A DNA stretch of 64,000 bases, taken from Prauserella marina. Its GTDB lineage: Bacteria > Actinomycetota > Actinomycetes > Mycobacteriales > Pseudonocardiaceae. This document shows positions 1 through 64,000 of the stretch, piece after piece. The stretch covers positions 5,557,001-5,621,000 of the forward strand of contig NZ_CP016353.1 in NCBI RefSeq assembly GCF_002240355.1. Direction: 5' to 3'. The position numbers were made by a program, and so were the translations under genes. Position 1 is the stretch's first letter. Every line of letters starts with the position of its first letter. Below the pieces are notes generated by a model. That model worked only from the letters and a program-made list of their open reading frames with translations. It was not told the DNA's origin and did not search any database.

Positions 1-359
1 AGGATCAGTGCGTCGACACTGATGGGCGCATCGCGAGGTAGCGATGATGAACGGCTGCTCCACCGGGCGAGCTGTGTCATGACCGGCTCCAGTTCCGCAC
101 CCCACTCGGTGAGCTCGTACACCCACGACGATGCGGGCGCAGGCAACCTTCTGCGCTCGGTTATCCCCGACGCGGTCAGTTCGCGGAGCCGCTGGGCGAG
201 CATGTCGGTGCTGATTCCGGGCAGGGTGCTCAGCAGATCCGTGAACCGCTTCGGTCCGAGAACCAGCTCACGGGCGACGAGCAGTGCCCACCGATCGCCG
301 ACGAGATCCAGGCCATGAGCGATGGCGCACGCGTCGTCGTAACTCTTCTTACGTGCCAC
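1..359 (-). CDS. HxlR-family winged-helix regulator (3' end outside window)
   Basis: The minus strand reads VARKKSYDDACAIAHGLDLV..., followed by GDRWALLVARELVLGPKRF and a segment with DLLSTLPGISTDMLAQRLREL, which is the classic HxlR/DUF24 winged-helix core. It lacks its C-terminus because the window begins inside the gene. Two in-frame GTG codons are possible, at 368 and 359. I prefer 359 because AGGG sits six bases upstream of it, whereas it would touch the GTG at 368. HxlR proteins are DNA-binding repressors or activators that often sense reactive electrophiles or quinones through a cysteine; here one Cys lies in the N-terminal DDACAIAHG stretch. It is divergent from a tautomerase with a palindrome in between, so it probably controls that gene and itself. 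Confidence 0.85.
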   Translation of the reverse strand, partial: MARKKSYDDACAIAHGLDLVGDRWALLVARELVLGPKRFTDLLSTLPGISTDMLAQRLRELTASGITERRRLPAPASSWVYELTEWGAELEPVMTQLARWSSRSSSLPRDAPISVDALI

Positions 360-397
360 ACTCGTCACCCTATCTCACACTCTGTTAACCCAATTAA

Positions 398-418
398 TTA
401 CTTGGAAATTCCAAGTAA
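398..418. promoter_or_regulatory. Palindromic operator between HxlR regulator and tautomerase
   Basis: Two perfect 10-bp arms, TTACTTGGAA and TTCCAAGTAA, flank a single A. HxlR-type dimers bind palindromes of this size in the promoters of divergent target genes. The site lies about 39 bp upstream of the regulator start and 65 bp upstream of the tautomerase start. That this is the HxlR operator is inferred from position and symmetry. Confidence 0.7.
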
Positions 419-430
419 CATTGCTAGCGT
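402..430 (+). promoter_or_regulatory. Candidate sigma70-type promoter of the tautomerase gene
   Basis: A -35-like TTGGAA (402-407) and a -10-like TAGCGT (425-430) are separated by 17 bp. The -35 lies inside the palindrome, so protein bound there would block the promoter. The match to consensus is moderate. Confidence 0.4.
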
Positions 431-483
431 CAGCCAGGTTGGTGCGCACCAGCTCAGTCGGTCGAACGAAGGGAACAACACAC

Positions 484-891
484 ATGCCTGTTTTCACTGT
501 CGACGTCCCCGAAGGTGCCGCACCCGGAGCCAAGAGCAAGGTGCTGGCCGAGATCACCGCGGCCCTCGACGAGGCGTATCACGTCCCTGACACAAGGGGC
601 TGGATACGCGAGTACCGGACTGAGAATGTCGCGACAGACGGGGAAGTCGGCGTCCGGCCGATCCGCCCGGTCTGCACGCTGGAGGTCCCGGAACTCGGCA
701 ACCTGGATTCCAAACGGGCCCTGGTCCGCAGGGTGGAGTCGGCGATCGCGGAAGGTTACGCCGGACTCGCCGACGTCGATGAGGTGCTGATCCTGATCAA
801 CCACTATCCGTTGCACGACGTCGGGTGGCGATCGAGTCTGCAATCCGACAAACCCGAGATCGTCGAAGCGATGGCAAACCTGAATCCGTAA
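484..891 (+). CDS. Tautomerase-family protein
   Basis: 135 residues starting MPVFTVDVPEGAAPGAKSKV. After Met removal the protein would begin with Pro, the catalytic general base of the 4-oxalocrotonate tautomerase/MIF superfamily, and the following beta-strand plus helix fit that fold. The protein is about twice the length of the 60-residue tautomerases, as in fused-repeat members. The ATG at 484 is chosen because AAGGGA lies about nine bases upstream and because it exposes Pro as residue 2. It stands alone downstream of an HxlR operator and is followed by a strong hairpin. A role in isomerising or detoxifying an electrophilic keto/enol compound is an inference; the substrate cannot be read from the sequence. 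Confidence 0.75.
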   Translation: MPVFTVDVPEGAAPGAKSKVLAEITAALDEAYHVPDTRGWIREYRTENVATDGEVGVRPIRPVCTLEVPELGNLDSKRALVRRVESAIAEGYAGLADVDEVLILINHYPLHDVGWRSSLQSDKPEIVEAMANLNP

Positions 892-914
892 CCGGTCGCG
901 AATGGGGGGGTGCG

Positions 915-948
915 GGTTGGCCGGTTGGAGCTTTCCAGCCGGCCAACC
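915..948 (+). terminator. Hairpin terminator after the tautomerase gene
   Basis: A 15-bp stem (915-929 with 934-948, one G-U pair) closes a 4-base loop, 23 bp after the tautomerase stop. No T-run follows, as is common for actinobacterial terminators. Confidence 0.65.
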
Positions 949-1040
949 GGCTCTCGGATCTGCTGTTCATACTGGCCAGGGTCGCCAACCCCGACGGGGA
1001 CGTGCTGTGGCGTCCGGGCGGCGGAAGTTAGGCGCTGTAC

Positions 1041-1071
1041 GAAAAGGCCCCGCGCTCAGCCGGCGCGGGGC
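1041..1071 (-). terminator. Rho-independent terminator of the ATP synthase operon
   Basis: On the minus strand GCCCCGCGC (1071-1063) pairs with GCGCGGGGC (1055-1047) across a 7-base loop and is followed by CTTTTC. The stem overlaps the last codons of the DUF2550 gene, so the atp-DUF2550 transcript probably ends here. Confidence 0.8.
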
Positions 1072-1490
1072 ACCCTGCGGCCGGGAGGAGCCGACTCTAG
1101 CCAGGAAAGAAAACCGGTCAGCGCACCCGGCCCCATCGCGATCTCGATGGCTTCCTGCCGGTCGGACTCGCACCGCAGCACGGTCGAACCGGCTGGTACC
1201 GCGTAGGACTCGGTACCGATCGGCTCGCGCCGGTCGGCGATCTCAAGGTTTTCCCTGCGAAAGACACGATCAGGCCCGGTGCGCAGACTCCACACGCGAT
1301 ACCAGACGAACTCCTCGCCCTGGTACCGGCCGATGCCGAGATGCCAGCCGGAGCGCTCCTTGTCGGGTTGCCAGCGCAACGCGACACTGACCCCGCCGTG
1401 CTTGCGCATCTGAACCCAGCGCAGCGAGTACCACAGCGCGACGGCGAGCAGCACGAGCAGGAGGGCGAGGACCAGAAGTGCGATGTCCAT
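1056..1490 (-). CDS. DUF2550 membrane-anchored protein downstream of atpC
   Basis: 144 residues. The N-terminus MDIALLVLALLLVLLAVALW is a single membrane helix, followed by a basic segment and a soluble domain of about 115 residues containing WHLGIGRYQGEEFVWYRVWS and a RRENLEIADRREP stretch. This matches the DUF2550 family, which in actinobacteria nearly always follows atpC. The function is unknown. GGGAG lies six bases before the ATG. The gene starts 27 bp after the atpC stop and ends within the operon terminator, so it is co-transcribed with the ATP synthase. Whether it assists the synthase is not known. Confidence 0.8.
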   Translation of the reverse strand: MDIALLVLALLLVLLAVALWYSLRWVQMRKHGGVSVALRWQPDKERSGWHLGIGRYQGEEFVWYRVWSLRTGPDRVFRRENLEIADRREPIGTESYAVPAGSTVLRCESDRQEAIEIAMGPGALTGFLSWLESAPPGRRVPRAG

Positions 1491-1517
1491 GGCCGGCTCC
1501 CGCTCGCGTCGTCCGAG

Positions 1518-1883
1518 TCAGACCGACTGGCCAGCCGCCCTGAGACGCGCGCCTGCTCTGGCGCGCTCGGCCTCGTCGTCTCCGGTGAGCGCCTGCCGCG
1601 CAGCCGCGACGTCGATCTCCTCGCCGAGCTCGGCGGATTCCGCGAGAACACTGACGGAATCATGGGTAATCGACAGGAAACCACCGAACACGGCAGCCGT
1701 CAGGGTGTCGCCGTCGGTCGTGTTGATCTTCACGATGCCGCCCTCGACCAACTGGCCGAGCACTGGTTCGTGGCCAGGCATGACGCCAATCTCGCCCTCT
1801 GTGGTCTGGGCGACGACGAACGACGCCTTACCGGACCAGAGAAGGCGCTCGACAGCCACCAGCTCGACAGACATCTCAGCCAC
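1518..1883 (-). CDS. atpC: F1Fo ATP synthase epsilon subunit
   Basis: 121 residues. The protein has the N-terminal beta-sandwich of epsilon ([40 protein letters not shown]; note GVMPGH) and a short C-terminal helical tail ([19 protein letters not shown]). Epsilon sits on the central stalk of F1 with gamma and regulates rotation and ATP hydrolysis. The start is GTG at 1883, six bases after AAGGAG; an internal ATG at 1874 is less well placed. The C-terminal domain is short, as in other actinobacteria. The gene is separated from atpD by 121 bp that contain a long hairpin. Confidence 0.97.
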
Positions 1884-1955
1884 GTAGCTCTCCTTCAGAT
1901 CGCGCGTCCCTCAAGTGTAATAGGAACGCAGGCGGTCCAGGGTGTGAGTATGCGA

Positions 1956-1995
1956 ACGACGGGGCCAGTTCCACAATGGACCCGGGCCCCGTCGT
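1956..1995 (-). promoter_or_regulatory. Stem-loop between atpD and atpC
   Basis: An 11-bp perfect stem (ACGACGGGGCC at 1956-1966 with its complement at 1985-1995) with an 18-base loop lies 9 bp after the atpD stop and 72 bp before the atpC start, inside the operon. It could attenuate transcription or protect mRNA ends and so lower epsilon output relative to beta. There is no T-run, so a full terminator is unlikely. Confidence 0.5.
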
Positions 1996-2004
1996 CCGCG
2001 ACAA

Positions 2005-3432
<1,428 letters not shown>

Positions 3433-4371
3433 TTACACATCACTTCCTGCAGCGGCGAGCGCGTCAGCCCCACCGACGATTTCACTGATCTCCTGGGTGA
3501 TCTGGGCCTGGCGGGCCTGGTTTGCCAGCCGGGTGTAGGTGTCAACCAGTTCACTCGCATTGTCCGACGCCGCCTTCATGGCGTTGCGCTGGGCGGCGAG
3601 CTCGGAAGCCGCCGATTCGAGCAACGCCGCGAAGATACGGGTGTTGATGTACTTCGGCAGCAGCGCGCCGAGCAGCTTCTCCGCGTTGGGCTCGAAGTCG
3701 TAGGTGGGAAGCAGGCCCTCGGCAGGCGCCTCGTCGGTGTACTCGACTTCCAGCGGAGCCATCCGCTTGGCGACCGGCGTCTGCGTGAGCATCGACCGGA
3801 ACTCGGTGTAGACGATGTGCAACTCGTCGACGCCGAGGACGCCGTCCTCGCCTGGCGAGGAGCCCTGGTCGTCCGCACCGGCCAGGAACCGCTGAACCAG
3901 CGTGTCGCCGACATCGGCCGCGTTCTCGTAGCGGGGCTGCTGGGAGAAGCCGGTCCACTTGTCGGCCACCGCGCGCTCGCGGAACCGGTAGTAGTCGACG
4001 CCCTTGCCACCGATGACGTAGAGCTGCGGGTCCTTGCCCTGCTCGCGCAACAGCGAAAGCAGCTCTTCGGTCGCCCTCAGCACGTTGGCGTTGTAGCCGC
4101 CGCACAGGCCCTTGTCACTGGTGACGACCAGCACCGCGACCCTGCTGGGGTTCTCGCGCTCGGCAAGCAGCGGGTGGTCGAGGTTGGCTGCCGCACCGGC
4201 GAGCGCGGAGAGCACGTTGGTGATCTCCGACGCGTAGGGCCGCGCAGCCGTGACCCTCGCCTGCGCCTTGCTGATGCGCGACGTGGCGATGAGCTCCATC
4301 GCCTTCGTGATCTTGCCGATCGACTTGGTCGACCGGATCTTCTGTCGCAGTTCGCGAAGCTGTGCAGCCAT
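3433..4371 (-). CDS. atpG: F1Fo ATP synthase gamma subunit
   Basis: 312 residues. The N-terminus [21 protein letters not shown] and the C-terminal [19 protein letters not shown] are the two long helices of the rotating coiled-coil shaft. The conserved [13 protein letters not shown] segment is present at about residue 82. It contains an insertion of roughly 20 residues near the middle ([17 protein letters not shown]), as in other actinobacterial gammas. It begins 6 bp after the atpA stop, so it is translationally close-coupled within the operon. Confidence 0.98.
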
Positions 4372-4377
4372 CAGCGA

Positions 4378-6018
4378 CTACTTCTTCGCGGCCGGACGGT
4401 GGACCTTGACCGACTCCTGGCCGACCTTCTCGGCGTCCATGGCGTCGGCTTCCGCCTCGTTGAGGGTGCGGCCCTCCGAGGTGGTGAAGCCCTTCTTGAA
4501 TTCCTTGACCGCCGCGACGACGCGCTCGGCGAGGTCTTCGCTCCACTTACCCTTGTCGCGGATCTCGGCGAGGATGTCGTCGTGCTTGTGCCGCACGTTC
4601 TGCAACAGCTCGTCGTTGAAGCGAGCGGTGTCCTCGACCGGCACCTCGTCGAAGTGCCCGTTGGTGCCGAGGTACACGGTGACGACCTGCTGCTCGACCG
4701 CGACCGGTGAGTACTGGGCCTGCTTGAGCAGCTCGTAGAGGCGAGCACCGCGGTCGAGCTGAGCTTTCGACGCCGCGTCGAGGTCGGACGCGAAGGCCGC
4801 GAACGCCTTGAGCTCCTCGTACTGCGAAAGGTCGATACGCAGCGAACCCGAGACCGTCTTCATAGCCTTGATCTGCGCGTCACCACCGACTCGGGACACC
4901 GAGGTCGTCACGTCGACCGCGGGCCGCTGACCCGAGTTGAACAGGTCGGACTGGAAGAAGCACTGGCCGTCGGTGATCGAGATGACGTTGGTGGGGATGT
5001 AGGCCGAGATGTCGTTGGCCTTGGTCTCGATGATGGGAAGACCGGTCATCGAACCCGCGCCGAGCTCGTCGTTCAGCTTCGCGCAACGCTCAAGCAGGCG
5101 CGAGTGCAAGTAGAAGACGTCGCCGGGGAACGCCTCGCGGCCCGGCGGGCGGCGCAGCAGCAGCGAGATCGCGCGGTAGGCCTCGGCCTGCTTGGTGAGG
5201 TCGTCGAAGACGATCAGCACGTGCTTGCCCTGGTACATCCAGTGCTGGCCGAGCGCGGAGCCCGCGTAGGGGGCGAGCCACTTGAACCCGGCCGAGTCGG
5301 AGGCGGGGGCCGCGACGATGGTCGTGTACTCCATCGCGCCCGCGTCTTCGAGCGACTTGCGCACGGAGGCGATCGTCGAGCCCTTCTGGCCGACGGCGAC
5401 GTAGATGCAGCGAACCTGCTTGCTCGGGTCGCCCGACTCCCAGTTGGCCTTCTGGTTGATGATCGTGTCGACGCAGACGGCGGTCTTGCCGGTCTTGCGG
5501 TCGCCGATGATGAGCTGACGCTGACCGCGGCCGATCGGGGTCATGGCGTCGATGGCCGTGATACCGGTCTGGAGCGGCTCGGACACCGGCTGACGCTGCA
5601 CGACCGAAGCGGCCTGCAATTCGAGAGCGCGACGCTCGTCGGCCTCGATGTCGCCGAGACCGTCGATCGGCTTGCCGAGCGGGTCGATGGTGCGGCCGAG
5701 GAAGTTTTCGCCGACGGGGACCGAGAGGATCTGGCCGGTCCGCTTGACCTCCTGCCCCTCCTCGATCGTCTCGTAGTCACCGAGGATGACGACACCCATC
5801 TCGCGTGCGTCGAGGTTCTGCGCGACGCCGAGGATGCCGCCGGGGAATTCCAGCAGTTCGTTGGCCATGGTCGACGGCAAGCCCTCGACGTGGGCGACAC
5901 CGTCACCGGTGTCGACGACGACGCCGACCTCTTCCCGGCTCACATCCGGGGAGTAACTCGAGACGTAGTTCTCGATCGCACTGCGGATCTCATCCGAGGA
6001 GATCGTCAGCTCCGCCAT
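4378..6018 (-). CDS. atpA: F1Fo ATP synthase alpha subunit
   Basis: 546 residues. The Walker A motif GDRKTGKT is at about 172-179 and the family signature ending in [13 protein letters not shown] is at about 380. The C-terminus is extended by some 35 residues ([19 protein letters not shown]...), a feature of actinobacterial alpha subunits that in mycobacteria suppresses ATP hydrolysis; whether it does so here is inference. The start [11 protein letters not shown] is the family-standard N-terminus. The gene lies 63 bp after atpH. Confidence 0.99.
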
Positions 6019-6081
6019 GTCGTTCCCGCTCTCACTTCGTTCTTGCCAGTGTGCAAAGTATGTGTTGTGTCGCTGTTCGGC

Positions 6082-6903
6082 TCAGCCGGCAAGCTGCCTG
6101 CGCAGCGCGTCCAGCCGACCGGCCGCGCTGCCATCGATGACCTCGTCGCCGACTCGTACCACCAAGCCCGCGCCGATCCTGTTGTCGAGCTGAACGTGCA
6201 ACGCGATCGCCCTGCCGTAGATCCGACCGAGATCGGCGGCCAGTTTGTCCCGCTGTTCAGTCGTCAACTCGGACGCGCTGCGGACATAGGCGACCGAGCG
6301 TTCCCTTCGCGCCGCGGCGAGCTTGACCAATGTGTCGACACCGCCCGCGACGCTCCGGCCCCGAGGCCGGACGACGGCCTGCTCGACAAGCACCTCGGTC
6401 ACCGGGTCCACCTTGTCGGCGAACAGGTTCCTCGCGAGGCGGCGCTTCGCCTCGACCGGCGAGGACATGTCGGACAGCGCCTGCTCCAGACCTGGCTCGC
6501 CTTCGACGATACGTGCGACCCTGAACAGCTCGTCCTCGACAGCGTCCAATTTGCCGGACTTCTCCGCGCTGATCAGCAGTGCGGAGATGCCAATGGACTC
6601 CAGGCCGTCGACGAGCTCACGCGGGTTGGACCAGCGGTTGCCCACTACGGCATCGAGCGCATTGAGGGCGGGTTCGGAGACCTTGCCTTCCAGCAGGGTC
6701 CTGACCAGCCGCTTGCGGGCCTCGGGGTCCGACGAACCGTCAGCGACGGCCCGGCGCAACCCGACCTCCTTGGTGAGCAGGTCGACCACGGAGAGCAGCT
6801 CTTCCCCGACGGCCGACGGGTCTGTTCCCGCGTCGCCGAGTACCTCGTCGAGACGGGTCTCGGCGAGGCTCAGAGCCTCCCGGCTCGCAGCATGCAGCGT
6901 CAT
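6082..6903 (-). CDS. atpH: F1Fo ATP synthase delta subunit
   Basis: 273 residues, longer than the 180-residue E. coli delta but normal for high-GC Gram-positives. The C-terminal part carries the OSCP/delta signature (VQLDNRIGAGLVVRVGDEVI, ending DGSAAGRLDALRRQL). Delta caps the F1 head and connects it to the peripheral stalk. It is separated from the b subunit gene by 13 bp. Unlike in mycobacteria, b and delta are separate genes here rather than a b-delta fusion. Confidence 0.96.
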   Translation of the reverse strand: MTLHAASREALSLAETRLDEVLGDAGTDPSAVGEELLSVVDLLTKEVGLRRAVADGSSDPEARKRLVRTLLEGKVSEPALNALDAVVGNRWSNPRELVDGLESIGISALLISAEKSGKLDAVEDELFRVARIVEGEPGLEQALSDMSSPVEAKRRLARNLFADKVDPVTEVLVEQAVVRPRGRSVAGGVDTLVKLAAARRERSVAYVRSASELTTEQRDKLAADLGRIYGRAIALHVQLDNRIGAGLVVRVGDEVIDGSAAGRLDALRRQLAG

Positions 6904-6916
6904 GTGCGCCTATCTC

Positions 6917-7471
6917 CTAGTTCCTGGCCCCGGCAGCGCCGTTGCCACTGGCCTCCAGCTCGGCGAGGAACCTGTCGACGGTGCCGCGACGGCGGGCCTC
7001 GTCCTCCAGCGACTCACCGACGATGCGGCTGGCGAGCTCGATGGAGTTGCGCCCGAGTTCGGCCCGCAGTTCGGCGACGATCTGCGCACGCTGGGCTTGA
7101 AGCTGGGCCTCGCCCTGCGCGACGATGCGCCGCGATTCCTCCTGCGCCTCCGCCCGCAGCTCTTCCTTGATCTGCTCGGCTTCGAGCCGGGCGTCGTCGC
7201 GGATCTTCGCTGCCTCGGTCCTTGCCTCGGCGAGCTGCGCCTTGTACTGGTCCAACGCCTGTTCGGCCTCGGCCTGAGCCTTTTCGGCCTTCTCGATGCC
7301 ACCCTCGATCTTCGCGGCCCGCTCCTCGTAGAGCTTTTCGAAGCGCGGCACAACGAGCTTGCGCAGCACCCAGAAAAGGAGCAGGAATGCGATTAGACCG
7401 ATGATGATTTCGGCAACATGCGGAAGAACAGGGTTGTACTCTTCAGCCGCCAGAATCATCGTCGTCTCCAC
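6917..7471 (-). CDS. atpF: F1Fo ATP synthase b subunit (peripheral stalk)
   Basis: 184 residues. There is one N-terminal membrane helix (IIIGLIAFLLLFWVLRKLVV) followed by about 130 residues of charged, Ala/Glu/Arg-rich helix that would dimerise as the peripheral stalk. It lies 38 bp after atpE and 13 bp before atpH. The start MILAAEEYNPVLP (ATG at 7459) is also possible; both lie in front of the same membrane helix. Confidence 0.96.
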   Translation of the reverse strand: METTMILAAEEYNPVLPHVAEIIIGLIAFLLLFWVLRKLVVPRFEKLYEERAAKIEGGIEKAEKAQAEAEQALDQYKAQLAEARTEAAKIRDDARLEAEQIKEELRAEAQEESRRIVAQGEAQLQAQRAQIVAELRAELGRNSIELASRIVGESLEDEARRRGTVDRFLAELEASGNGAAGARN

Positions 7472-7509
7472 TTCGTCCGGTTACTCACGGGGTGTCGGAT
7501 GAACCGACG

Positions 7510-7758
7510 TCAGCCCGCGAGGAAGAAGAGAACGAAGCCGAGCAGGGCCAGAACCTCGACCAGGGCGAAGGTGGTGAAGCCGATGTTCATCAGCTTGCCC
7601 TGAGCCTCCGGCTGGCGGGCGGTGCCGCTGATGACGGAGGAGAAGATCATGCCCACACCGATACCACCACCGATGGCACCGAGGCCGTAGCCGATGACGG
7701 CGAGACCCGAGTTGATGCTGGTCTCAGCGGCCTGCTGGGCGAGAACAATGGAGCTCAC
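7510..7758 (-). CDS. atpE: F1Fo ATP synthase c subunit (proteolipid ring)
   Basis: 82 residues forming two membrane helices. Helix 1 has the Gly-rich packing pattern GYGLGAIGGGIGVG, the polar loop has ARQPE, and helix 2 carries the ion-binding Glu at about residue 68 (FALVEVLALLG). This is a proton-type c subunit and the homologue of the bedaquiline target. It is preceded by a 105-bp gap after atpB and followed closely by atpF. Confidence 0.98.
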   Translation of the reverse strand: MSSIVLAQQAAETSINSGLAVIGYGLGAIGGGIGVGMIFSSVISGTARQPEAQGKLMNIGFTTFALVEVLALLGFVLFFLAG

Positions 7759-7863
7759 GTGTATTCCCTTTCCAACTTCGTCCGTATTCGATTAACGGGA
7801 AGCTTGCCTTTGATTCGAGCGGACGTCGTCTCCGCGTTCGACGTCCAGTATTGGTGGGTCGAC

Positions 7864-8646
7864 TCAGTGGTCTTCGGCCAGAGCCGCCCCGATGTAGTTG
7901 GCCGACAACAACGCGAAGATGAAAGCCTGGATGCACATGATGAGGGCCTCGATGAACGTCATCGCCAGCGCACCCGCGAAGGAGAACGCGGAAACGACCT
8001 TGACGATCCCGTCTCCGTGGAGGAGCAGGTATTCAGCCGAGATCCCGAACAACATGATCAGCAGGTGGCCCGCGAACATGGCCGCGAAGACTCGGATCGC
8101 GAGGGTGATCGGGTTCATGATGAACTTCGTGAAGAACTCGATCGGGGTGAGCAGCAGATAGACCAGCTTCGGAGCGCCGGGAGGCGCGAGCTGGTTCCGC
8201 AGGTACTTGCCGAGACCGTGCTTCCGAATGCCCGCGTAGTGATAGACGGGGTAGACGACCAGCGCCGACAGCGCCAGCGGGAACCCGATGTGGGACATCG
8301 TCGGGAACTGCAGAATCGGCACGATACCGAAGAGGTTGTTCACCAACACGAAGCTGAACAGCGCCAGAATGAGCGGGACGAAGCGCATGAAATCGGCAGC
8401 GCCGATCTGCTCACGCGCGATGTTGTTGCGCCCGAAGTCGTACGCCGACTCGACGAGGAACTGCCCCTTGCCGGGAACCACGCTCAGCTTCCTCGAAGCA
8501 AGCAGGAAGAAGGCGAGGATGATCACCACCGAGAGCACGACCAACAGCATGGGCTTGGTGACCCAGCCGAAAATCGGCGGCAAATTGAAGGCTTCCGCCG
8601 TCGGCGGCGTGAACACGTCACCTGCGGCTAGTACCAGCGCGCCCAA
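7864..8646 (-). CDS. atpB: F1Fo ATP synthase a subunit (proton channel)
   Basis: 260 residues with about five to six membrane helices. The essential Arg lies in LAIRVFAAMFAGHLL, and the C-terminal helix has ALIMCIQAFIFALLSANYIG. The a subunit forms the half-channels next to the c ring. The start is TTG at 8646 with AAGGAG six bases upstream; no ATG in frame gives a plausible N-terminus. It is the first atp structural gene after the atpI-like gene, from which it is separated by 313 bp. Confidence 0.97.
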   Translation of the reverse strand: MGALVLAAGDVFTPPTAEAFNLPPIFGWVTKPMLLVVLSVVIILAFFLLASRKLSVVPGKGQFLVESAYDFGRNNIAREQIGAADFMRFVPLILALFSFVLVNNLFGIVPILQFPTMSHIGFPLALSALVVYPVYHYAGIRKHGLGKYLRNQLAPPGAPKLVYLLLTPIEFFTKFIMNPITLAIRVFAAMFAGHLLIMLFGISAEYLLLHGDGIVKVVSAFSFAGALAMTFIEALIMCIQAFIFALLSANYIGAALAEDH

Positions 8647-8959
8647 CTAGGGCTCCTTCCGGTTCTCCCGGCCGGCGTTAACTCCGCCGGGGGAATCGTG
8701 ACAACCTGGACTTAACGTACCGGATTGATTTCCGGCCCCTTGCACGGGGATCTGACCTTCGATGCGGACGGTACCAGCACCGTTTTCGACCAAGCCGTAC
8801 GGGCGTACTTGAAGGACACCCGAACGAGCTAGGCGACTTGATCACGCCGCGCAAAGGTCGCCCGATCCCGGCGCCGACTCCTCGGAGGGCACCGACAACG
8901 GATAGCGACATTGTGACTAACGGGTGCCGGGCCCGGACCAGGGCCCCCCGGCGAACGGC
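8647..8959. promoter_or_regulatory. Intergenic region upstream of the ATP synthase operon
   Basis: I see no convincing gene in these 313 bp; a 77-codon frame at 8678-8911 has no family features. The segment next to atpB has inverted repeats (CCGGA-N6-TCCGG near 8723-8738 and a GCCGG/CCGGC pair near 8672-8692). A weak minus-strand promoter candidate is TTGTCA-17 bp-TTAACG. The region probably holds the promoter of atpB-atpC, separate from that of the atpI-like gene. Confidence 0.4.
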
Positions 8960-9499
8960 TCAGTCGGCCCGTTCGGTACGCGGTGTCCTCGGGATGATCA
9001 ACGTCGGCGTCTTCGTCGTCTTGAACGCCACGACCTCGGCGACCGCCCAAGACACGACCACGACGAGCATGCCGAAGGCCAGCGACGGCCTGCTGAAGCC
9101 GTCAGCGTCCTTGAGCACGAGCATGACCACCAGCAGCAACGACATTTTTATCGCGTATCCGCCGAGCGCAAGGTTCATCAGGCTGGCAGCGGGCTTGGTC
9201 GCCCCCACCCGCATCATCGTGATGGTGATCAGGGAACAGCCGAAGCCGAGGACCACACCGAAGCCGGCGCCGACGAGGCCGGGCCGGTCGGCGAGCACGG
9301 TGGCGACGCCGATGGTGACGAGGACGAGCGGCAGTGAGAGCCGCATGCCCCAGCGCATCATGGCGTCGGCCAGCCGGTAGACCGACTTCGCGTGTTCGGC
9401 GCGAGCCTCACGGGCCGCGTCGGCGTCAGCGGCATCAGCGGCGTTGACGGCGTCAGCGGCCTCGACGCCGATCGCGCGCTTGCCCGCGTCGTCACTCAT
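8960..9499 (-). CDS. AtpI-like membrane protein (ATP synthase assembly protein I)
   Basis: 179 residues from ATG 9499 (MSDDAGKRAIGVEAADAVN). An Ala/Asp-rich soluble N-terminus is followed by four predicted membrane helices (RLSLPLVLVTIGVATVLA; GLVGAGFGVVLGFGCSLITI; ASLMNLALGGYAIKMSLLLV; ASLAFGMLVVVVSWAVAEVV region). Position directly upstream of atpB and the four-helix layout match the AtpI family, which helps assemble the c ring or supply Mg2+ in other bacteria. The start is uncertain: the open frame extends to 9601, but MSDDAG is the more natural N-terminus. Confidence 0.7.
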   Translation of the reverse strand: MSDDAGKRAIGVEAADAVNAADAADADAAREARAEHAKSVYRLADAMMRWGMRLSLPLVLVTIGVATVLADRPGLVGAGFGVVLGFGCSLITITMMRVGATKPAASLMNLALGGYAIKMSLLLVVMLVLKDADGFSRPSLAFGMLVVVVSWAVAEVVAFKTTKTPTLIIPRTPRTERAD

Positions 9500-9545
9500 A
9501 CCTGTTCGTACCCGCTTCGTCTGGTCGCCTGCCCCTGACCCGCGC

Positions 9546-10721
9546 CTAGTGCTGGGACGCCGACTTGTTTCCGGGGCGATGTCGACCCAGTCTAGGTACA
9601 ACCGAGATCAGCGCGGCCACCGCCAGGCCCGCACAGGTGATCCAGAACACGGCCGCGGTGTCGAACAGCGTCACCGCGACGGCCCCGAACGCCAGCAAGC
9701 CGGCCCACAGGTAGATGAGCAGTACGGCCCTTCGCTGGGAGTGGCCGATCTCCAGCAACCGGTGGTGCAGGTGCATCTTGTCGGCCGCGAACGGGCTCTC
9801 CCCTCGCCGCGTACGCCTGATCACGGCCATGACGAGGTCGAGAAGCGGCAGGAAAAGCACGGCCGCGACGACGAAGAGCGGCGAGAGCAGCGCGACGACG
9901 TCGGTGGCGTCGAACGAGGTGTAGTTGATCTTCCCGGACGCCGACGTGCTCGCCGCGGCGAGCATCAGCCCGATCATCATCGAGCCCGAATCGCCCATGA
10001 AGATCTTCGCCGGCTGGAAATTGTGTGGCAGGAAGCCGAGACAGGCACCCGCGAGCGTCGCCGCGATGAGCGCGGGGGGGTAGGTGCCGACATCACCCCC
10101 AGACGACGCGAGAAGCCCCAGCGAGAACGCGCACGTCGCGGCTGCCGCGATCAACCCGAGCCCGCCGGCCAGCCCGTCGAGGCCGTCGACGAAGTTCATC
10201 GCGTTGACCATGACGACGACGAGCAGCACGGCGAGCAACCCGCCCTGGTTGCGGTCGAGGATCAGCACCTGGCCCAGCGCGTCGCCGTCACCACCCCACG
10301 GAACCCAGAACGACACCCACTGGAGTCCGAACAGGACAAGGATGCCCGCGCACATGATCTGACCGGCGAGCTTGGTCCACGCGTCGAGCTCGAACCGGTC
10401 GTCCAGAGCGCCGATCAGCACGATCACCGCGCCACCGACGAGCACGGCGACGGGGTCGTAGGAATACTCGAAAGCCCGCCGCAGCACGGGCAACTGGTGT
10501 GCGACGGCCATTCCGCCGAGGACCCCGATGTACATCGCGAGCCCTCCCATCCTCGGGATGGGCACGACGTGCACGTCACGTTTCCGGGGGACGGCGACGG
10601 CGCCGACCTTGATGGCGAATCGTCTGACGACGGCGGTCAGCAGGAACGTCACGGCCGCGGATATTAGGCCGACGAGAATGTACTCACGGATGGGAAGTCC
10701 AGCCGTCACGGTAGGCGTCAC
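9546..10721 (-). CDS. MraY/WecA-family undecaprenyl-phosphate glycosyl-1-phosphate transferase
   Basis: 391 residues, about eleven membrane helices. Diagnostic motifs are DD in LIGALDDRFELDAWTK, the Asp/Asn cluster NAMNFVDGLDGLAGG, the FMGDSGSMMIG loop, and HLHHR near the C-terminus. These define the polyprenyl-phosphate N-acetylhexosamine-1-phosphate transferase family (WecA/TagO; Rv1302-like in mycobacteria). The enzyme would transfer GlcNAc-1-P to decaprenyl or undecaprenyl phosphate at the inner membrane, starting synthesis of the arabinogalactan linker or another wall polymer. The start is GTG 10721, with a second GTG at 10709. Position between sua5 and atpI is conserved in actinobacteria. 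Confidence 0.9.
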   Translation of the reverse strand: MTPTVTAGLPIREYILVGLISAAVTFLLTAVVRRFAIKVGAVAVPRKRDVHVVPIPRMGGLAMYIGVLGGMAVAHQLPVLRRAFEYSYDPVAVLVGGAVIVLIGALDDRFELDAWTKLAGQIMCAGILVLFGLQWVSFWVPWGGDGDALGQVLILDRNQGGLLAVLLVVVMVNAMNFVDGLDGLAGGLGLIAAAATCAFSLGLLASSGGDVGTYPPALIAATLAGACLGFLPHNFQPAKIFMGDSGSMMIGLMLAAASTSASGKINYTSFDATDVVALLSPLFVVAAVLFLPLLDLVMAVIRRTRRGESPFAADKMHLHHRLLEIGHSQRRAVLLIYLWAGLLAFGAVAVTLFDTAAVFWITCAGLAVAALISVVPRLGRHRPGNKSASQH

Positions 10722-10791
10722 GAACGGGTCATCCCCTGCGAACGAGGGACAGCGAACTCACGGTGCGCAACGCTACCGCTACGTGTCACGC

Positions 10792-11442
10792 TCACTGTCC
10801 CGGGCCGACCTCGACGCCGAGCACCTCCGAGACCGCCGCCGCGGTCACGGCGCCCTCCCTCAGCAACACCGGTTCGCTTCCGGTGAGATCGATGATCGTG
10901 GAAGGAACCGGCTCGCCGCTCGGGCCGCCGTCGAGGTACACCGAAACGGACTCGCCGAGCTGGTCCAGCGCGTCCTGCGCGGTCGCGGCAGGCGGCCTTC
11001 CCGACACGTTGGCACTGGAAACCGCCATCGGGCCGACTTCGCGCAGCAGCTCGATCGCGACGGGATGCAGCGGCATCCGCAACATCACGGTGCCCCTCGT
11101 CGTGCCGAGGTTCCAGTTGAGGCTCGGCGCGTGCGGCAGCACCAGCGAGACGTCGCCCGGCCAGAACGCTTCGATGAGTGTCCTGGCCTGAGGCGGCACA
11201 CCGAGCACGAGACCGTCCACTGTGGACCACGAGCCGACGAGAACCCCGACCGGCATGTCGGGTCCTCTGTGTTTGGCTTGCAACAGCGAACGCACCGCAC
11301 CCGCGTCGAACGCGTCGGCGCCGATGCCGTAGACGGTGTCGGTCGGCAGCACGACGAGCCTGCTCGACCGCACGGCCGAAGCCGCCGCGTGGAGCCCATC
11401 CGCCCTGCTGTCCGGTTTGCTGCAGTCGTACACCGCGCTCAT
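10792..11442 (-). CDS. L-threonylcarbamoyladenylate synthase (Sua5/YrdC/YciO family)
   Basis: 216 residues from ATG 11442 (MSAVYDCSKPDSRADGLHA). The YrdC fold motifs are clear: VVLPTDTVYGIGADAF, the KHRGPDMPVGVLVG loop, and SSANVSGRPPA. The enzyme makes threonylcarbamoyl-AMP from Thr, bicarbonate and ATP, the first step of the t6A37 modification of ANN-decoding tRNAs. There is no C-terminal Sua5 domain, so it is the short YrdC type. It starts 10 bp after the prmC stop, suggesting coupling. Confidence 0.92.
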   Translation of the reverse strand: MSAVYDCSKPDSRADGLHAAASAVRSSRLVVLPTDTVYGIGADAFDAGAVRSLLQAKHRGPDMPVGVLVGSWSTVDGLVLGVPPQARTLIEAFWPGDVSLVLPHAPSLNWNLGTTRGTVMLRMPLHPVAIELLREVGPMAVSSANVSGRPPAATAQDALDQLGESVSVYLDGGPSGEPVPSTIIDLTGSEPVLLREGAVTAAAVSEVLGVEVGPGQ

Positions 11443-11452
11443 GCGCGAGAGC

Positions 11453-12316
11453 TTAGCCCCGTAGCGCGGTGACGAACCGGGGACGTCCGGTGAGGTCGGT
11501 GTGGCCAACGACGTCCCGCAGCACCCTGCGCGATTCGAGCAGGCCCGGCACGACCCTGCCGTGGGTGTCGTCGTGCTCGATGGCGAGCCCGCCTCCCGGC
11601 CGCAGCAGCCTGGCGGCCGTCGTCACGACGTGCCTGATCACGTCGAGCCCGTGCCCGCTCGCGAACACCGCCCGCGGAGGGTCGTAGCCGGCGACCTCGG
11701 GGGGAACCTCGGTGCCCTCCGGAACGTAGGGCGGGTTACACACCACGAGATCGACGAGTCCGTCCAGCTCCGCGAACACCGTGTGGTCGGCGACATCGCC
11801 CGAGTAGAGGCGGATGGCCGTATCGCCCACCTCGACCCTGGCGTCGGCGTTGTGCCTCGCCCAGGCGAGCGCGTGCGGATCGTTGTCCAGCGCGTACACG
11901 ACCGCGTCCTGCCTCGCGTTGGCGAAGGCGAGCGCCAGCACTCCCGAGCCCGTGCACAGGTCGACGACGACCGGGTACTCACGGCCTCTCAGTAATTTCA
12001 GGCCCCATTCGAGCAGCAACTCCGTCTCGGGCCTCGGCACGAAAACGCCCTGGCCGACCGCGACCGTAATGTCCCCCATCGCGGCCCAGCCCGTCAGATG
12101 CTGTAGCGGGATGCGTTTGGCCCGCTGCGCGACGAGCTGGCCGATCGCCTCGATGACGGCGGGATCGACGAGCGGGATCAGCGGCAGCCTTCCCCTTTCG
12201 ACGCCGAGAACGTGAGCGACGATCAGTTCCGCGTCGTTGCGCGGGGACGCCACTCCAGCCTGGTCGAGGATCCGCGTCGCCTCCAGGATCGCCAAGCGCA
12301 GTGGCTGTCTCTTCAC
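11453..12316 (-). CDS. prmC: Release-factor glutamine methyltransferase
   Basis: 287 residues from GTG 12316 (VKRQPLRLAILEATRIL). It has the N-terminal helical PrmC domain, the SAM-binding VVDLCTGSGVLALAFA, and the catalytic NPPY in VVCNPPYVPEG. It methylates the Gln of the GGQ motif of release factors, fitting its location just downstream of prfA. An ATG at 12358 is also in frame but would overlap the upstream MerR gene and adds residues not typical of the family. Confidence 0.93.
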   Translation of the reverse strand: MKRQPLRLAILEATRILDQAGVASPRNDAELIVAHVLGVERGRLPLIPLVDPAVIEAIGQLVAQRAKRIPLQHLTGWAAMGDITVAVGQGVFVPRPETELLLEWGLKLLRGREYPVVVDLCTGSGVLALAFANARQDAVVYALDNDPHALAWARHNADARVEVGDTAIRLYSGDVADHTVFAELDGLVDLVVCNPPYVPEGTEVPPEVAGYDPPRAVFASGHGLDVIRHVVTTAARLLRPGGGLAIEHDDTHGRVVPGLLESRRVLRDVVGHTDLTGRPRFVTALRG

Positions 12317-12338
12317 AAGGTCCAGCCTGGCATATGGA

Positions 12339-12695
12339 CTAATCCCCCGCCGCGACATATGCCGCGAGTGTGCTGCGTGTCCGCATCAGCTCGTCGAGCT
12401 TGGCGTCCTGCGCGGCAAGCTCGTCGCGCAAGGTCCTGACGAGATCGGGGCACAACTCGAACTTCAGCCCGTCAGGTCCCCAGCCCGCGGTACAGGGCAG
12501 CACGAATCCGATGGTCTCCGTCGAGAGACCGGCCGAGAGCAACGACCTGATCTGCCGCACCTGAGTCACCGCGTCCTCGCCGTAGACGCGGTATCCGGCG
12601 CTCGTCCGCTCGCTGCTGAGCAAACCCTGCTGTTCGTAGTAACGCAGCAGGCGCGCGCTTACCCCTGTGCGCGTGGACAACTCACCGATCAGCAT
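12339..12695 (-). CDS. MerR-family transcriptional regulator
   Basis: 118 residues. The N-terminus MLIGELSTRTGVSARLLRYY, continuing into EQQGLLSSERTSAGYRVYGE, is a complete MerR winged-helix, followed by a dimerising helix and two cysteines (VLPCTAGW and ELCPDLV), the usual layout of small one-component MerR proteins. GAGGTGG five bases upstream fixes the ATG at 12695. It sits between prfA and prmC, in the same direction, with 22 bp to prmC. The ligand is unknown; it is not normally part of this operon, so it may be an insertion. Confidence 0.88.
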   Translation of the reverse strand: MLIGELSTRTGVSARLLRYYEQQGLLSSERTSAGYRVYGEDAVTQVRQIRSLLSAGLSTETIGFVLPCTAGWGPDGLKFELCPDLVRTLRDELAAQDAKLDELMRTRSTLAAYVAAGD

Positions 12696-12852
12696 GCACT
12701 CCACCTCAACGAGCAGTTGACCTTCACATCGATGTCAAACTCCAACGCCGCCGCATGGCAAAACATTTCGCGTCGACGGTCCTCGACAGCGGTCGAACCG
12801 CAGGCGATCCCGCCGACCGAGGAAGCCACAATGGATGGACCGCTGGGCGCCC

Positions 12853-12935
12853 GAACGCGGATCTCGACCCGCTGAATGCGGATCTCGCGCGCCTGGACGC
12901 GGATCTCGGTGTCCTGGGCGGGGGACTCGCGCGCA
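12853..12935 (-). repeat. 21-bp-period intergenic repeat, copy A (3' of prfA)
   Basis: Three successive 21-bp units, each containing a close variant of GCGGATCTCG (12853-12873, 12874-12894, 12895-12915), are followed by the end module GGGCGGGGGACTCGCGCG (12916-12933). Read in the direction of prfA transcription, the order is stop codon, 24 bases, GCGCGAGTCCCCCGCCC, then units with GACACCGAGATCCGC. Related arrays lie at 29254, 40489 and 46481-47037. The array is non-coding as far as I can see. Confidence 0.85.
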
Positions 12936-12959
12936 CGCCGCACGACGCGCGCGCACGGG

Positions 12960-14033
12960 TCAGGACTGGGCGGCCAAGCGCTCCTCGCGGTCCGCGTCGC
13001 GAAGCGCGTCGAGCACCCCGTCCAGTTCGCCGTCCAGCACCTGGTCGAGGTTGTAGGCCTTGTAGTTGACGCGGTGGTCGGAAATCCGGTTCTCCGGGAA
13101 GTTGTAGGTCCGCACCCTTTCGGACCGGTCCACGGTCCGCACCTGCGACCGGCGCGCGTCGGCCGCCTTCGCCGCGGCCTCCTCCTCGGCGATGGCCTGC
13201 AACCTCGCCTGCAACACCTGAATCGCGCGGGCCCTGTTCTGGATCTGCGACTTCTCGTTCTGGCAGGACACGACGATTCCCGTCGGCACGTGCGTCACTC
13301 GCACCGCCGAGTCGGTGGTGTTGACGCTCTGCCCACCGGGCCCCGACGAACGGAACACGTCGATCCGCAGGTCGTTGGGGTCGATCTCGACCTCGACGTC
13401 CTCCGGTTCGGGGTAGATCAGCACCCCGGCAGCCGACGTGTGGATCCGGCCCTGCGATTCGGTCGCCGGAACCCGCTGCACGCGGTGGACCCCGCCTTCG
13501 AACTTCAGCCGCGCCCACACACCGTCCGGCTCGGCGCTCTTGGTCTTGAACGACACCGTGACGTCCTTGTAGCCGCCGAGGTCGGACTCGTTGGAGTCGA
13601 GTACTTCGGCCTTCCAGTTGTGCCGCTCGGCGTACCGCAGGTACATGCGCAGCAGATCGCCCGCGAACAGCGCCGATTCCTCGCCGCCCTCGCCCGACTT
13701 GATCTCCATGAGCACGTCGGAGCCGTCATAGGGGTCGCGGGGCAGCAACTGCTCGGTCAGTTTCGCCTCCAGCACGGGAATCCTCGCCGCGAGCTCGTCA
13801 GCCTCGATCGCGAAAGCCGGATCCTCCGCGGCGAGTTCGGTCGCCGCGGCGAGATCCGCCCTCGCGGCTTCGAGCTCGTTGAGGGTCTTGACCATCGGCG
13901 ACAACTCGGCATAGCGCTTGCCCAGCTTGCGCGCCCTGCCCTGATCGGCGTGCACGGCGGGGTCGGCGAGCTGCTGTTCCAGCTCCGCGTACTCGTCGAG
14001 CAGACCCTGAAGGGAACTCGATTCCACTGCCAT
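12960..14033 (-). CDS. prfA: Peptide chain release factor 1
   Basis: 357 residues. It has the RF1/RF2 core with the peptidyl-tRNA hydrolysis motif in [18 protein letters not shown] at about residue 225. The recognition segment reads [13 protein letters not shown], the P-A-T of the PxT tripeptide marking RF1 (UAA/UAG) rather than RF2. Start [20 protein letters not shown] at 14033. It lies between rpmE and the MerR/prmC genes, the usual actinobacterial order except for the MerR insertion. Confidence 0.98.
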
Positions 14034-14061
14034 ACCTTTCCTGGTGCCCGCCGGTGAACAA

Positions 14062-14109
14062 GAAAACGGCGCCCGTACCCGCCTGAAAACAGGCAGGTAC
14101 GAGCGCCGT
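14062..14109 (-). terminator. Terminator after rpmE
   Basis: A 20-bp nearly perfect stem (14066-14085 with 14090-14109) and a 4-base loop; on the minus strand it is followed by TTTCT. It lies 8 bp after the rpmE stop and 33 bp before the prfA start, so prfA probably has its own promoter or depends on read-through. Confidence 0.85.
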
Positions 14110-14117
14110 CGATGAAG

Positions 14118-14345
14118 CTACTTGGCGTCGTCCTTCTTGCCGCGCTTGCCGTAACGAGCCTCGAACCGTGCGACCCGGCCACCGGTGTCCAGAATCTTCT
14201 GCTTGCCGGTGTAGAAGGGGTGGCACTTCGAGCAGATTTCGACGTAGATGTTGCCGCTGCTCTTCGTGCTGCGCGTGGTGAAGGTGTTGCCGCAACCACA
14301 GGTCACCTCGGTGACCACGTACTCGGGGTGGATTCCGCTCTTCAT
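14118..14345 (-). CDS. rpmE: 50S ribosomal protein L31 (zinc-binding type)
   Basis: 75 residues starting [20 protein letters not shown]. The two pairs of cysteines (CGC near residue 16-18 and CSKCH near 37-41) form the Zn2+ site of the C+ type L31, as opposed to the zinc-free paralogue used under zinc starvation. The ATG at 14345 gives the standard family N-terminus; upstream in-frame codons belong to the leader. It has its own downstream terminator. Confidence 0.97.
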
Positions 14346-14556
14346 GGTGTCCTCTCTCGGTGGCCGCCGGGTCCTCTGTGAGGTGAACCGGAGCCGGACG
14401 TCAGCGGGCCCATTCTGCCAGATCAGCCGCTGCCCGGAACAACGCACCCCGGCCACCGCCTATTCCTCACCCAGGTCACCAGCCGTGGGCAGGTCATGGT
14501 CGACGAGGTGATGCCGAACACACCACGAAGCCTCGTCCACAGTGCACCCACGACGA

Positions 14557-14594
14557 CGAAACCCCCGGAGACCGCGAGGACTCCGGGGGTTTCG
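14557..14594 (-). terminator. Terminator after rho
   Basis: A perfect 14-bp stem (CGAAACCCCCGGAG at 14557-14570 with its complement at 14581-14594) with a 10-base loop, just past the rho stop. The minus strand runs from the stem into GGGGGTTTCGTCG. Confidence 0.85.
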
Positions 14595-14607
14595 CGAACG
14601 TCGAGTG

Positions 14608-16569
14608 TCAGTCGTCGTCGTTGCCAGGCGCCGTCTTGGACACCTGCATCAGGAACTCGATGTTCGTCTTCGTCTTGCGCAGCCGGTCGATCAGCAGATC
14701 GATGGCCTGCTGCGAATCGAGCGCGTGCAGCACCCTGTGCAGCTTGTGGGTCACCGCGAGCTCGTCAGGCGAAAGCAGCAGCTCTTCCTTACGCGTACCC
14801 GACGGGTTGACGTCGACGGCGGGGAAGACCCTGCGTTCCGCGATCTTGCGGTCGAGCTTGAGCTCGGCGTTACCGGTGCCCTTGAACTCCTCGAAGATGA
14901 CGGTGTCACCGGTGGAACCGGTTTCCACCATCGCCGTCGCGAAGATCGTGAGCGAACCGCCGTCCTCGATGTTGCGAGCCGCGCCGAGGAACCGCTTCGG
15001 CGGGAACAGCGCGGTCGAGTCGACACCACCGGAGAGGATCCGGCCGGAGGCCGGTGCCGCCAGGTTGTAGGCACGGCCGAGCCTGGTGATGGAGTCGAGC
15101 AGCACGACGACGTCGTGTCCCATCTCCACGAGCCGCTTCGCCCGCTCGATCGACAGTTCGGCGACCGAGGTGTGGTCTGACGGCGGGCGGTCGAAGGTCG
15201 AGGCGATGACCTCTCCCTGCACCGACCGCTGCATGTCGGTGACCTCTTCCGGCCGCTCGTCGACGAGCACGACCATGAGATGGCACTCGGGGTTGTTCGT
15301 CGTGATCGCGTTGGCGATGTCCTGCATGATCGTGGTCTTACCCGCCTTCGGCGGCGACACGATCAGCGCGCGCTGTCCCTTGCCGACCGGCATGACGAGG
15401 TCGATGACCCTCGTGGTCAGCTTGTTGGACTGAGTCTCAAGCCGCAGCCGCTCGTTGGGGTACAACGGGGTCAGCTTGTGGAACTCGGGCCGCTTCTTGG
15501 CGACCTCGGCCTCAAGCCCGTTGACCGAGTCGACCCTCACCAGCGGGTTGAACTTCTGCCGCTGCTGCTCGCCTTCCTTCGGCTGCTTGACCACGCCGGT
15601 GATCGCGTCGCCGCGCCGGAGGCCGTGCTTGCGCACGAGCGACAGCGAGACGTAGACGTCGTTGGGACCCGGCAGGTACCCGGAGGTCCGCACGAACGCG
15701 TAGTTGTCGAGCACGTCGAGAATGCCCGCGACGGGAAGCAGGACGTCGTCGTCGCGGATCTCTGTGTCGGTGCCACCGCCGCCGCTGCCTTCGCCCCGGC
15801 CACCACGGCGCCTGCGATCACGGAACCTGCGGCCACGGCGGCCACCGCGCTCGTCGTCGTCCTGGTCGTCTTTGTTGTTGTTCCGCTGGTTGTCGCGCTG
15901 CTGGTTGTCGCGCTGGTTGCGCTGACCGCCCTCGCGCTGACCACCGTTCGGCCTGCGGTCGTCCCCACCGGAACCGCCGCGCTCGGCGGACTCGCCTCGG
16001 TTGTTGTCCTCATCGCGCTGCTGCGCGTTGTCCTGGCTGCCCGCGGGCCTGCTCGAACCACGCCTGCGCCTGTTGGACCGGCCCCCCGTTTCGTCGGACC
16101 GCTCGTCGTCACGCTGCTCGGCTTGCGCTGAACCGTCGGTCTTCACCGGCGACTTCCGTGCTTCACCGTCCTGCGCCGGCTTCGCGGCCTTGTCCTGCTT
16201 CGCGGGGGCCTTGTCGACCTTCGCCCGCTCCGAAGACTTGCCAGGAGCGTCGGCCTTCTCGGCGGCCTTGGCCTCGCCAATGCCTTCGAGTGGCAGCGTC
16301 TCGCTGCTGTTCGACGTGGTCCGCCCCCGCTTCGTCTTGCCTTGGCGCTCCCGGATGGCGGCGATCAGATCGCCCTTGCGCATTCCGGTGGTGTCACCGA
16401 CGCCCAGCTCGGTGGCCAGCGCGCGAAGTTCGGCGATGACCATGCCGGACAGTCCACCCGGACGCCGTTTCGGTGCCGCGCCGGCACCGTTGGATTGCGG
16501 CGCCTGCTCCCCGGAACCCGGCGATGCCTGGGTATTCACGTCGCCGCTTAAAAGATCGGTGTTGCTCAC
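14608..16569 (-). CDS. rho: Transcription termination factor Rho
   Basis: 653 residues from GTG 16569 (VSNTDLLSGDVNTQASPGSG), with GGAAGG six bases upstream. Domain order: a helical Rho N-domain (about 40-85, GMVIAELRALATELGV), then some 170 residues of low-complexity Arg/Gly/Asp/Asn/Gln-rich sequence (DNQQRDNQRNNNKDDQDDDE and similar). After that come the cold-shock RNA-binding domain (LLPVAGILDVLDNYAFVRTS) and the RecA-type ATPase with Walker A VSPPKAGKTTIM and Q/R-loop regions. The hexamer terminates transcription at C-rich sites. The disordered insertion is typical of actinobacteria and can promote phase separation or RNA binding elsewhere. Confidence 0.98.
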   Translation of the reverse strand: MSNTDLLSGDVNTQASPGSGEQAPQSNGAGAAPKRRPGGLSGMVIAELRALATELGVGDTTGMRKGDLIAAIRERQGKTKRGRTTSNSSETLPLEGIGEAKAAEKADAPGKSSERAKVDKAPAKQDKAAKPAQDGEARKSPVKTDGSAQAEQRDDERSDETGGRSNRRRRGSSRPAGSQDNAQQRDEDNNRGESAERGGSGGDDRRPNGGQREGGQRNQRDNQQRDNQRNNNKDDQDDDERGGRRGRRFRDRRRRGGRGEGSGGGGTDTEIRDDDVLLPVAGILDVLDNYAFVRTSGYLPGPNDVYVSLSLVRKHGLRRGDAITGVVKQPKEGEQQRQKFNPLVRVDSVNGLEAEVAKKRPEFHKLTPLYPNERLRLETQSNKLTTRVIDLVMPVGKGQRALIVSPPKAGKTTIMQDIANAITTNNPECHLMVVLVDERPEEVTDMQRSVQGEVIASTFDRPPSDHTSVAELSIERAKRLVEMGHDVVVLLDSITRLGRAYNLAAPASGRILSGGVDSTALFPPKRFLGAARNIEDGGSLTIFATAMVETGSTGDTVIFEEFKGTGNAELKLDRKIAERRVFPAVDVNPSGTRKEELLLSPDELAVTHKLHRVLHALDSQQAIDLLIDRLRKTKTNIEFLMQVSKTAPGNDDD

Positions 16570-16905
16570 ACATGTCCTTCCTGACCGGTCCACGCCTCCA
16601 CGGTGGGCCAGCGGACCGCCGCCCGCGTCCGAATTGCGAGACGGCGTTCTAGGTCCCTTGCACGCGTTCCGGCTGAGACATGGAGTCGCAGCGGCGGAGC
16701 CGCATGCACGGGATGGAATCGATCACCGCGTCTACCGGGAACCCGCGTCGAATAAACGGAAGATGCGACCGGGAAGATCCCGGGACCATCACCGGGTGCG
16801 GAATGTTGCACGGTGACCGAACGCCCCCGAGGGTAGACCGACCGAGGTCGAGGTGCAACAACCACCCCCTGCGTGGCGTGCCAAATGAGAGGCTCGCTAC
16901 CCACG
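16570..16905. promoter_or_regulatory. rho leader and thrB-rho intergenic region
   Basis: No gene is evident in these 336 bp. A pair of 8-base inverted arms, TGTTGCAC (16804-16811) and GTGCAACA (16853-16860), just after thrB could act as a terminator for hom-thrC-thrB. The rest is the rho 5' leader. Rho commonly autoregulates through its leader, but I cannot point to a specific rut site here. Confidence 0.4.
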
Positions 16906-17784
16906 CTACCCGGTCGTCACCCGCACGCCCGACATGTCGACAGGCAGCTCGGAGACTGTAAACCCGGTAACGTCGACACCACCCGGCAGTATTCCCGACG
17001 TGGTCAGCGCCAGTACCGTCGGACCGGCGCCGGAGATCGCGGCGGCCACCCCTTCTTCCCGCAACGCCCGCACCAGCTTCGCGCTCGCGGGGTAGGCGGG
17101 GGCGCGGTAGTCCTGGTGCAGTTTGTCCTCTGTGGCGGCGAGCAACAGTTCCGGCCGGTCGGTGAGCGCGAGCACCGCCAGTGCCGCCCTGCCCGCCGTG
17201 AACGCCGCGTCGGCGTGCGGGACGGATTCCGGCAGCAGACCGCGCGTCTCCCCCGTCGACGAACGTTCCTCCGGAACGGCGACGACGGGACGGATGGCGG
17301 GGTTGGGGACCAGCCGTTCGGCGAAAAACCGGTCGCCGGAGTGCCATGCGAGCACGAATCCGCCGAGCAGGCTCGCCGCCGCGTTGTCGGCGTGTCCCTC
17401 GAATTCGGCGGCGAGTTGCAGGGCCTCGTCGTCGATGGGCGCGCCCGCGAGGGTGTATCCGGCGACGATTCCCGCCACCACGGCGGCGGCCGACGAACCG
17501 AGTCCACGCGCGTGCGGGATCGCGTTGTGGCAACGAAGATGCAGCCCGGGAACCTCGATCCCGAGCCGTTCCGCCGCCCTGCGCAGTGCCGTCACCACAA
17601 GGTGTGTTTCGTCGGTGGGGACCCCGCCCATGTCCCCTGCGCCCGCGTCGATCACCTCGACCTTGAGACCCGTTCCGGTCACCCGCACCTCGACCGCGTC
17701 GTGAAGGCCGAGCGCCATCCCGAACGCGTCGAACCCCGGTCCGAGGTTCGCCGTGGAGGCCGCGACGGTGACCGTGAACTTCAC
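16906..17784 (-). CDS. thrB: Homoserine kinase
   Basis: 292 residues, GTG start at 17784 ([20 protein letters not shown]) with GGAG upstream. GHMP-kinase motifs are present: the N-terminal substrate-binding [10 protein letters not shown], the ATP-binding [15 protein letters not shown] at about residue 90, and the C-terminal [10 protein letters not shown]. It phosphorylates homoserine in threonine synthesis. Its start overlaps the thrC stop by four bases (GTGA), so the two are translationally coupled. Confidence 0.97.
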
Positions 17785-18857
17785 GAAAGCTCCAGCGCCG
17801 CCGCGACAGCCCTGGGGTCGACCGCGAGTGGTTCGACCTCGACGTTGCCGTCGAGCGCGGTGGCGGGGTCCTTGAGCCCGTGGCCCGTCACCGTGCACAC
17901 GACGGTGGAACCGCGAGGAACCCTGCCGTCCGCCGATGCCGCGAGCAGACCGGCGACGCTCGTCGCCGAAGCGGGTTCGACGAAGACGCCTTCCTTGCGG
18001 GCCAGCAACCGGTACGCGTCGAGGATGCGCTTGTCGCTGACGGCATCGAAAAGGCCGCCGCTCGCGGTCTGTGCCTTGACGGCGCCCTCCCAGGAAGCGG
18101 GGCTGCCGACCCTGATCGCGGTCGCGATCGTCTCCGGCTCCGCGACCGGTTCGCCCTTCACGAGCGGAGCAGCGCCCTCGGCCTGGAAACCGAACATGCG
18201 CGGAGTTTTTCGCACTACGCCGTCGGCGGCGTATTCGGTGTAACCGGCCCAGTACGCGGTGATGTTGCCCGCGTTGCCGACCGGAAGGCAGTGGATGTCG
18301 GGTGCCGTGCCGAGCACGTCGCAGATCTCCCACGCCGCGGACTTCTGCCCGACGAGCCGAACGGGATTGACCGAGTTCACCAGGGTGACCGGATAGTCGG
18401 CCGCGGTCTTGCGGGCCAGTTCGAGACAGTCGTCGAAGTTGCCGTCGACCTGGAGGATGCGCGCGCCGTGCAGCACGGCCTGCGCCATCTTGCCCAGCGC
18501 GATCTTGCCCTGCGGCACGAGCACGGCGCTCGTGAGCCCCGCCCTCGCCGCGTAGGCGGAAGCCGAAGCCGAGGTGTTGCCGGTCGAAGCGCAGATCACC
18601 GCTTTGAGCCCGCTCGCGAGCGCGTGCGTGATGGCGACCGTCATGCCCCTGTCCTTGAAGGAACCGGTGGGGTTGGCGCCCTCGACCTTGAGGTAGACCG
18701 TGCACTTCGTCAGTTCCGAGAGATGCGGCGCCTCAAGGAGCGGGGTGTTGCCTTCGCCGAGCGTGACGACCTTCGCGCCATCGGGAATGGGGATACGCGA
18801 GGGATACGCGTTGATGATCCCCGGCCAACCCGGCTTCGTTCCGGCGATCGTGTTCAC
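17781..18857 (-). CDS. thrC: Threonine synthase
   Basis: 358 residues. The PLP-binding Lys lies in [15 protein letters not shown] (about residue 70), and the phosphate-binding loop is [11 protein letters not shown]. It belongs to the short bacterial (class II PLP-fold) threonine synthases that convert O-phosphohomoserine to threonine. It overlaps hom by four bases at 18854-18857 (ATGA) and thrB by four at the other end, forming a tight hom-thrC-thrB operon. Confidence 0.97.
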
Positions 18858-20167
18858 GAGTCCTCACCTTCCACCCGCATGACGCTGACGACCTCGCGGA
18901 CGACGTCGAGTTTACCAATTTCGTCCACAGTGGACTTCAATGCGGCGTCGGCCGCGAGATGCGTCACGATCACCAGACTCGCCATGGACATGCCGTCCCG
19001 CTGGCGAACCGCCGCGATGCTCACGCCGTGCGCCGCGAAAACCTGAGCCACCTGGGCGAGCACGCCAGGCCGGTCGGCGACGTCGAGGCTGATGTGATAT
19101 CTCGTCGGCGTCTGGCCCATGGGACGCATCGGAAGCGCGGCGTGTGCCGATTCCCTCGGACCATGGCCTCCGGCGACCCTGTTGCGGGCCGCGGCGACAA
19201 GGTCGCCGAGCACGGCGCTCGCGGTGGGGGCGCCGCCCGCTCCCTGGCCGTAGAACATGAGCTCACCGGCGGCGTCCGCCTCGACGTACACGGCGTTGAA
19301 CGCGCCGTTCACACCTGCGAGCTGGTGGCTGCGCGGGATCATCACGGGATGCACCCTCGCCGAGACGGACTCGGTGCCGTCGTCGGCGGTCACCCGCTCG
19401 CAGATGGCGAGCAGCTTGACCGTGCGGTTCAGCAGCCTCGCGGCAGCGATGTCCGACGCGCTGATCCCCGCGATGCCCTCACGGTGGACCTCGGCGGCGG
19501 TGACCCTGCTGTGGAAGGCGAGCGAAGCCAGGATCGCCGCCTTCGAGGCCGCGTCGTAGCCGTCGACGTCGGCCGTCGGGTCGGCTTCCGCGTAACCGAG
19601 TCTCGTTGCCTCGTCGAGGGTTTCGGCATATCCGACACCCGTCGAGTCCATTGCGGACAGAATGAAGTTGGTTGTGCCGTTGACGATTCCCATCACCCGC
19701 GTGATGCGGTCACCGGCAAGCGACTCGCGCAACGGCCGCAACAACGGGATGGCACCGGCCACCGCCGCCTCGTAGTAGAGGTCCGCGCCCGAGGAATCCG
19801 CGGCCTCCGACAGCTCGGCCGCGTGCAGCGAAAGCAGCGCCTTGTTGCCCGTGACGACCGACTTGCCCTTGCGCAGCGCGGTGAGCAGCCAGCCCTTTGC
19901 CGGTTCGATTCCGCCGATCAGTTCGACGACGATGTCCACATCGGACTCGACAAGCTCACCGGCGTCGGCGGTCAGCAGGTGCTGCGGAACCTCTGGATGC
20001 CGGTCGGGGCGGCGCACCGCGATACCGGCGAGTTCCACCGGAGCCCCGATTCGCGCGGCCAGCTCATCGCCCTCCTCGATGAGCATCCGCGTGACCTCAC
20101 TGCCGACCGTCCCGCAGCCGAGCAGCGCAACCCGCACACTCCGCCCGTCGAGCGTCGCGACCGTCAT
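18854..20167 (-). CDS. hom: Homoserine dehydrogenase with ACT domain
   Basis: 437 residues. It has the N-terminal NAD(P)-binding [17 protein letters not shown], the catalytic core including [14 protein letters not shown] and the Lys/Asp region [19 protein letters not shown], and a C-terminal ACT domain ([20 protein letters not shown]) that gives threonine feedback inhibition in this family. It reduces aspartate semialdehyde to homoserine. It is 73 bp from lysA, which competes for the same aspartate-semialdehyde pool. Confidence 0.97.
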
Positions 20168-20240
20168 CGCACCTCCCCTTCACCGTGGTGACTCCCGCGA
20201 GCGGCACACCCACGAGTCCTGCCGTATTGGCTCACAGCGC

Positions 20241-21680
20241 TCACAGAGCCTCCAGCCGCAGCATGTCCTCGTCCGTCTCCCGCCGGAGCAGCAACCGGTG
20301 ACTCCCGTTGCGCACCGCGACAACGGCAGGCCGAGGCTGGCGGTTGTAATTGCTCGCCATCGAGTAGCAGTAGGCACCGGTCGCCGCGACCGCGAGCAGG
20401 TCCCCAGGAGCAAGGGTGTCGGGCAACCAGCAGTCACGGACGACGATGTCGCCGGACTCACAGTGCTTTCCCACGACCCGGGACAGCAGGGCCGACACCG
20501 GCTCCGGCTGGCCGTCGCTGCTGCTTCGCGAGACGAGCCTGACGTCGTAGGCAGCGTCGTAGAGCGCGGTGCGGATGTTGTCGCTCATGCCGCCGTCGAC
20601 ACTCACGTACCTGCGCGCGGTCTCGTCGCCGAGTGACACGTCCTTGATGGTGCCCACCTCGTACAGCGTGACCGTGCCAGGACCGGCGATGGCCCTTCCC
20701 GGCTCCCCCGCGATCCTCGGCACGGGAAGGTCGGCGAACTCGCACTCTTTGCGCACGATCTCCCTGATCTGGGTGACCATCTGCGCCGGGGGCGGCGGGT
20801 TGTCCTTGTCGGTGTACGCGATGCCGAAACCACCACCGAGGTCGACGACGGTGAGCTGTTCCAGCGCCTTCGTACCGTGTTCCTTGTGCAGCTCGGCGAT
20901 CAACCCGATGACCCTGCGCGCGGCGACCTCGAACCCGTCGGCGTCGAAGATCTGCGAGCCGATGTGACTGTGCAGGCCGGTCAGCGCCAGCGATGGCGAG
21001 TTCAGCACCCTCCTGACGGCTTCGGCCGCATCACCGGAAGCAAGCGAGAACCCGAACTTCTGGTCCTCGTGCGCGGTCGCGATGAACTCGTGCGTGTGCG
21101 CCTCGACGCCGACCGTGACCCTCACCAGGACGGACTGCACGATGTCGCGCCTGGCCGCCAGATCGGCGAGCCTCGCGATCTCGTAGAACGAGTCGAGCAC
21201 GATCGTGCCGACCCCCGCGTCCAGCGCGGCCTCCAGCTCGGCAACCGACTTGTTGTTGCCGTGGAAGGTGATGCGCTCGGCCGGGAACTCCGCGCGCTGA
21301 GCGATGACCAGCTCGCCGCCGCTGCACACGTCGAGGCTCAGCCCCTGCGCGGCGACCCAGCGGGCGATCTCCGTGCACAGGAACGCCTTCGACGCGTAGT
21401 GCACGAGCGAGGCGTCCTCGAAAGCAGCCGCGTACTCGGCGCACCTCGCCTTGAAGTCGGCCTCGTCGATGACGAAAAGCGGGGTGCTGTACGTTCGCGC
21501 CAGTTCGCGCACGTCGACGCCGGCGATCCGCACGACGCCGTCCGGCGCGCGATACGTGTTGCGCGGCCACACCTTGGGATAGAGTCGATCCAGCTCGTCC
21601 GAAGTGGACGGAGGGAATCCGGCTTGGTCAACGTGCGGGTAAACCTCGGCGTGCCGCGGCCCCGCGGGGTGAGCGCACAT
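20241..21680 (-). CDS. lysA: Diaminopimelate decarboxylase
   Basis: 479 residues, fold-type III PLP enzyme. The PLP Lys is in [10 protein letters not shown] (about residue 98), the glycine-rich phosphate loop is [11 protein letters not shown], and the active-site Cys of the partner subunit is in [11 protein letters not shown]. It converts meso-diaminopimelate to lysine and so sits at the wall-precursor/lysine branch. It starts 12 bp after the argS stop, as in other actinobacteria (argS-lysA). Confidence 0.97.
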
Positions 21681-21692
21681 TCTGCAGTGTTC

Positions 21693-23348
21693 CTACATTC
21701 GTTCCGGGGCTGATACCCCTAGCAGCGACAGTCCATTGGCGAGCACCTGTCGGGTGGCCTCGCACAGCGCAAGGCGAGCGTAGGTAAGCGGGGTCGCCTC
21801 CTCGTCTCCCTGCGGCAGAATTCGCGCAACGTCGTAGAACTTGTGGTACGCCGACGCGAGCGATTCCAGGTAGCGGGCGACCCGGTGCGGCTCCCGCAGC
21901 TCCGCGGCCTTCCGCAGCACGGTCGGGAACTCCCCGATCGTCCTGATCAGGTCACCCTCCCTCGGAAGAGTCAACAACCCGAGGTCCACATCGGGGTCGG
22001 TGTCCAGCTTCAGGTCGGCGGCGTTGCGCTGGAGCGAGGCGAGGCGCGCGTGTGCGTACTGCACGTAGTAGACCGGGTTCTCGCTGCTGTGCTTACGAAG
22101 CAGGTCGAGATCGACGTCGAGGGTCGAGTCGACGGAGTAGCGTGCCAGCTCGTAGCGGGCCGCGTCGACGCCGACCGCCTCGACAAGATCCTCCATCGTG
22201 ACGACCGTGCCGGCGCGCTTGCTCATCCGCACCGGCTTGCCGTCGCTGACCAGGTTGACCATCTGGCCGATCAGCACCTCGACGACGGCGGGGTCGTAAC
22301 CCAAGGCCGCCGCGGCGGCTTTCAGCCGCACGACATAGCCGTGGTGATCGGCCCCCAGCATGTAGATGCACAGGTCGAAACCGCGCTCGATCTTGTTCCT
22401 CAGGTAGGCGATGTCACCGGCGATGTAGGCGGGATCACCGTCGCCCTTGATGACGACTCTGTCCTTGTCGTCGCCGTGGTCCTTCGACCGCAGCCACCAA
22501 GCGCCCTCGGCCGGATAGAGGCTGCCCGACTCCTTCAGTTCGCCGACGACGGCGGCCACGGCGCCGGAAGCATGCAGCGAGTCCTCGTGGAAGTAGACGT
22601 CGAAGTCGGTACCGAAGTCGTGCAGGCTCTGCTTGATCTCGCCGAACATCAAGTCGATACCGATGCGCCTGAACGTCTCGCGCCGCTCGGCTTCCGGCAT
22701 CGACAGCGCGCTCGGCTCCTTCTTGAGCACCTCGGCCGCGATGTCGTTGATGTAACTGCCCGCGTACCCGTCCTCTGGCGCTGGCTCGCCCTGCGCGGCG
22801 GCGATCAGCGAGTTGACGTACCGGTCGATCTGCGCGCCCGCGTCGTTGAAGTAGTACTCACGGGTGACGTCGGCGCCCTGCGCGCCGAGCACCCTGCCCA
22901 GCGCGTCGCCGACGGCGGCCCACCTGGTGCCGCCGAGGTGGATCGGACCGGTCGGGTTCGCCGAGACGAACTCAAGGTTGATCTTGGTACCGGCATAGAG
23001 GTCACCCTTGCCGTACTCGTCGCCCGCCGCGAGCACCTGCTTCACGACCTCGCCCTGCGCATCGGCGGCGAGCCGCAGGTTCAGGAAGCCGGGACCTGCC
23101 ACCTCGGCAGCCTCGACACCATCGGCCTGCCCGATCGTCTCGGCCAGCGCCTCGGCGAGCTCGCGCGGCTTGAGCCCCAGCTTCTTGGCGATCTGGAGCG
23201 CGATGTTCGTGGCGTAATCGCCGTGTTCCGGGTTACGGGGTCGCTCCACCGTGACCTTCTCCGGAAGCACGTCCTGGTCGAGGCCGCGAGCGGCCAGCAA
23301 GGTGACGGCGGAGGAGCGAACAAGGTCGGCAAGTGCGGCGGGAGTCAC
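21693..23348 (-). CDS. argS: Arginyl-tRNA synthetase
   Basis: 551 residues from GTG 23348 ([20 protein letters not shown]). Class I signatures are [12 protein letters not shown] (HIGH-like) and [10 protein letters not shown] (KMSKS-like). The N-terminal additional domain typical of ArgRS and the C-terminal anticodon-binding helices ([20 protein letters not shown]) are present. The open frame continues upstream to 23450, but the family N-terminus begins at the GTG. No strong Shine-Dalgarno is visible there, so the start is somewhat uncertain. Confidence 0.96.
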
Positions 23349-23474
23349 CAGCCGAGTGTATGTGGCAGCGTGCTCGCGGTTGACAGCGACCAGGTGCCAT
23401 CGACAAGCGGACATTCCGCCCCCGACCTGGCCCGTCAGCGCAGCCGTCACCTGGGCCTTACTCGCAGGGAGCCC

Positions 23475-23595
23475 GACGCGGCGCTCACTCCCACCCGTCG
23501 CCCGGCCACCACCCCTGAAGGAGCCGCTACGCGGCGCTCACGCCCACCCGCCAGCCCGACCACCACCCCTGAAGGAGCCGCTACGCGGCGCTCAC
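23475..23595. repeat. Tandem 54-bp repeat in the argS/DUF3105 divergent region
   Basis: A 36-base stretch beginning CCACCACCCCTGAAGGAGCC occurs identically at 23506-23541 and 23560-23595 (period 54). A degenerate third copy of its end (GACGCGGCGCTCACTCCCACCCG) precedes it at 23475. Each unit contains a small hairpin GCCGC-TAC-GCGGC. The array fills most of the 306-bp gap between divergent argS and the DUF3105 gene; I see nothing else there except the weak promoter space on both sides. Confidence 0.8.
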
Positions 23596-23654
23596 ATCTC
23601 TCTACCTACACTTCAGCTCGGCAGATCGGTACCGACGATTGAGACGCGGGAGCC

Positions 23655-24497
23655 ATGGCGAGCGGCAGCAAGAAAAAAGGCACGCCCAAGAAGAAGAGCG
23701 CCGTCAACGCGGCCCGCAGCTCTGTCGTAGCCAAGAAACAGGTTCCGTGGGGCACGATCGCGGCCGTCGTCGGCATCGTACTGCTGGCGGGAGCGGTCTT
23801 CGGCTACTACTACGTGGCTTCCGGTGACAAGCGAGCGCAGGCCGAGCGCGAGGAATCCGCGGCGGCCTTCGCGCCGACCGACAAGGAGCCCAACCCCTCG
23901 AACAGGATCGAGGGCGTCGTTACCGAGGAGTACTCCGGCGGTGCCCACGTCCTGCCGACCGAGCGCGTCGCCTACGACAAGACTCCCCCGTTCGGCGGAC
24001 CTCACGACGGCTTCTGGGCTGCCTGCAACGGCGTCGTCTACCCCAATCCCGTTCGCACGGAGAACATGGTCCACTCGCTTGAGCACGGCGCGGTGTGGAT
24101 CGCCTACGACCCGGACAGGATCCAGGGCGACGACCTGGACACCTTGAAGGTCAGGGCCGAGGGCAAGCCGTTCACGATGATGTCCCCCTACCCGGGTCTC
24201 GATTCCCCGATCGCACTGCAATCGTGGGGACACCAGCTCAAGCTGGAGAGTGTGGACGACGAACGCATCGACCAGTTCATCGCGGCGCTGCGCAGGAACG
24301 CGAACACCTATCCGGAGATCGGCGCCTCGTGCGACGCGCTCGGCCCGGGCAGGTTCGACCCCGACAACCCGCCCGCCTTCGACCCCGCGCCTCCCGGCCC
24401 CGACGCCAAGCCCATGGACTACAAGGGCTCCGACGGCGCTGCCGACGAGCAGATGGGCGGCGGCCAGCAGGCTCCGACCCCGCCTGCCGGCGGCTGA
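23655..24497 (+). CDS. DUF3105 membrane-anchored protein
   Basis: 280 residues. A basic N-terminus (MASGSKKKGTPKKKSAVN) precedes one membrane helix (GTIAAVVGIVLLAGAVFGYYYV), then an extracytoplasmic DUF3105 domain with NMVHSLEHGAVWIAYDP at about 135-150 and conserved Cys residues in WAACNG and ASCDAL, and a Pro/Gly-rich tail. The conserved His residues and Cys pair suggest a metal or redox role, but the family has no established function. It is followed 3 bp later by a DUF305 gene, so the two form an operon. Confidence 0.85.
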   Translation: MASGSKKKGTPKKKSAVNAARSSVVAKKQVPWGTIAAVVGIVLLAGAVFGYYYVASGDKRAQAEREESAAAFAPTDKEPNPSNRIEGVVTEEYSGGAHVLPTERVAYDKTPPFGGPHDGFWAACNGVVYPNPVRTENMVHSLEHGAVWIAYDPDRIQGDDLDTLKVRAEGKPFTMMSPYPGLDSPIALQSWGHQLKLESVDDERIDQFIAALRRNANTYPEIGASCDALGPGRFDPDNPPAFDPAPPGPDAKPMDYKGSDGAADEQMGGGQQAPTPPAGG

Positions 24498-24500
24498 CCG

Positions 24501-25280
24501 ATGACGTCGCCGAACGACGACGGCGGCAAGGCCGACGAGGACAGCGAGACAGCTCAGCCCGAGCCTGCCGAGGGCGGCTCGACGGCGGTCGTGACCGAGG
24601 AACCCATCCGGCCCACGTGGTCGCGTTATGTGATCTTCGGGGCGGCGACACTCGCCGTGCTGCTCGTGGGAGCCACCATCGGCATGTTGTTGACCCAATC
24701 GAAGGAAGATCCCGGGCCCGCGACTCCAGATGCCGATTCCGTCGAGGTCGGCTTCGCGCAGGACATGTCGGTCCATCACCTACAGGCCGTGACAATGGCC
24801 AACTGGGCTCGCGACCACAGCACGACCCCCGCGATCAACCAGCTCGCCTTCGACATCGCGAGCACCCAGGAAGAGCAGGTCGGCCGCATGAAGGGCTGGC
24901 TCATGCTGTGGAACCAGCCGGAACAGGCCATCGGGCCCTACATGACCTGGATGGAAGAGTCCGGCGGACACGCGCACGCGGGCGGCACGACCGGGACCGC
25001 TCCCACGACGGGCGGGGCTCCGATGCCCGGCATGGCCACCGAGAGCGAACTGAGCAAGCTGCGGTCGCTTTCCGGCGAAGAACTCGACGTGTACTTCCTA
25101 CAGCTCATGCTCCGCCACCACGAGGGCGGGACGGAGATGGCTCAGTACACCTACGACCATTCCTCGACCCCGGCCGTGCGCGCGCTGACGAAGAGCATCC
25201 TCGACTCGCAGGGCACCGAGATCATCCTGATGCAGCAGCTTCTCGCGCAGCGGGGAGCGACCCCGCTGCCCTTCCCCTGA
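24501..25280 (+). CDS. DUF305 membrane-anchored protein
   Basis: 259 residues: an acidic N-terminal tail, one membrane helix (YVIFGAATLAVLLVGATIGMLL), then a DUF305 domain. The paired His motifs FAQDMSVHHLQAVTMANWA and LMLRHHEGGTEMAQY define DUF305, a ferritin-like four-helix family often encoded near copper or silver handling genes. The extracytoplasmic location and Met/His-rich insert (GHAHAGGTTG, GAPMPGMAT) suggest metal binding. It is coupled to the DUF3105 gene and convergent with a CDF exporter. Function is inferred. Confidence 0.88.
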   Translation: MTSPNDDGGKADEDSETAQPEPAEGGSTAVVTEEPIRPTWSRYVIFGAATLAVLLVGATIGMLLTQSKEDPGPATPDADSVEVGFAQDMSVHHLQAVTMANWARDHSTTPAINQLAFDIASTQEEQVGRMKGWLMLWNQPEQAIGPYMTWMEESGGHAHAGGTTGTAPTTGGAPMPGMATESELSKLRSLSGEELDVYFLQLMLRHHEGGTEMAQYTYDHSSTPAVRALTKSILDSQGTEIILMQQLLAQRGATPLPFP

Positions 25281-25286
25281 GCACGC

Positions 25287-26213
25287 TCACCAGCTCAGCT
25301 CGCCGCAACGGCGAGCTGATTCCTTGTGCTCGACCTGTAGGGTCGCGTGCTCGATCGAGTAGCCCTTCGACAACAGGTCGCGCGCGGCCTCCAGCACCTC
25401 GGCGTTGTCCGCTTCGGAGGTCACCGTGAGGTGGGCCGAGGCGACCTCCATGCCGGAGGTCAGCGTCCACACGTGCAGGTCGTGGACGTCCTCGACTCCG
25501 GGAACCTCGGCGAGTTCGGCGCTGATCTTGCCGACGTCGATGCCGCGCGGGGCGTGCTGGAACAGGATCCGCAAGGTCCGCTTGCCCAGCGCGTAGGCCC
25601 TCGGAAGCACGAACAGCCCGATCGCGACACCGACGATGGGGTCGGCGTAGCGCCAGCCGAACAGCAGCGTGACCGCGCCGCTGATCAGCACACCGACGGA
25701 ACCGATGAGGTCGGCGAGCACTTCGAGGTAGGCACCTCTGACGTTGAGGCTTTCCTTCGCGCCGCTGCGCAGCAGCGAGAAGGACACGATGTTGGCGACG
25801 AGCCCAGCCGACGCGGCGAGCATCACGGGCAGGCCGGGCACCTCCGGTGGATCGGTGATGCGGCTAATCGCCTCGTAGACGACGTAGGCGGCCACCCCGA
25901 ACAGCAGCAGCACGTTGGCGAGCGCGGCAAGCACCTCCGCCCTGTACATGCCGAACGTGCGGGTGTAAGTGGGCCCGCTTCGCCTGGCGAGCAGGACGGC
26001 GACCAGCGCCATACCTACGCCGAGCACGTCGGTGAACATGTGCGCGGCGTCCGAGATCAGGGCGAGCGATGAGGTCGCGAAACCGACCGCGAACTCGACA
26101 ACCATGAACGTCGCGCCGATCGCCAGCGCGGCAGCCAGCCTGCCTACGTAGCGTCCCGACGCGCTGCCCGCCTCCGGCGTGGCAAGGTGTCCATGCCCGT
26201 GCCCGTGGCCCAT
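25287..26213 (-). CDS. Cation diffusion facilitator (CDF) metal exporter
   Basis: 308 residues from ATG 26213 (MGHGHGHGHLATPEAGSASG), with AAGGAGG seven bases upstream. The N-terminal His/Gly run, the six-helix CDF core and its metal site (LISDAAHMFTDVLGVG in TM2, EVLADLIGSVGVL in TM5) and the cytoplasmic C-terminal domain (VPGVEDVHDLHVWTLTSG) match the ZitB/CzcD group. It would export Zn2+, Co2+ or another divalent metal by proton antiport. A DtxR/IdeR-like box lies about 58 bp upstream, hinting at iron- or manganese-linked control. It is convergent with the DUF305 gene with only 6 bp between stops. Confidence 0.92.
   Translation of the reverse strand: MGHGHGHGHLATPEAGSASGRYVGRLAAALAIGATFMVVEFAVGFATSSLALISDAAHMFTDVLGVGMALVAVLLARRSGPTYTRTFGMYRAEVLAALANVLLLFGVAAYVVYEAISRITDPPEVPGLPVMLAASAGLVANIVSFSLLRSGAKESLNVRGAYLEVLADLIGSVGVLISGAVTLLFGWRYADPIVGVAIGLFVLPRAYALGKRTLRILFQHAPRGIDVGKISAELAEVPGVEDVHDLHVWTLTSGMEVASAHLTVTSEADNAEVLEAARDLLSKGYSIEHATLQVEHKESARRCGELSW
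25295..25319. terminator. Bidirectional terminator between DUF305 and CDF genes
   Basis: A perfect 11-bp stem (25295-25305 with 25309-25319) and a 3-base loop, placed over the last codons of the CDF gene and 14 bp past the DUF305 stop. Confidence 0.7.
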
Positions 26214-26245
26214 CTGTTCGCCTCCTTCGTCGACCCAAGGAACGT

Positions 26246-26270
26246 ATTGCTGCATGCGCATAACTGCAAT
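26246..26270. promoter_or_regulatory. Imperfect palindrome upstream of the CDF exporter
   Basis: ATTGC (26246-26250) and GCAAT (26266-26270) flank a centre containing TGCGCAT. Such AT-rich arms with a TGCGCA-like core resemble ArsR/SmtB-type metal-sensor sites, but the symmetry is only partial. Confidence 0.35.
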
Positions 26271-26289
26271 ACAGGTGAGGCTTACCTGA
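26271..26289. promoter_or_regulatory. DtxR/IdeR-like metal box upstream of the CDF exporter
   Basis: ACAGGTGAGGCTTACCTGA matches the actinobacterial iron box TTAGGTTAGGCTAACCTAA at 14 of 19 positions and keeps the AGGT-n7-ACCT symmetry. It lies 58 bp from the exporter start and 31 bp from the divergent oxidoreductase start. Binding by IdeR/DmdR or a Mn-sensing paralogue is inferred. Confidence 0.6.
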
Positions 26290-26319
26290 CACACTCTAGG
26301 ACGCGGGCGGCTCGCCGCC

Positions 26320-27783
26320 GTGGCGCGTACCGTCGGCCACGTGGATGCCGCGATCGTCGGGACCGGCCCGAACGGGCTGGCGGCGGGCGTGATTCTCGCG
26401 AGGGCCGGACTGTCGGTGACGTTGTTCGAAGCGCGCGACACCATCGGCGGCGGACTGCGCTCGACCGCGCTCTTCGACAGCGATGTCGTGCACGACATCT
26501 GCTCGGCCGTCCATCCACTCGCGGCGGCCTCGCCGTTCTTCCGGGAGTTCGACCTCGCGGCGCGCGGGGTGCCACTGCTCGCACCTGCCGCCGCCTACGC
26601 CCATCCGCTCGAAGCCGGACCTGCCGGGATCGCGTATCAGAGCCTCGACCGCACCTGCGAACGACTCGGCAAGGACGGTTCCCGCTGGCGGACGCTGTTC
26701 GGACCGCTCGTCGAGCGTGGCGATGCCGTGGCCGACTTCGCGCTCTCCGACCAGCGGCGGCCACCGGGCGACGTGGTCGCGGCACTGTTGCTCGGCGCGG
26801 GAACCCTCGCGTTCGGGACCGGAGCAGCGGCCCGGCTCTTCCGCGAACCGGCCACGGCGGCACTGCTGGCCGGCGTCGCGGCGCACGCGGCCGGGCCACT
26901 GCCCAGCCTGCCGGGCGGCGCCGTGGCAATGCTGCTCGGACACCTGGCACACGCACGCGGCTGGCCGGTGCCGCGGGGCGGCAGTCAGCGCATCGCCGAC
27001 GCGCTGGCGAGCGACATCGAGGCCAACGGCGGCAGATTCGAACAAGGAAGGACCATCCACGATCTGCGTGAACTCGCCGAAGCGAAAGTCGTACTGCTCA
27101 ACACGGGCCCGGCCGGACTCCTCGCGCTCGGCGGCCATCTGCTGCCCTCGCGCTACCGGCGGCGACTCCAAGCTTTCCGGTACGGTCCCTCGGCTGCCAA
27201 GGCGGATTTTCTCGTGAGCGACCCCATCCCGTGGGCCGACCCGGGCGTCGGCGAAGCGGCGACCGTCCATCTCGGCGGCGAACTATCCGAGGTGTTCGCC
27301 GCCGAAACCGTTGTGGCCAAAGGAAATCGCGCGGAGGACCCGTTCGTGCTCGTTGCCGATCCCGCCGTAGCCGACCCCGGCAGAGCGCGAGGCGGCAGAC
27401 GACCGGTCTGGGCGTACTGCCACGTCCCGCCCGGCGACCCACGCGACGCGGCGGCACTCATCCAAGCCAAGATCGAACGGTTCGCTCCCGGTTTCGGCGA
27501 CACGGTGCTCGCCCGTGAGGGCATGCCCGCGACCGCGCTCGCCGCCTACAACAACAATTATGTGAACGGCGATATCGCGGGCGGGTCGGTCGACGTACGG
27601 CAACTACTGGCAAGACCGACGCCGAGGCTCGACCCGTACAGCACGCCGCTCGGTGGCGTCTACCTGTGCTCGGCGTCGACGCCACCCGGACCGGGCGTGC
27701 ACGGTATGGCGGGTTACCACGCGGCGAGGTCGATCCTGCGCAGGGAATTCGACATCCGCCAGCTGCCGGACCTCGGCCCATGA
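26320..27783 (+). CDS. CrtI/phytoene-desaturase-like FAD oxidoreductase
   Basis: 487 residues. The N-terminal dinucleotide-binding motif is AAIVGTGPNGLAAGVILARA, followed by the ARDTIGGGLRS segment, and the C-terminal FAD motif is GVYLCSASTPPGPGVHGMAGYHAA. This pattern fits the NAD(P)/FAD oxidoreductases of the phytoene-desaturase/PYROXD2 type rather than a true carotenoid enzyme, and no other crt gene is near. The start is GTG 26320 or GTG 26341; neither has a strong Shine-Dalgarno. The substrate is unknown. Confidence 0.85.
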   Translation: MARTVGHVDAAIVGTGPNGLAAGVILARAGLSVTLFEARDTIGGGLRSTALFDSDVVHDICSAVHPLAAASPFFREFDLAARGVPLLAPAAAYAHPLEAGPAGIAYQSLDRTCERLGKDGSRWRTLFGPLVERGDAVADFALSDQRRPPGDVVAALLLGAGTLAFGTGAAARLFREPATAALLAGVAAHAAGPLPSLPGGAVAMLLGHLAHARGWPVPRGGSQRIADALASDIEANGGRFEQGRTIHDLRELAEAKVVLLNTGPAGLLALGGHLLPSRYRRRLQAFRYGPSAAKADFLVSDPIPWADPGVGEAATVHLGGELSEVFAAETVVAKGNRAEDPFVLVADPAVADPGRARGGRRPVWAYCHVPPGDPRDAAALIQAKIERFAPGFGDTVLAREGMPATALAAYNNNYVNGDIAGGSVDVRQLLARPTPRLDPYSTPLGGVYLCSASTPPGPGVHGMAGYHAARSILRREFDIRQLPDLGP

Positions 27784-27791
27784 CCCACTGA

Positions 27792-27820
27792 TTACGTGAG
27801 GACGGGGCATGCGCTAAGCT
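27792..27820 (+). promoter_or_regulatory. Candidate promoter of tRNA-Arg
   Basis: TTACGT (27792-27797) and TAAGCT (27815-27820) are 17 bp apart, placing the start of transcription about 16 bp before the mature tRNA. Confidence 0.4.
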
Positions 27821-27842
27821 GCTGAGGTCGCGCAAGCGATGG

Positions 27843-27915
27843 GCCCTCGTAGCTCAGTGGATAGAGCACTGCCCTCCGGAGGCAGGTGTCGCAGGTTCGA
27901 ATCCTGCCGAGGGCG
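27843..27915 (+). tRNA. tRNA-Arg (anticodon CCG)
   Basis: A full cloverleaf can be folded: acceptor GCCCTCG/CGAGGGC, D arm GCTC-AGTGGATA-GAGC, anticodon stem CTGCC/GGCAG with loop CTCCGGA (anticodon CCG), T arm GCAGG-TTCGAAT-CCTGC. The discriminator is G. The 3' CCA is not encoded exactly (CCC follows), as is usual in actinobacteria. It reads CGG codons. Confidence 0.95.
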
Positions 27916-28126
27916 CCCAGCTCAGAGCCCATCACTTATCCCGCCAGCCCGATCTTGGGCATGGTTTGGGGACTGCGCTCATCGCATACCAGGCAAGAGA
28001 TCAGCCTGGGCTCAGCGATCTTCAACATCAGCACCTTTAGGTAGTCACCTACTTCATCGCGCTATTGCGCATCTCGGCGTCGCCGACCCTGCCCGCAAAC
28101 GCCGCACAAGGATGGAGCGAAAGAGC

Positions 28127-28633
28127 ATGGATACCACCAGAATCACCAACGGCACCGAACGCGCGGTCATCGAGAACATGCTCGATCGCAACCGCGAGGC
28201 CCTGATCGAGACCGCGCGTGGCCTCTCCGAAACCGACGCCCGCCGCAGACTCGTCGCTTCACTGACGACACCGATCTCATTGCTCAAACACGCCGCGGCA
28301 GCCGAACGCATCTGGTTCCAACGATTCTGGGCCGGTCTCGACGAGTCCGAATGCGACGGTTACTCCCAGCGCGACGAGGCGACGTTCACCGTCACGGACG
28401 ACGAGACCTTGGCCGACGTGATCGCCGAGTTCGAACGCGCGAGTCGGCGATCGCGCGAGATCGCCGCCTACTTCGACCTCGACGACACCAAGAACATCCC
28501 GGACGAGGGAACGATCAGCATGCGGTGGACCTTGCTCGCCATGATCGAGGAATTCGCCCGGCACGCCGGGCATGGCGACATCCTTCGCGAACAGATCGAC
28601 CAGAAACACCGGGAAGTCACCGCATACGAATGA
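28127..28633 (+). CDS. DinB/DUF664-family protein
   Basis: 168 residues from ATG 28127 (MDTTRITNGTERAVIENMLD), chosen because GGAG lies nine bases upstream; the in-frame ATG at 28112 abuts AAGG. It is a four-helix bundle with the DinB-like metal-binding histidines visible in ISLLKHAAAAERIWF and in FARHAGHGDILREQI. Homologues include mycothiol-dependent and other thiol S-transferases, but most DUF664 proteins are uncharacterised. The gap between the tRNA and this gene (27916-28126) has a TAGGT-agtc-ACCTA palindrome at 28038-28051 that could be its operator; otherwise I see nothing there. Confidence 0.85.
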   Translation: MDTTRITNGTERAVIENMLDRNREALIETARGLSETDARRRLVASLTTPISLLKHAAAAERIWFQRFWAGLDESECDGYSQRDEATFTVTDDETLADVIAEFERASRRSREIAAYFDLDDTKNIPDEGTISMRWTLLAMIEEFARHAGHGDILREQIDQKHREVTAYE

Positions 28634-28649
28634 TCCATTGTGGACCGTC

Positions 28650-29204
28650 CTACGGCTCTGCCGCGCCCTGACGAGCGGCGGCGAGGCTGAGCAGACCGCA
28701 ACCGTAGGCTTTGGCGGGGCCGATCCCGGCGGTAAGGGCCGCGACAAGCGCCTCGGGATCGGTGACAACGAGGTGCCCGTCGTAACGAACCGGATCCACG
28801 GTGATCTTGTTGCCACGATTCCCGGTCTGCCGACCGGTCAGCCGCGGCGACGAGGTGAGCGCGACGTCAGGTCGAGCATTGACACCAGCCGGGATGACGA
28901 AGCCGCTCTGGCTACCTCGCTTGATCAGCCACTTGACCTGGTCCTCGGTTTTCAGGATCGGGTACCGGTTGTCGCGCCTGCCGCCCTTGCGGTCGGGATC
29001 CTGTTGGTCTTGCGGACTCATGCGTTTTGTCGGGTTGGCCATCAACCGGAACGCCAAGGTCTTCCCCGGTCGCAAGGCTTCGAACGCGACGGAAAGGTCC
29101 CGGGTTTCCGCCGGTCTTGCCAGGTAACCGTCGAGGTGCCCCCAGTCGGGCCGCGTACGGCTCTGGACGAACGGCACGTCTCGGCCATCGACCGTGCCGC
29201 ACAT
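28650..29204 (-). pseudogene. Truncated cas6e (casE) remnant, type I-E CRISPR endoribonuclease
   Basis: 184 codons remain (ATG at 29204). The sequence keeps VQSRTRPDWGHLDGYL, then LAFRLMANPTKRMSP, DQVKWLIKRGSQSGF, and the C-terminal glycine-rich loop GIGPAKAYGCGLLSLAAA, all characteristic of Cas6e. The first RRM-like strand and helix expected in a 210-240-residue Cas6e (roughly 40-60 residues, normally with a catalytic Tyr/His region) are missing, and the 5' break is abutted by a 21-bp-repeat array. No other cas gene and no CRISPR array lie in the window. It is best read as a relic of a lost I-E system; a functional shortened protein is unlikely. Confidence 0.75.
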
Positions 29205-29253
29205 TCTGCCCGCCGGGTCCGACAATCCGGGGTCCGAAGCAGCTCCGGTGACG

Positions 29254-29295
29254 CGAACGCGCAACTCGCCGTCCCGAACGCGGAACTCGGTGGTG
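29254..29295 (-). repeat. 21-bp-period intergenic repeat, copy D (short)
   Basis: Two 21-bp units (29254-29274 and 29275-29295) contain GAACGCGCAACTCG and GAACGCGGAACTCG, matching the units of copy C. The usual end module is replaced by the arm of a strong terminator hairpin. It lies 3' of the lipoprotein gene, with the same polarity as the other copies, and immediately 5' of the cas6e remnant. Confidence 0.7.
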
Positions 29296-29330
29296 TCTCG
29301 CGGCGCTCGACGCGCCGCGAGACACCACCG
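29288..29330 (-). terminator. Strong hairpin terminator after the lipoprotein gene
   Basis: A perfect 19-bp stem (29288-29306 with 29312-29330) and a 5-base loop, 7 bp after the lipoprotein stop. It is one of the strongest hairpins in the window. Confidence 0.85.
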
Positions 29331-29337
29331 CAGACTG

Positions 29338-29952
29338 CTACGCGGTCCAGATGATCGGCGCCGCCGCGTACTCCTCAAGGTCGCCGAATTCGGCCTGCGT
29401 GACCTCGGTGCCGTCCTCGGCCGCGTCGAGCACACAGGTTTCGAACGTCGCTCCGGCCGCCGTGAAGCCAGGTGGTGCCTCCTGCGCCTCACACTTGCCC
29501 TCGACCTCGGTACCGCTGGTGGCGAACGCACCTGTGCTCTCACCATCGGCGGTGAGCGCGCGCATCCCGATCTGCGCGAAGGACAGATCGGTTCCGCTGA
29601 GGTTCTCCACCTTCACCTTGATGTAGTAGGGAACAAGGCCCTCCGCGTCCTCCCCGAACGAGGCGATGTCGGCGGCCTCGCCCCGCTCGATTCCGGTCAC
29701 CGTCACGCCGAGCACACCGCCGGGTTCCGGCGCGTCGGGAAACGGCAGCACGGCGGTCTCTCCGACCGCGAGTTCGGTGCCGGGAGGCGTCATGTCCTCG
29801 GGCGCGATCGGCTCCGGCTTCGGCCCGGCCTGGCTCGCCTCCTGCCCGGCGCCGGAGTCCTGCGGCTCCTCGTCACCACCGCAGGCCGAAAGCCCGAGTG
29901 CGAGGGCAGCCGCGGCGGCGGCGAACGTGATACGTCGCTTGTGCACAGTCAT
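29338..29952 (-). CDS. Secreted lipoprotein
   Basis: 204 residues. The N-terminus MTVHKRRITFAAAAAALALG, followed by LSACGGDEE, is a lipoprotein signal with lipobox LSAC, so the mature protein starts with acylated Cys at about residue 24. A Pro/Glu-rich linker leads to a compact beta-rich domain (GVLGVTVTGIERGEAADI, then YYIKVKVENLSGTDLSF) resembling the immunoglobulin-like DUF4352 domains of extracytoplasmic lipoproteins, with a Cys pair (GKCEAQ, FETCVL). Function is unknown. It is a single gene with its own terminator. Confidence 0.85.
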   Translation of the reverse strand: MTVHKRRITFAAAAAALALGLSACGGDEEPQDSGAGQEASQAGPKPEPIAPEDMTPPGTELAVGETAVLPFPDAPEPGGVLGVTVTGIERGEAADIASFGEDAEGLVPYYIKVKVENLSGTDLSFAQIGMRALTADGESTGAFATSGTEVEGKCEAQEAPPGFTAAGATFETCVLDAAEDGTEVTQAEFGDLEEYAAAPIIWTA

Positions 29953-30070
29953 TCTCTTTCGCGGGGGTACATCGACATTCCGAAGACGTACCTCACCGCG
30001 AAAATCGCCGATTTCGCCCAGAATGTGACCAAGCTATCAAAGCGGTCAGTGCGGCGAGAAATTCGCGCGG

Positions 30071-31033
30071 TCACCGCACGACGGGATCGAGTTCCGGCTT
30101 CGGCTTTTCGGCGGGGCGGCCGAGACACAACACCATGCAGCCGAGCACGATCGCCACCGTCACCGGCACTCCCCAGCCGATGTGTTCGCCAAGCAGCAAC
30201 GCCGCCCACACGATCGCGAGAAACGGCTGGGCAAGGTTGAGCTGGCCGATCCTGCCGGTGCCTCCCGCGGCGAGACCGCGATACCAGAAAACCGAACCGA
30301 GGAACATGCTCAGCACGCCCGCATAACCGAAACCCAGCCATGCCGACCAGCTGATGGTGCCGAAGTCGCCCGCACTCGCGGCCACGATTCCCACGATCGC
30401 GGCGAAGGGAGCGAGCAGAATCATCGCCCAGCACAAGGCGGGAACCGCGCCGATGGCAGCCGAGACCCTCGCGCCCTCGACGTAGCCGATGGCGGTGCTC
30501 ACGACGGCCGCCAGCAACCACAGGTCGGCGAGCCGCACCGTGAAACCGCTCTCGGCAAGACCGAAGATCAAAACCGCGGAAAACCCCACGGCACAGCCGA
30601 ACCAGAACCGTCCGGAGAGTCGTTCCCTGTTCCTTGCGGCGGCAAGCAGCGCGGTGGCCGCGGGAACGAGCCCGATGACGACGGCACCGTGGTAGGCGGG
30701 CGCCTCGACGAGCGCCAATGTCAGGAAGAGCGGGTAACCGACTCCCATACCGAGTCCGGCGATGAGCACGCTCGGCAGCAGCTTGCGACCTGGCCACTGC
30801 CATCTGCGCAGGATCGTGAGCGTCACCATGCCGAGCGCGGCGGCGATGACGATGCGGGAACAGGTCAGCACCACGGGACCGAACACCGGGCCCGCGACCC
30901 GGGTAGCCACCGCCGTGCCGCTGAAGCACAACACTCCCAGCATGCCGGGAAGGACCCCGGCGAGCCTCGGCCCCTCGGCGCCGGGCGGGGCCGCCGCAGG
31001 TGAACCGGTACCCACCACGCCACTACCCGTCAT
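30071..31033 (-). CDS. EamA/DMT-family transporter
   Basis: 320 residues from ATG 31033 (MTGSGVVGTGSPAAAPPGAE), ten predicted membrane helices in two EamA repeats (GVLCFSGTAVATRVAGPVFG in the first; GYAGVLSMFLGSVFWYRGLA in the second). Members of this family export amino acids or other metabolites. The start overlaps the end of the CGNR regulator gene by 11 bp, so both form an operon and the regulator likely controls the exporter. The 118 bp between this gene's stop and the lipoprotein start hold no gene. Confidence 0.9.
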   Translation of the reverse strand: MTGSGVVGTGSPAAAPPGAEGPRLAGVLPGMLGVLCFSGTAVATRVAGPVFGPVVLTCSRIVIAAALGMVTLTILRRWQWPGRKLLPSVLIAGLGMGVGYPLFLTLALVEAPAYHGAVVIGLVPAATALLAAARNRERLSGRFWFGCAVGFSAVLIFGLAESGFTVRLADLWLLAAVVSTAIGYVEGARVSAAIGAVPALCWAMILLAPFAAIVGIVAASAGDFGTISWSAWLGFGYAGVLSMFLGSVFWYRGLAAGGTGRIGQLNLAQPFLAIVWAALLLGEHIGWGVPVTVAIVLGCMVLCLGRPAEKPKPELDPVVR

Positions 31034-31658
31034 CGTCTGTCGCCCTCGTTTCCCTCGGCTCGCCTTCGGCGCCCACGAGCGCCCTTTGCCGAGCGCGGTA
31101 CTCGCGGACGTGCTGTCTGTTCCCGCACCTTTCGGCCGCGCACCAGCGCCTTCGGCCGGGCCGGGACACGTCGACGAAGAGGAAGGCGCAGTCGGGCGCG
31201 GCGCATTCGCGCAACCGGTCGGCGAATGGACCGGCGAGCAGATCGACGGCGTCGTGGGCGACGGTGGCGAGCGCCGTCGTCGCCGTTTCCGGTTCCGGCC
31301 ACTCCACGGTCGCGGTTCGGGTGAGCCTCGGTAGCGGGCCGTGGTTCGCCGCGACGGCGTTGATCGTGGCAACGGACGCGGCGGGCAGCTCGGGTCCGCC
31401 GATCCTGGCGAGGAACGCGTGGAAGGCCGCCTCGCGAAAACGCAATGCGGTGGCGAACTCTTCGGCGGAGACGAGGAGTCGGCGAGGAGACAGCCCGGCC
31501 TCGGTCAGCCAGCGGCCGAGATCGGCGGGCTCTTGAAGTAGTTCGACGGGCTCGACGTGCCGCCACAGGACCGTCGCGCACAGGTCGAGCGAGGGACGCC
31601 CTGCTCTGAACCGGAACCGGTCGCCGTCGGCGGTGCGCGGCTGCGTCCGGTTACCCAT
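31023..31658 (-). CDS. CGNR zinc-finger/ABATE-domain regulator
   Basis: 211 residues. An N-terminal ABATE-type helical domain (PSLDLCATVLWRHVEPVELL) is followed by a C-terminal zinc finger, CAAPDCAFLF ... RRWCAAERCGNRQHVREYRA, with the CGNR signature. These proteins are regarded as transcription factors of stress or metabolite exporters. The ATG at 31658 has no Shine-Dalgarno, and a -10-like TACCGT ends six bases upstream, so translation is probably leaderless. A 23-bp palindrome covers this promoter. Confidence 0.88.
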   Translation of the reverse strand: MGNRTQPRTADGDRFRFRAGRPSLDLCATVLWRHVEPVELLQEPADLGRWLTEAGLSPRRLLVSAEEFATALRFREAAFHAFLARIGGPELPAASVATINAVAANHGPLPRLTRTATVEWPEPETATTALATVAHDAVDLLAGPFADRLRECAAPDCAFLFVDVSRPGRRRWCAAERCGNRQHVREYRARQRALVGAEGEPRETRATDDDG

Positions 31659-31664
31659 GCCAGC

Positions 31665-31689
31665 ACGGTAATCGGTTTAACCCATTACC
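31665..31689 (-). promoter_or_regulatory. Promoter and palindromic operator of the CGNR-EamA operon
   Basis: Nested arms GGTAAT/ATTACC and GGTT/AACC form a palindrome at 31667-31689 with ten of eleven positions paired. It overlaps a minus-strand -10 (TACCGT, 31670-31665) whose expected start of transcription falls on the ATG at 31658. Autoregulation by the CGNR protein is inferred. Confidence 0.55.
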
Positions 31690-31696
31690 AAAACCC

Positions 31697-32602
31697 TCAC
31701 TTCGCGCCGGTGAAGTTGACCCTGATCGAGTACAGCGAACTGGAGGCGGTGATGAACAGTTCGTTGCGCTTCGGCCCTCCGAAGGTCAGATTCGAGACGA
31801 CCTCGGGAATCCGCAGTTTTCCGAGCAACGTCGAGTCGGGGTCGAAGCAGTGCAGGCCGTCGTGCGCGGCGGCCCACACTCTCCCCTCCGTGTCCAGCCG
31901 CACGCCGTCGAACCGGCCTGCATCACAGGTCGCGAAAATGTCGCCGCCGACCAGCCTGCCTCCGTCGACGACGTCGAAAACCCTGATGTGACTGGGTTCC
32001 GCCCTCGTGTCGGCGATGTAGAGCTTGCGCTCGTCCACCGAGAACGCGAGCCCGTTCGGCCGCGTGAAGTCGTCGGCGACGATCGCGACCTCACCGGTGT
32101 GCTGGTCGACGCGGTAGACGTGGCAACCGCCGATCTCGCTTTCCGCCTTGTGTCCCTCGTAGTCGCTGTCGATGCCGTAGCTGGGGTCGGTGAACCAGAT
32201 CGAGCCGTCCGAGCGCTCGACGAGATCGTTCGGGCTGTTCAGCCGCTTGCCGTTCCACCGGTCCGCCAGCACCGTGATCGATCCGTCGTGCTCGGTGCGG
32301 GTGACTCGCCTGTTGCCTTGTTCGCAGCTCAACAACCTGCCCGCGTGATCGACGGAGTGCCCGTTGGCGTATCCGGCGGGCTGCCGGAACACGCCGACCG
32401 CCCCTGTCGTCTCGTCCCAGCGCAGCAACCGGTCGTTGGGGATGTCGCTGAACACGAGGTAGCGCCCGGCGGGGAAGTACGCGGGCCCTTCCGTCCAGCG
32501 GCATCCCGTGTGAAGGCGCCGTACCCACTCGTCCCCATTGCACCGCGCGAAGCGCTCGTCGCGCACCTGGAAGTCCGTCTTGACGGCGTCGATCCTGTCC
32601 AC
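31697..32602 (-). CDS. SMP-30/gluconolactonase-family hydrolase
   Basis: 301 residues, GTG start at 32602 with GAGGGG about ten bases upstream. The six-bladed propeller motifs are visible: GCRWTEGPAYFPAGRYLVFS (metal-binding Glu), LNSPNDLVERSDGSIWFTDP, FTRPNGLAFSVDERKLYIADT and CDAGRFDGVRLDTEGRVWAA. It would hydrolyse a sugar lactone or related ester in the cytoplasm; no signal peptide is seen. It is divergent from a MarR regulator with an inverted repeat between them, suggesting that MarR controls it. Confidence 0.9.
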   Translation of the reverse strand: MDRIDAVKTDFQVRDERFARCNGDEWVRRLHTGCRWTEGPAYFPAGRYLVFSDIPNDRLLRWDETTGAVGVFRQPAGYANGHSVDHAGRLLSCEQGNRRVTRTEHDGSITVLADRWNGKRLNSPNDLVERSDGSIWFTDPSYGIDSDYEGHKAESEIGGCHVYRVDQHTGEVAIVADDFTRPNGLAFSVDERKLYIADTRAEPSHIRVFDVVDGGRLVGGDIFATCDAGRFDGVRLDTEGRVWAAAHDGLHCFDPDSTLLGKLRIPEVVSNLTFGGPKRNELFITASSSLYSIRVNFTGAK

Positions 32603-32629
32603 CAGCTCGATCCCCTCACCCGCCGGATT

Positions 32630-32649
32630 TCACTTCACATACAAAGTGA
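32630..32649. promoter_or_regulatory. Inverted repeat between SMP-30 hydrolase and MarR genes
   Basis: TCACTT (32630-32635) and AAGTGA (32644-32649) are separated by 8 bp, a layout suited to a MarR dimer. It lies 28 bp upstream of the hydrolase start. The regulator is inferred from adjacency. Confidence 0.4.
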
Positions 32650-32733
32650 CCATGACCCGACGGTACTGTCAAGATCTGTTCCGACGCGCACGGTCCTCGC
32701 GAAAACCGCCGAGGAAGATGCCAAGATCTCGGC

Positions 32734-33162
32734 ATGCCCGAATCCGGCGAACAGCGGCTGTACTTCCTGCTACAACGAGCAGCCCACCAGCTCAGGGTCG
32801 ATGCCGACCGTCGCTGTCTCGCCGAGGTGGGCATCACCACGGCCCAACTCGGCGCCTTGTTCGCGATCGAGGCGAATCCCGGCACTACCCAGCAACGGCT
32901 CGCGCACACGCTCGGCCAGCGGGAATCAGCCATCACCACCCTCGTGGGCAGACTCACCACGGCCGGTCTCGTGAGCAAGAGCGCCCATCCCGAGCAACAC
33001 CGCGCCGTCGTACTCGAACTCACGAAGAAGGGCGCGAAGGCGCTCACGGATGTCCGGCCGGAGATGGAGGACTTCAACGCGAACCTCCGCGCGACACTCG
33101 GCTCCGACTTCGACCGCGTGACCACCGCGCTCGGCAAGATTGCCGACACTTACGGTCGCTGA
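32734..33162 (+). CDS. MarR-family transcriptional regulator
   Basis: 142 residues. It has the winged-helix core TTQQRLAHTLGQRESAITTL followed by VGRLTTAGLVSKSAHPEQHRAVVLELT, flanked by dimerisation helices. A repressor role on the divergent lactonase gene and/or the alpha/beta hydrolase 38 bp downstream is likely. A CAAGATCT element occurs at 32670 and again at 32722, just upstream of the start. Confidence 0.9.
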   Translation: MPESGEQRLYFLLQRAAHQLRVDADRRCLAEVGITTAQLGALFAIEANPGTTQQRLAHTLGQRESAITTLVGRLTTAGLVSKSAHPEQHRAVVLELTKKGAKALTDVRPEMEDFNANLRATLGSDFDRVTTALGKIADTYGR

Positions 33163-33200
33163 ACGGATTTCGGCCACCGCGACACGGTTAAGATCGAGTC

Positions 33201-33989
33201 GTGCCTCTCGCGAAAGCCGCCGACGACACCGCCATCAACTACGAACTGCACGGCCGTGGTCAACGCGTGTTGTTGTTGCTCGCGGGACAATCCAACAACC
33301 GGCACTGGTGGGATTGCGTCCTGCCCGACTTCGCGGAGTCCTTTCTGGTCGTCACCATCGATTACAGGGGAACGGGCGACAGCGGGAAACCGGACACGGA
33401 TTCATACAGCACAAGGGGTTTCGCCGAGGACGCCATGGCTGTGCTCGACGCGATCGGCGCTGACCGCTTCGACGTATACGGAACCTCCATGGGCGGAAGG
33501 GTCGCGCAGTGGCTCGCCGCCGACAATCCGGGCAGGGTGAACACACTCGTGCTTGGCTGCACGTCGCCGGGGCAGTCACACGGAGTCGAGCGGAGTCCCG
33601 AGATCACGCGCGCGCTCGGCCAGCGGGACAAGGCGGCCGTCCGCAAAGCACTGCTCGAATTGATGTACTCGCCGGAATGGCTGAAGACCCATCCTGGTCC
33701 CTACAACACGATCGGCGACAGGGCGATGCCGTCGTATGCCCTCAGGCGCCATCGCAAAGCCAGCGCCGCCCACGACTCCTGGGCGGTACTGCCCTCGATC
33801 TCGGCGCCGACACTCGTCGTGCACGGTACCGACGACATCTTCAACCCCACGGCCAACGCGCCATTGCTTGCCGACCGCATCCCCGGTGCGAAACTCGAAC
33901 TGATCGAAGGGGCTCGGCACGCGTATTTCGAGGAATACCGTGCCATCGCGAGTCCGCTCGTGCTCGATTTCCTGCTCGGACAACCGTAG
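33201..33989 (+). CDS. Alpha/beta hydrolase
   Basis: 262 residues, GTG start at 33201. The nucleophile elbow is YGTSMGGRVAQWL (about residue 97), the acid is probably the Asp in VHGTDDIFNP, and the catalytic His is in EGARHAYFEEY. The oxyanion-hole region reads LLLLAGQSNNRHWWDCV. The fold resembles 3-oxoadipate enol-lactonase and related esterases, but the substrate cannot be assigned. It follows the MarR gene closely and ends 13 bp from the convergent XRE gene. Confidence 0.88.
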   Translation: MPLAKAADDTAINYELHGRGQRVLLLLAGQSNNRHWWDCVLPDFAESFLVVTIDYRGTGDSGKPDTDSYSTRGFAEDAMAVLDAIGADRFDVYGTSMGGRVAQWLAADNPGRVNTLVLGCTSPGQSHGVERSPEITRALGQRDKAAVRKALLELMYSPEWLKTHPGPYNTIGDRAMPSYALRRHRKASAAHDSWAVLPSISAPTLVVHGTDDIFNPTANAPLLADRIPGAKLELIEGARHAYFEEYRAIASPLVLDFLLGQP

Positions 33990-34002
33990 CGCCGGACCCG
34001 GT

Positions 34003-34296
34003 CTAGGGATATTCCCTTGTGCCACCGGTGTTTCCGGTAGCACCGGCGCCGTCGTAGGTCTGATGCGTACGGTCGTCCAGCAACGCCGCCGCCCTCACCG
34101 ACAACGCGTCGGCGATACCGAACAACGTACCGAGCGTGATATTCCTGCCGCCTCCTTCCAGGACGACAATCGTGCTGCGGGCAGTGCCCGCCAACGTCGC
34201 GAGCCTTTCCTGGCTCATGTCGCGCGCGTGGCGCAGGGTTCGCACCCTGTCGCCGACGCGGCGAAGCCGCCAACCTTGCTGGTCGCTCACCGTCAC
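34003..34296 (-). CDS. XRE-family small DNA-binding protein
   Basis: 97 residues. The HTH is RVRTLRHARDMSQERLATLA, continuing GTARSTIVVLEGGGRNITL, a Cro/CI-type domain, followed by a short tail without a sensor domain. The start is GTG 34296 or GTG 34290; a TAAACT eight bases upstream could be the -10 of a leaderless transcript. No toxin or target gene is adjacent, and its role is unknown. Confidence 0.8.
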   Translation of the reverse strand: MTVSDQQGWRLRRVGDRVRTLRHARDMSQERLATLAGTARSTIVVLEGGGRNITLGTLFGIADALSVRAAALLDDRTHQTYDGAGATGNTGGTREYP

Positions 34297-34476
34297 GGGA
34301 CGCGAGTTTACCGGAAAACTCGAACTTCGAAACAGTCATTTCACCAAGTGATCGCAAGCTTTCCATCGGTTGGCACACCCCCGACGGCACCGGCATCACG
34401 CGTCACGCATGCCGGGAAGCCCTCGACGCCCGGCAAATGCCCCGTTCGGCCGCCGGTGTCGTACTGCCGCGCCCTG

Positions 34477-34680
34477 ATGAAAGCGCCATGCAAGTGCGCA
34501 CCGGCATTCTGCGTCGAGCGACGGCGACAGGAGGCCGGTACCGATGTCCACGGGCAGCGGAGAAAGGGCCTCACCATCCTGTGGCCGGTCGGCGCGGTCG
34601 TGGTCGTGGCGGCGGTCGTCGTCACGACCACCCTCCTCACCGGGGGAGGTGGGGAGGACCACGCCGCGGCCGACGGCTGA
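34477..34680 (+). CDS. Possible single-helix membrane ORF, perhaps frameshifted
   Basis: In the otherwise empty gap 34297-34689, one frame encodes GQRRKGLTILWPVGAVVVVA followed by AVVVTTTLLTGGGGEDHAAADG and a stop, a plausible one-helix membrane protein. Its only upstream ATG in frame (34477) has no Shine-Dalgarno. A much better start, ATG 34544 nine bases after AGGAGG, is in another frame (MSTGSGER...) and would need a +1 shift to join the helix. This may be a broken small gene, a sequencing error or chance. Nothing else is seen in the gap. Confidence 0.25.
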   Translation: MKAPCKCAPAFCVERRRQEAGTDVHGQRRKGLTILWPVGAVVVVAAVVVTTTLLTGGGGEDHAAADG

Positions 34681-34689
34681 AGCACCAGT

Positions 34690-37488
34690 TCAAGCGCCGA
34701 CGGCGCGCCCGACGGCCAGCGGCGACACGGACGTGATCGCCCTGCCGAGCCCGGGGGTGCGTCCAGCCTCCAGCACGGTGAGCTTCGCCTTCACCTGCTC
34801 GGCGGAGGGATCTCCGAACTCGGTCAGCACGGCGAGCGCTTCCCGCAGGCAAGCTTCCGCCCTGCTCTTCCTGCCGAGCGCGGCCAACGCCTCGCCGAGT
34901 CGCATCAGGACCGTAGCGGCCCGCCACCGGTCGCCGAGCTCGACGTTGATCTCCAGTGCGGTCTCGTAGTCGGCGACCGCTTCGTTCATCCTCGCGCTGT
35001 CGCGATGCAGATCGCCCAGCGTGCACAACGTCATGCGCTGCGCCCCGTCCGAACCGCCGCGCTGCACCTCCAGCGCCTCGTGCAGCAGCCGCGAGGCGTG
35101 CTCGTACTGACCGGACTGCCGGTAAACGTCACCGAGATTGTTCAGCGCGATGCCGATTCCCCGCTCGTCCCCCATGATCCGGAACAGTTCGAGTGCCCGC
35201 GTGTAGCAGTCGAGCGCCTCGGGGAAGCACTTGATGTTGTCGTACACGACGCCGAGGTTGTTGAGATTCCATGCCTGCCCCTTCCGGTCGTCGGCCTTGG
35301 CGTAGTGCGAGACCGCTTCGCCGTGGCAGGCGATGGCGTCGGCGAACCTGCCGATGTCGTCGTAAGCGACACCGAGTCCGTTGAGCAGCACGGCCTGCGC
35401 GGTCGAGTCCGCTGCGCCCTCCGCGGCGACCAGCGCGGTCCGGTAGCAGCGGATCCAATCGTCCCAGTGCTTGCTCAGGTAGAAGTACGAAAGCAGTGCG
35501 GCCGAGATCGCCGAGGCAGGCTCCCGCCTTCCCGCCGTCACCGCCGCGTCGACGGCCGCGACGAGGTTGCTCCGCTCGGCCTCGAACCAGTCCATGGCCT
35601 GCGTTCTCGTGCAGGGAGCCGGTTCCGTCCCCGCGTCTGCCGCCTCCACCGCGAGGCGGGATTGCGGATCGAGCGCCATGCTCATCCGCGTCGCCCGCAG
35701 CGTGTAGTAGTCGAAAAGGCGGCACAATGCCGCGTCCCGCTCGGCCTCCGTGTGTTCCTCGGCGACGAGTTCCGCCGCATAGGCACGCAGCAGATCGTGC
35801 TGCCGGTACCTGCCCCCTTCGACCTCGTCGACGAGGTGAGCGGCGAGGAGAAGACCGAGCAGGTCCCTTGTCTCCGCTTCGGAAATGCCCGCGAGCGCGG
35901 CGAGCGCCAGCACCTCGGTCTCCTTGCCCGGGAACAGCCCGCACAGCCGGAAAAGCAGGGCGGCGTCCTCGTCGAGCCGGTGATAGGACCACGAGAACAC
36001 CGCCCTCACCGAAGCCTGCGGATGCCCTTCGACCTCAAGCAGGTCCAGCCTGCCCTGCTCGCTGTCCAGCTCGGCGGCCACCTCCGCGACCGTGCTGTCC
36101 CTGAGCCGGATCGCCTCGGCGACCAGCCGCAGTGCCAGTGGCAGCCGGGCACATCGCCGGGTGAGCGGCTCGACGTGGTGCGGAGCGCTCGCGAGCCCTT
36201 CGCCCGCGAGTTCGGTCAGCAACTCGTGCGCCGCGTCCTCGGCGAGTTCGCCGACCGGTATCCGGTGCGCCCCGTGCAACGCGGTCAGCCCTGCGAGCGA
36301 ATCCCTGCTCGTCACCAGCACGAAACAAGAAGCGGTACCGGGAAGCAGCGGAAGAATCTGCTCGGCCGAGTGCGCGTTGTCCAGCACCAGCAACATCCGC
36401 TTGCCGTCGACGAGCGTGCGGAACCGGGCCGCCCTTTCCGCGAGGCTCTTCGGGACGGCCTGCCCCGCGACACCGAGCGCCCTGAGGAAACCGGCAAGCA
36501 CCTCTTCCGCGCATTCGGGCGCTCCCTGGCCGTAACCACCGAGATCGACGAACAGCTGCCCCGAGGGAAAGCGGCTTCTCGCGCGATGTGCCCAGTGCAC
36601 GGCGAGCGCGGTCTTGCCCATCCCTCCGGCACCGGCAAGTACACAGATCCGTTGCGCGGAGCCGGTTGCCGCGACGCCGTCGAGTTCGGCGAGTTCGGCC
36701 GTCCTGCCGAAGAAACTAGGCACGTCGTGCGGAAGCTGGGCAGGCACCCTCGCGACCCCCGCCGGCCGACCCCTCAAGATGCCGCGTTCCAGTTCTCGCA
36801 GTTCGGAGCCGGGTTCGAGGCCGACTTCGGCCACCAGCCTCCGTCGCACGTCGCGGTAGACCTCAAGCGCCTCAGCCTGCCGCTGCGACCGGTAGAGGGC
36901 GGTCATCAGCAGCGCGTACAGGCGTTCCCGCAGTGGGTAGTGGCGAACGAGGTCGGTCAGTTCCGTCGCGACGAGTGCGTGCCTTCCGCATTCCAGTTCC
37001 GCCTCGTACAACTGCTCGACCGCCGCGAGTTTGCGCTCGGTGAGCCGCGCGGACTCGTCGACGAGCAGCGGAACGTCCAATCCCCCGTACGGCAGGGACT
37101 GCCACAGCGCGAGCCCTTCCCTCACCAGAGCCGCGCAACCGGCGGGCTCGGTGAGCGCGACGCGGTCGGCCTCGTCGAAAAGGGCCTCCATCCGCGCGGC
37201 GTCCAGCTCCCCCTCCCCGACGTCGAGCAGGTATCCGCCGGATCCGAACCGCAACCGGTCCGGATCACCGAGGACACCGCGCAACCGGTGGACGTGAAGT
37301 TGCAACCGTCCCGCCGCGCGCGGGTCGAGGGAATCCGGCCACAGCGCGTCGGTGAGTACGTCCACACTCACCGGCCGGCTCGCCCTCAGCAGCAAAATCC
37401 CCAACAGCGTGCGTTGCAGCCTGCCCTTCGGGGCGGTCACCGTCCGGCCGTCACGCACCTTGATGGGACCCAGTACCTCGAACTCCAT
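34690..37488 (-). CDS. AfsR/SARP-type regulator: BTAD, NB-ARC and TPR domains
   Basis: 932 residues from ATG 37488 (MEFEVLGPIKVRDGRTVTAP); the upstream in-frame extension lacks homology. Domain order: OmpR-like winged helix (about 1-90), bacterial transcriptional activation domain (about 95-245), STAND/NB-ARC ATPase with Walker A LAGAGGMGKTALAVHW (about 300) and GMLLVLDNAHSAEQIL-like Walker B, then tetratricopeptide repeats (about 680-900; repeated ALxxYTRALELFR and NNLGDVYRQSGQYEHA units). Such proteins activate antibiotic clusters or serve as global regulators. No biosynthetic cluster is adjacent. The shorter intergenic distance to the GntR-TetR gene is 105 bp. Confidence 0.93.
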   Translation of the reverse strand: MEFEVLGPIKVRDGRTVTAPKGRLQRTLLGILLLRASRPVSVDVLTDALWPDSLDPRAAGRLQLHVHRLRGVLGDPDRLRFGSGGYLLDVGEGELDAARMEALFDEADRVALTEPAGCAALVREGLALWQSLPYGGLDVPLLVDESARLTERKLAAVEQLYEAELECGRHALVATELTDLVRHYPLRERLYALLMTALYRSQRQAEALEVYRDVRRRLVAEVGLEPGSELRELERGILRGRPAGVARVPAQLPHDVPSFFGRTAELAELDGVAATGSAQRICVLAGAGGMGKTALAVHWAHRARSRFPSGQLFVDLGGYGQGAPECAEEVLAGFLRALGVAGQAVPKSLAERAARFRTLVDGKRMLLVLDNAHSAEQILPLLPGTASCFVLVTSRDSLAGLTALHGAHRIPVGELAEDAAHELLTELAGEGLASAPHHVEPLTRRCARLPLALRLVAEAIRLRDSTVAEVAAELDSEQGRLDLLEVEGHPQASVRAVFSWSYHRLDEDAALLFRLCGLFPGKETEVLALAALAGISEAETRDLLGLLLAAHLVDEVEGGRYRQHDLLRAYAAELVAEEHTEAERDAALCRLFDYYTLRATRMSMALDPQSRLAVEAADAGTEPAPCTRTQAMDWFEAERSNLVAAVDAAVTAGRREPASAISAALLSYFYLSKHWDDWIRCYRTALVAAEGAADSTAQAVLLNGLGVAYDDIGRFADAIACHGEAVSHYAKADDRKGQAWNLNNLGVVYDNIKCFPEALDCYTRALELFRIMGDERGIGIALNNLGDVYRQSGQYEHASRLLHEALEVQRGGSDGAQRMTLCTLGDLHRDSARMNEAVADYETALEINVELGDRWRAATVLMRLGEALAALGRKSRAEACLREALAVLTEFGDPSAEQVKAKLTVLEAGRTPGLGRAITSVSPLAVGRAVGA

Positions 37489-37593
37489 CGATACCCCCGT
37501 CTGCCGCGATTGAGAAGTATGACGCACGCGGTCGCGATGCGGAGCCGTTCGATCGCAACAGAGGCAGGTCCTCACCCAGTGATCAGCACGCCC

Positions 37594-38550
37594 TTACCGA
37601 GCGAAGTTCTGCTTCGCGTGCCGCTCGACCAGCAGCGCGAAACCGTCGAGGTGTCGCGCGAGCGCGTACTCGAACACCCCGGCCACGTCGGCGACGACCT
37701 CACCGGAAACGGCGGCGAGAGCGGGAAACCGCCCGCCCTCGAACAACACGTCCGTCCTGGATTCCCGCTCAAGCCACCAGCGGTCGAACGACTTCCCGCT
37801 TTCCTGATGCGCCTCGGATTCCGCCGATTCGACGAGCGCGAGGCTGGTCACGAGCGCGGTGAGGCTGAGCACCTCGCGCAGTCTCGTCTCGTCACTGAGG
37901 CCGAGACCTTCGATGGCCCGCAGTGCCCATTCCGTGTGCGCCATGGCGTTGGGCATCAACAGCGGCCTGGTCAGCGAGATGACCCTCGGCAACCAGCGAT
38001 GCCGCGTGCACAGTTCCCACTGCTCGCGTGCGCAGAGTTCGAGTTTGGCGCGCCAGCCCTCGGGGCCGGGTTCGGGCATCGGCCGCGACGCGAATGTCAC
38101 GTCGGCCATCAGCTCGACCAGCTCGTCCTTGCCAGCGACATGCCGGTACACCGACATCGCGCCGATGCCGAGCTCGGCGGCGAGCCTTCGCATGGACAGC
38201 GCCTCAAGCCCTTCGGAGTCGGCGATGCGCATCGCCGCGTGCACGATGTGCGCGCGGCCTACCCCCGCTCTGCCCGGCAACGGTTCCGGCGGCCTGCGCG
38301 GCATGACCCGCGCTGCCGAGCGCGCTCCGGCAATGGGACTCACCACGGTTCCCGATCCCACTCTCGCTTCGACGAGCCCCTGGTCGCGCAACACGGCCAT
38401 CGCCTTCGTCGCGGTGGCGACGGCCACGCCCCACTGCCGCGCGGTGTGCCGGATGGGCGGGAGCCGGTCACCGGCCACCAGCTCACCGGCCTCGATGCGG
38501 GCCTGGATGTCGTCGACGATCCGGCGATACGGCGGAGCACTCGTTGCCAT
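37594..38550 (-). CDS. GntR-TetR fusion transcriptional regulator
   Basis: 318 residues from ATG 38550. The N-terminal GntR winged helix (YRRIVDDIQARIEAGELVAG, with DRLPPIRHTARQWGVAVATA) is joined at about residue 90 to a complete TetR-type HTH (IVHAAMRIADSEGLEALSMR, LAAELGIGAMSVYRHVAGKD) with a TetR C-terminal ligand domain. Thus two DNA-binding domains lie in one chain. It is divergent from a GNAT acetyltransferase gene, with the palindromic TTGTACTAGTCCAA region in between, and likely controls it and/or itself. Confidence 0.9.
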   Translation of the reverse strand: MATSAPPYRRIVDDIQARIEAGELVAGDRLPPIRHTARQWGVAVATATKAMAVLRDQGLVEARVGSGTVVSPIAGARSAARVMPRRPPEPLPGRAGVGRAHIVHAAMRIADSEGLEALSMRRLAAELGIGAMSVYRHVAGKDELVELMADVTFASRPMPEPGPEGWRAKLELCAREQWELCTRHRWLPRVISLTRPLLMPNAMAHTEWALRAIEGLGLSDETRLREVLSLTALVTSLALVESAESEAHQESGKSFDRWWLERESRTDVLFEGGRFPALAAVSGEVVADVAGVFEYALARHLDGFALLVERHAKQNFAR

Positions 38551-38653
38551 GACGCCCGATTGTACTAGTCCAAATCCCACCCTGGCTAGGACATTCAATA
38601 ACAATAATCGGGGGAAATGCGCGAAATAAAGCATCTGAAGCAAGGCAGTGGGA

Positions 38654-38683
38654 ACGTTGTACGCATGAACTCGCGAACAACGT
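38654..38683. promoter_or_regulatory. Inverted repeat spanning the GNAT start codon
   Basis: ACGTTGT (38654-38660) and ACAACGT (38677-38683) flank the ATG at 38665. A regulator bound here would block translation initiation or promoter clearance. The divergent GntR-TetR protein is the obvious candidate, by adjacency only. Confidence 0.4.
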
Positions 38684-39285
38684 ACGAAAGCGTTCGGGTC
38701 GCAGCCGGCACCGACCGGGACGAAACGCTGGCCGTACTCCGCTCTGCCTTCGCAGCCGACCCCTTCGTGGGCTGGTTGTTTCCCGACCCCGCGACGAGGG
38801 ACGACCTCCAGACGCGGTTCTACCTTCCGCTGCTGAGCCACCCCCGCGCCGAAACGACCCTGCTGGGGACGGGCGAGGCCGCCGCGATCTGGCTGTCGCT
38901 CGCGCCGGGCCAGTCCCCCTTCGGGGACATCGAAGACGCGGGAGACACAGGGGACACCGAAGCCGCCTTCGGTGACAACGCGGCACGGCTCGCCATCGCC
39001 GGCGAGCACCTTGCCGAAAGGCACCCGACCGGATCCGCGCATCACTACCTCGCCGTCATGGGAGTCGTCCCCGGCGCGCAGGGAACCGGTCTCGGCTCGG
39101 TGTTGCTGCGGCACGGCCTCGCCCGTGCCGACGCCGAGGGCGTCGGTTCCTACCTCGAAGCGAGCACGGCAGGCAGCAGGCAGCTGTACCTGCGGCACGG
39201 CTTCGCCGACCTCGGCGAGCCCGTTCACCTGCCTGACGGCCCGACGCTGTGGCCCATGTGGCGCGAACCCGGCACCACTCGCTGA
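38665..39285 (+). CDS. GNAT-family N-acetyltransferase
   Basis: 206 residues from ATG 38665 (MNSRTTYESVRVAAGTDRDE). The acetyl-CoA-binding motif A is LAVMGVVPGAQGTGLGSVLL at about residue 133, and motif B follows (YLEASTAGSRQLYLRHGFA). The substrate is unknown. It is followed 34 bp later by a C45-type N-terminal nucleophile hydrolase gene in the same direction, so the two probably form an operon under the divergent GntR-TetR regulator. Confidence 0.88.
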   Translation: MNSRTTYESVRVAAGTDRDETLAVLRSAFAADPFVGWLFPDPATRDDLQTRFYLPLLSHPRAETTLLGTGEAAAIWLSLAPGQSPFGDIEDAGDTGDTEAAFGDNAARLAIAGEHLAERHPTGSAHHYLAVMGVVPGAQGTGLGSVLLRHGLARADAEGVGSYLEASTAGSRQLYLRHGFADLGEPVHLPDGPTLWPMWREPGTTR

Positions 39286-39319
39286 ACCCATCCGGGAAAC
39301 CATTAGGAAAGGAAAGAAC

Positions 39320-40486
39320 ATGGGGATCGAAACCGAGGTCGTCGCGGGGAGCGCCGACGACTTCATGCTGGTGCGGCACCTGAAGGTCACCGGAAACCAG
39401 ACCGAGATCGGCAGGGCACTCGCCGAGGAGGCTTACGAGCGTGGCGGCTGGCGGCCGTCGAGGGCGGACCCGGTCAAGAACCGCGCGCGGCTTGCCTGGT
39501 TCGAGCGGTACTGGCCACAGCACAGGGCACGGATGGAAGGTGCGGCGGCGGCACTCGGCACGACCGTGGAAGCGGCACAGGTCCAGCTGGACGACGTCGC
39601 GACGGTTCCAGGCGGTTCCGCGTGCACGGCGACCTGGTGCGCGCCGTCCGCGACGCGGGAGGGACACGGCTTCCTCGGCCGCAACTACGACTTCTTCACG
39701 GTCGGCTGGTCGCAGCTCTTCGCGATGATCTCCGGGGAACCGGCAGCGGAGGACGGCAGCCTGCCTGCCGCCTCACGGCCCTACGTCATCACGAGCGTCC
39801 CCGACGACGCGCCGGCGACGACGCTCATCACGATGAACGAACTCGACGGCTGCATGGAGGGCGTCAACGAGCACGGCCTGGCGGTGGCGTTGCTCATCGC
39901 CGACATGGAGACAGCTGGCGAGCCATCCGACGCGGGACCGCAGGTCGGCATCGGGTCGGCCCAGCTTCCCCGGTTCGTTCTGGACACGTGCGAGAACGTC
40001 GAGCAGGCACAGCGGGCGCTGCTCGCCGCCAAGCAGTACGACCTCGGTACCCCGCTGCACTACCTGATCGCCGACCGGCACGGCGACGCCTTCGTGTGGG
40101 AGACGGGACCGGACGGCAGCGAGCACATCGTTCCGGCCGACGGGGAGGCGCTGTGCGTGACGAACCATCTGCTGCACCGGCGGCACGATCCGGAGAACCC
40201 TCCCGCCGACAACGACGAGACGGTGCGCACGTACGAGCGGCTGGAGACCATCAGGGACCGCACCAAGTCGGGTCCGATGTCGGCAGGCGCGGTGCGCGAC
40301 GCGCTCGACGAGGTCGCGTTCGACTCGCGCAACGCGGGCGCGTACCCGGTGCGCACGCTGTGGCGCACGGTGTTCGACCTGGACGAGCGCAGCATGGCGA
40401 CGCACTTTTACCTCGGTGACGAGCGGGACGGCACCAACCGGTACAGCGAGGAAGTCGTGTTCCGGCTGGGGCGGCACACCTCCTGA
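39320..40486 (+). CDS. C45-family peptidase / acyl-CoA:6-APA acyltransferase-like Ntn hydrolase
   Basis: 388 residues, ATG 39320 with GGAAAGGAAAG upstream. The expected nucleophile Cys is at about residue 102 in VPGGSACTATWC, where autocleavage before Cys would expose it. The following FLGRNYDFF, MNELDGCMEGVNEHGLAVAL and ITSVP segments match the C45 (isopenicillin-N acyltransferase-like) family. Such enzymes act on amide bonds of small acylated metabolites. Coupling with a GNAT enzyme suggests acylation/deacylation of an unknown amine. A 21-bp-repeat copy begins 2 bp after the stop. Confidence 0.88.
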   Translation: MGIETEVVAGSADDFMLVRHLKVTGNQTEIGRALAEEAYERGGWRPSRADPVKNRARLAWFERYWPQHRARMEGAAAALGTTVEAAQVQLDDVATVPGGSACTATWCAPSATREGHGFLGRNYDFFTVGWSQLFAMISGEPAAEDGSLPAASRPYVITSVPDDAPATTLITMNELDGCMEGVNEHGLAVALLIADMETAGEPSDAGPQVGIGSAQLPRFVLDTCENVEQAQRALLAAKQYDLGTPLHYLIADRHGDAFVWETGPDGSEHIVPADGEALCVTNHLLHRRHDPENPPADNDETVRTYERLETIRDRTKSGPMSAGAVRDALDEVAFDSRNAGAYPVRTLWRTVFDLDERSMATHFYLGDERDGTNRYSEEVVFRLGRHTS

Positions 40487-40488
40487 CC

Positions 40489-40546
40489 CGCGAGTCCCCC
40501 GCCCAGGACGCCGAGATCCGCACTCGGGACGACGAGATCCGCGTTC
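40489..40546 (+). repeat. 21-bp-period intergenic repeat, copy B
   Basis: The end module CGCGAGTCCCCCGCCC (40489-40504) starts two bases after the C45 gene stop codon. It is followed by two units (40505-40525, 40526-40546) containing GACGCCGAGATCCGC and GACGACGAGATCCGC. The polarity relative to the upstream gene is the same as in copies A and C. A separate strong terminator hairpin follows. Confidence 0.85.
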
Positions 40547-40557
40547 GCGGCACGGGC

Positions 40558-40614
40558 GGGCTCCCCACGACCCCCGGTGGTCCTACGAATGATCGCCGGG
40601 GGAAAGGGGAGCCC
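40558..40614. terminator. Bidirectional terminator between C45 and MFS genes
   Basis: Nested stems GGGCTCCCC/GGGGAGCCC (40558-40566 with 40606-40614) and CCCCCGG/CCGGGGG (40571-40577 with 40596-40602) form a long hairpin over the convergent gene ends, including the MFS stop. Confidence 0.75.
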
Positions 40615-41665
40615 GTTCCCGCCGCAAGCCGAACGGCAGCGCGACGGCGACAACGACGACGAGCACCACCGAGGCGGCAAGCCCGCCAAGTGCCCACACG
40701 CCGAACAACACCAGCGAGGCCAGATCGGCGCACAGCCCCGACACCGACGTGACCGTCGCCCGCGCCTCGCCCCGGATGCGCTCTTGCAGGCGTGCGTTGC
40801 CGACGACGAGCACGGCTCGGTAAAGGCCATAGAACAGGGCAACACCGGCCAGCCCTGCTGGTCCCGCAAGCAAGCCGGATCCGCCGAGCGCCAGCGCGCC
40901 CGCGCCGAGCGTCACCGCGAGCGTGCGAGCACCCGGGGTGGCCCACCGCCCCGCCATCGCCGCTCCGGCCGCACCGGCGATGGCGATACCGACGACGGCG
41001 AGCGGATTCCAGCTCGCCGGAACATTCCAGCCGTGGGCGAGCAGAGGAAAGTACTCCTCAATCGCGTCGACAGCGGTCAGCAGCGCAACGACAACGACGA
41101 CGCCCCTGACCCCTGGAGTGCTGACCGCCTCGACGACGCCGGATCGCAGGGTCGTGAAGTACCCCCGCTCAGGTTCGGAGTCCTGGCTACGCTCGGGCTC
41201 GGGAAGGCGCGCCGCGATCGCCGAAGCGAGAAGGCACATGCCGACACTGGCGTATCCGACGAGTTCGAATCCACCGGATACGAAAAGGACGGTCGCGGCT
41301 CCGGCAGCGGGAATCTGTGCGATCAACTCCAGCGCGTTGACCTGGCCGTAGACGCGAGTGAAGTGCTTCTGGGCACCCACCTCGGCCAGGCCGTCGTAAA
41401 TCAGCGCCTCCAGTGCGCCAGACACGAGCGTGGCACCGAGTCCCCACAGCACGAATCCCGCCGCGAAGGCGGTGAAACCCGGCCACGCCGTCCACAGCAG
41501 GTAACCGGCAGCCTGCAGAACGCCACCGGCGACGAGCGAAGAGCGACGGGAGAACCGGTCGGCCAGCGCACCGGTCGGTACCTCCGCGACGACACCGACG
41601 ACAGACCACAGCGCGAACAACGCCGAGATCTCCGCTTCGGAAAGGCCGGAGTCGGCGAAGAGCAA
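40583..41665 (-). CDS. MFS transporter (N-terminal helix may extend upstream)
   Basis: 360 residues if started at TTG 41665, with about eleven membrane helices. The MFS motif A loop GALADRFSRRSSLVAGG follows TM2. The reading frame continues upstream to a stop at 41767 and encodes RLIRWWALFADLVPLYPLYA, which is a perfect first membrane helix, but no ATG or GTG lies there; an ATG twelve bases before the stop is cut off by TGA. Either a rare start such as CTG is used or the start has been lost. A multidrug or metabolite exporter role is inferred. Confidence 0.8.
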   Translation of the reverse strand: MLFADSGLSEAEISALFALWSVVGVVAEVPTGALADRFSRRSSLVAGGVLQAAGYLLWTAWPGFTAFAAGFVLWGLGATLVSGALEALIYDGLAEVGAQKHFTRVYGQVNALELIAQIPAAGAATVLFVSGGFELVGYASVGMCLLASAIAARLPEPERSQDSEPERGYFTTLRSGVVEAVSTPGVRGVVVVVALLTAVDAIEEYFPLLAHGWNVPASWNPLAVVGIAIAGAAGAAMAGRWATPGARTLAVTLGAGALALGGSGLLAGPAGLAGVALFYGLYRAVLVVGNARLQERIRGEARATVTSVSGLCADLASLVLFGVWALGGLAASVVLVVVVAVALPFGLRRERAPLSPGDHS

Positions 41666-41833
41666 CGCATACAGCGGATACAGCGGGACGAGGTCCGCGA
41701 AAAGCGCCCACCAGCGGATCAGCCGGACGAGCGGGCGCGCTTGCTCAGGTATCGGTGAAGTGCGTCAACGGAACGGCATCAGCTCAGGTTACCCGCCTTC
41801 TCGTCACACCGGCCACAACCGCGAAACGCCTTG

Positions 41834-42256
41834 CTACTTGTGGATCTGCGCTATCGCCCTGACGACGGCCATGCACCTGTCCTCGACGTAGCTCAGCCCG
41901 CCTTCCTCCGCGATGGTTCGCGCTTGCCCGGAGACGATGCCCTGCTGCAACCAGAGCGCGCGAGCACCGATTCGCACCGCGTCGGCCGCGATACCTGGCG
42001 CCTCGTCGGCCGGCCGGAACACCTCGACGACATCGACGGGCTCCGGAATGTCGCGCAACGACCGGTACACGCGTTCGCCGAGCAGTACATCCGCGCTGGG
42101 GTGCACGGGAATGACCCTGAACCCGGCGGCCTGCATCGCCGACGGCACCGCGTGCGCGGCCTTCGCCGGGTCGCGGCTCAGCCCCACGACCGCGATGGTC
42201 GCCGAATCGCGAAGAACCCGCTCGGGGAGGTCGGTGTCGTCGTTCACGTCGTTCAT
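41834..42256 (-). CDS. CoA-binding (YccU-type) protein
   Basis: 140 residues with a single Rossmann-like CoA-binding domain: IAVVGLSRDPAKAAHAVPSA, FRVIPVHPSADVLLGERVY, LWLQQGIVSGQARTIAEEGG and the C-terminal EDRCMAVVRA. These small cytoplasmic proteins bind CoA or a similar nucleotide; their function is not established. The gene is 28 bp downstream of the ThDP enzyme gene in the same direction, probably co-transcribed. Confidence 0.9.
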   Translation of the reverse strand: MNDVNDDTDLPERVLRDSATIAVVGLSRDPAKAAHAVPSAMQAAGFRVIPVHPSADVLLGERVYRSLRDIPEPVDVVEVFRPADEAPGIAADAVRIGARALWLQQGIVSGQARTIAEEGGLSYVEDRCMAVVRAIAQIHK

Positions 42257-42284
42257 GCCTTCATTGTGCGGGACCGGTACGACA

Positions 42285-43922
42285 TCAACCGCTCTGCCGG
42301 TACCAGCGGGGCGATGTGTTCAGCGGAGGCCGCAGCTCCGCGTTGACGACGAGCACATTCGGCTCGTCCGCGCGGGTGAACTCCCTCAGCAGCCTGCGAA
42401 ACGCCCTTCCGAAACCGTCGACCCTGTCGGCGTAGACACCGAACGACTTCGCGAGGCCGACGAAATCCGGGGTCGCGAGGTCGACTCCGTTGTGGGCCAG
42501 TCCTGCCAGCGACTGGTCGTAGCGCAACATGCCGTAGCCGCCGTCGTCGACGATCACGACCGTGACCGGCAGGCCTTCCTGGATGGCCGTCGCCAATTCC
42601 GCGCAGCCGTAAAGGAAACCGCCGTCGCCGGTGATGCACACCGCGCGCCCTTTCCCCGCCGCGGCGACACCCAGCGCGGCGGGGAAACCGAAGCCCAGCG
42701 TGCCCCAGCCCATCGGGTAGGCGAGCTTTCTCGGCGCCGCGACCCGGTAGAAGCCGCCGACCCAGTAGCCTGCGACGCACATGTCCGTCACCAGCACCGA
42801 GGTGTCGGGCAGTGTCTCGGCGAGAGCGGCGAGAAACTCGGCTGCCTGCGGCTCCTCCTTGCGCACCCTGCGGCGAACCCGGACCTCGATCTCGTCGAGC
42901 CTGCGACTGAGCGCGTCGATTCCCTCCTTCAGCGGAGTGCCCGCCAACAATCGTTCGACCAACTGGCGCGCGTCGCCGAGCAGCAGCAGATCGGGCTGGT
43001 AGTTCTTGGCCGCGTCGGCGGCGTCCACGTTGACCGATATCAGCGTCGGCGGTTGCGGCATCAGCCAGTTCTGCGTCATCAGGCCGTCGAAATCGGTACC
43101 GACGGCGAGTACCACGTCGGCTTCGTCCCACAGCGCGCCGACCTCCGGTGTGTGTACGGGGTTCGAGGCCCTGCACGGATGGTCCGGAGGCACGATGCCT
43201 CGCGCGGCGAACGTCGTGATGATCGGCGCGGCGAGATGTTCGGCCAACTGGCCGATCGCCGGTCCCGCGCCGGAACGGAGAGCTCCGCCGCCTGCCCAGA
43301 TCAGCGGGCGCCGCGCCGCGATCAGCGCCGCTCTCGCCTTGTCGATGTCCTCGTTGAGGACGGGGTGGAACTGCTCCGTCGGTTCGGAAGCGCTGCCGTC
43401 GGTGGCTTCGGCGCGCAGGAAGTCGGTGGGAATGCCGACGTAGACCGGTCCGCTCTGCGGTCGCGCCGCCACCCTCGCCGCCCTGCGCACGACCGGCCCG
43501 ATCGCGTCGGGATGATCGACGACGAACGTCTCCTTGGTCACCGGCGCGAAAAGGGCCTGCTGGTCGCTCGACTCGTGCAGCACCCCGCGCACGGTGCCCT
43601 GCCTGCGCAACGTCGAAGGGATGTCGGTCGCGATGAGCAACACCGGGGAAGCGGACGCCTTGGCCTCCCCGATGGCGCCGATCGTGTTGGCGGCACCGGG
43701 GCCCGTTGTGACGAGCGCGACGCCGAGCTTTCCGGTGGTTCTCGCGTAACCATCAGCCGCGTAGCCCGCCGCCTGCTCGTGCCTGACCCCGATGAGCCGG
43801 ATGTCCGAAGCCGCGATCGCGTCCCAGATGGGCAGGTTGTGCACGCCTGGTAAGCCGAAGGCGACATCGACATCGAGTTCCGTCAAGACGTCCACGAGTC
43901 GTCGCGCTCCGGTCTGGCCCAC
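42285..43922 (-). CDS. Thiamine-diphosphate-dependent enzyme (acetolactate-synthase family)
   Basis: 545 residues, GTG start at 43922. The catalytic Glu for ThDP activation is in VRHEQAAGYAADGYAR (about residue 48). The ThDP/Mg2+-binding motif is ITGDGGFLYGCAELATAIQE followed by VDDGGYG, a GDG-DD-G variant of the usual GDG-NN. The three-domain decarboxylase layout is complete. It is not the biosynthetic IlvB (no partner regulatory subunit gene). Likely reactions are decarboxylation or carboligation of a 2-oxo acid; the substrate is unknown. Confidence 0.85.
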   Translation of the reverse strand: MGQTGARRLVDVLTELDVDVAFGLPGVHNLPIWDAIAASDIRLIGVRHEQAAGYAADGYARTTGKLGVALVTTGPGAANTIGAIGEAKASASPVLLIATDIPSTLRRQGTVRGVLHESSDQQALFAPVTKETFVVDHPDAIGPVVRRAARVAARPQSGPVYVGIPTDFLRAEATDGSASEPTEQFHPVLNEDIDKARAALIAARRPLIWAGGGALRSGAGPAIGQLAEHLAAPIITTFAARGIVPPDHPCRASNPVHTPEVGALWDEADVVLAVGTDFDGLMTQNWLMPQPPTLISVNVDAADAAKNYQPDLLLLGDARQLVERLLAGTPLKEGIDALSRRLDEIEVRVRRRVRKEEPQAAEFLAALAETLPDTSVLVTDMCVAGYWVGGFYRVAAPRKLAYPMGWGTLGFGFPAALGVAAAGKGRAVCITGDGGFLYGCAELATAIQEGLPVTVVIVDDGGYGMLRYDQSLAGLAHNGVDLATPDFVGLAKSFGVYADRVDGFGRAFRRLLREFTRADEPNVLVVNAELRPPLNTSPRWYRQSG

Positions 43923-43943
43923 TCGCCGAGGATACGAGGATGC

Positions 43944-44945
43944 TCACCACTGGGGCGGAAGGGTCTCCTGCTCCGGAGGGGGCGGCGGAGGCGTACCGTC
44001 GCCGAACGGTTTTCCGCCGAGCGCCTCGCGCCCGTGCGCCGTCGCCCAGCCCGATAGGTCTGGACCTTTGGGAACGATCCGAGTCGTATTGACCTGTTCG
44101 TGAACCTGGTAGTAGTGCCGTTTGATGTGATCGAAATCGACCGTGTCGCCAAATCCGGGAGTCTGGAACAGATCTCGCGCGTATGCCCACAGCGCGGGCA
44201 GTTCGGTGAGCTTGCCGCGATTGCATTTGAAGTGCCCGTGATACACGGCGTCGAACCGGGCCAGCGTCGTGAACAGCCGGATGTCCGCTTCGGTGATCGT
44301 GTCCCCAACGAGGTAACGCTGTCCGCTCAAGCGCTCCTCAAGCGCGTCGAGCCGTGCGAACAACCGGCCGTAGGCTTCCTCGTAGGCGGGCTGCTTCGAC
44401 GCGAAACCCGCCTCGTAGACGGCTGCGTTCACGTCGGCGTGGACGCCGCGGTTGACCTCGTCGATCTCGTCGCGCGACGCCTCCGGATACAAATCGGGGG
44501 CGCCCTCCCTGTGAAAACTGGTCCATTCGGTCGAAAAATCGAGCGTGATCCGCGGATAGTCGTTGGTCACCAGCTTGCCGCTAGGCACGTCGACGATCGC
44601 CGGAACGCTGATGCCGCCCTGGTAATCGGGATCGGCGCGGTAATACGCCTCGTGCAGATACTTGATGCCGAGCACGGGGTCCTTGTCACCGGGATCGAGC
44701 GTGAATCGCCAGCTTTGCTCGTCCTGGATCGGATCGGCCACCGCGACGGAGATGGCCTCCTCAAGGCCGAGCAGCCTGCGCACGATCAATGCCCGGCTCG
44801 CCCACGGGCACGCCCTGCTCACCACAAGGCGGTAACGGCCCTGCTCGACCGGCCAACCATACCTGCCGTCGATGGTAATACGATCGGCGAATCGGTTGGG
44901 GGCGCGATAAAACTCGCCGGTCTCCGGATCAGTCGGAATGGTCAT
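43944..44945 (-). CDS. Glutathionyl/mycothiolyl-hydroquinone reductase (GST family)
   Basis: 333 residues. The nucleophilic Cys is in VSRACPWASRALIVRR, the CPWA motif of the Xi-class GSTs (YqjG/ECM4). The alpha-helical domain carries RYLVGDTITEADIRLFTTLAR and the conserved DFDHIKRHYYQVHEQVN. These enzymes remove the thiol from thiol-hydroquinone conjugates. Actinomycetes make mycothiol rather than glutathione, so the substrate is probably a mycothiol adduct (inference). A TAGCCT seven bases before the ATG and no Shine-Dalgarno suggest a leaderless mRNA. Confidence 0.9.
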   Translation of the reverse strand: MTIPTDPETGEFYRAPNRFADRITIDGRYGWPVEQGRYRLVVSRACPWASRALIVRRLLGLEEAISVAVADPIQDEQSWRFTLDPGDKDPVLGIKYLHEAYYRADPDYQGGISVPAIVDVPSGKLVTNDYPRITLDFSTEWTSFHREGAPDLYPEASRDEIDEVNRGVHADVNAAVYEAGFASKQPAYEEAYGRLFARLDALEERLSGQRYLVGDTITEADIRLFTTLARFDAVYHGHFKCNRGKLTELPALWAYARDLFQTPGFGDTVDFDHIKRHYYQVHEQVNTTRIVPKGPDLSGWATAHGREALGGKPFGDGTPPPPPPEQETLPPQW

Positions 44946-45019
44946 ACCAGCAAGGCTAGTCCGTAGACTCTCCCCTTCCGGTGTGGAAATACCGGCATAG
45001 TGAAGCAGGGGTGACCGTG

Positions 45020-46408
45020 ATGCCGATGATGCCCGTGACGGACTCGATGTTCCTGCTGATCGAAACCCGAGAACATCCCATGCACGTCGGTGGGCTGGAA
45101 CTCTTCACGCCCCCTGACGGCGCGGGACCCGACTACCTGAGCGAACTGCGGCAGAAGATGCTCGACAGCGCGAGCATGCGGTCCCTGTTCCGGCGGCGCC
45201 CCGCTCGGCCCGTCAACACCATGGGCTACCTGGCCTGGGCGACAGATGCCGAACTCGACCTCGACTACCACTTCCGGCATTCCGCGCTGCCGCGGCCGGG
45301 GCGCGTGCGGGAACTGCTCGAACTGACCTCACGCTGGCACAGCACCCTGCTCGACCGGCACCGGCCGTTGTGGGAGATCCACCTCATCGAGGGTCTCAAC
45401 GACGGCAGGTTCGCCATGTACACCAAGATCCACCATGCCCTGCTCGACGGGGTTTCGGCGTTGCGCCAACTCCAGAGCACGCTCAGCGACAGCCCGGATC
45501 CCGGTCTCGCCGACCCCGCGCCGTGGGCGAGCACGAAGTCTTCGGGGTCTTCGGGGTCTCCGGCGGCTTCGGGCAATGGCTCCGGGCCGGGGTCCTTGTT
45601 GCGGCTGACCAGGAATTCCGCGAGGCAGTTGGCCGGTGTTCCGCAGGCAGCGGCAAGGGTCGCCAACGAAGCGTTCAGGGAGCACGCGCTGACACTGCCG
45701 CTACAGGCGCCGAAGACCATGCTGAACGTGCCGATCGGTGGCGCCCGCCGGTTCGCGGCGCAGTCGTGGCCGGTGGAGCGAGTGCGGCAGGTCGCGACCA
45801 ACGCGGGTGTCTCCCGCAACGACGTCGTGCTCGCGATGTGCGCCGGTGCCCTTCGCGACTACCTCATCGAGCAGCGAGCCCTTCCCGACGCCCCGCTTGT
45901 CGCCATGGTTCCCATGTCACTGCGCGGCAAGAGGGACACGGAGGAGGCGCAAGGAAACCAGATCGGCGCCCTGCTGTGCAACCTGGGAACCGATCAGGCC
46001 GATCCGGCGCAGCGGCTCGCGGTCATCGCAAGGTCGATGAGTGAGGGCAAGCGGATCTTCAAGCAGCTCACCCCGCTTCAGGTACTGCTGCTGTCGGCTG
46101 TCAACATCGCGCCCTTGGGGGCGTCGCCCGTGCCGGGATTCGTCAACAACACCCGGCCACCGTTCAACATCGTCATCTCGAACGTGCCGGGGCCGCGCAA
46201 ACAGATGTACTGGAACGGCGCGAGCCTCGACGGCATTTATCCCGCTTCGGTGCTGCTCGACGGTCAGGCGCTCAACATCACGCTGACCAACAACGGCGAC
46301 AACCTCGACTTCGGTATCACCGGTTGCAGGCGAAGCGTGCCGCACCTACAGCGACTGTTGGTGCACCTGGACACAGCGCTGGCCGAACTGGAGTACGCGA
46401 CCAAGTAG
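45020..46408 (+). CDS. Wax-ester synthase/diacylglycerol acyltransferase (WS/DGAT)
   Basis: 462 residues, starting MPMMPVTDSMFLLIETREHP; AGGGG is eight bases upstream of this ATG. The catalytic HHxxxDG motif is IHHALLDGVSALRQL (about residue 135). The PLWEIHLIEGL segment and the C-terminal NIVISNVPGPRKQMYWNGA and NDVVLAMCAGALRDYL blocks complete the family pattern. It esterifies acyl-CoA to long-chain alcohols or diacylglycerol for storage lipid at the membrane or lipid body. A Gly/Ser-rich linker (about 165-190) separates the two domains. It is convergent with the amidase gene across a 738-bp repeat-filled gap. Confidence 0.93.
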   Translation: MPMMPVTDSMFLLIETREHPMHVGGLELFTPPDGAGPDYLSELRQKMLDSASMRSLFRRRPARPVNTMGYLAWATDAELDLDYHFRHSALPRPGRVRELLELTSRWHSTLLDRHRPLWEIHLIEGLNDGRFAMYTKIHHALLDGVSALRQLQSTLSDSPDPGLADPAPWASTKSSGSSGSPAASGNGSGPGSLLRLTRNSARQLAGVPQAAARVANEAFREHALTLPLQAPKTMLNVPIGGARRFAAQSWPVERVRQVATNAGVSRNDVVLAMCAGALRDYLIEQRALPDAPLVAMVPMSLRGKRDTEEAQGNQIGALLCNLGTDQADPAQRLAVIARSMSEGKRIFKQLTPLQVLLLSAVNIAPLGASPVPGFVNNTRPPFNIVISNVPGPRKQMYWNGASLDGIYPASVLLDGQALNITLTNNGDNLDFGITGCRRSVPHLQRLLVHLDTALAELEYATK

Positions 46409-46420
46409 CGCGACCCCGGT

Positions 46421-46456
46421 GCCCGAGGTGCCCGAGGTGCCCGAGGTGCCCGAGGT
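46421..46456. repeat. Four 9-bp tandem repeats
   Basis: GCCCGAGGT is repeated four times without change (46421-46456), followed by GCCCGT twice. It lies just after the WS/DGAT stop and before repeat copy C. It is a simple-sequence tract likely to vary in copy number. Confidence 0.85.
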
Positions 46457-46480
46457 GCCCGTGCCCGTGCCGCGTGTCGT

Positions 46481-47037
46481 GCGCGAGTCCCCCGCCCAGG
46501 ACGCCGAGATCCGCACCCAGGACATCGACATCCGCGCTCGGAACGGCGACATCCGCAGTCAGGACGCCGAGACGCGCAGCCAGGAGCGCGAGATCCGCGC
46601 TCCGGTCACCGAAATCCGCAGTCAGGTTGCCGAGATCCGCGCTCCGGTCGCGTCACCGAAATCCGCGGTCTCGACAGCGAGATGCGCAATCCCAGACCAC
46701 GAGAGTCCGCGCCGGTTCGGTCACGACGAACGGACCGGACGGAACGCCACGGACATGCTGACCTTTCGGATACCGACGCAGTTCCGGACGGCGGCAAGTC
46801 ACACCACCGCCCGGGCGCAGATCTCACCGCCCTGAATGCAGAACTCGGCAACCGGAACGCAGAACTCGCCGACCTGGACGCAGATCTCGGCGCCCCGAAC
46901 GCCGGTCTCACCATCCGGACGCAGATCTCACCGTTCCGAACGCGGATCTCGACGCCCTGAATGCAGAACTCGGCGACCCGGACGCAGAACTCGGCGACCT
47001 GGGTGCAGAACTCGGCGACCTGGGCGGGGGACTCGCG
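46481..47037. repeat. 21-bp-period repeat, composite copy C with inverted end modules
   Basis: The left end carries GCGCGAGTCCCCCGCCC (46481-46497) followed by seven exact 21-bp units to 46644. The right end carries ten units (46813-47021; nine of 21 and one of 20 bp), containing variants of GAACGCAGAACTCGGCGAC, closed by the inverted module GGGCGGGGGACTCGCG (47022-47037). A spacer of about 170 bp separates the arms. Each half has the module facing the stop codon of its neighbour, WS/DGAT on the left and amidase on the right. Frames through it give repetitive heptads and are not genes. Confidence 0.85.
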
Positions 47038-47146
47038 ACTGGACTCGCCGACCTGCCCCGGCCCGGCTCGGCTCAGGCCCCCGGCCCTGCCCGGGACCGG
47101 GCTCGGGCCCGACCTGCCCCCGACCGGGCCCGAGCCAGGGTTCGGG

Positions 47147-48556
47147 TCAGCGCGGTTCGCCTGCCGGACGGTCGGTCGGCCACGGCCGCAGTTCCTCGAC
47201 CAGCTTCGCGACCGCGAGGACGAGATCATCCGAGTGCCGGGGGCCGACGATCTGCAACCCGACGGGAAGGCCGTGCGAGGTGAACCCCGCCGGAACGCTG
47301 ATGGCGGGCTGCTGCGTCATGTTGAACGGGTAGCTGAACGGCGTCCACTGTGGCCAGCTCGTGAGCCCGCTCCCCTTCGGAACATCGTGGCCCACCTCGA
47401 ACGGCGGGATTGGCATGGTGGGCGTGATCAGCACATCGTGCCGCGTGTGGAACTCTCCCATGTGGATGCCGAGGGCGGCTCGCACCGCCGTTGCCTCAAG
47501 GTAGTCGCTCGCGGAATAGGTCTTGCCCTGCCGCCAGACCTCACGCAGCCCGGGGTCGATCCGCTCCTCCGAACCCTCGGGGAACGAGTCGAGCCACTTC
47601 GCGGCACCCGTCGCCCACAGCACCTCGAATGCCTCGACCGGATCGTCGAAACCGGGATCGACCTCCTCGACACCGAGCCCAGCCTCGGCGAGCGAAGCGA
47701 CGACGCCCGCGACGATCTTCGCGATCTCGGGATCGACGTCAACGTAGCCGAGCGCGGGCGAATACGCCGCGCGGATACCTCGGACATCCCTGCGGACCGC
47801 CTCGCGATAGGTACCGACGGGAGGCGGCAGCGCGGCCGGGTCGCGGGGATCCGGCGTCGCCAGCACGTCGAGCAGCAAGGCGACGTCGTCGACCGAGCGG
47901 GCCATCGGGCCCGCGTGGGCGAGCGGCCCGAACGGGCTCGCCGGATAGAGCGGGATCCTGCCCGCCGTCGGCTTGAAGCCGACGATTCCGCAGAACGCGG
48001 CGGGAATACGCACGGAACCGCCACCGTCGGTGCCGACCGACAACTCACCCATGCCCGTCGCGACGGCGACGGCGCTGCCGCCGCTCGATCCGCCTGGGGT
48101 CAGCGCGGGGTTCCACGGGTTGCGGGTGATGCCGTCGAGCGGGTTGTCGGTGACCCCCTTCCAGCCGAGCTCGGGTGTCGACGTCTTGCCGAGCAGCACG
48201 AGACCGTTCTCGCGCATCCTCGCCGTGACCGGACTGTCGACTTCCCAAGCCTGTTCCCTTTCGATGCACAGGGAACCGCGCAGCGTCGGCCAGCCCTGGC
48301 TGAGAAACATGTCCTTGATGGACGAGGGAACACCGTCGAGCAAACCGATCGGATTGCCCTCCCGCCACCGTTCCTCCGACGCGCGCGCCTGATCGAGAGC
48401 GATCTCAGGGTCGACGAGGGTGTAAGCCTTGTAGTCGGCGTCGCGCTGCTCGATGACGTGCAGCGAGGCCCTCGTCGCTTCAACCGGCGAGAGTTCGCCC
48501 GAGGAATAGGCTGCGACGAGTTCGCTCGCGGTCAGCATGGGTGGGGTATCTGGCAT
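47147..48556 (-). CDS. Amidase-signature (AS) family amidase
   Basis: 469 residues. The catalytic Ser-Ser-Lys triad is present: Lys in DGVPSSIKDMFLS, Ser in TPGGSSGGSAVAVATG (about residue 160) and the oxyanion/Ser region VGTDGGGSVRIPAAFCGIVG. It hydrolyses an amide to a carboxylate and ammonia. It starts 20 bp after the D-2-hydroxyacid dehydrogenase stop and is transcribed from the same operator-bearing promoter (near 49582), so it belongs to the catabolic cluster. The substrate is unknown; a C4-C5 half-amide would fit the neighbours. Confidence 0.93.
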   Translation of the reverse strand: MPDTPPMLTASELVAAYSSGELSPVEATRASLHVIEQRDADYKAYTLVDPEIALDQARASEERWREGNPIGLLDGVPSSIKDMFLSQGWPTLRGSLCIEREQAWEVDSPVTARMRENGLVLLGKTSTPELGWKGVTDNPLDGITRNPWNPALTPGGSSGGSAVAVATGMGELSVGTDGGGSVRIPAAFCGIVGFKPTAGRIPLYPASPFGPLAHAGPMARSVDDVALLLDVLATPDPRDPAALPPPVGTYREAVRRDVRGIRAAYSPALGYVDVDPEIAKIVAGVVASLAEAGLGVEEVDPGFDDPVEAFEVLWATGAAKWLDSFPEGSEERIDPGLREVWRQGKTYSASDYLEATAVRAALGIHMGEFHTRHDVLITPTMPIPPFEVGHDVPKGSGLTSWPQWTPFSYPFNMTQQPAISVPAGFTSHGLPVGLQIVGPRHSDDLVLAVAKLVEELRPWPTDRPAGEPR

Positions 48557-48576
48557 GTCTCTCCTCGGTGTTCGCG

Positions 48577-49554
48577 TCAGTTGGTCGAGGGAACGTATCC
48601 GAGACGCTTGTCAACGACATTGCGCAGCGGCTGTCCCGCGCGCCACCGCCAGAAATTGTCCGCGAACACCTCGACCAGCGCGTTGCGCCAGCCGACGACG
48701 TCGCCCGACATGTGAGGTGACACGAGCACGTTATCCATCGTCCACAGCGGACTTTCGACCGGCAGGGGCTCGGTGTCGAACACGTCGAGGGCCGCGCCCG
48801 CGATCCTGCCTTCCCGAAGCGCGTCGACGAGATCGCCGGTGACGACGAGCTCTCCCCTGCCGACGTTGATGAACCGGGCGCTCTCGCGCATCGCGGCGAA
48901 AGCGTTCGCGTCGAAGAGGCCCTTCGTCTGTTCGGTCAACGGCGCGACGGCGACGACATAGTCGAACTCACCGACGTAGTCGCCCAGTTCGGTCGATGGC
49001 CGGACCTCACCGAAGTCGGGATCGCCGTCGCGCGGGGTGCGGCCAGCGCCACTCACCCTCAGGCCCGCGGCCTTCAGCAGGCGAGCAATGGACCTTCCGA
49101 TGGGACCGGTTCCGACGACGAGGGCCGAACGGCCGCCGATCCGTTCGGTCTCCCTGTGCTGCCATGTACTGCGCTGCTGTAGCCGCAGTGAGCCGGGGAG
49201 GTCCTTCGCGAACGCGAGGATCGTGCCGAGCACGTACTCGGCGATGGAGTCGTCGAACACCCCTCGCGAATTGGTCAGGACCACATCGCTTTCGCGAAGA
49301 GCGGGGAACATCACGGGGTCGACGCCCGCGCTGGCGATGTGCAACCAGCGCAAGCGGTTGGAGCCGTGCCACGCACCGGGAACAGCCGTGGAGAGGAAGT
49401 CGTAGACGAAGAGCGCGTCCGCGTCCCGCAGAGCGTCAGCCAGCCCCGCGGCGTCGGTGTAACGAACGACCGCCGATTGTTCGATGGGGTGCATGTCCGG
49501 GGGGTGCTTTTCGCCACTGAGCACCGCCAGCACCGGGAAATCCGTGCCACTCAC
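48577..49554 (-). CDS. D-2-hydroxyacid dehydrogenase
   Basis: 325 residues from GTG 49554 (VSGTDFPVLAVLSGEKHPPD). The NAD-binding motif is VVGTGPIGRSIARLL; the catalytic residues sit in NVGRGELVVT (Arg), DVFDTEPLP (Glu) and SPHMSGDV (His). It interconverts a D-2-hydroxyacid and its 2-oxo acid. No Shine-Dalgarno precedes the GTG; a promoter (TTGACA-17-TACCGT) places the transcription start at the GTG, so this mRNA is probably leaderless. The -35 lies in the first ATTGTTGACAAT operator. Confidence 0.9.
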   Translation of the reverse strand: MSGTDFPVLAVLSGEKHPPDMHPIEQSAVVRYTDAAGLADALRDADALFVYDFLSTAVPGAWHGSNRLRWLHIASAGVDPVMFPALRESDVVLTNSRGVFDDSIAEYVLGTILAFAKDLPGSLRLQQRSTWQHRETERIGGRSALVVGTGPIGRSIARLLKAAGLRVSGAGRTPRDGDPDFGEVRPSTELGDYVGEFDYVVAVAPLTEQTKGLFDANAFAAMRESARFINVGRGELVVTGDLVDALREGRIAGAALDVFDTEPLPVESPLWTMDNVLVSPHMSGDVVGWRNALVEVFADNFWRWRAGQPLRNVVDKRLGYVPSTN

Positions 49555-49560
49555 GTTGAC

Positions 49561-49589
49561 ACGGTATGAGCCGGTCGTATGATTGTCAA
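49561..49589 (-). promoter_or_regulatory. Promoter of the dehydrogenase-amidase operon
   Basis: On the minus strand TTGACA (49589-49584) and TACCGT (49566-49561) are exactly 17 bp apart. Six bases separate the -10 from the GTG at 49554, the geometry of a leaderless transcript. The -35 is within the GntR-type operator at 49581-49594, so a bound repressor would exclude sigma factor. Confidence 0.6.
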
Positions 49590-49594
49590 CAATC
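49581..49594. promoter_or_regulatory. GntR/FCD-type operator 1
   Basis: GATTGT (49581-49586) and ACAATC (49589-49594) flank CA; on the minus strand it reads GATTGTTGACAATC. The same core is at 50423-50434 and 55238-55249. Confidence 0.65.
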
Positions 49595-49658
49595 CGAGGA
49601 GTCACCCCGGAGGCACTTCTTCAACAGCCCCCACCCCCTTCCCCCCGGAGGTCGAGCC

Positions 49659-50408
49659 TTGGATTTCGCGGCACTGGACTTCCCAGCATTCGAGGGACCC
49701 CTCGCGCAGCGCGGGATCGGCGTCATCGCGCCGTTCGACCTCGCGCTGGAGCGCGAGTTGTGGCGCTGGGTCCCTATGGAAGTCTCGCTGCACCTCGCCC
49801 GCACCCCCTACGAACCGGTGCCGGTGAGCATGGAGATGGCGCACCTGGTGAGCAACGCGCAGCATCTCGCGGCCGCGACCCGCGACGTGTTGCACGTCGA
49901 GCCGGAGGTCGTCGCGTACCTGTGCACCTCGGGCAGTTTCGTGAGCGGTGTCGACGCCGAACGATCGCTGCGCAAGGCCATTTGCGACGCGGGCGCGCCC
50001 ACGGCCGTCACCACGTCGGGCGCGCTCGCCGAGGTGCTCGTCGACCTCAACCTGGACAAGGTGTCGGTGCTGACGCCCTACGACGCCGACCTCACCGGAA
50101 AACTGCACGAGTTCCTTGAAGAACTCGGCGTGCACACGGTGTCGAGCGACCATCTCGGACTCGGCGGCGGCATCTGGAAGGTCAGCTACCGCACGATCGC
50201 CGAACGCATCCTCGCGGCGAACCACGACGACGCGGAGGCGATCTTCGTGAGCTGCACGAACCTGCCGACCTACGACGTCATCGATCCGCTTGAGGCCGCG
50301 CTCGGGAAGCCGGTGCTGACCGCGAACCAGCTCACCATGTGGGCCTGCCTCAAGCGCATGCGATTGCCGATCGTCGGTCCAGGCAAATGGTTGCGCGAGA
50401 TATCCTGA
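49659..50408 (+). CDS. Maleate isomerase/Asp-Glu racemase superfamily protein with both Cys
   Basis: 249 residues, TTG start at 49659 (read LDFAALDFPAFEGPL) with GGAGG seven bases upstream. Two catalytic-type cysteines are present: AYLCTSGSFVSG (about residue 89) and IFVSCTNLPTYDVIDPLEAA (about 200). This is the pattern of maleate cis-trans isomerases and the EutA-like proteins of ectoine use, which rely on both Cys. The predicted reaction is a cis-trans isomerisation or racemisation of a C4 dicarboxylate-like acid. It is divergent from the D-2-hydroxyacid dehydrogenase and is under operator 1. Confidence 0.82.
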   Translation: MDFAALDFPAFEGPLAQRGIGVIAPFDLALERELWRWVPMEVSLHLARTPYEPVPVSMEMAHLVSNAQHLAAATRDVLHVEPEVVAYLCTSGSFVSGVDAERSLRKAICDAGAPTAVTTSGALAEVLVDLNLDKVSVLTPYDADLTGKLHEFLEELGVHTVSSDHLGLGGGIWKVSYRTIAERILAANHDDAEAIFVSCTNLPTYDVIDPLEAALGKPVLTANQLTMWACLKRMRLPIVGPGKWLREIS

Positions 50409-50418
50409 CCTGTTCTAT

Positions 50419-50438
50419 TAGGATTGTTGACAATCCTA
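50419..50438. promoter_or_regulatory. GntR/FCD-type operator 2
   Basis: Nine-base arms TAGGATTGT and ACAATCCTA flank TG, a perfect palindrome 13 bp before the start of the second racemase-like gene. The core ATTGTTGACAAT is the same as in operators 1 and 3. Confidence 0.75.
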
Positions 50439-50451
50439 CTGGAGGTGTAGC

Positions 50452-51219
50452 TTGACTGGAACGCCCGCGTCGCCCGGTCCGGAGACGACCGCGAAACCAC
50501 TCGTCGCCGGGTTCATCTACCCCGATCACGCCGCAGAGGACGACTACCCGCTCGCCGAGAAACTGCTCGGCGGAGACGTCGCGCTGCCCGTCGAGCACAT
50601 CTACGGCACCGACCTACACGCCGTCGCGGAACTGCTCGACCTCGGCAGCCCCGCACGGCTGGCGGAGGGAGCCGCGCTGCTGGCCCCGCACAACCCGGCC
50701 GCCGTGGTGTGGGCATGCACGAGCGGAAGCTTCGTCTACGGCTGGGACGGTGCCGCCGAACAGGTCGCCAAGCTCTCGGCGGCAGCGGGAGGACTGCCCG
50801 CATCGAGCACGTCGTTCGCGTTCGTCAGGGCCGCCGCCGCGCTCGGGCTTCGCAAAGTGGCCGTCGCCGCGAGCTACCCTGACGACGTCTCGACGCTGTT
50901 CGTCGAATTCCTCGGCAGAGGCGGCGTCGAGGTGCTGTCGATGTCGGCAGCCGACATCGACACCGCGGCCGAGGTCGGAGAACTCTCCCCCGACGCCGTC
51001 GTCGAGTTGATCGTCAGCAGGGATCACCCCGAAGCCGACGCGGTTCTGGTTCCCGACACGGCCATGCGGACGCTGTCCCTGATCGACACCGTCGAGCAGC
51101 GGCTTGGCAAGCCGGTACTCACCGCCAACCAGGTCACCGTGTGGGAAGGTCTACGTCTGGCGGGAGCAACCCCGCGAGTTCAGGGGCTCGGCGCCCTGTT
51201 CCATCAGGAGGGCGCGTAG
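50452..51219 (+). CDS. Asp-Glu racemase superfamily protein lacking the second Cys
   Basis: 255 residues, TTG start at 50452 with GGAGG six bases upstream. It is clearly related to the preceding gene product (GKPVLTANQVTVWE is shared almost exactly, and CTSGSFVYGWDG matches the first Cys motif). At the second Cys position it reads VLVPDTAMRTLSLIDTVE, without Cys, Ser or Thr in the expected slot. Single-Cys members such as arylmalonate decarboxylase retain the other Cys, so this version is unusual. It may be a decarboxylase/isomerase of altered mechanism, or a partner subunit. Confidence 0.8.
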   Translation: MTGTPASPGPETTAKPLVAGFIYPDHAAEDDYPLAEKLLGGDVALPVEHIYGTDLHAVAELLDLGSPARLAEGAALLAPHNPAAVVWACTSGSFVYGWDGAAEQVAKLSAAAGGLPASSTSFAFVRAAAALGLRKVAVAASYPDDVSTLFVEFLGRGGVEVLSMSAADIDTAAEVGELSPDAVVELIVSRDHPEADAVLVPDTAMRTLSLIDTVEQRLGKPVLTANQVTVWEGLRLAGATPRVQGLGALFHQEGA

Positions 51220-51222
51220 CGG

Positions 51223-51957
51223 ATGTTCGCCGACATCGAACCCGTCAACAGGGAATCCACAGCCGCCATCATCGCGCGCCAGCTCAGGGACGCGATCATG
51301 ACCGGCTCGCTGCCGCCCGGCGCCCAGCTCGGCGAAACCGACCTCGCCGCGAGGTTTCAGGTGTCGCGCGGCCCGCTACGCGAAGCCATGCAGCGGCTGG
51401 TCTCCGAGGGGCTGCTGCGCAGCGAACGACATCGCGGCCTCTTCGTGATCGACCTCGAACCCGGCGACGTCTACGACGTCTACGCGGCGAGGTCGGCAGT
51501 GGAAAGGGCCGCGGCGACGCGGATCGTGCGCAGCTTCGACAGGGAGCGGGTGGCGGTCGTTCTCGACCAGGCCGTCGCGGCGATGGCCGAGGCCGACAAG
51601 CAGGACGATCCCACCGCGCTCACCGAGGCCGACCTGCGCTTCCACGAAGCGCTCATCGAGGCTTCGGGCAGCCGCAGGCTCGCCCGCATGGCGCGCACCC
51701 TGCTCATCGAAACCAGGATGTGCCTTTCCGCGCTGCACGGTACCTACCGCAAGAACTACCAGGACGTCGACGAGCGGGTCGCCGAGCACAACATGATCAT
51801 CGAAGCGTTGCGCGCGGGAAGGGAGGAAGACCTGCTCGCGTTGCTCGAAGCCCACATGGACGACGCCGTGCAGCGGCTCGCTCCCGGCACCAGCCTCTAC
51901 CTCGGGCCCGCTCCCGAGCTGCCGCCCTCCGACGGGGAGCCGGAACTCACGGGCTGA
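51223..51957 (+). CDS. GntR-family (FCD) transcriptional regulator
   Basis: 244 residues. The winged helix is IIARQLRDAIMTGSLPPGAQ followed by LGETDLAARFQVSRGPLREA, and the C-terminal domain is the FCD metabolite-binding bundle (DLRFHEALIEASGSRRLARM with a conserved Asp/His set, VAEHNMIIEALRAG). FCD regulators bind TNGTNNNACNA-like sites and are released by organic acids. The gene starts 3 bp after the racemase-like gene, and three matching palindromes surround the cluster, so it is very likely the local repressor. Confidence 0.92.
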   Translation: MFADIEPVNRESTAAIIARQLRDAIMTGSLPPGAQLGETDLAARFQVSRGPLREAMQRLVSEGLLRSERHRGLFVIDLEPGDVYDVYAARSAVERAAATRIVRSFDRERVAVVLDQAVAAMAEADKQDDPTALTEADLRFHEALIEASGSRRLARMARTLLIETRMCLSALHGTYRKNYQDVDERVAEHNMIIEALRAGREEDLLALLEAHMDDAVQRLAPGTSLYLGPAPELPPSDGEPELTG

Positions 51958-52042
51958 GGCGCTGACCGCGCCTTCCGCGCGAAACGACAGCCATGTCAAG
52001 CGATCGGGCCAACCAGCGCGATCCGGCTGGCCGAGCCAGACG

Positions 52043-52681
52043 GTGGGCGGTTACCTGGACATCGTGACGAGCTTCAGGTCCCACCTGCTCGTGTTGTTGC
52101 GATTCGTCGGCTTCCTTCTGGTGCTCTCCGCCGAGTTCTCCGTGATCGGAGAGCTGTCGCCCCGGTTCAACGCGGCGACCCATTTCGGCTACTTCACGGT
52201 GCTCTCCAACATCTTCGCCGCGCTCGTCCTCGCGGCGGGAGTGCTGGTTCCGGTTCCCGGCACGGTCAGGGGTGCCTCCGTGCTGTACATGGTGACGACG
52301 GGAATCGTGTACGCGGGGCTGTTGAGCGGAATCGACACCCAGACACCGCCTTACGCCAACTGGGTCTTCCACGTGGCCGTCCCGTTTCTCGTCGCGGTGG
52401 ACTGGCTACTCGACCCGCCACGCGAACACATCTCGGTGCGCCAGGCGCTGCGCTGGCTGGCTTTTCCAGCGGCCTACCTGGTGATCACACTGGTTCGCGG
52501 GCCGATCATTCACTGGTATCCGTACCCGTTCCTGGATCCGGGCGAAGAGGGCTACGGCACGGTGGCGATCATGAGTGCACTGATCGCCACCGCGCTGTGC
52601 CTGCTGACCTTGCTGATCGTCAAGGTCGGCAATTCCATGGGCGGATCCGAAAGGCCCGCTACGCGAGCGCCCCGGCGATAG
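52043..52681 (+). CDS. Pr6Pr-family integral membrane protein
   Basis: 212 residues, six predicted membrane helices, GTG start at 52043. The sequence (SHLLVLLRFVGFLLVLSAEF; ATHFGYFTVLSNIFAALVL; TGIVYAGLLSGIDTQTPPYA) and conserved Asn/His/Tyr positions, including GPIIHWYPYPFLDP, match the Pr6Pr membrane family (FAR-17a/AIG1-like). Function is unknown. Its 3' end overlaps the convergent D-malate dehydrogenase gene by 23 bp. It is not obviously part of the catabolic pathway. Confidence 0.8.
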   Translation: MGGYLDIVTSFRSHLLVLLRFVGFLLVLSAEFSVIGELSPRFNAATHFGYFTVLSNIFAALVLAAGVLVPVPGTVRGASVLYMVTTGIVYAGLLSGIDTQTPPYANWVFHVAVPFLVAVDWLLDPPREHISVRQALRWLAFPAAYLVITLVRGPIIHWYPYPFLDPGEEGYGTVAIMSALIATALCLLTLLIVKVGNSMGGSERPATRAPRR

Positions 52682-53723
52682 CGGAACCGAGCTGCGCGGT
52701 CGTCGCCTTGCCGCCGAGGTCGGGAGTCGCGACCGCGCCGTCGCCGAGAACCTTCTCGACGGCGGCGTTGATCGCCTGGGCTGCCTCGCTTTCACCGAGC
52801 TGTTCGAGCATCATCGCGGCCGCGAGAATCTGTGCGACCGGATTGGCGATGCCCTTGCCCGCGATGTCCGGGGCACTACCGTGCACCGCCTCGAACATCG
52901 AGGGATACGTGCCCTCGGGATTGATGTTGCCAGACGGTGCCATGCCGAGCCCGCCCGTGACGGCCGCGGCGAGATCGCTGAGGATGTCGCCGAACAGATT
53001 GGACCCCACGACGACGTCGAGCCGGTCGGGCTGCTGCACCATCCTCGCCGCGAGCGCGTCGATGTGCGTCTGCTCGCTGCTGACCCCCGGGTAGTCGGCG
53101 GCGACCTCGGCGAAGACCTCGTCCCAGAACGGCATCGTGTGGATGATGCCGTTGGACTTGGTCGCCGAGCACACCCTTCCCGTCCTCGTCGTCGCGAGTT
53201 CGAAGGCGTACCTGATGATCCGCTCGACCCCGACCCTGGTGAAAACGGACTCCTGCAACACGAACTCGCCCGGCTGCCCCTCGTTGTGCCTGCCGCCGAG
53301 CTTGGAGTACTCGCCCTCGGAGTTCTCCCTGACGATGACCATCTCCAGTTCGGCCGCGCTCCTGCCCGCGAGCGCGGAGGTGGTTCCAGGCAACAGCTTC
53401 ACCGGCCTGAGATTGACGTACTGGAGGAACGCCCTTCGCACCGGAATCAGCAGGCCCCACAAGGAAATGTGGTCGGGTACGCCGGGAAATCCGACGGCGC
53501 CGAGCAAGATCGAATCGAAGGCCGAGAGCCGCTCGATGCCGTCCTCCGGCATCATCGTCCCGGTCTGGGTGTAGCGCTCGCAGCTCCAGTCGAACTCCGT
53601 CCAGTCAAGACCGAAGCCGTACCGGCCCGCGGTGGTGTCGAGTACCTTCCTCGCCTCGACCTGGACGTCGACGCCGATTCCGTCGCCGGGTATGGACGCT
53701 ATACGGTAGTTACGCTCGCTCAC
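52659..53723 (-). CDS. D-malate/tartrate dehydrogenase (isopropylmalate dehydrogenase family)
   Basis: 354 residues. It has IPGDGIGVDVQVEARKVL, LLGAVGFPGVPDHISLWGLL and IRR-like PVRRAFLQYVNLRPV, with the NAD and metal site in NLFGDILSDLAAAVTGGLGM and the adenine-binding EAVHGSAPDIAGKG. The PDHISLWGLL block is typical of the TtuC/DmlA group that decarboxylates D-malate or meso-tartrate, not of LeuB. It would turn a D-malate-type intermediate into pyruvate or an analogue. Its ATG overlaps the aldehyde-dehydrogenase stop by four bases (ATGA), so the two are coupled. Confidence 0.88.
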   Translation of the reverse strand: MSERNYRIASIPGDGIGVDVQVEARKVLDTTAGRYGFGLDWTEFDWSCERYTQTGTMMPEDGIERLSAFDSILLGAVGFPGVPDHISLWGLLIPVRRAFLQYVNLRPVKLLPGTTSALAGRSAAELEMVIVRENSEGEYSKLGGRHNEGQPGEFVLQESVFTRVGVERIIRYAFELATTRTGRVCSATKSNGIIHTMPFWDEVFAEVAADYPGVSSEQTHIDALAARMVQQPDRLDVVVGSNLFGDILSDLAAAVTGGLGMAPSGNINPEGTYPSMFEAVHGSAPDIAGKGIANPVAQILAAAMMLEQLGESEAAQAINAAVEKVLGDGAVATPDLGGKATTAQLGSAIAGALA

Positions 53724-55183
53724 AGGCTCACCGCGATGTACTTCGTCTCAAGGAATTCGTCGATCCCCACGGTTCCGCCTTCCCTGCCGAGACCCGACTG
53801 CTTGACTCCGCCGAACGGGGCCGCCGGGTTGGACACGATGCCCTGGTTGAGGCCGACCATGCCGGTGTCAAGCCGTTCGCTGACCCGGATCGCGCGCTTG
53901 ATCTCGCTGGTGAACACGTAGCTCACGAGCCCGAATTCGGTGTCGTTGGCCTTGTCGACGACTTCGTCCTCGGTGTCGAAGATCGCGATCGGCGCGACGG
54001 GCCCGAAGATCTCCTCGCTCGCCATCCTCGCCGCGCCGGGAACATCGGTGAGCACGGTCGGCTGGTAGAAGTTTCCCGGTCCGTCCACAGTGGCACCACC
54101 GGTGAGCACCTTCGCCCCCCGCTGTGCCGCGTCGGCGACGAGTTCACTCACCTTCTGGATCGCGGCCTCGTCGATGAGCGGTCCGACGACGACGCCGTCC
54201 TCCGTTCCCCTTCCGATGGGCAGCGCCGACATCCGCTCGGTGAGCTTGCGGGAGAACTCCTCCGCGATCCCGCGCTGGACGTAGAACCGGTTGGCCGCCG
54301 TGCACGCCTCGCCGATGTTGCGCATCTTGGCCTGCATGGCTCCCTCGACCGCCGCGTCGACGTCGGCGTCGTCGAAGACGAGGAACGGCGCGTTGCCGCC
54401 GAGTTCCATCGACGTGCGCAGGACCTTGTCGGCGCACTGCTCCAGTAGCTTGCGGCCGACTGCGGTCGACCCCGTGAACGACAGCTTGCGCGCGCGCCCG
54501 TCCCTGATGAGCGGCTCCATGACGCCGCCGGCACTCTTCGTCGTGACGACGTTGAGGACACCGTCGGGCAGTCCGGAATCGGCGAGGATCTGCGCGAGCG
54601 CCAGCATCGAGAGCGGCGTCTGCGCGGCGGGCTTGATGACCATCGTGCAGCCGGCCGCCACGGCCGGACCGATCTTGCGGGTACCCATCGCCATCGGGAA
54701 GTTCCACGGCGTGATCAGCAGTGAGGGTCCGACCGGCTGTTTGGCGATGAGGAACCGGCCCGAGCCGTTGGGCGCGACGGCGTAACCGCCTTCGATGCGC
54801 ACGGCCTCCTCGGCGAACCAGCGGAAGAACTCGGCGGCGTATGCGATCTCACCCCGCGCTTCCGCGAGTGGCTTGCCCATCTCCAGCGTCATGAGCAGGG
54901 CAAGCTCCTCCTGCCGCTGCATCAGCTTCTCGTAGGCCCTTCGCAGGATCTCGCCCCGCTCACGAGGCGCCGTCGCCGCCCACTCGTTCTGCACGGCGAC
55001 CGCGGCGTCCAGCGCCGCGAGCCCGTCCTCCTTCGAGGCGTTCGCGACCTCGCACAACACCTTTCCCGTCGAGGGATCGTGGACGGGGAAGGTCTTGCCT
55101 TCCTTCGCCTGCGTCCACTTGCCGCCGATGAGCAGCTCTTTGTTGACGGCGTCGACAACACCGGATTCGGTGACCGTGCTCAT
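53720..55183 (-). CDS. NAD-dependent succinate-semialdehyde-type dehydrogenase
   Basis: 487 residues from ATG 55183 (MSTVTESGVVDAVNKELLIG), preceded by AGGGAGC. Aldehyde-dehydrogenase motifs are LSFTGSTAVGRKLLEQ, the catalytic Glu in MELGGNAPFLVF and the catalytic Cys in IGEACTAANRFYVQ (about residue 294). The closest family type by sequence is GabD-like SSADH. Paired with the divergent class III aminotransferase it would oxidise the semialdehyde the aminotransferase produces. Its promoter encloses operator 3. Confidence 0.9.
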   Translation of the reverse strand: MSTVTESGVVDAVNKELLIGGKWTQAKEGKTFPVHDPSTGKVLCEVANASKEDGLAALDAAVAVQNEWAATAPRERGEILRRAYEKLMQRQEELALLMTLEMGKPLAEARGEIAYAAEFFRWFAEEAVRIEGGYAVAPNGSGRFLIAKQPVGPSLLITPWNFPMAMGTRKIGPAVAAGCTMVIKPAAQTPLSMLALAQILADSGLPDGVLNVVTTKSAGGVMEPLIRDGRARKLSFTGSTAVGRKLLEQCADKVLRTSMELGGNAPFLVFDDADVDAAVEGAMQAKMRNIGEACTAANRFYVQRGIAEEFSRKLTERMSALPIGRGTEDGVVVGPLIDEAAIQKVSELVADAAQRGAKVLTGGATVDGPGNFYQPTVLTDVPGAARMASEEIFGPVAPIAIFDTEDEVVDKANDTEFGLVSYVFTSEIKRAIRVSERLDTGMVGLNQGIVSNPAAPFGGVKQSGLGREGGTVGIDEFLETKYIAVSL

Positions 55184-55226
55184 GTGCCAAGCTCCCTGAG
55201 TCCCTGATTGCGCCGGTACGACGGCC

Positions 55227-55255
55227 ATGCTACGAATATTGTTGACAATCTACAA
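55227..55255 (-). promoter_or_regulatory. Promoter of the dehydrogenase operon
   Basis: On the minus strand TTGTAG (55255-55250) and TAGCAT (55232-55227) are 17 bp apart. The operator at 55238-55249 fills the spacer, a classic repression geometry. Confidence 0.55.
55238..55249. promoter_or_regulatory. GntR/FCD-type operator 3
   Basis: ATTGTTGACAAT, identical to the core of operator 2 and to the minus-strand reading of operator 1. It lies 54 bp before the divergent dehydrogenase start and 47 bp before the aminotransferase start. Confidence 0.7.
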
Positions 55256-55296
55256 CCCCACCGGGGTCCACCCACGCCCTGAAGGAGACCGCCGTC

Positions 55297-56550
55297 ATGG
55301 CCCAGCTCTCCCCCATCCTCAAGCAGGCCACGCCGGTCGTCGTCGACCACGGCGAGGGCGTCTATCTTTTTGACGCCGACGGCAGGCGCTACCTCGACTT
55401 CACAGCCGGTATCGGCGTGACGAGCACCGGACATTGCCACCCTCGGGTCGTTGCCGCGGCCCAGGAACAGGTCGGCAAGCTCATCCACGGCCAGTACACC
55501 ACCGTGATGCACAAGCCGCTGCTCGACTTGACGGCCAAGCTCGGCGAGGTGCTTCCTCCGGGACTCGACTCGCTGTTCTTCTCCAACTCGGGCAGCGAGG
55601 CCGCCGAGGCCGCGCTGCGGCTGAGCAGGCAGGCCACCGGAAGGCCGAACATCGTCGTGTTCGAGGGCGGCTTCCACGGCCGTACCGTCGCCGCCGCGTC
55701 GATGACGACGTCGGGCACCCGGTTCAGCGCGGGCTTCTCCCCGCTCATGGGCGGCGTGCACGTCGCACCGTTCCCGTTCGCCTACCGCTATGGCTGGGAC
55801 GAGAAGACCGCGACCGAGTTCGCGTTGCGCGAGCTCGACTACCTCTTCGCGACGCGGACCTCGCCTTCGGAGACGGCGGCCTTCTTCATCGAGCCGATGC
55901 TCGGTGAAGGCGGCTACGTGCCTGCGAACACGGAATTCCTCGCGGGGCTGAGGGAACGCGCCGACGAACACGGCATCCTGCTCGTGCTCGACGAGATCCA
56001 AACCGGCTTCGGCCGTACCGGCAAGTTCTGGGGACACGATCACTTCGACGTCCGGCCCGACGTGGTGCTCATCGCGAAGGGACTCGCCTCCGGCTTCCCG
56101 CTTTCCGGCATCGCGGCTTCGAAGGAGCTGATGGCCAAGGCGTGGCCGGGCTCGCAGGGCGGAACCTACGGCGGCAACGCGGTTTCCTGCGCCGCCGCGG
56201 CGGCGACCCTCGACGTCATCAGGGACGAGGGCCTTGTCGAGAACGCGGCCGCGCGGGGAAGGCAACTGCTCGACCACGCGAGGGCGATCGGCGACAAGAC
56301 CGAGGCGATCGGCGACGTGCGCGGTCTCGGTCTGCTGATCGGCACCGAGTTCACCACGGCAGAGGGCAAGCCGGACACGGCGACGGCGCAGGCGGCCCAG
56401 AAGGCCGCGGCCGAGCGCGGGCTGCTGCTGCTCACCTGTGGCGCCCACATGAACGTCGTGCGCATGATCCCGCCGCTCATCGTCACCGAGGAGCAGATCG
56501 AGGAGGCTCGCGAGATCTGGGCCGACGTCGTCCAGACCGTCGCGAAGTAG
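55297..56550 (+). CDS. Class III omega-aminotransferase (GABA/acetylornithine type)
   Basis: 417 residues. The PLP-binding Lys is in VVLIAKGLASGFPLSG (about residue 260). Preceding motifs are FSNSGSEAAEAALRLS, FHGRTVAAASMTTSGT and LVLDEIQTGFGRTGKFW. It would transaminate a terminal amine, for example 4-aminobutyrate or a related omega-amino acid, giving a semialdehyde for the divergent dehydrogenase. GAAGGAG lies nine bases before the ATG. It forms an operon with the DUF3830 gene 33 bp downstream. Confidence 0.92.
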   Translation: MAQLSPILKQATPVVVDHGEGVYLFDADGRRYLDFTAGIGVTSTGHCHPRVVAAAQEQVGKLIHGQYTTVMHKPLLDLTAKLGEVLPPGLDSLFFSNSGSEAAEAALRLSRQATGRPNIVVFEGGFHGRTVAAASMTTSGTRFSAGFSPLMGGVHVAPFPFAYRYGWDEKTATEFALRELDYLFATRTSPSETAAFFIEPMLGEGGYVPANTEFLAGLRERADEHGILLVLDEIQTGFGRTGKFWGHDHFDVRPDVVLIAKGLASGFPLSGIAASKELMAKAWPGSQGGTYGGNAVSCAAAAATLDVIRDEGLVENAAARGRQLLDHARAIGDKTEAIGDVRGLGLLIGTEFTTAEGKPDTATAQAAQKAAAERGLLLLTCGAHMNVVRMIPPLIVTEEQIEEAREIWADVVQTVAK

Positions 56551-56583
56551 CCGCACAGCCCTTCACAGCACAGGAGAACCCAC

Positions 56584-57081
56584 GTGGCCCGTTACATCAC
56601 CATCACGCTCGACAAGCGTGGTGTCTCGTGCCGAGCACGGCTGCTCGACGAGGAAGCACCGAGGACGTGTCAGGCGGTGTGGGACGCGCTGCCGCAAAGC
56701 GGCTCCGCCTACCACGCCAAGTACGCCCGCAACGAGATCTACACCTTGGTTCCGCCGTTCGCCCAGCCGAAGCCGGGAAGGGAGAACCCGACGATCACGC
56801 CGATCCCCGGTGATGTCGTCTACTTCGGCTTCGAGGCATGGGAGATCGGCAACCCCGCCTACGGCTATGACGACGGCAGCGAGGCGCACAGCGATCAGGG
56901 CGCCACCGATCTCGCCATCTTCTACGGGCGCAACAACCTGCTCATCAACGGGGACGCCGGATGGGTGCCCGGCAACGTTTTCGCCACGATCGAGGAAGGG
57001 CTCGCCGAGATGGCCGAGGCCGCACAGGACCTGTGGCTGCGGGGCGTCGAGGGCGAAACCATGAGCTACGCGAGGGCCTGA
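56584..57081 (+). CDS. DUF3830 (cyclophilin-like) protein
   Basis: 165 residues, GTG start at 56584 with AGGAG upstream. The beta-rich domain ITLDKRGVSCRARLLDEEAP, then AVWDALPQSGSAYHAKYARN, and NPTITPIPGDVVYFGFEAWE belongs to DUF3830, whose members adopt a cyclophilin-like fold and are often found in clusters with amidases or racemases. No catalytic function is established. Co-transcription with the aminotransferase ties it to the same pathway. Confidence 0.88.
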   Translation: MARYITITLDKRGVSCRARLLDEEAPRTCQAVWDALPQSGSAYHAKYARNEIYTLVPPFAQPKPGRENPTITPIPGDVVYFGFEAWEIGNPAYGYDDGSEAHSDQGATDLAIFYGRNNLLINGDAGWVPGNVFATIEEGLAEMAEAAQDLWLRGVEGETMSYARA

Positions 57082-57187
57082 CCTCACCCATCCGGGTATT
57101 GATCAAGGAATCACCAGTCGTGGCAACGCTTTAACTCGTTCGTGAAACGTTGACCCCGAATATCGCATCAAGATCATGATCACCCCG

Positions 57188-57368
57188 GGTGATCGCCCCG
57201 CCGGTGGCTACCGATTGTCACCGGCGCGGGCGATCACCAGCCCCGCCGGGAAACACGAAAGCCTTACGTGTTTATCCTGAAAGGATTTCAGGTAACCATC
57301 CTGCCCTCGAAGGGCTCTTTGACAGGCACATCACGACGCTGAAAACCTGACTCTGCTTTCGAAAGCAG
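57188..57368 (+). ncRNA. Hairpin-rich leader or small RNA upstream of a 30-codon ORF
   Basis: Five consecutive hairpins can be drawn. The first is a 19-bp stem with one bulge (57188-57206 with 57219-57238). The others are AAACACG/CGTGTTT (57251-57257 with 57267-57273), CCTGAAA/TTTCAGG (57276-57282 with 57286-57292, competing with ATCCT/AGGAT), CCCT/AGGG (57304-57314) and the palindrome CTGCTTTCGAAAGCAG (57353-57368). A TTGACA at 57319 has no convincing -10. It could be a structured 5' leader, a riboswitch-like element or an independent RNA; the first hairpin may instead end the upstream operon. No known riboswitch consensus was recognised. Confidence 0.4.
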
Positions 57369-57418
57369 CAGTGCGCGCACGTTTTCCGTGTAACCAATTC
57401 CTGTTAAGGAGCCCCTCA

Positions 57419-57511
57419 ATGCAGTTCTTCGCCATGCACGCCCAGTACGGCGGCGACATCATCACCGGCCTGCTGGCGCACCTGGCGCACGTCCTCGGCT
57501 GGCTCGTCTGA
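57419..57511 (+). CDS. Small hydrophobic peptide (30 aa)
   Basis: The ORF reads MQFFAMHAQYGGDIITGLLA then HLAHVLGWLV. AAGGAG lies seven bases before the ATG, one of the best ribosome-binding sites in the window. A hairpin terminator follows 19 bp after the stop, so this looks like a complete small transcription unit. The C-terminal 18 residues form an amphipathic or membrane helix with two His. It could be a small membrane protein, a leader peptide or a type I toxin-like peptide; no family is recognised. Confidence 0.55.
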   Translation: MQFFAMHAQYGGDIITGLLAHLAHVLGWLV

Positions 57512-57530
57512 GGATGACGATGTAACGCCA

Positions 57531-57566
57531 GGTGGGGCCGTCACGTTGGCGCGGGTCGGCCCCACC
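57531..57566 (+). terminator. Terminator after the 30-codon ORF
   Basis: GGTGGGGCCG (57531-57540) pairs perfectly with CGGCCCCACC (57557-57566) around a 16-base loop. Confidence 0.75.
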
Positions 57567-57645
57567 CCGGCGAAAATGCTCCGCCTCTAATATGTGAATA
57601 GTTTTCATGGCCTTCGCTCCCATCGCCGTACTAGGCTGCTGGCCC

Positions 57646-59028
57646 ATGGGCTCCGAAGGTGACGTCGCGCAGAAGCTGGCCGAGATCGTCGGCGAACGAC
57701 ATTTCCTGACCGGTGAGGCGATTCCCGACGAGTACGCGGGCGACGAAGCGCTCGTCGGCGAGCGGCAGAAACCCCGGTACGTCGCCAAACCGGCAACGGC
57801 CGACGAGGTCGCCGCGATACTGGCCACCGCGACCGAGCACGGCATCCCGGTCACCGCGCGCGGTTCGGGAAGCGGGCTGTCCGCCGCCGCGAGGCCATCG
57901 GCCGAGGGCATCCTGATCTCCTTCGAGCGGATGAACACCGTCATCGAGATCGACACCACCAACCACGTCGCCGTCGTTCAACCTGGCGTCACACTGTCCG
58001 AATTGGACGAACTGACCGCGGAAAGCGGCCTCGGCTACACCGTCTACCCCGGCGAGATGAGCGCGAGCGTCGGCGGAAACGTCGGAACCAACGCGGGCGG
58101 CATGCGAGCCGTGAAGTACGGCGTCACCCGCAACAACGTGCTCGGCCTCCAGGCGGCCCTTCCCACCGGCGAGATCATCCGCACCGGCGGCAAGATCGTG
58201 AAGACCTCGACCGGCTACGACCTCACCCAGCTCATCATCGGCTCGGAGGGAACGCTCGCGCTCGCCACAGAGGTGACCGTCAAACTGCATCCCCGGCTCG
58301 GCAACGGCGCCACCGTACTCGCCCCCTTCACCGACCTCGACACCGTGATGGCAGCCGTGCCGTCCGTCGTCTCAAGCGGCATCGCGCCGCACATCCTCGA
58401 ATACATCGACGCGCTCACGATGGCCGCCATCACCTACACCGCTTCACTCTCGCTCGGCATCCCCGACGAGGTCCGCGAAGCCTCGCAGGCGTATCTCGTC
58501 GTCGGATTGGAAAACAAGGAAGCGCAGCGGCTTTCCGATGACGTCGCCGCGCTCGGCGAACTGCTCACCGGACTCGGCGCGACCGACGTCTACGTGCTTG
58601 AGGGCGGCTCGGCGCGGAAGCTGATCGAGGCGAGGGAAAAGGCGTTCTGGACGGCGAAGGCGGCCGGTGCCGACGACGTCATCGACGTCGTCGTCCCCCG
58701 CTCCACGATGCCGGAATTCCTCGCGAGGGCAAGGGAAATCGCGGGCAAGACCGAGTCCGGGGTCGTCGGCTGCGGGCACGCTGGCGACGGCAACGTGCAC
58801 CTCGGCATCTTCCAGAAGGATCCGGAGAAGCGGTCGAGTCTGCTGCGCGACATCTTCGCCGTGGGCATGGAACTGGGCGGGGCCATCTCCGGCGAACACG
58901 GCATCGGCCGCGCGAAGCTGGAGTACTTCACCGAGCTGGAGGATCCTGTCAAGATCGAACTGATGCACCGGATCAAGCAGGCATTCGATCCCAAGGGCAT
59001 CCTGAACCCAGGCGTCCTCTTCGGATAG
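57646..59028 (+). CDS. FAD-linked 2-hydroxyacid oxidase/dehydrogenase (GlcD/D-LDH family)
   Basis: 460 residues from ATG 57646 (MGSEGDVAQKLAEIVGERHF), which fits the family N-terminus; ATG 57607 is an alternative, with a TAATAT -10 just upstream. The PCMH FAD-binding domain has PVTARGSGSGLSAAARPSAE and YPGEMSASVGGNVGTNAGGM. The C-terminal domain has GCGHAGDGNVHLGIF and GEHGIGRAKLEYF. It oxidises a 2-hydroxyacid (glycolate, D-lactate, D-2-hydroxyglutarate or similar) to the 2-oxo acid. It is followed 53 bp later by a ThDP enzyme that could act on such an oxo acid. Confidence 0.9.
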   Translation: MGSEGDVAQKLAEIVGERHFLTGEAIPDEYAGDEALVGERQKPRYVAKPATADEVAAILATATEHGIPVTARGSGSGLSAAARPSAEGILISFERMNTVIEIDTTNHVAVVQPGVTLSELDELTAESGLGYTVYPGEMSASVGGNVGTNAGGMRAVKYGVTRNNVLGLQAALPTGEIIRTGGKIVKTSTGYDLTQLIIGSEGTLALATEVTVKLHPRLGNGATVLAPFTDLDTVMAAVPSVVSSGIAPHILEYIDALTMAAITYTASLSLGIPDEVREASQAYLVVGLENKEAQRLSDDVAALGELLTGLGATDVYVLEGGSARKLIEAREKAFWTAKAAGADDVIDVVVPRSTMPEFLARAREIAGKTESGVVGCGHAGDGNVHLGIFQKDPEKRSSLLRDIFAVGMELGGAISGEHGIGRAKLEYFTELEDPVKIELMHRIKQAFDPKGILNPGVLFG

Positions 59029-59081
59029 CCCAGTCAACGGCAGCGGGGCCACGCCAGCGGCCCGCGGTGAGAAGGAGCATG

Positions 59082-60635
59082 ATGAACGGCGCTCAGTCCC
59101 TGATCCGCACCCTCGTCGACGCGGGTGTCGACGTGTGCTTCTCCAACCCCGGCACCTCGGAGATGCACTTCGTCGCCGCACTGGACACGGTGCCGGAGAT
59201 GCGCGGGGTGCTCGGGCTCGCCGAAGGCGTCGTCACCGGCGCGGCCGACGGTTACGCCCGCATCGCCGGAAAACCGGCGGCGACCCTGCTGCACCTCGGT
59301 CCCGGACTCGGCAACGGCCTCGCCAACCTGCACAACGCGCGCAGGGCCAACACGCCAGTCGTCAATGTGATCGGTGACCACGCGACCTACCACAAGCGCT
59401 ACGACGCTCCGCTGGAGTCCGACATCGAGGCGGTCGCCGGTTCACTCGAAGGCTGGGTGCGCCGCAGCGAGAGTTCCGCCGATGTCGGTGCCGACGCCGC
59501 TGCCGCCGTCGCGGCCGCGATGGACGCGCCTGGCAGGGTCGCCACCCTGATCCTTCCCGCCGACGTCTCGTGGAGCGACGGCGGCGTGGTGTGCGCGCCG
59601 GTACCAGGCCGCACGCCGAAACCGGTAGCCGACACCACGGTCAAGGCCATCGCGGAAGTGCTCGGTACCGGCGAGCCGACCGCGCTGCTCATCGGCGGCG
59701 CCGCGTGCCGCGAGGCTGGGCTGCGTGCCGCGAGCAGGATCGCGACCGCGACCGGTGCGACCCCGTTCATCGAGACCTTCCCCAGAAAACTGGAGCGGGG
59801 CGCGGGCCTTCCTGCCATCGACCGGCTCGGCTACCTCGCCGAACAGGTCGCCTACCAGCTCGACGGCGTGCGGCACGTGATCATCGCGGGCACGAAGTCC
59901 CCGGTTTCCTTCTTCGCCTATCCCGGCAAGGAAAGCGACCTCGTTCCCGAAGGCGCCGGAGTGCACACGCTCGCCGAGGGAGCCGACGACGTGGTCGCCG
60001 CGCTCAGCCAACTCGCCGACCTGGTGGCCCCTGACACCGAGCCCGTGCTCGCCGAGCCCCGGCGTCCCGAGCTGCCGAGCGGTGAGCTGACGGCGCAGAA
60101 CTGGGTCGACGTGATCGGCGCGCTGCTTCCGGAGAACGCGATCATCTCCGACGAGGCCAACACGTCGGGCCTGCTGCTGCCCGCCGCGACGGCCGGCGCG
60201 CCCCGGCACGACGTGCTGACGCTCACCGGTGGCGCCATCGGGCAGGGCATCCCCGCCGCGACCGGCGCCGCGATCGCCGCGCCCGACCGGCCCGTCATCA
60301 GCCTCGAATCCGACGGGAGCGCGCTCTACACGATCTCGGCGCTGTGGACGCAGGCCCGCGAAAACCTCGACGTCACCACGGTGATCCTCAACAACAGGGC
60401 ATACGCGATCCTGCGAATGGAGTTGCAGCGCGTCGGCGCGGAAGGCTCTGGCCCCAAGGCGAACAGCCTGCTGGATCTGTCCACACCGGACCTGAACTTC
60501 GTTTCCATCGCCGAGGGGCTGGGAGTTCCCGCGACGAGGGCGACGACGGCGGAGGAGCTGGCCGAGCAGTTCGCCGCCGCGATCGCAGAGCCGGGCCCGC
60601 ACCTGATCGAAGCCATGGTGCCTCCGCTGCTCTGA
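59082..60635 (+). CDS. ThDP-dependent enzyme (benzoylformate-decarboxylase/IlvB-like)
   Basis: 517 residues from ATG 59082 (MNGAQSLIRTLVDAGVDVCF), AAGGAG upstream; ATG 59079 is too close to it. The catalytic Glu is in LAEGVVTGAADGYARIAG. The ThDP site is ISLESDGSALYTISALWTQA ... TVILNN, an SDG-NN variant of GDG-NN. Sequence features fit the acetolactate-synthase-large-subunit-like group annotated without known substrate in actinobacteria. With the upstream flavoprotein it suggests a two-step conversion of a 2-hydroxyacid to an aldehyde or acyl product (inference). Confidence 0.88.
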   Translation: MNGAQSLIRTLVDAGVDVCFSNPGTSEMHFVAALDTVPEMRGVLGLAEGVVTGAADGYARIAGKPAATLLHLGPGLGNGLANLHNARRANTPVVNVIGDHATYHKRYDAPLESDIEAVAGSLEGWVRRSESSADVGADAAAAVAAAMDAPGRVATLILPADVSWSDGGVVCAPVPGRTPKPVADTTVKAIAEVLGTGEPTALLIGGAACREAGLRAASRIATATGATPFIETFPRKLERGAGLPAIDRLGYLAEQVAYQLDGVRHVIIAGTKSPVSFFAYPGKESDLVPEGAGVHTLAEGADDVVAALSQLADLVAPDTEPVLAEPRRPELPSGELTAQNWVDVIGALLPENAIISDEANTSGLLLPAATAGAPRHDVLTLTGGAIGQGIPAATGAAIAAPDRPVISLESDGSALYTISALWTQARENLDVTTVILNNRAYAILRMELQRVGAEGSGPKANSLLDLSTPDLNFVSIAEGLGVPATRATTAEELAEQFAAAIAEPGPHLIEAMVPPLL

Positions 60636-60642
60636 CGGTACT

Positions 60643-61032
60643 TCAGCCCGCAGGGCGGACTCGTGGCGCGGTGAGTCGCGCGATGAGCAGCACCGCCATG
60701 ACGAGGCAGGCCAGCGCGACGACGAGTGTCGGCAGTCCTTCACCGAAGCTGTCTCGCGCGACGTAGTCGAACACCGCCGTCGTGATGACCCCTGCCGCGA
60801 AGGTGAAGCCGAAGGCGAGCACGGCGCCGGCGCGGCGCGCGGGAAGGAACGCGCCGACGACGAGAATCGCGCACAACAGCACGTCGGGGACGAAGAACAG
60901 GTTGCCGATGGTGACGTTGTCCCTGAGGAAAAGCGTCACGAAGGTGGGGACGGCGACGGCTATCGCGACGATCCGTCCCGCGAGCACGGTCCCGTTTGTT
61001 CCGGTCCGTGCCGTGGTTGCTGGACTGCTCAT
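60643..61032 (-). CDS. Small four-helix membrane protein
   Basis: 129 residues with four predicted helices (GRIVAIAVAVPTFVTLFL; LFFVPDVLLCAILVVGAFL; AGAVLAFGFTFAAGVITTAVF; LPTLVVALACLVMAVLLIARL). No domain is recognised. It is divergent from a MarR regulator with an inverted repeat in the 80-bp gap, so it is probably the regulated partner. Its stop is 7 bp from the convergent ThDP gene. Confidence 0.7.
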   Translation of the reverse strand: MSSPATTARTGTNGTVLAGRIVAIAVAVPTFVTLFLRDNVTIGNLFFVPDVLLCAILVVGAFLPARRAGAVLAFGFTFAAGVITTAVFDYVARDSFGEGLPTLVVALACLVMAVLLIARLTAPRVRPAG

Positions 61033-61049
61033 GCCGGGCTCCAGTCATT

Positions 61050-61084
61050 TAATCAGCTCTACTGACGATCAGGCTACCTGATTA
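61050..61084. promoter_or_regulatory. Inverted repeat between the membrane protein and MarR genes
   Basis: TAATCAG (61050-61056) and CTGATTA (61078-61084) are perfect 7-bp arms 21 bp apart. They could be two half-sites for the adjacent MarR dimer or one looped site. Confidence 0.4.
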
Positions 61085-61112
61085 TCCCGAGCGATGACGT
61101 ACATTGGTAGTC

Positions 61113-61574
61113 ATGAGCACGGAAACCCCGGCCGGGCAGATCGCCTCGACGACCGGATACCTGATGCTGCGGCTCGGCGACGTCGTCAAGGGCAGCATCG
61201 AGCGGGAACTGGGCGCATGGGACATCTCGGGCCGCGAGCTGCGCGTGATGGCCTTCGCGTGCGCGGGCCCACAGTCTCAGCGCGACCTCTCCGAGCAATC
61301 GGGGCTCGATCGCACCACGATGGTCGCCGTGATCGACCGGCTGGAGAAACTCGGTTACGCCAGAAGGGAACGCAGCGAGACCGACCGCCGCAAGCAGCTC
61401 GTCAGCCTCAGCAGCCAAGGTAGCGAGGTCGTCGAGAAGGCACTGACGAGACTGAGCGAGGCGGAGGCCGACTTCCTCGACCCGCTGACCACCGCGCAGC
61501 AACGCCAGCTGGCCGCCCTGCTCTCCACGCTGTACACGGCGCACGACCCGGCGTGCATGGTCACCGAACCATAA
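61113..61574 (+). CDS. MarR-family transcriptional regulator
   Basis: 153 residues from ATG 61113. The winged helix is SQRDLSEQSGLDRTTMVAVI followed by DRLEKLGYARRERSETDRRKQ, with flanking helices for dimerisation. A Cys is present near residue 50 (AFACAGPQ). It likely represses itself and the divergent four-helix membrane protein. Confidence 0.9.
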   Translation: MSTETPAGQIASTTGYLMLRLGDVVKGSIERELGAWDISGRELRVMAFACAGPQSQRDLSEQSGLDRTTMVAVIDRLEKLGYARRERSETDRRKQLVSLSSQGSEVVEKALTRLSEAEADFLDPLTTAQQRQLAALLSTLYTAHDPACMVTEP

Positions 61575-61682
61575 CGCCTGTTATTCACAGGATTTTCTTG
61601 GAGTTCGTGACGCGGTTCGGGCGTTAACTGGGTAGTGGGCCGGTCGTCGGGGGATCGGCCAACTCGGCGAGGAGATCCTGCG

Positions 61683-62408
61683 ATGCTGACTACACCGCAC
61701 CTTCCACAGGCCATCCACACGCGGTCGGACGCCGCGAGCGACAAGGGGCCGCGCGAAATCAACGCGGATGCCGTCGCGACGCACACCGATCCACGCACGG
61801 ACCGAATGGCGTTCGCCGTGGCCGACGGCGTCGGCGATCACCTTCTCGCCGCGAGGGCGGCACGGCTGGCCGCGAGCACGGCCGCGACTGCCGCGACCCG
61901 GTACGGCGCCGCGGGTGCGCTACTGAAGGCCCAGCGCGAACTACGTGCCCAGTTCCCGGAATCGGCGGCCGACGCGGTCGCCGTCGTCGCCGTCTTCCCT
62001 CCGATCGGCGGCGAGGACGAGGTCTGCGAAATCGCCTGGGTCGGCGACTGCCGCGCCTACCGCTGGAACGGCAACGTGCTGCACCAGATCACCGTCGACC
62101 ACACGCTCGCCGAGTTCTGGCGAGCACACGGCGTGACCCCTTCGCCGAAGATGGAACACATGGTGACCGATTCCGTCCGTACCGCGAAGGAAACCGACAT
62201 CGGGACGGCGAGGATCAGCGCCGGCGCTGGACGGCTGTTGTTGAGCACGGACGGGGTCCACAAGAGCCTCGACCTCGCGCACGTCAAGACCCTGCTCGCC
62301 GATGGCGTCGCGGCGGGAGAGACGGCCAAGGCGCTCGTCTCGACGGCCCGCGCATTCGGCAGCGGTGACAACGCGACCGCGATCGTCGTCGACAGGCTGA
62401 TGCTGTGA
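61683..62408 (+). CDS. PP2C-type protein phosphatase-like protein
   Basis: 241 residues from ATG 61683, GAGGAG eight bases upstream. PP2C motifs appear in order: SDKGPREINADAV, AFAVADGVGDH, the WVGDCRAYRWNG strand, LLLSTDGVHKSL and GSGDNATAIVVD, so the metal-binding Asp residues are kept. It is a stand-alone soluble domain without a membrane or sensor region. It would dephosphorylate Ser/Thr phosphoproteins, probably opposing a PknA/B-type kinase. The 108-bp gap before it holds no gene. Confidence 0.88.
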   Translation: MLTTPHLPQAIHTRSDAASDKGPREINADAVATHTDPRTDRMAFAVADGVGDHLLAARAARLAASTAATAATRYGAAGALLKAQRELRAQFPESAADAVAVVAVFPPIGGEDEVCEIAWVGDCRAYRWNGNVLHQITVDHTLAEFWRAHGVTPSPKMEHMVTDSVRTAKETDIGTARISAGAGRLLLSTDGVHKSLDLAHVKTLLADGVAAGETAKALVSTARAFGSGDNATAIVVDRLML

Positions 62409-62412
62409 GAAA

Positions 62413-62438
62413 GGCCGCCGGGCTGCTGCCCGGCGGCC
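62413..62438. terminator. Bidirectional terminator between phosphatase and beta-oxidation genes
   Basis: GGCCGCCGGGC (62413-62423) pairs perfectly with GCCCGGCGGCC (62428-62438) around a 4-base loop between convergent stops; the minus strand continues with TTTCTC. Confidence 0.88.
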
Positions 62439-62453
62439 CCTCACGTCAGGCGA

Positions 62454-64000
62454 TCACTCGAAGATCTCGCCCTTCTCGGCTTTGTCCACAAGCGACTGTG
62501 GCGGCTCGAAGTGCGCGCCGTACCGCTTGGCCAGCTCGCGAGCGCGAGCGACGAATCCGGCGAGACCGCCCTCGTACTGGTTGATGTACTGGATGACGCC
62601 ACCTGTCCACGGCGGGAATCCGATCCCGAAGATCGACCCGATGTTGGCGTCCTCCACCGACGTCAGCACTCCCTCGTCGAAGCACTTGACGGTTTCGAGC
62701 GCCTCGGCGAAGAGCATCCGCTCCTTGAGGTCCTCGAACGGCACCGCCGCGCTTCCCGAGTCGAACGCGTCACGAAGACCGGGCCAGATGCCGGCGCGCT
62801 TGCCGTTCTCGTCGTACTCGTAGAACCCGGCACCACCAGAGCGGCCCTTGCGGTCGAATTCGTCGATCATCCTGTCGATGACGCCCTCGGCGGGGTGGGT
62901 CGTCCACGTTCCACCAGCCGCCTCCACCGCAGCCCGCGTCTCCTGCCGGATCTTGCGCGGCAACGTCAGCGTCAGCTCGTCCATCAACTGCAACGGGGGC
63001 GCGGGGTAACCGGCCTGAGAGCCTGCCTGCTCGATGCTCGCGGGCTCGACGCCCTCGCCGACCGCGGCGACCGCCTCGTTGATGAACGTGCCGATCACCC
63101 TGCTGGTGAAGAAACCACGGCTGTCGTTGACGACGATGGGGGTCTTGCGGATCTGGAGCGTGTAGTCGAAGACCTTGGCCAATGTCGCGTCCGAGGTCTT
63201 CTCACCCCTGATGATCTCGACGAGCGGCATCTTGTCCACCGGCGAGAAGAAGTGGATGCCGATGAAGTCCTCCTGCCGCTTGACTCCCTCGGCGAGGCCG
63301 GTGATCGGCAGCGTGGAGGTGTTCGAGCCGAGAACCGCGTCGGGATTGACGATCTCCTCGATCTCCCTGAACACGGTGTGCTTGAGTTCCTGGCTCTCGA
63401 AGACGGCCTCGATCACGAAGTCGACGCCCTTGAAGTCGGCGGGGTCGGCGGTCGGCGTGATGCGATCGAGCAACGCGGCCGACTTCTCCTGCGTCGTCTT
63501 GCCGCGCTTGAGAGCCTTCTCCTCCAGCTTGGCCGCGTATCCCTTGCCCTTCTCAGCACCCTCCTGGGAGACGTCCTTCAGCACGACCTCGATACCGGCT
63601 TTCGCGCTGACGTAGGCGATGGCCGCACCCATCATTCCCGCGCCGAGCACGCCAACCTTCTTCGCGGTGAACTTCTCGGGCCCCTGCGGCCTTGAACCGC
63701 CGGAGTTGATGTGCTGGAGGTCGAAGAAGAACGCCTTCGTCATGTTCTTCGCGACCTGGCCGATCACCAGGCTGGTGAAGTAACGGGTCTCGATCAGCGA
63801 AGCGGTGTCGAAGTCGACCTGCGCTCCCTCGACGGCCGCGGCGAGGATGGCCCTCGGCGCGGGCATCGGCGCGCCCTTGAGCTGCTTGCGCAGGTTAGCC
63901 GGGAACGCGGGCAGCGTCGAGGCGAAGCTCGGGTTCGACGGCGTGCCACCGGGAATCTTGAAGCCCTTGACGTCCCACGGCTGAACGGAAGCCTCGGGAT
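62454..64000 (-). CDS. 3-hydroxyacyl-CoA dehydrogenase / enoyl-CoA hydratase fusion, FadB/FadJ-like (5' end outside window)
   Basis: The visible 515 codons cover the linker and the 3-hydroxyacyl-CoA dehydrogenase half. The NAD-binding motif is VGVLGAGMMGAAIAYVSA, the catalytic region FIGIHFFSPVDKMPLVEIIR and RGFFTSRVIGTFINEAV, then the C-terminal domain with RSGGAGFYEYDENGKRAGIW and FGIGFPPWTGGVIQYINQY. Upstream codons (SFASTLPAFPANLRKQLKGA) run to the edge and imply that the N-terminal enoyl-CoA hydratase half lies outside. It performs the second and third steps of fatty-acid beta-oxidation. The window cuts the gene, so the start is not seen. Confidence 0.93.
   Translation of the reverse strand, partial: PEASVQPWDVKGFKIPGGTPSNPSFASTLPAFPANLRKQLKGAPMPAPRAILAAAVEGAQVDFDTASLIETRYFTSLVIGQVAKNMTKAFFFDLQHINSGGSRPQGPEKFTAKKVGVLGAGMMGAAIAYVSAKAGIEVVLKDVSQEGAEKGKGYAAKLEEKALKRGKTTQEKSAALLDRITPTADPADFKGVDFVIEAVFESQELKHTVFREIEEIVNPDAVLGSNTSTLPITGLAEGVKRQEDFIGIHFFSPVDKMPLVEIIRGEKTSDATLAKVFDYTLQIRKTPIVVNDSRGFFTSRVIGTFINEAVAAVGEGVEPASIEQAGSQAGYPAPPLQLMDELTLTLPRKIRQETRAAVEAAGGTWTTHPAEGVIDRMIDEFDRKGRSGGAGFYEYDENGKRAGIWPGLRDAFDSGSAAVPFEDLKERMLFAEALETVKCFDEGVLTSVEDANIGSIFGIGFPPWTGGVIQYINQYEGGLAGFVARARELAKRYGAHFEPPQSLVDKAEKGEIFE

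Follow-up and report, generated by a model that had tools for sequence, protein, structure and literature searches.

Dispersed polar arrays of 21-bp units at gene edges in Prauserella marina and other Pseudonocardiaceae

Repeats with a 21-bp period form hundreds of intergenic arrays in the soil-dwelling family Pseudonocardiaceae, and these arrays are spread genome-wide and polar. An array opens with a distinct first unit at a gene edge, and neighbouring arrays on opposite strands face inward. We tentatively regard them as dispersed gene-end boundary elements, most likely repeated Rho-loading sites that would end transcription; a roadblock bound to DNA and a targeted selfish minisatellite compete with this reading. 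No description of the repeat family was found in the titles and abstract openings of one open-access library, including by search with sequence strings (subscription papers lie outside this coverage).

Arrays in the window and across the family

The window, the whole stretch of 64,000 nt of the P. marina genome that was analyzed, carries arrays at four places, all of them where the first-pass annotation had located them. A 4-unit array (12851..12934, minus strand; first unit 12914-12934) lies behind the stop codon of a peptide chain release factor gene with PCRF and RF-1 domains (12960..14033, minus strand). The second array (29253..29294, minus strand) comprises two units and is devoid of the C-rich first unit. 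A strong hairpin (29290..29329, score 31) separates this array from the stop codon at 29338; it lies 0 nt away on the module side and reaches a few bases into the array. The gene with an AAT domain (39320..40486, plus strand) ends at the third array (40486..40548, plus strand), of which the first of the three units (40486-40506) starts on the final base of the TGA stop codon. The last is an inward-facing pair flanked by two convergent genes, one with WS_DGAT domains on the left (45011..46408, plus strand) and the other with an amidase domain on the right (47147..48538, minus strand). The left arm contains 10 units (46479..46693, plus strand; first unit 46479-46499) and the right arm 11 units (46811..47040, minus strand; first unit 47020-47040), and the 117-bp spacer (46694..46810) shared no similarity with the other spacers compared.

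The period of 21 bp was recovered independently by TRF at three places, 12848-12908, 46495-46640, and 46816-47020. Unit matches in the window amounted to 43 against 11.4 expected, and none of 100 shuffles gave as many. The "end module" that had been set apart from the units holds as a shared exact core, GCGAGTCCCCCGCCC, found four times (12916-12930 and 47022-47036 on the minus strand, 40490-40504 and 46483-46497 on the plus strand). It is not a separate piece but corresponds to the unit that opens the array, CGCGAGTCCCCCGCCCAG, which is distinct from the middle units yet in 21-bp register with them. When up to three mismatches were allowed, the 13 matches to the core were at chance level (mean 13.4), and thus the weight rests on the exact copies only. 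The distances from stop codon to module were about 2, 27, 72, and 108 bp, in agreement with the range of 2 to about 110 bp given previously. A search of the window against Rfam returned tRNA and L31 leader matches only, none over an array, and no plasmid copies of the 576-bp pair were found.

In 1.2 Mb sampled from the 6.99-Mb genome, we detected 74 arrays of 21-bp period, of which 72 were classed as intergenic and two, scored as in-gene, were omitted. Weak gene calls on top of arrays were removed before gaps were counted (seven in one count, eight in another). Lone motif matches within genes were discarded, since coding sequence of such composition produces them. Across the whole genome, the 17-base module had 160 matches with at most two mismatches, as opposed to 11 for the reversed control. 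Other Pseudonocardiaceae share the array plan but differ in the middle units: the middle-unit consensus, GGACGCCGAGATCCGCGCTCA in P. marina, varies between genomes, while the distinct first unit is kept. The distribution across the family is patchy.

Unit anatomy and array growth

The spacing between units was exactly 21 in 288 of 301 cases. As the spacing equals the unit length in these cases, the arrays do not match a CRISPR layout with unique spacers. The CGAG core was kept even when it was excluded from selection (C in 153, G in 161, A in 161, and G in 146 of 161 slots), and the mismatch between adjacent units ranged from 0% to 63% depending on the column. The constraint on the arrays is thus column-specific and lies at the CGAG core. 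The first unit is C-rich. The units of P. marina as a whole (C 0.375, G 0.333; C/G 1.12) contradict the earlier description of the repeats as having few G.

The 13 remaining spacings bear on whether the arrays encode a heptad peptide, as a coding repeat or a C-terminal extension. The period is divisible by three, a stop-free frame exists in 50 of the 52 arrays with at least four units, and some arrays were initially scored as weak genes by the gene caller. Nevertheless, all 13 spacings other than 21 break the frame, and no reading frame is favoured by the distance from stop codon to array (19/24/14, p 0.27; 13/22/12, p 0.14). The arrays are non-coding, and we assign a coding role an extremely low probability.

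REPs are hairpin-forming palindromes associated with a Y1 transposase (RAYT). The arrays resemble REP/BIME elements in being dispersed, intergenic, and often in inverted pairs behind genes, but single arrays form no hairpin. No palindromic unit was recognized by consensus or folding, and the logos of the first and last units are not inverted copies of one another. Y1_Tnp (PF01797) was found in none of the nine array-bearing genomes tested and in two of seven others, so that the suggested link to a RAYT-type gene is ruled out as far as Y1_Tnp is concerned.

In all four genomes compared, adjacent units were more similar to each other than permuted ones (0/500 permutations each), indicating that the arrays lengthen by tandem duplication. 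This comparison overturned the absence of local homogenization hinted at by comparing all pairs of units. In orthologous gaps of the sister species G070 and G102, arrays occupied the same place in 2/2 cases with unequal unit numbers, and two window sites that could be aligned to more distant relatives carried no array there (judged by eye). The arrays may have been inserted behind genes in the past, but both orthologous pairs have stayed in place between the sister species.

The likeness of neighbouring units, the unequal unit numbers, the patchy occurrence, and the two sites without an array in more distant relatives would also suit a minisatellite, selfish or neutral, that prefers a certain place and orientation of insertion at gene edges and then grows by slippage. 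Such a repeat would be tolerated there because it spares promoters and coding sequence. We consider this origin a serious rival, albeit less likely than the boundary reading. Against it, the arrays are placed and oriented in a clearly non-random manner, the constraint is column-specific, and gaps of sister species are occupied at the identical place. Neither a Y1 transposase, a common spacer, nor (by eye only) a target duplication in the flanks of pairs was noticed.

Two known repeats are comparable to the arrays in this respect. BrickBuilt (PMC4596501), a minisatellite-MITE of Porphyromonas gingivalis with 19 copies and an imperfect 23-nt tandem repeat, is likewise dispersed and intergenic, combines conserved and variable columns, and has two ends that differ in sequence. 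The arrays differ from BrickBuilt in numbering hundreds, facing inward, and hugging stop codons. The ends of BrickBuilt are a long leader and a long tail that carry terminal inverted repeats, whereas the special end of an array is a first unit of unit length, and terminal inverted repeats of this type were absent from the arrays. STAR elements of Staphylococcus, according to the part of PMC3532100 available, are 14-bp repeats of unknown function with intervening sequence of at least 40 bp; their loci are stable within species, variable in copy number, and differently placed between species. They share with the arrays the nature of interspersed intergenic direct repeats, but the latter consist of abutting 21-bp units of unrelated sequence and are polar, while that text reports no polarity rule for STAR.

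Orientation and position relative to genes

The placement of the arrays is supported as non-random. Adjacent arrays on opposite strands faced inward in 20/20 cases in one count, and outward-facing neighbours were absent from P. marina (0/18), the genomes G070 (0/3) and G001 (0/3), and a further set (0/41). The inward rule holds in divergent and co-directional gaps as well. In 62 of the 72 P. marina arrays, the distance to the adjacent gene edge was shorter at the first unit than at the opposite end of the array.

The first-pass annotation had proposed the order of stop codon, module, and units leading away. Every array in the window follows this order, but only 43 of the 72 intergenic arrays in the 1.2-Mb sample do so; in the other 29, the first unit lies beside a gene start, ruling out a strict stop-codon rule for P. 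marina. In co-directional gaps of this genome, 16 arrays were stop-side and 14 start-side. None of the start-side arrays examined had a tRNA nearer than 600 bp, and tRNAs are therefore rejected as their hidden cause; missed protein genes may account for them. One stop-side array lies after tRNA-Glu and its terminator.

The stop-side arrays are concentrated close to the stop codon: the distance was below 15 nt in 16 of 43 in P. marina and between -3 and 14 nt in 14/14 in G070, and the first unit was at most 12 nt from the stop codon in 36 of 55 stop-side arrays at named Prauserella/Qaidamihabitans loci. Convergent gaps hold 27/72 of the arrays in P. marina and 10/18 in G070, albeit they make up 15% and 14% of intergenic bases, respectively. 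The arrays look more like markers of gene-end boundaries than like random satellite DNA, against which the first-pass annotation had already argued. Separately, TGA was the stop codon ahead of 29 of 33 close arrays in four genomes, compared with roughly three quarters of all genes.

Candidate roles at transcription boundaries

The favoured, though uncertain, inference is that the arrays terminate transcription, with Rho as the likely executor. The 21-nt tandem array, opening with its C-rich first unit at a gene edge, typically directly behind the stop codon, and leading away, would halt the transcription leaving its gene and spare the neighbour, above all in convergent gaps. Rho would load on the repeated RNA with C in excess of G, exposed by the ribosome at the stop codon. 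The arrays gain and lose whole units at fixed sites. The window contains the gene for transcription termination factor Rho (14608..16443, minus strand; not part of the repeat), and thus the host has Rho.

We scored rut-like character on the sense strand over 78 nt (C in excess of G, C every 11-13 nt). The median C/G of sense, antisense, and control 3' ends was 1.33/0.97/1.08 in P. marina, 1.69/0.62/0.97 in G070, 1.58/0.96/1.10 in G217, and 1.40/1.09/1.15 in G001, the sense value being the highest in 4/4 genomes. The role in the 3' untranslated region suggested at first is reasonable and in line with these medians, though the share of scores above 1.5 in P. marina was that of the control (13/72 arrays against 27/169 controls). 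The arrays are compatible with Rho loading. Rut sites (PMC6407284) similarly have C in excess of G on the sense strand and are adjacent to the stop codon on the side of the mRNA, but they have no fixed sequence or period, whereas the arrays have the invariant CGAG core and the 21-nt period, and the P. marina units are not G-poor. Rho and a plain rut site do not need the core G and A, which are invariant (161/161 each). The start-side arrays, the 16:14 split in co-directional gaps, and the presence of an array in only 21 of 108 P. marina convergent gaps of at least 20 bp (length classes summed) also speak against a Rho-dependent boundary. So does the strong hairpin that precedes, outside the array, 7 of the 27 P. 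marina arrays starting at least 15 nt past the stop codon; it could already terminate transcription.

Single arrays lack an intrinsic hairpin: they were neither more nor less structured than shuffles (z averaging 0.17 over 37 arrays in P. marina and -0.14 over 17 in G070), and none qualified as an intrinsic terminator with a stable hairpin and a T run. Inward-facing pairs were much more stably folded than their shuffles (z from -4.0 to -10.7 for eight in P. marina and from -6.6 to -19.1 for three in G070), which would fit read-through RNA of a pair forming a large hairpin that undergoes cleavage or brings about termination. We hold this to be very improbable, since most arrays are unpaired or act alone, and the two arms of a pair resemble each other no more than arms taken from different pairs (6.45 against 6.51, sd 0.15; 159/500 shuffles as low). 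Selected complementarity of the arms is ruled out, and no similarity among the spacers and no common core inside the pairs were found.

Alternatively, the boundary could reside in DNA. A stretch of 21 bp corresponds to two helical turns, and a putative protein bound to the CGAG cores on one helix face, nucleating on the first unit, would form a polar roadblock or insulator. We rate this as a serious rival, albeit less likely than a Rho-dependent boundary. The conservation of CGAG even when it was excluded from selection, the range of column mismatches, the exact spacing, the inward rule in divergent and co-directional gaps, and the persistence of the first unit while the middle-unit consensus changes by genome are in favour of it, but the period would be kept by tandem duplication alone, and neither the sense-strand C excess nor the clustering at stop codons is predicted.

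TTF-I acts on the Sal-box terminator arrays behind mammalian rRNA genes. Like the arrays, these are short tandem sites placed behind a gene in a polar manner, and the likeness as a transcription boundary is proposed here; they serve one eukaryotic gene family with a known binder, whereas the arrays occur at hundreds of bacterial gene edges with a putative one. By this analogy, it is conceivable, but unlikely, that the arrays are to bacteria what terminator arrays are to eukaryotes, in that a dedicated factor would read the phased CGAG units, nucleate on the first unit, and set a one-way boundary across Pseudonocardiaceae. The genome-wide change of middle units per lineage, with the first unit and the inward rule persisting, would then arise because the factor and the unit sequence co-evolve.

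For many dispersed intergenic repeats of bacteria no function is known, and they are not generally known to obey strong positional rules. The rule for the arrays is strict, with no outward-facing neighbours on opposite strands and the first unit at a gene edge, often a few bases from the stop codon, and it outlasts the change of unit sequence between genera, which makes a function testable. Should they prove to end transcription, the arrays could serve as ready-made one-way insulators in high-G+C hosts and would be relevant to the question of how high-G+C genomes finish transcripts without strong hairpins.

Arrays in the window

Four arrays of tandem 21-bp units had been proposed in the first-pass annotation, and their positions (12853-12935, 29254-29295, 40489-40546, and 46481-47037) were confirmed in the window, along with four exact copies of the core of an end module. 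The module had been regarded as a piece apart from the units, and this view was not borne out: the module is itself the array's first unit and lies in the 21-bp register with the remainder. The C-rich first unit carries CGCGAGTCCCCCGCCCAG, and the consensus of the other (middle) units in the Prauserella marina genome is GGACGCCGAGATCCGCGCTCA.

On the basis of Pfam domains, the array at 12853-12935 lies 3' of a release-factor gene, with a rho gene close by at 14608-16443; an L31-Actinobacteria ribosomal protein leader was found between the two genes at 14362-14397. The array at 29254-29295 comprises two units and lies 3' of a gene without Pfam match that adjoins a CRISPR-associated gene. The CRISPR-associated protein (PF08798) at 28650-29204 adjoins this array, and no CRISPR-like array turned up when 29300-39500 was searched for direct repeats. 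Pfam domains placed the array at 40489-40546 3' of an AAT-domain gene; at 46481-47037, two arrays face each other, flanked by a WS/DGAT gene on one side and an amidase gene on the other. A 9-bp tandem repeat, GGTGCCCGA, runs without mismatch for 4.9 copies (46418-46461), past the stop codon at 46408 and ahead of the first unit at 46479. Separately, the divergent gap at 23450-23655 contains a 54-bp tandem repeat (2.4 copies; 23468-23595) including GGAGCCGCTACGCGGCGCTCACG, and the matching gaps in three Pseudonocardiaceae genomes (G001, G002, and G003) bear similar repeats in other copy numbers.

Placement and polarity

The module pattern matched 160 times in the 6.99-Mb P. marina genome at up to two mismatches, and the reversed control 11 times. 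Across 1.2 Mb sampled as three blocks of 400 kb (17% of the genome), we detected 74 arrays with at least two units, from which we infer about 430 arrays per genome. Neighboring units were spaced by exactly 21 in 288 of 301 cases, and every one of the remaining 13 spacings (16, 19, 20, 22, and 26) shifted the frame; no reading-frame link between arrays and the upstream gene was found. Leaving out two in-gene arrays, 72 arrays were found in convergent (27), co-directional (30), and divergent (15) gaps, and a second detector likewise yielded 72 with the same split. Convergent and divergent gaps comprise 15 and 35% of the intergenic bases, respectively.

The first unit was beside a stop codon (stop-side) in 43 of the 72 arrays and beside a gene start (start-side) in 29, while approximately 40% stop-side was expected from the base shares (p 0.001); the gene calls are codon-usage based, made for this analysis and not curated, so that start-side cases could hide unseen genes. 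Co-directional gaps were split into 16 stop-side versus 14 start-side arrays, and the stop-side excess therefore stems from convergent gaps. In G070, another Pseudonocardiaceae genome, 14 of 18 arrays were stop-side (expected 44%, p 0.007), all 14 being at -3 to 14 nt from the stop. Among the array loci from named Prauserella and Qaidamihabitans genomes, which are not a random sample because the search pattern demanded a first-type unit, 55 of 70 classed arrays were stop-side, and 36 of the 55 lay within 12 nt of the stop; the other 16 of the 86 arrays lay at the edge of a locus and were left unclassed.

All of the 20 neighboring array pairs within 1 kb in P. marina (18 of 18 with the second detector) were on opposite strands with first units outermost, with a called gene between the arrays in three cases by either detector. 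This inward rule was seen in convergent, co-directional, and divergent gaps alike. Neighboring arrays at 43 named loci were inward in 29 cases, same-strand in 12, and outward in none. Three of three pairs were inward in G070; G001, which may overlap with the named loci, had two inward and one same-strand, and the family genome G217 had no neighboring arrays. In 62 of the 72 P. marina arrays (61 of 72 with the second detector), the distance from the first unit to its gene edge was shorter than that from the far end to the opposite edge.

Distribution and evolution of the arrays

Period 21 ranked first among the intergenic tandem repeats detected by TRF in the four genomes sampled, namely P. marina (48), G070 (15), G217 (8), and G001 (6), of which the middle-unit consensuses are GAGATCCGC, GAGTCCTGC, GAGATGCCC, and GAGTCGCGC, respectively. 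A CGCGAGTCCCCC-like first unit is common to P. marina, G070 (ten invariant columns, n=18), and the named loci. In the small samples of seven arrays each, the first unit of G217 was likewise distinct (CGTGTCGACC-like) and that of G001 was mixed. Among 200 family genomes, a three-unit pattern, which was modelled on P. marina and would miss arrays with other unit types, matched 399, 331, 286, 224, 195, 182, 139, and 120 times in G000, G003, G002, G001, G102, G070, G067, and G021 (reversed controls: 0, 14, 2, 1, 0, 0, 0, and 0). Other genomes gave mostly zero or few matches, many resembling coding sequence. Exact matches among named genomes were found in Prauserella endophytica, P. cavernicola, P. 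shujinwangii, and Qaidamihabitans albus.

Neighboring middle units differed less than permuted ones in P. marina (5.77 versus 6.35), G070 (3.27 versus 5.17), G217 (4.80 versus 7.80), and G001 (5.38 versus 7.20), and none of 500 permutations in each genome was as alike as the real neighbors. Thus, the arrays grow via tandem duplication. A targeted selfish minisatellite is a rather unlikely explanation of the arrays.

Mismatches between neighboring units were column-specific, ranging from 0% at the core up to 63% elsewhere (chi2 575). With slots picked blind to the core, its C, G, A, and G were found in 153, 161, 161, and 146 of 161 units, respectively, albeit this masking offsets only in part the bias of weight-matrix detection toward conserved units. 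An invariant core (CGAG) together with a period of two turns suggests a sequence-specific DNA binder, but tandem duplication would preserve the period too, and we regard a DNA-bound roadblock as rather unlikely, on a par with the selfish minisatellite.

We set two convergent gaps of G070 against their orthologs in G102 (DNA about 93% identical over 3.9 kb). Both retain the inward pair, the near-stop placement, and a first-type unit in every arm (one G070 arm with a single change in the C run), while three of the four arms differ in unit number and the central spacer has changed. At the two window gaps that aligned with more distant relatives, no array was seen by eye in the parts inspected, and these gaps contain additional genes in some relatives. 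In G002, the gap orthologous to 46408-47147 (L172:8799-9035) bears two other, palindromic hairpin repeats, one by each gene end, of the AAGGCCACCTT ... GCGTTCAACGC ... AAGGTGGCCTT type, another dispersed 3'-end family. A hairpin-like motif around TGCCGCATTGGGGA occurs twice in a small gap of G067 (L163:17931-18042).

RNA structure and a possible transcription boundary

Stable RNA structure was absent from the single arrays examined (37 of P. marina and 17 of G070), and they are therefore not intrinsic terminators. No strong hairpin was found in the 50 nt either side of the arrays <15 nt from the stop (0 of 16 in P. marina and 0 of 14 in G070), a weak contrast to the approximately 10% in the controls (28 of 269 and 9 of 88). 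Of the P. marina arrays starting later, 7 of 27 were preceded by a strong hairpin 0-20 nt away.

We applied, as interpreted for this analysis, the published rut criterion of PMC6407284 (78 nt, C>G, and C every 11-13 nt). By this measure, the median for the sense strand exceeded both that for the antisense strand and that for control 3' ends in four of four genomes; the sense-strand excess was clear in G070 and weak in P. marina, in which the share above 1.5 was not over the control. Altogether, the position, polarity, and strand bias of the arrays point to a transcription boundary acting in one direction, with Rho as the simplest means, and we tentatively take a Rho-type boundary as a possible explanation of the arrays and the likeliest of the three considered.
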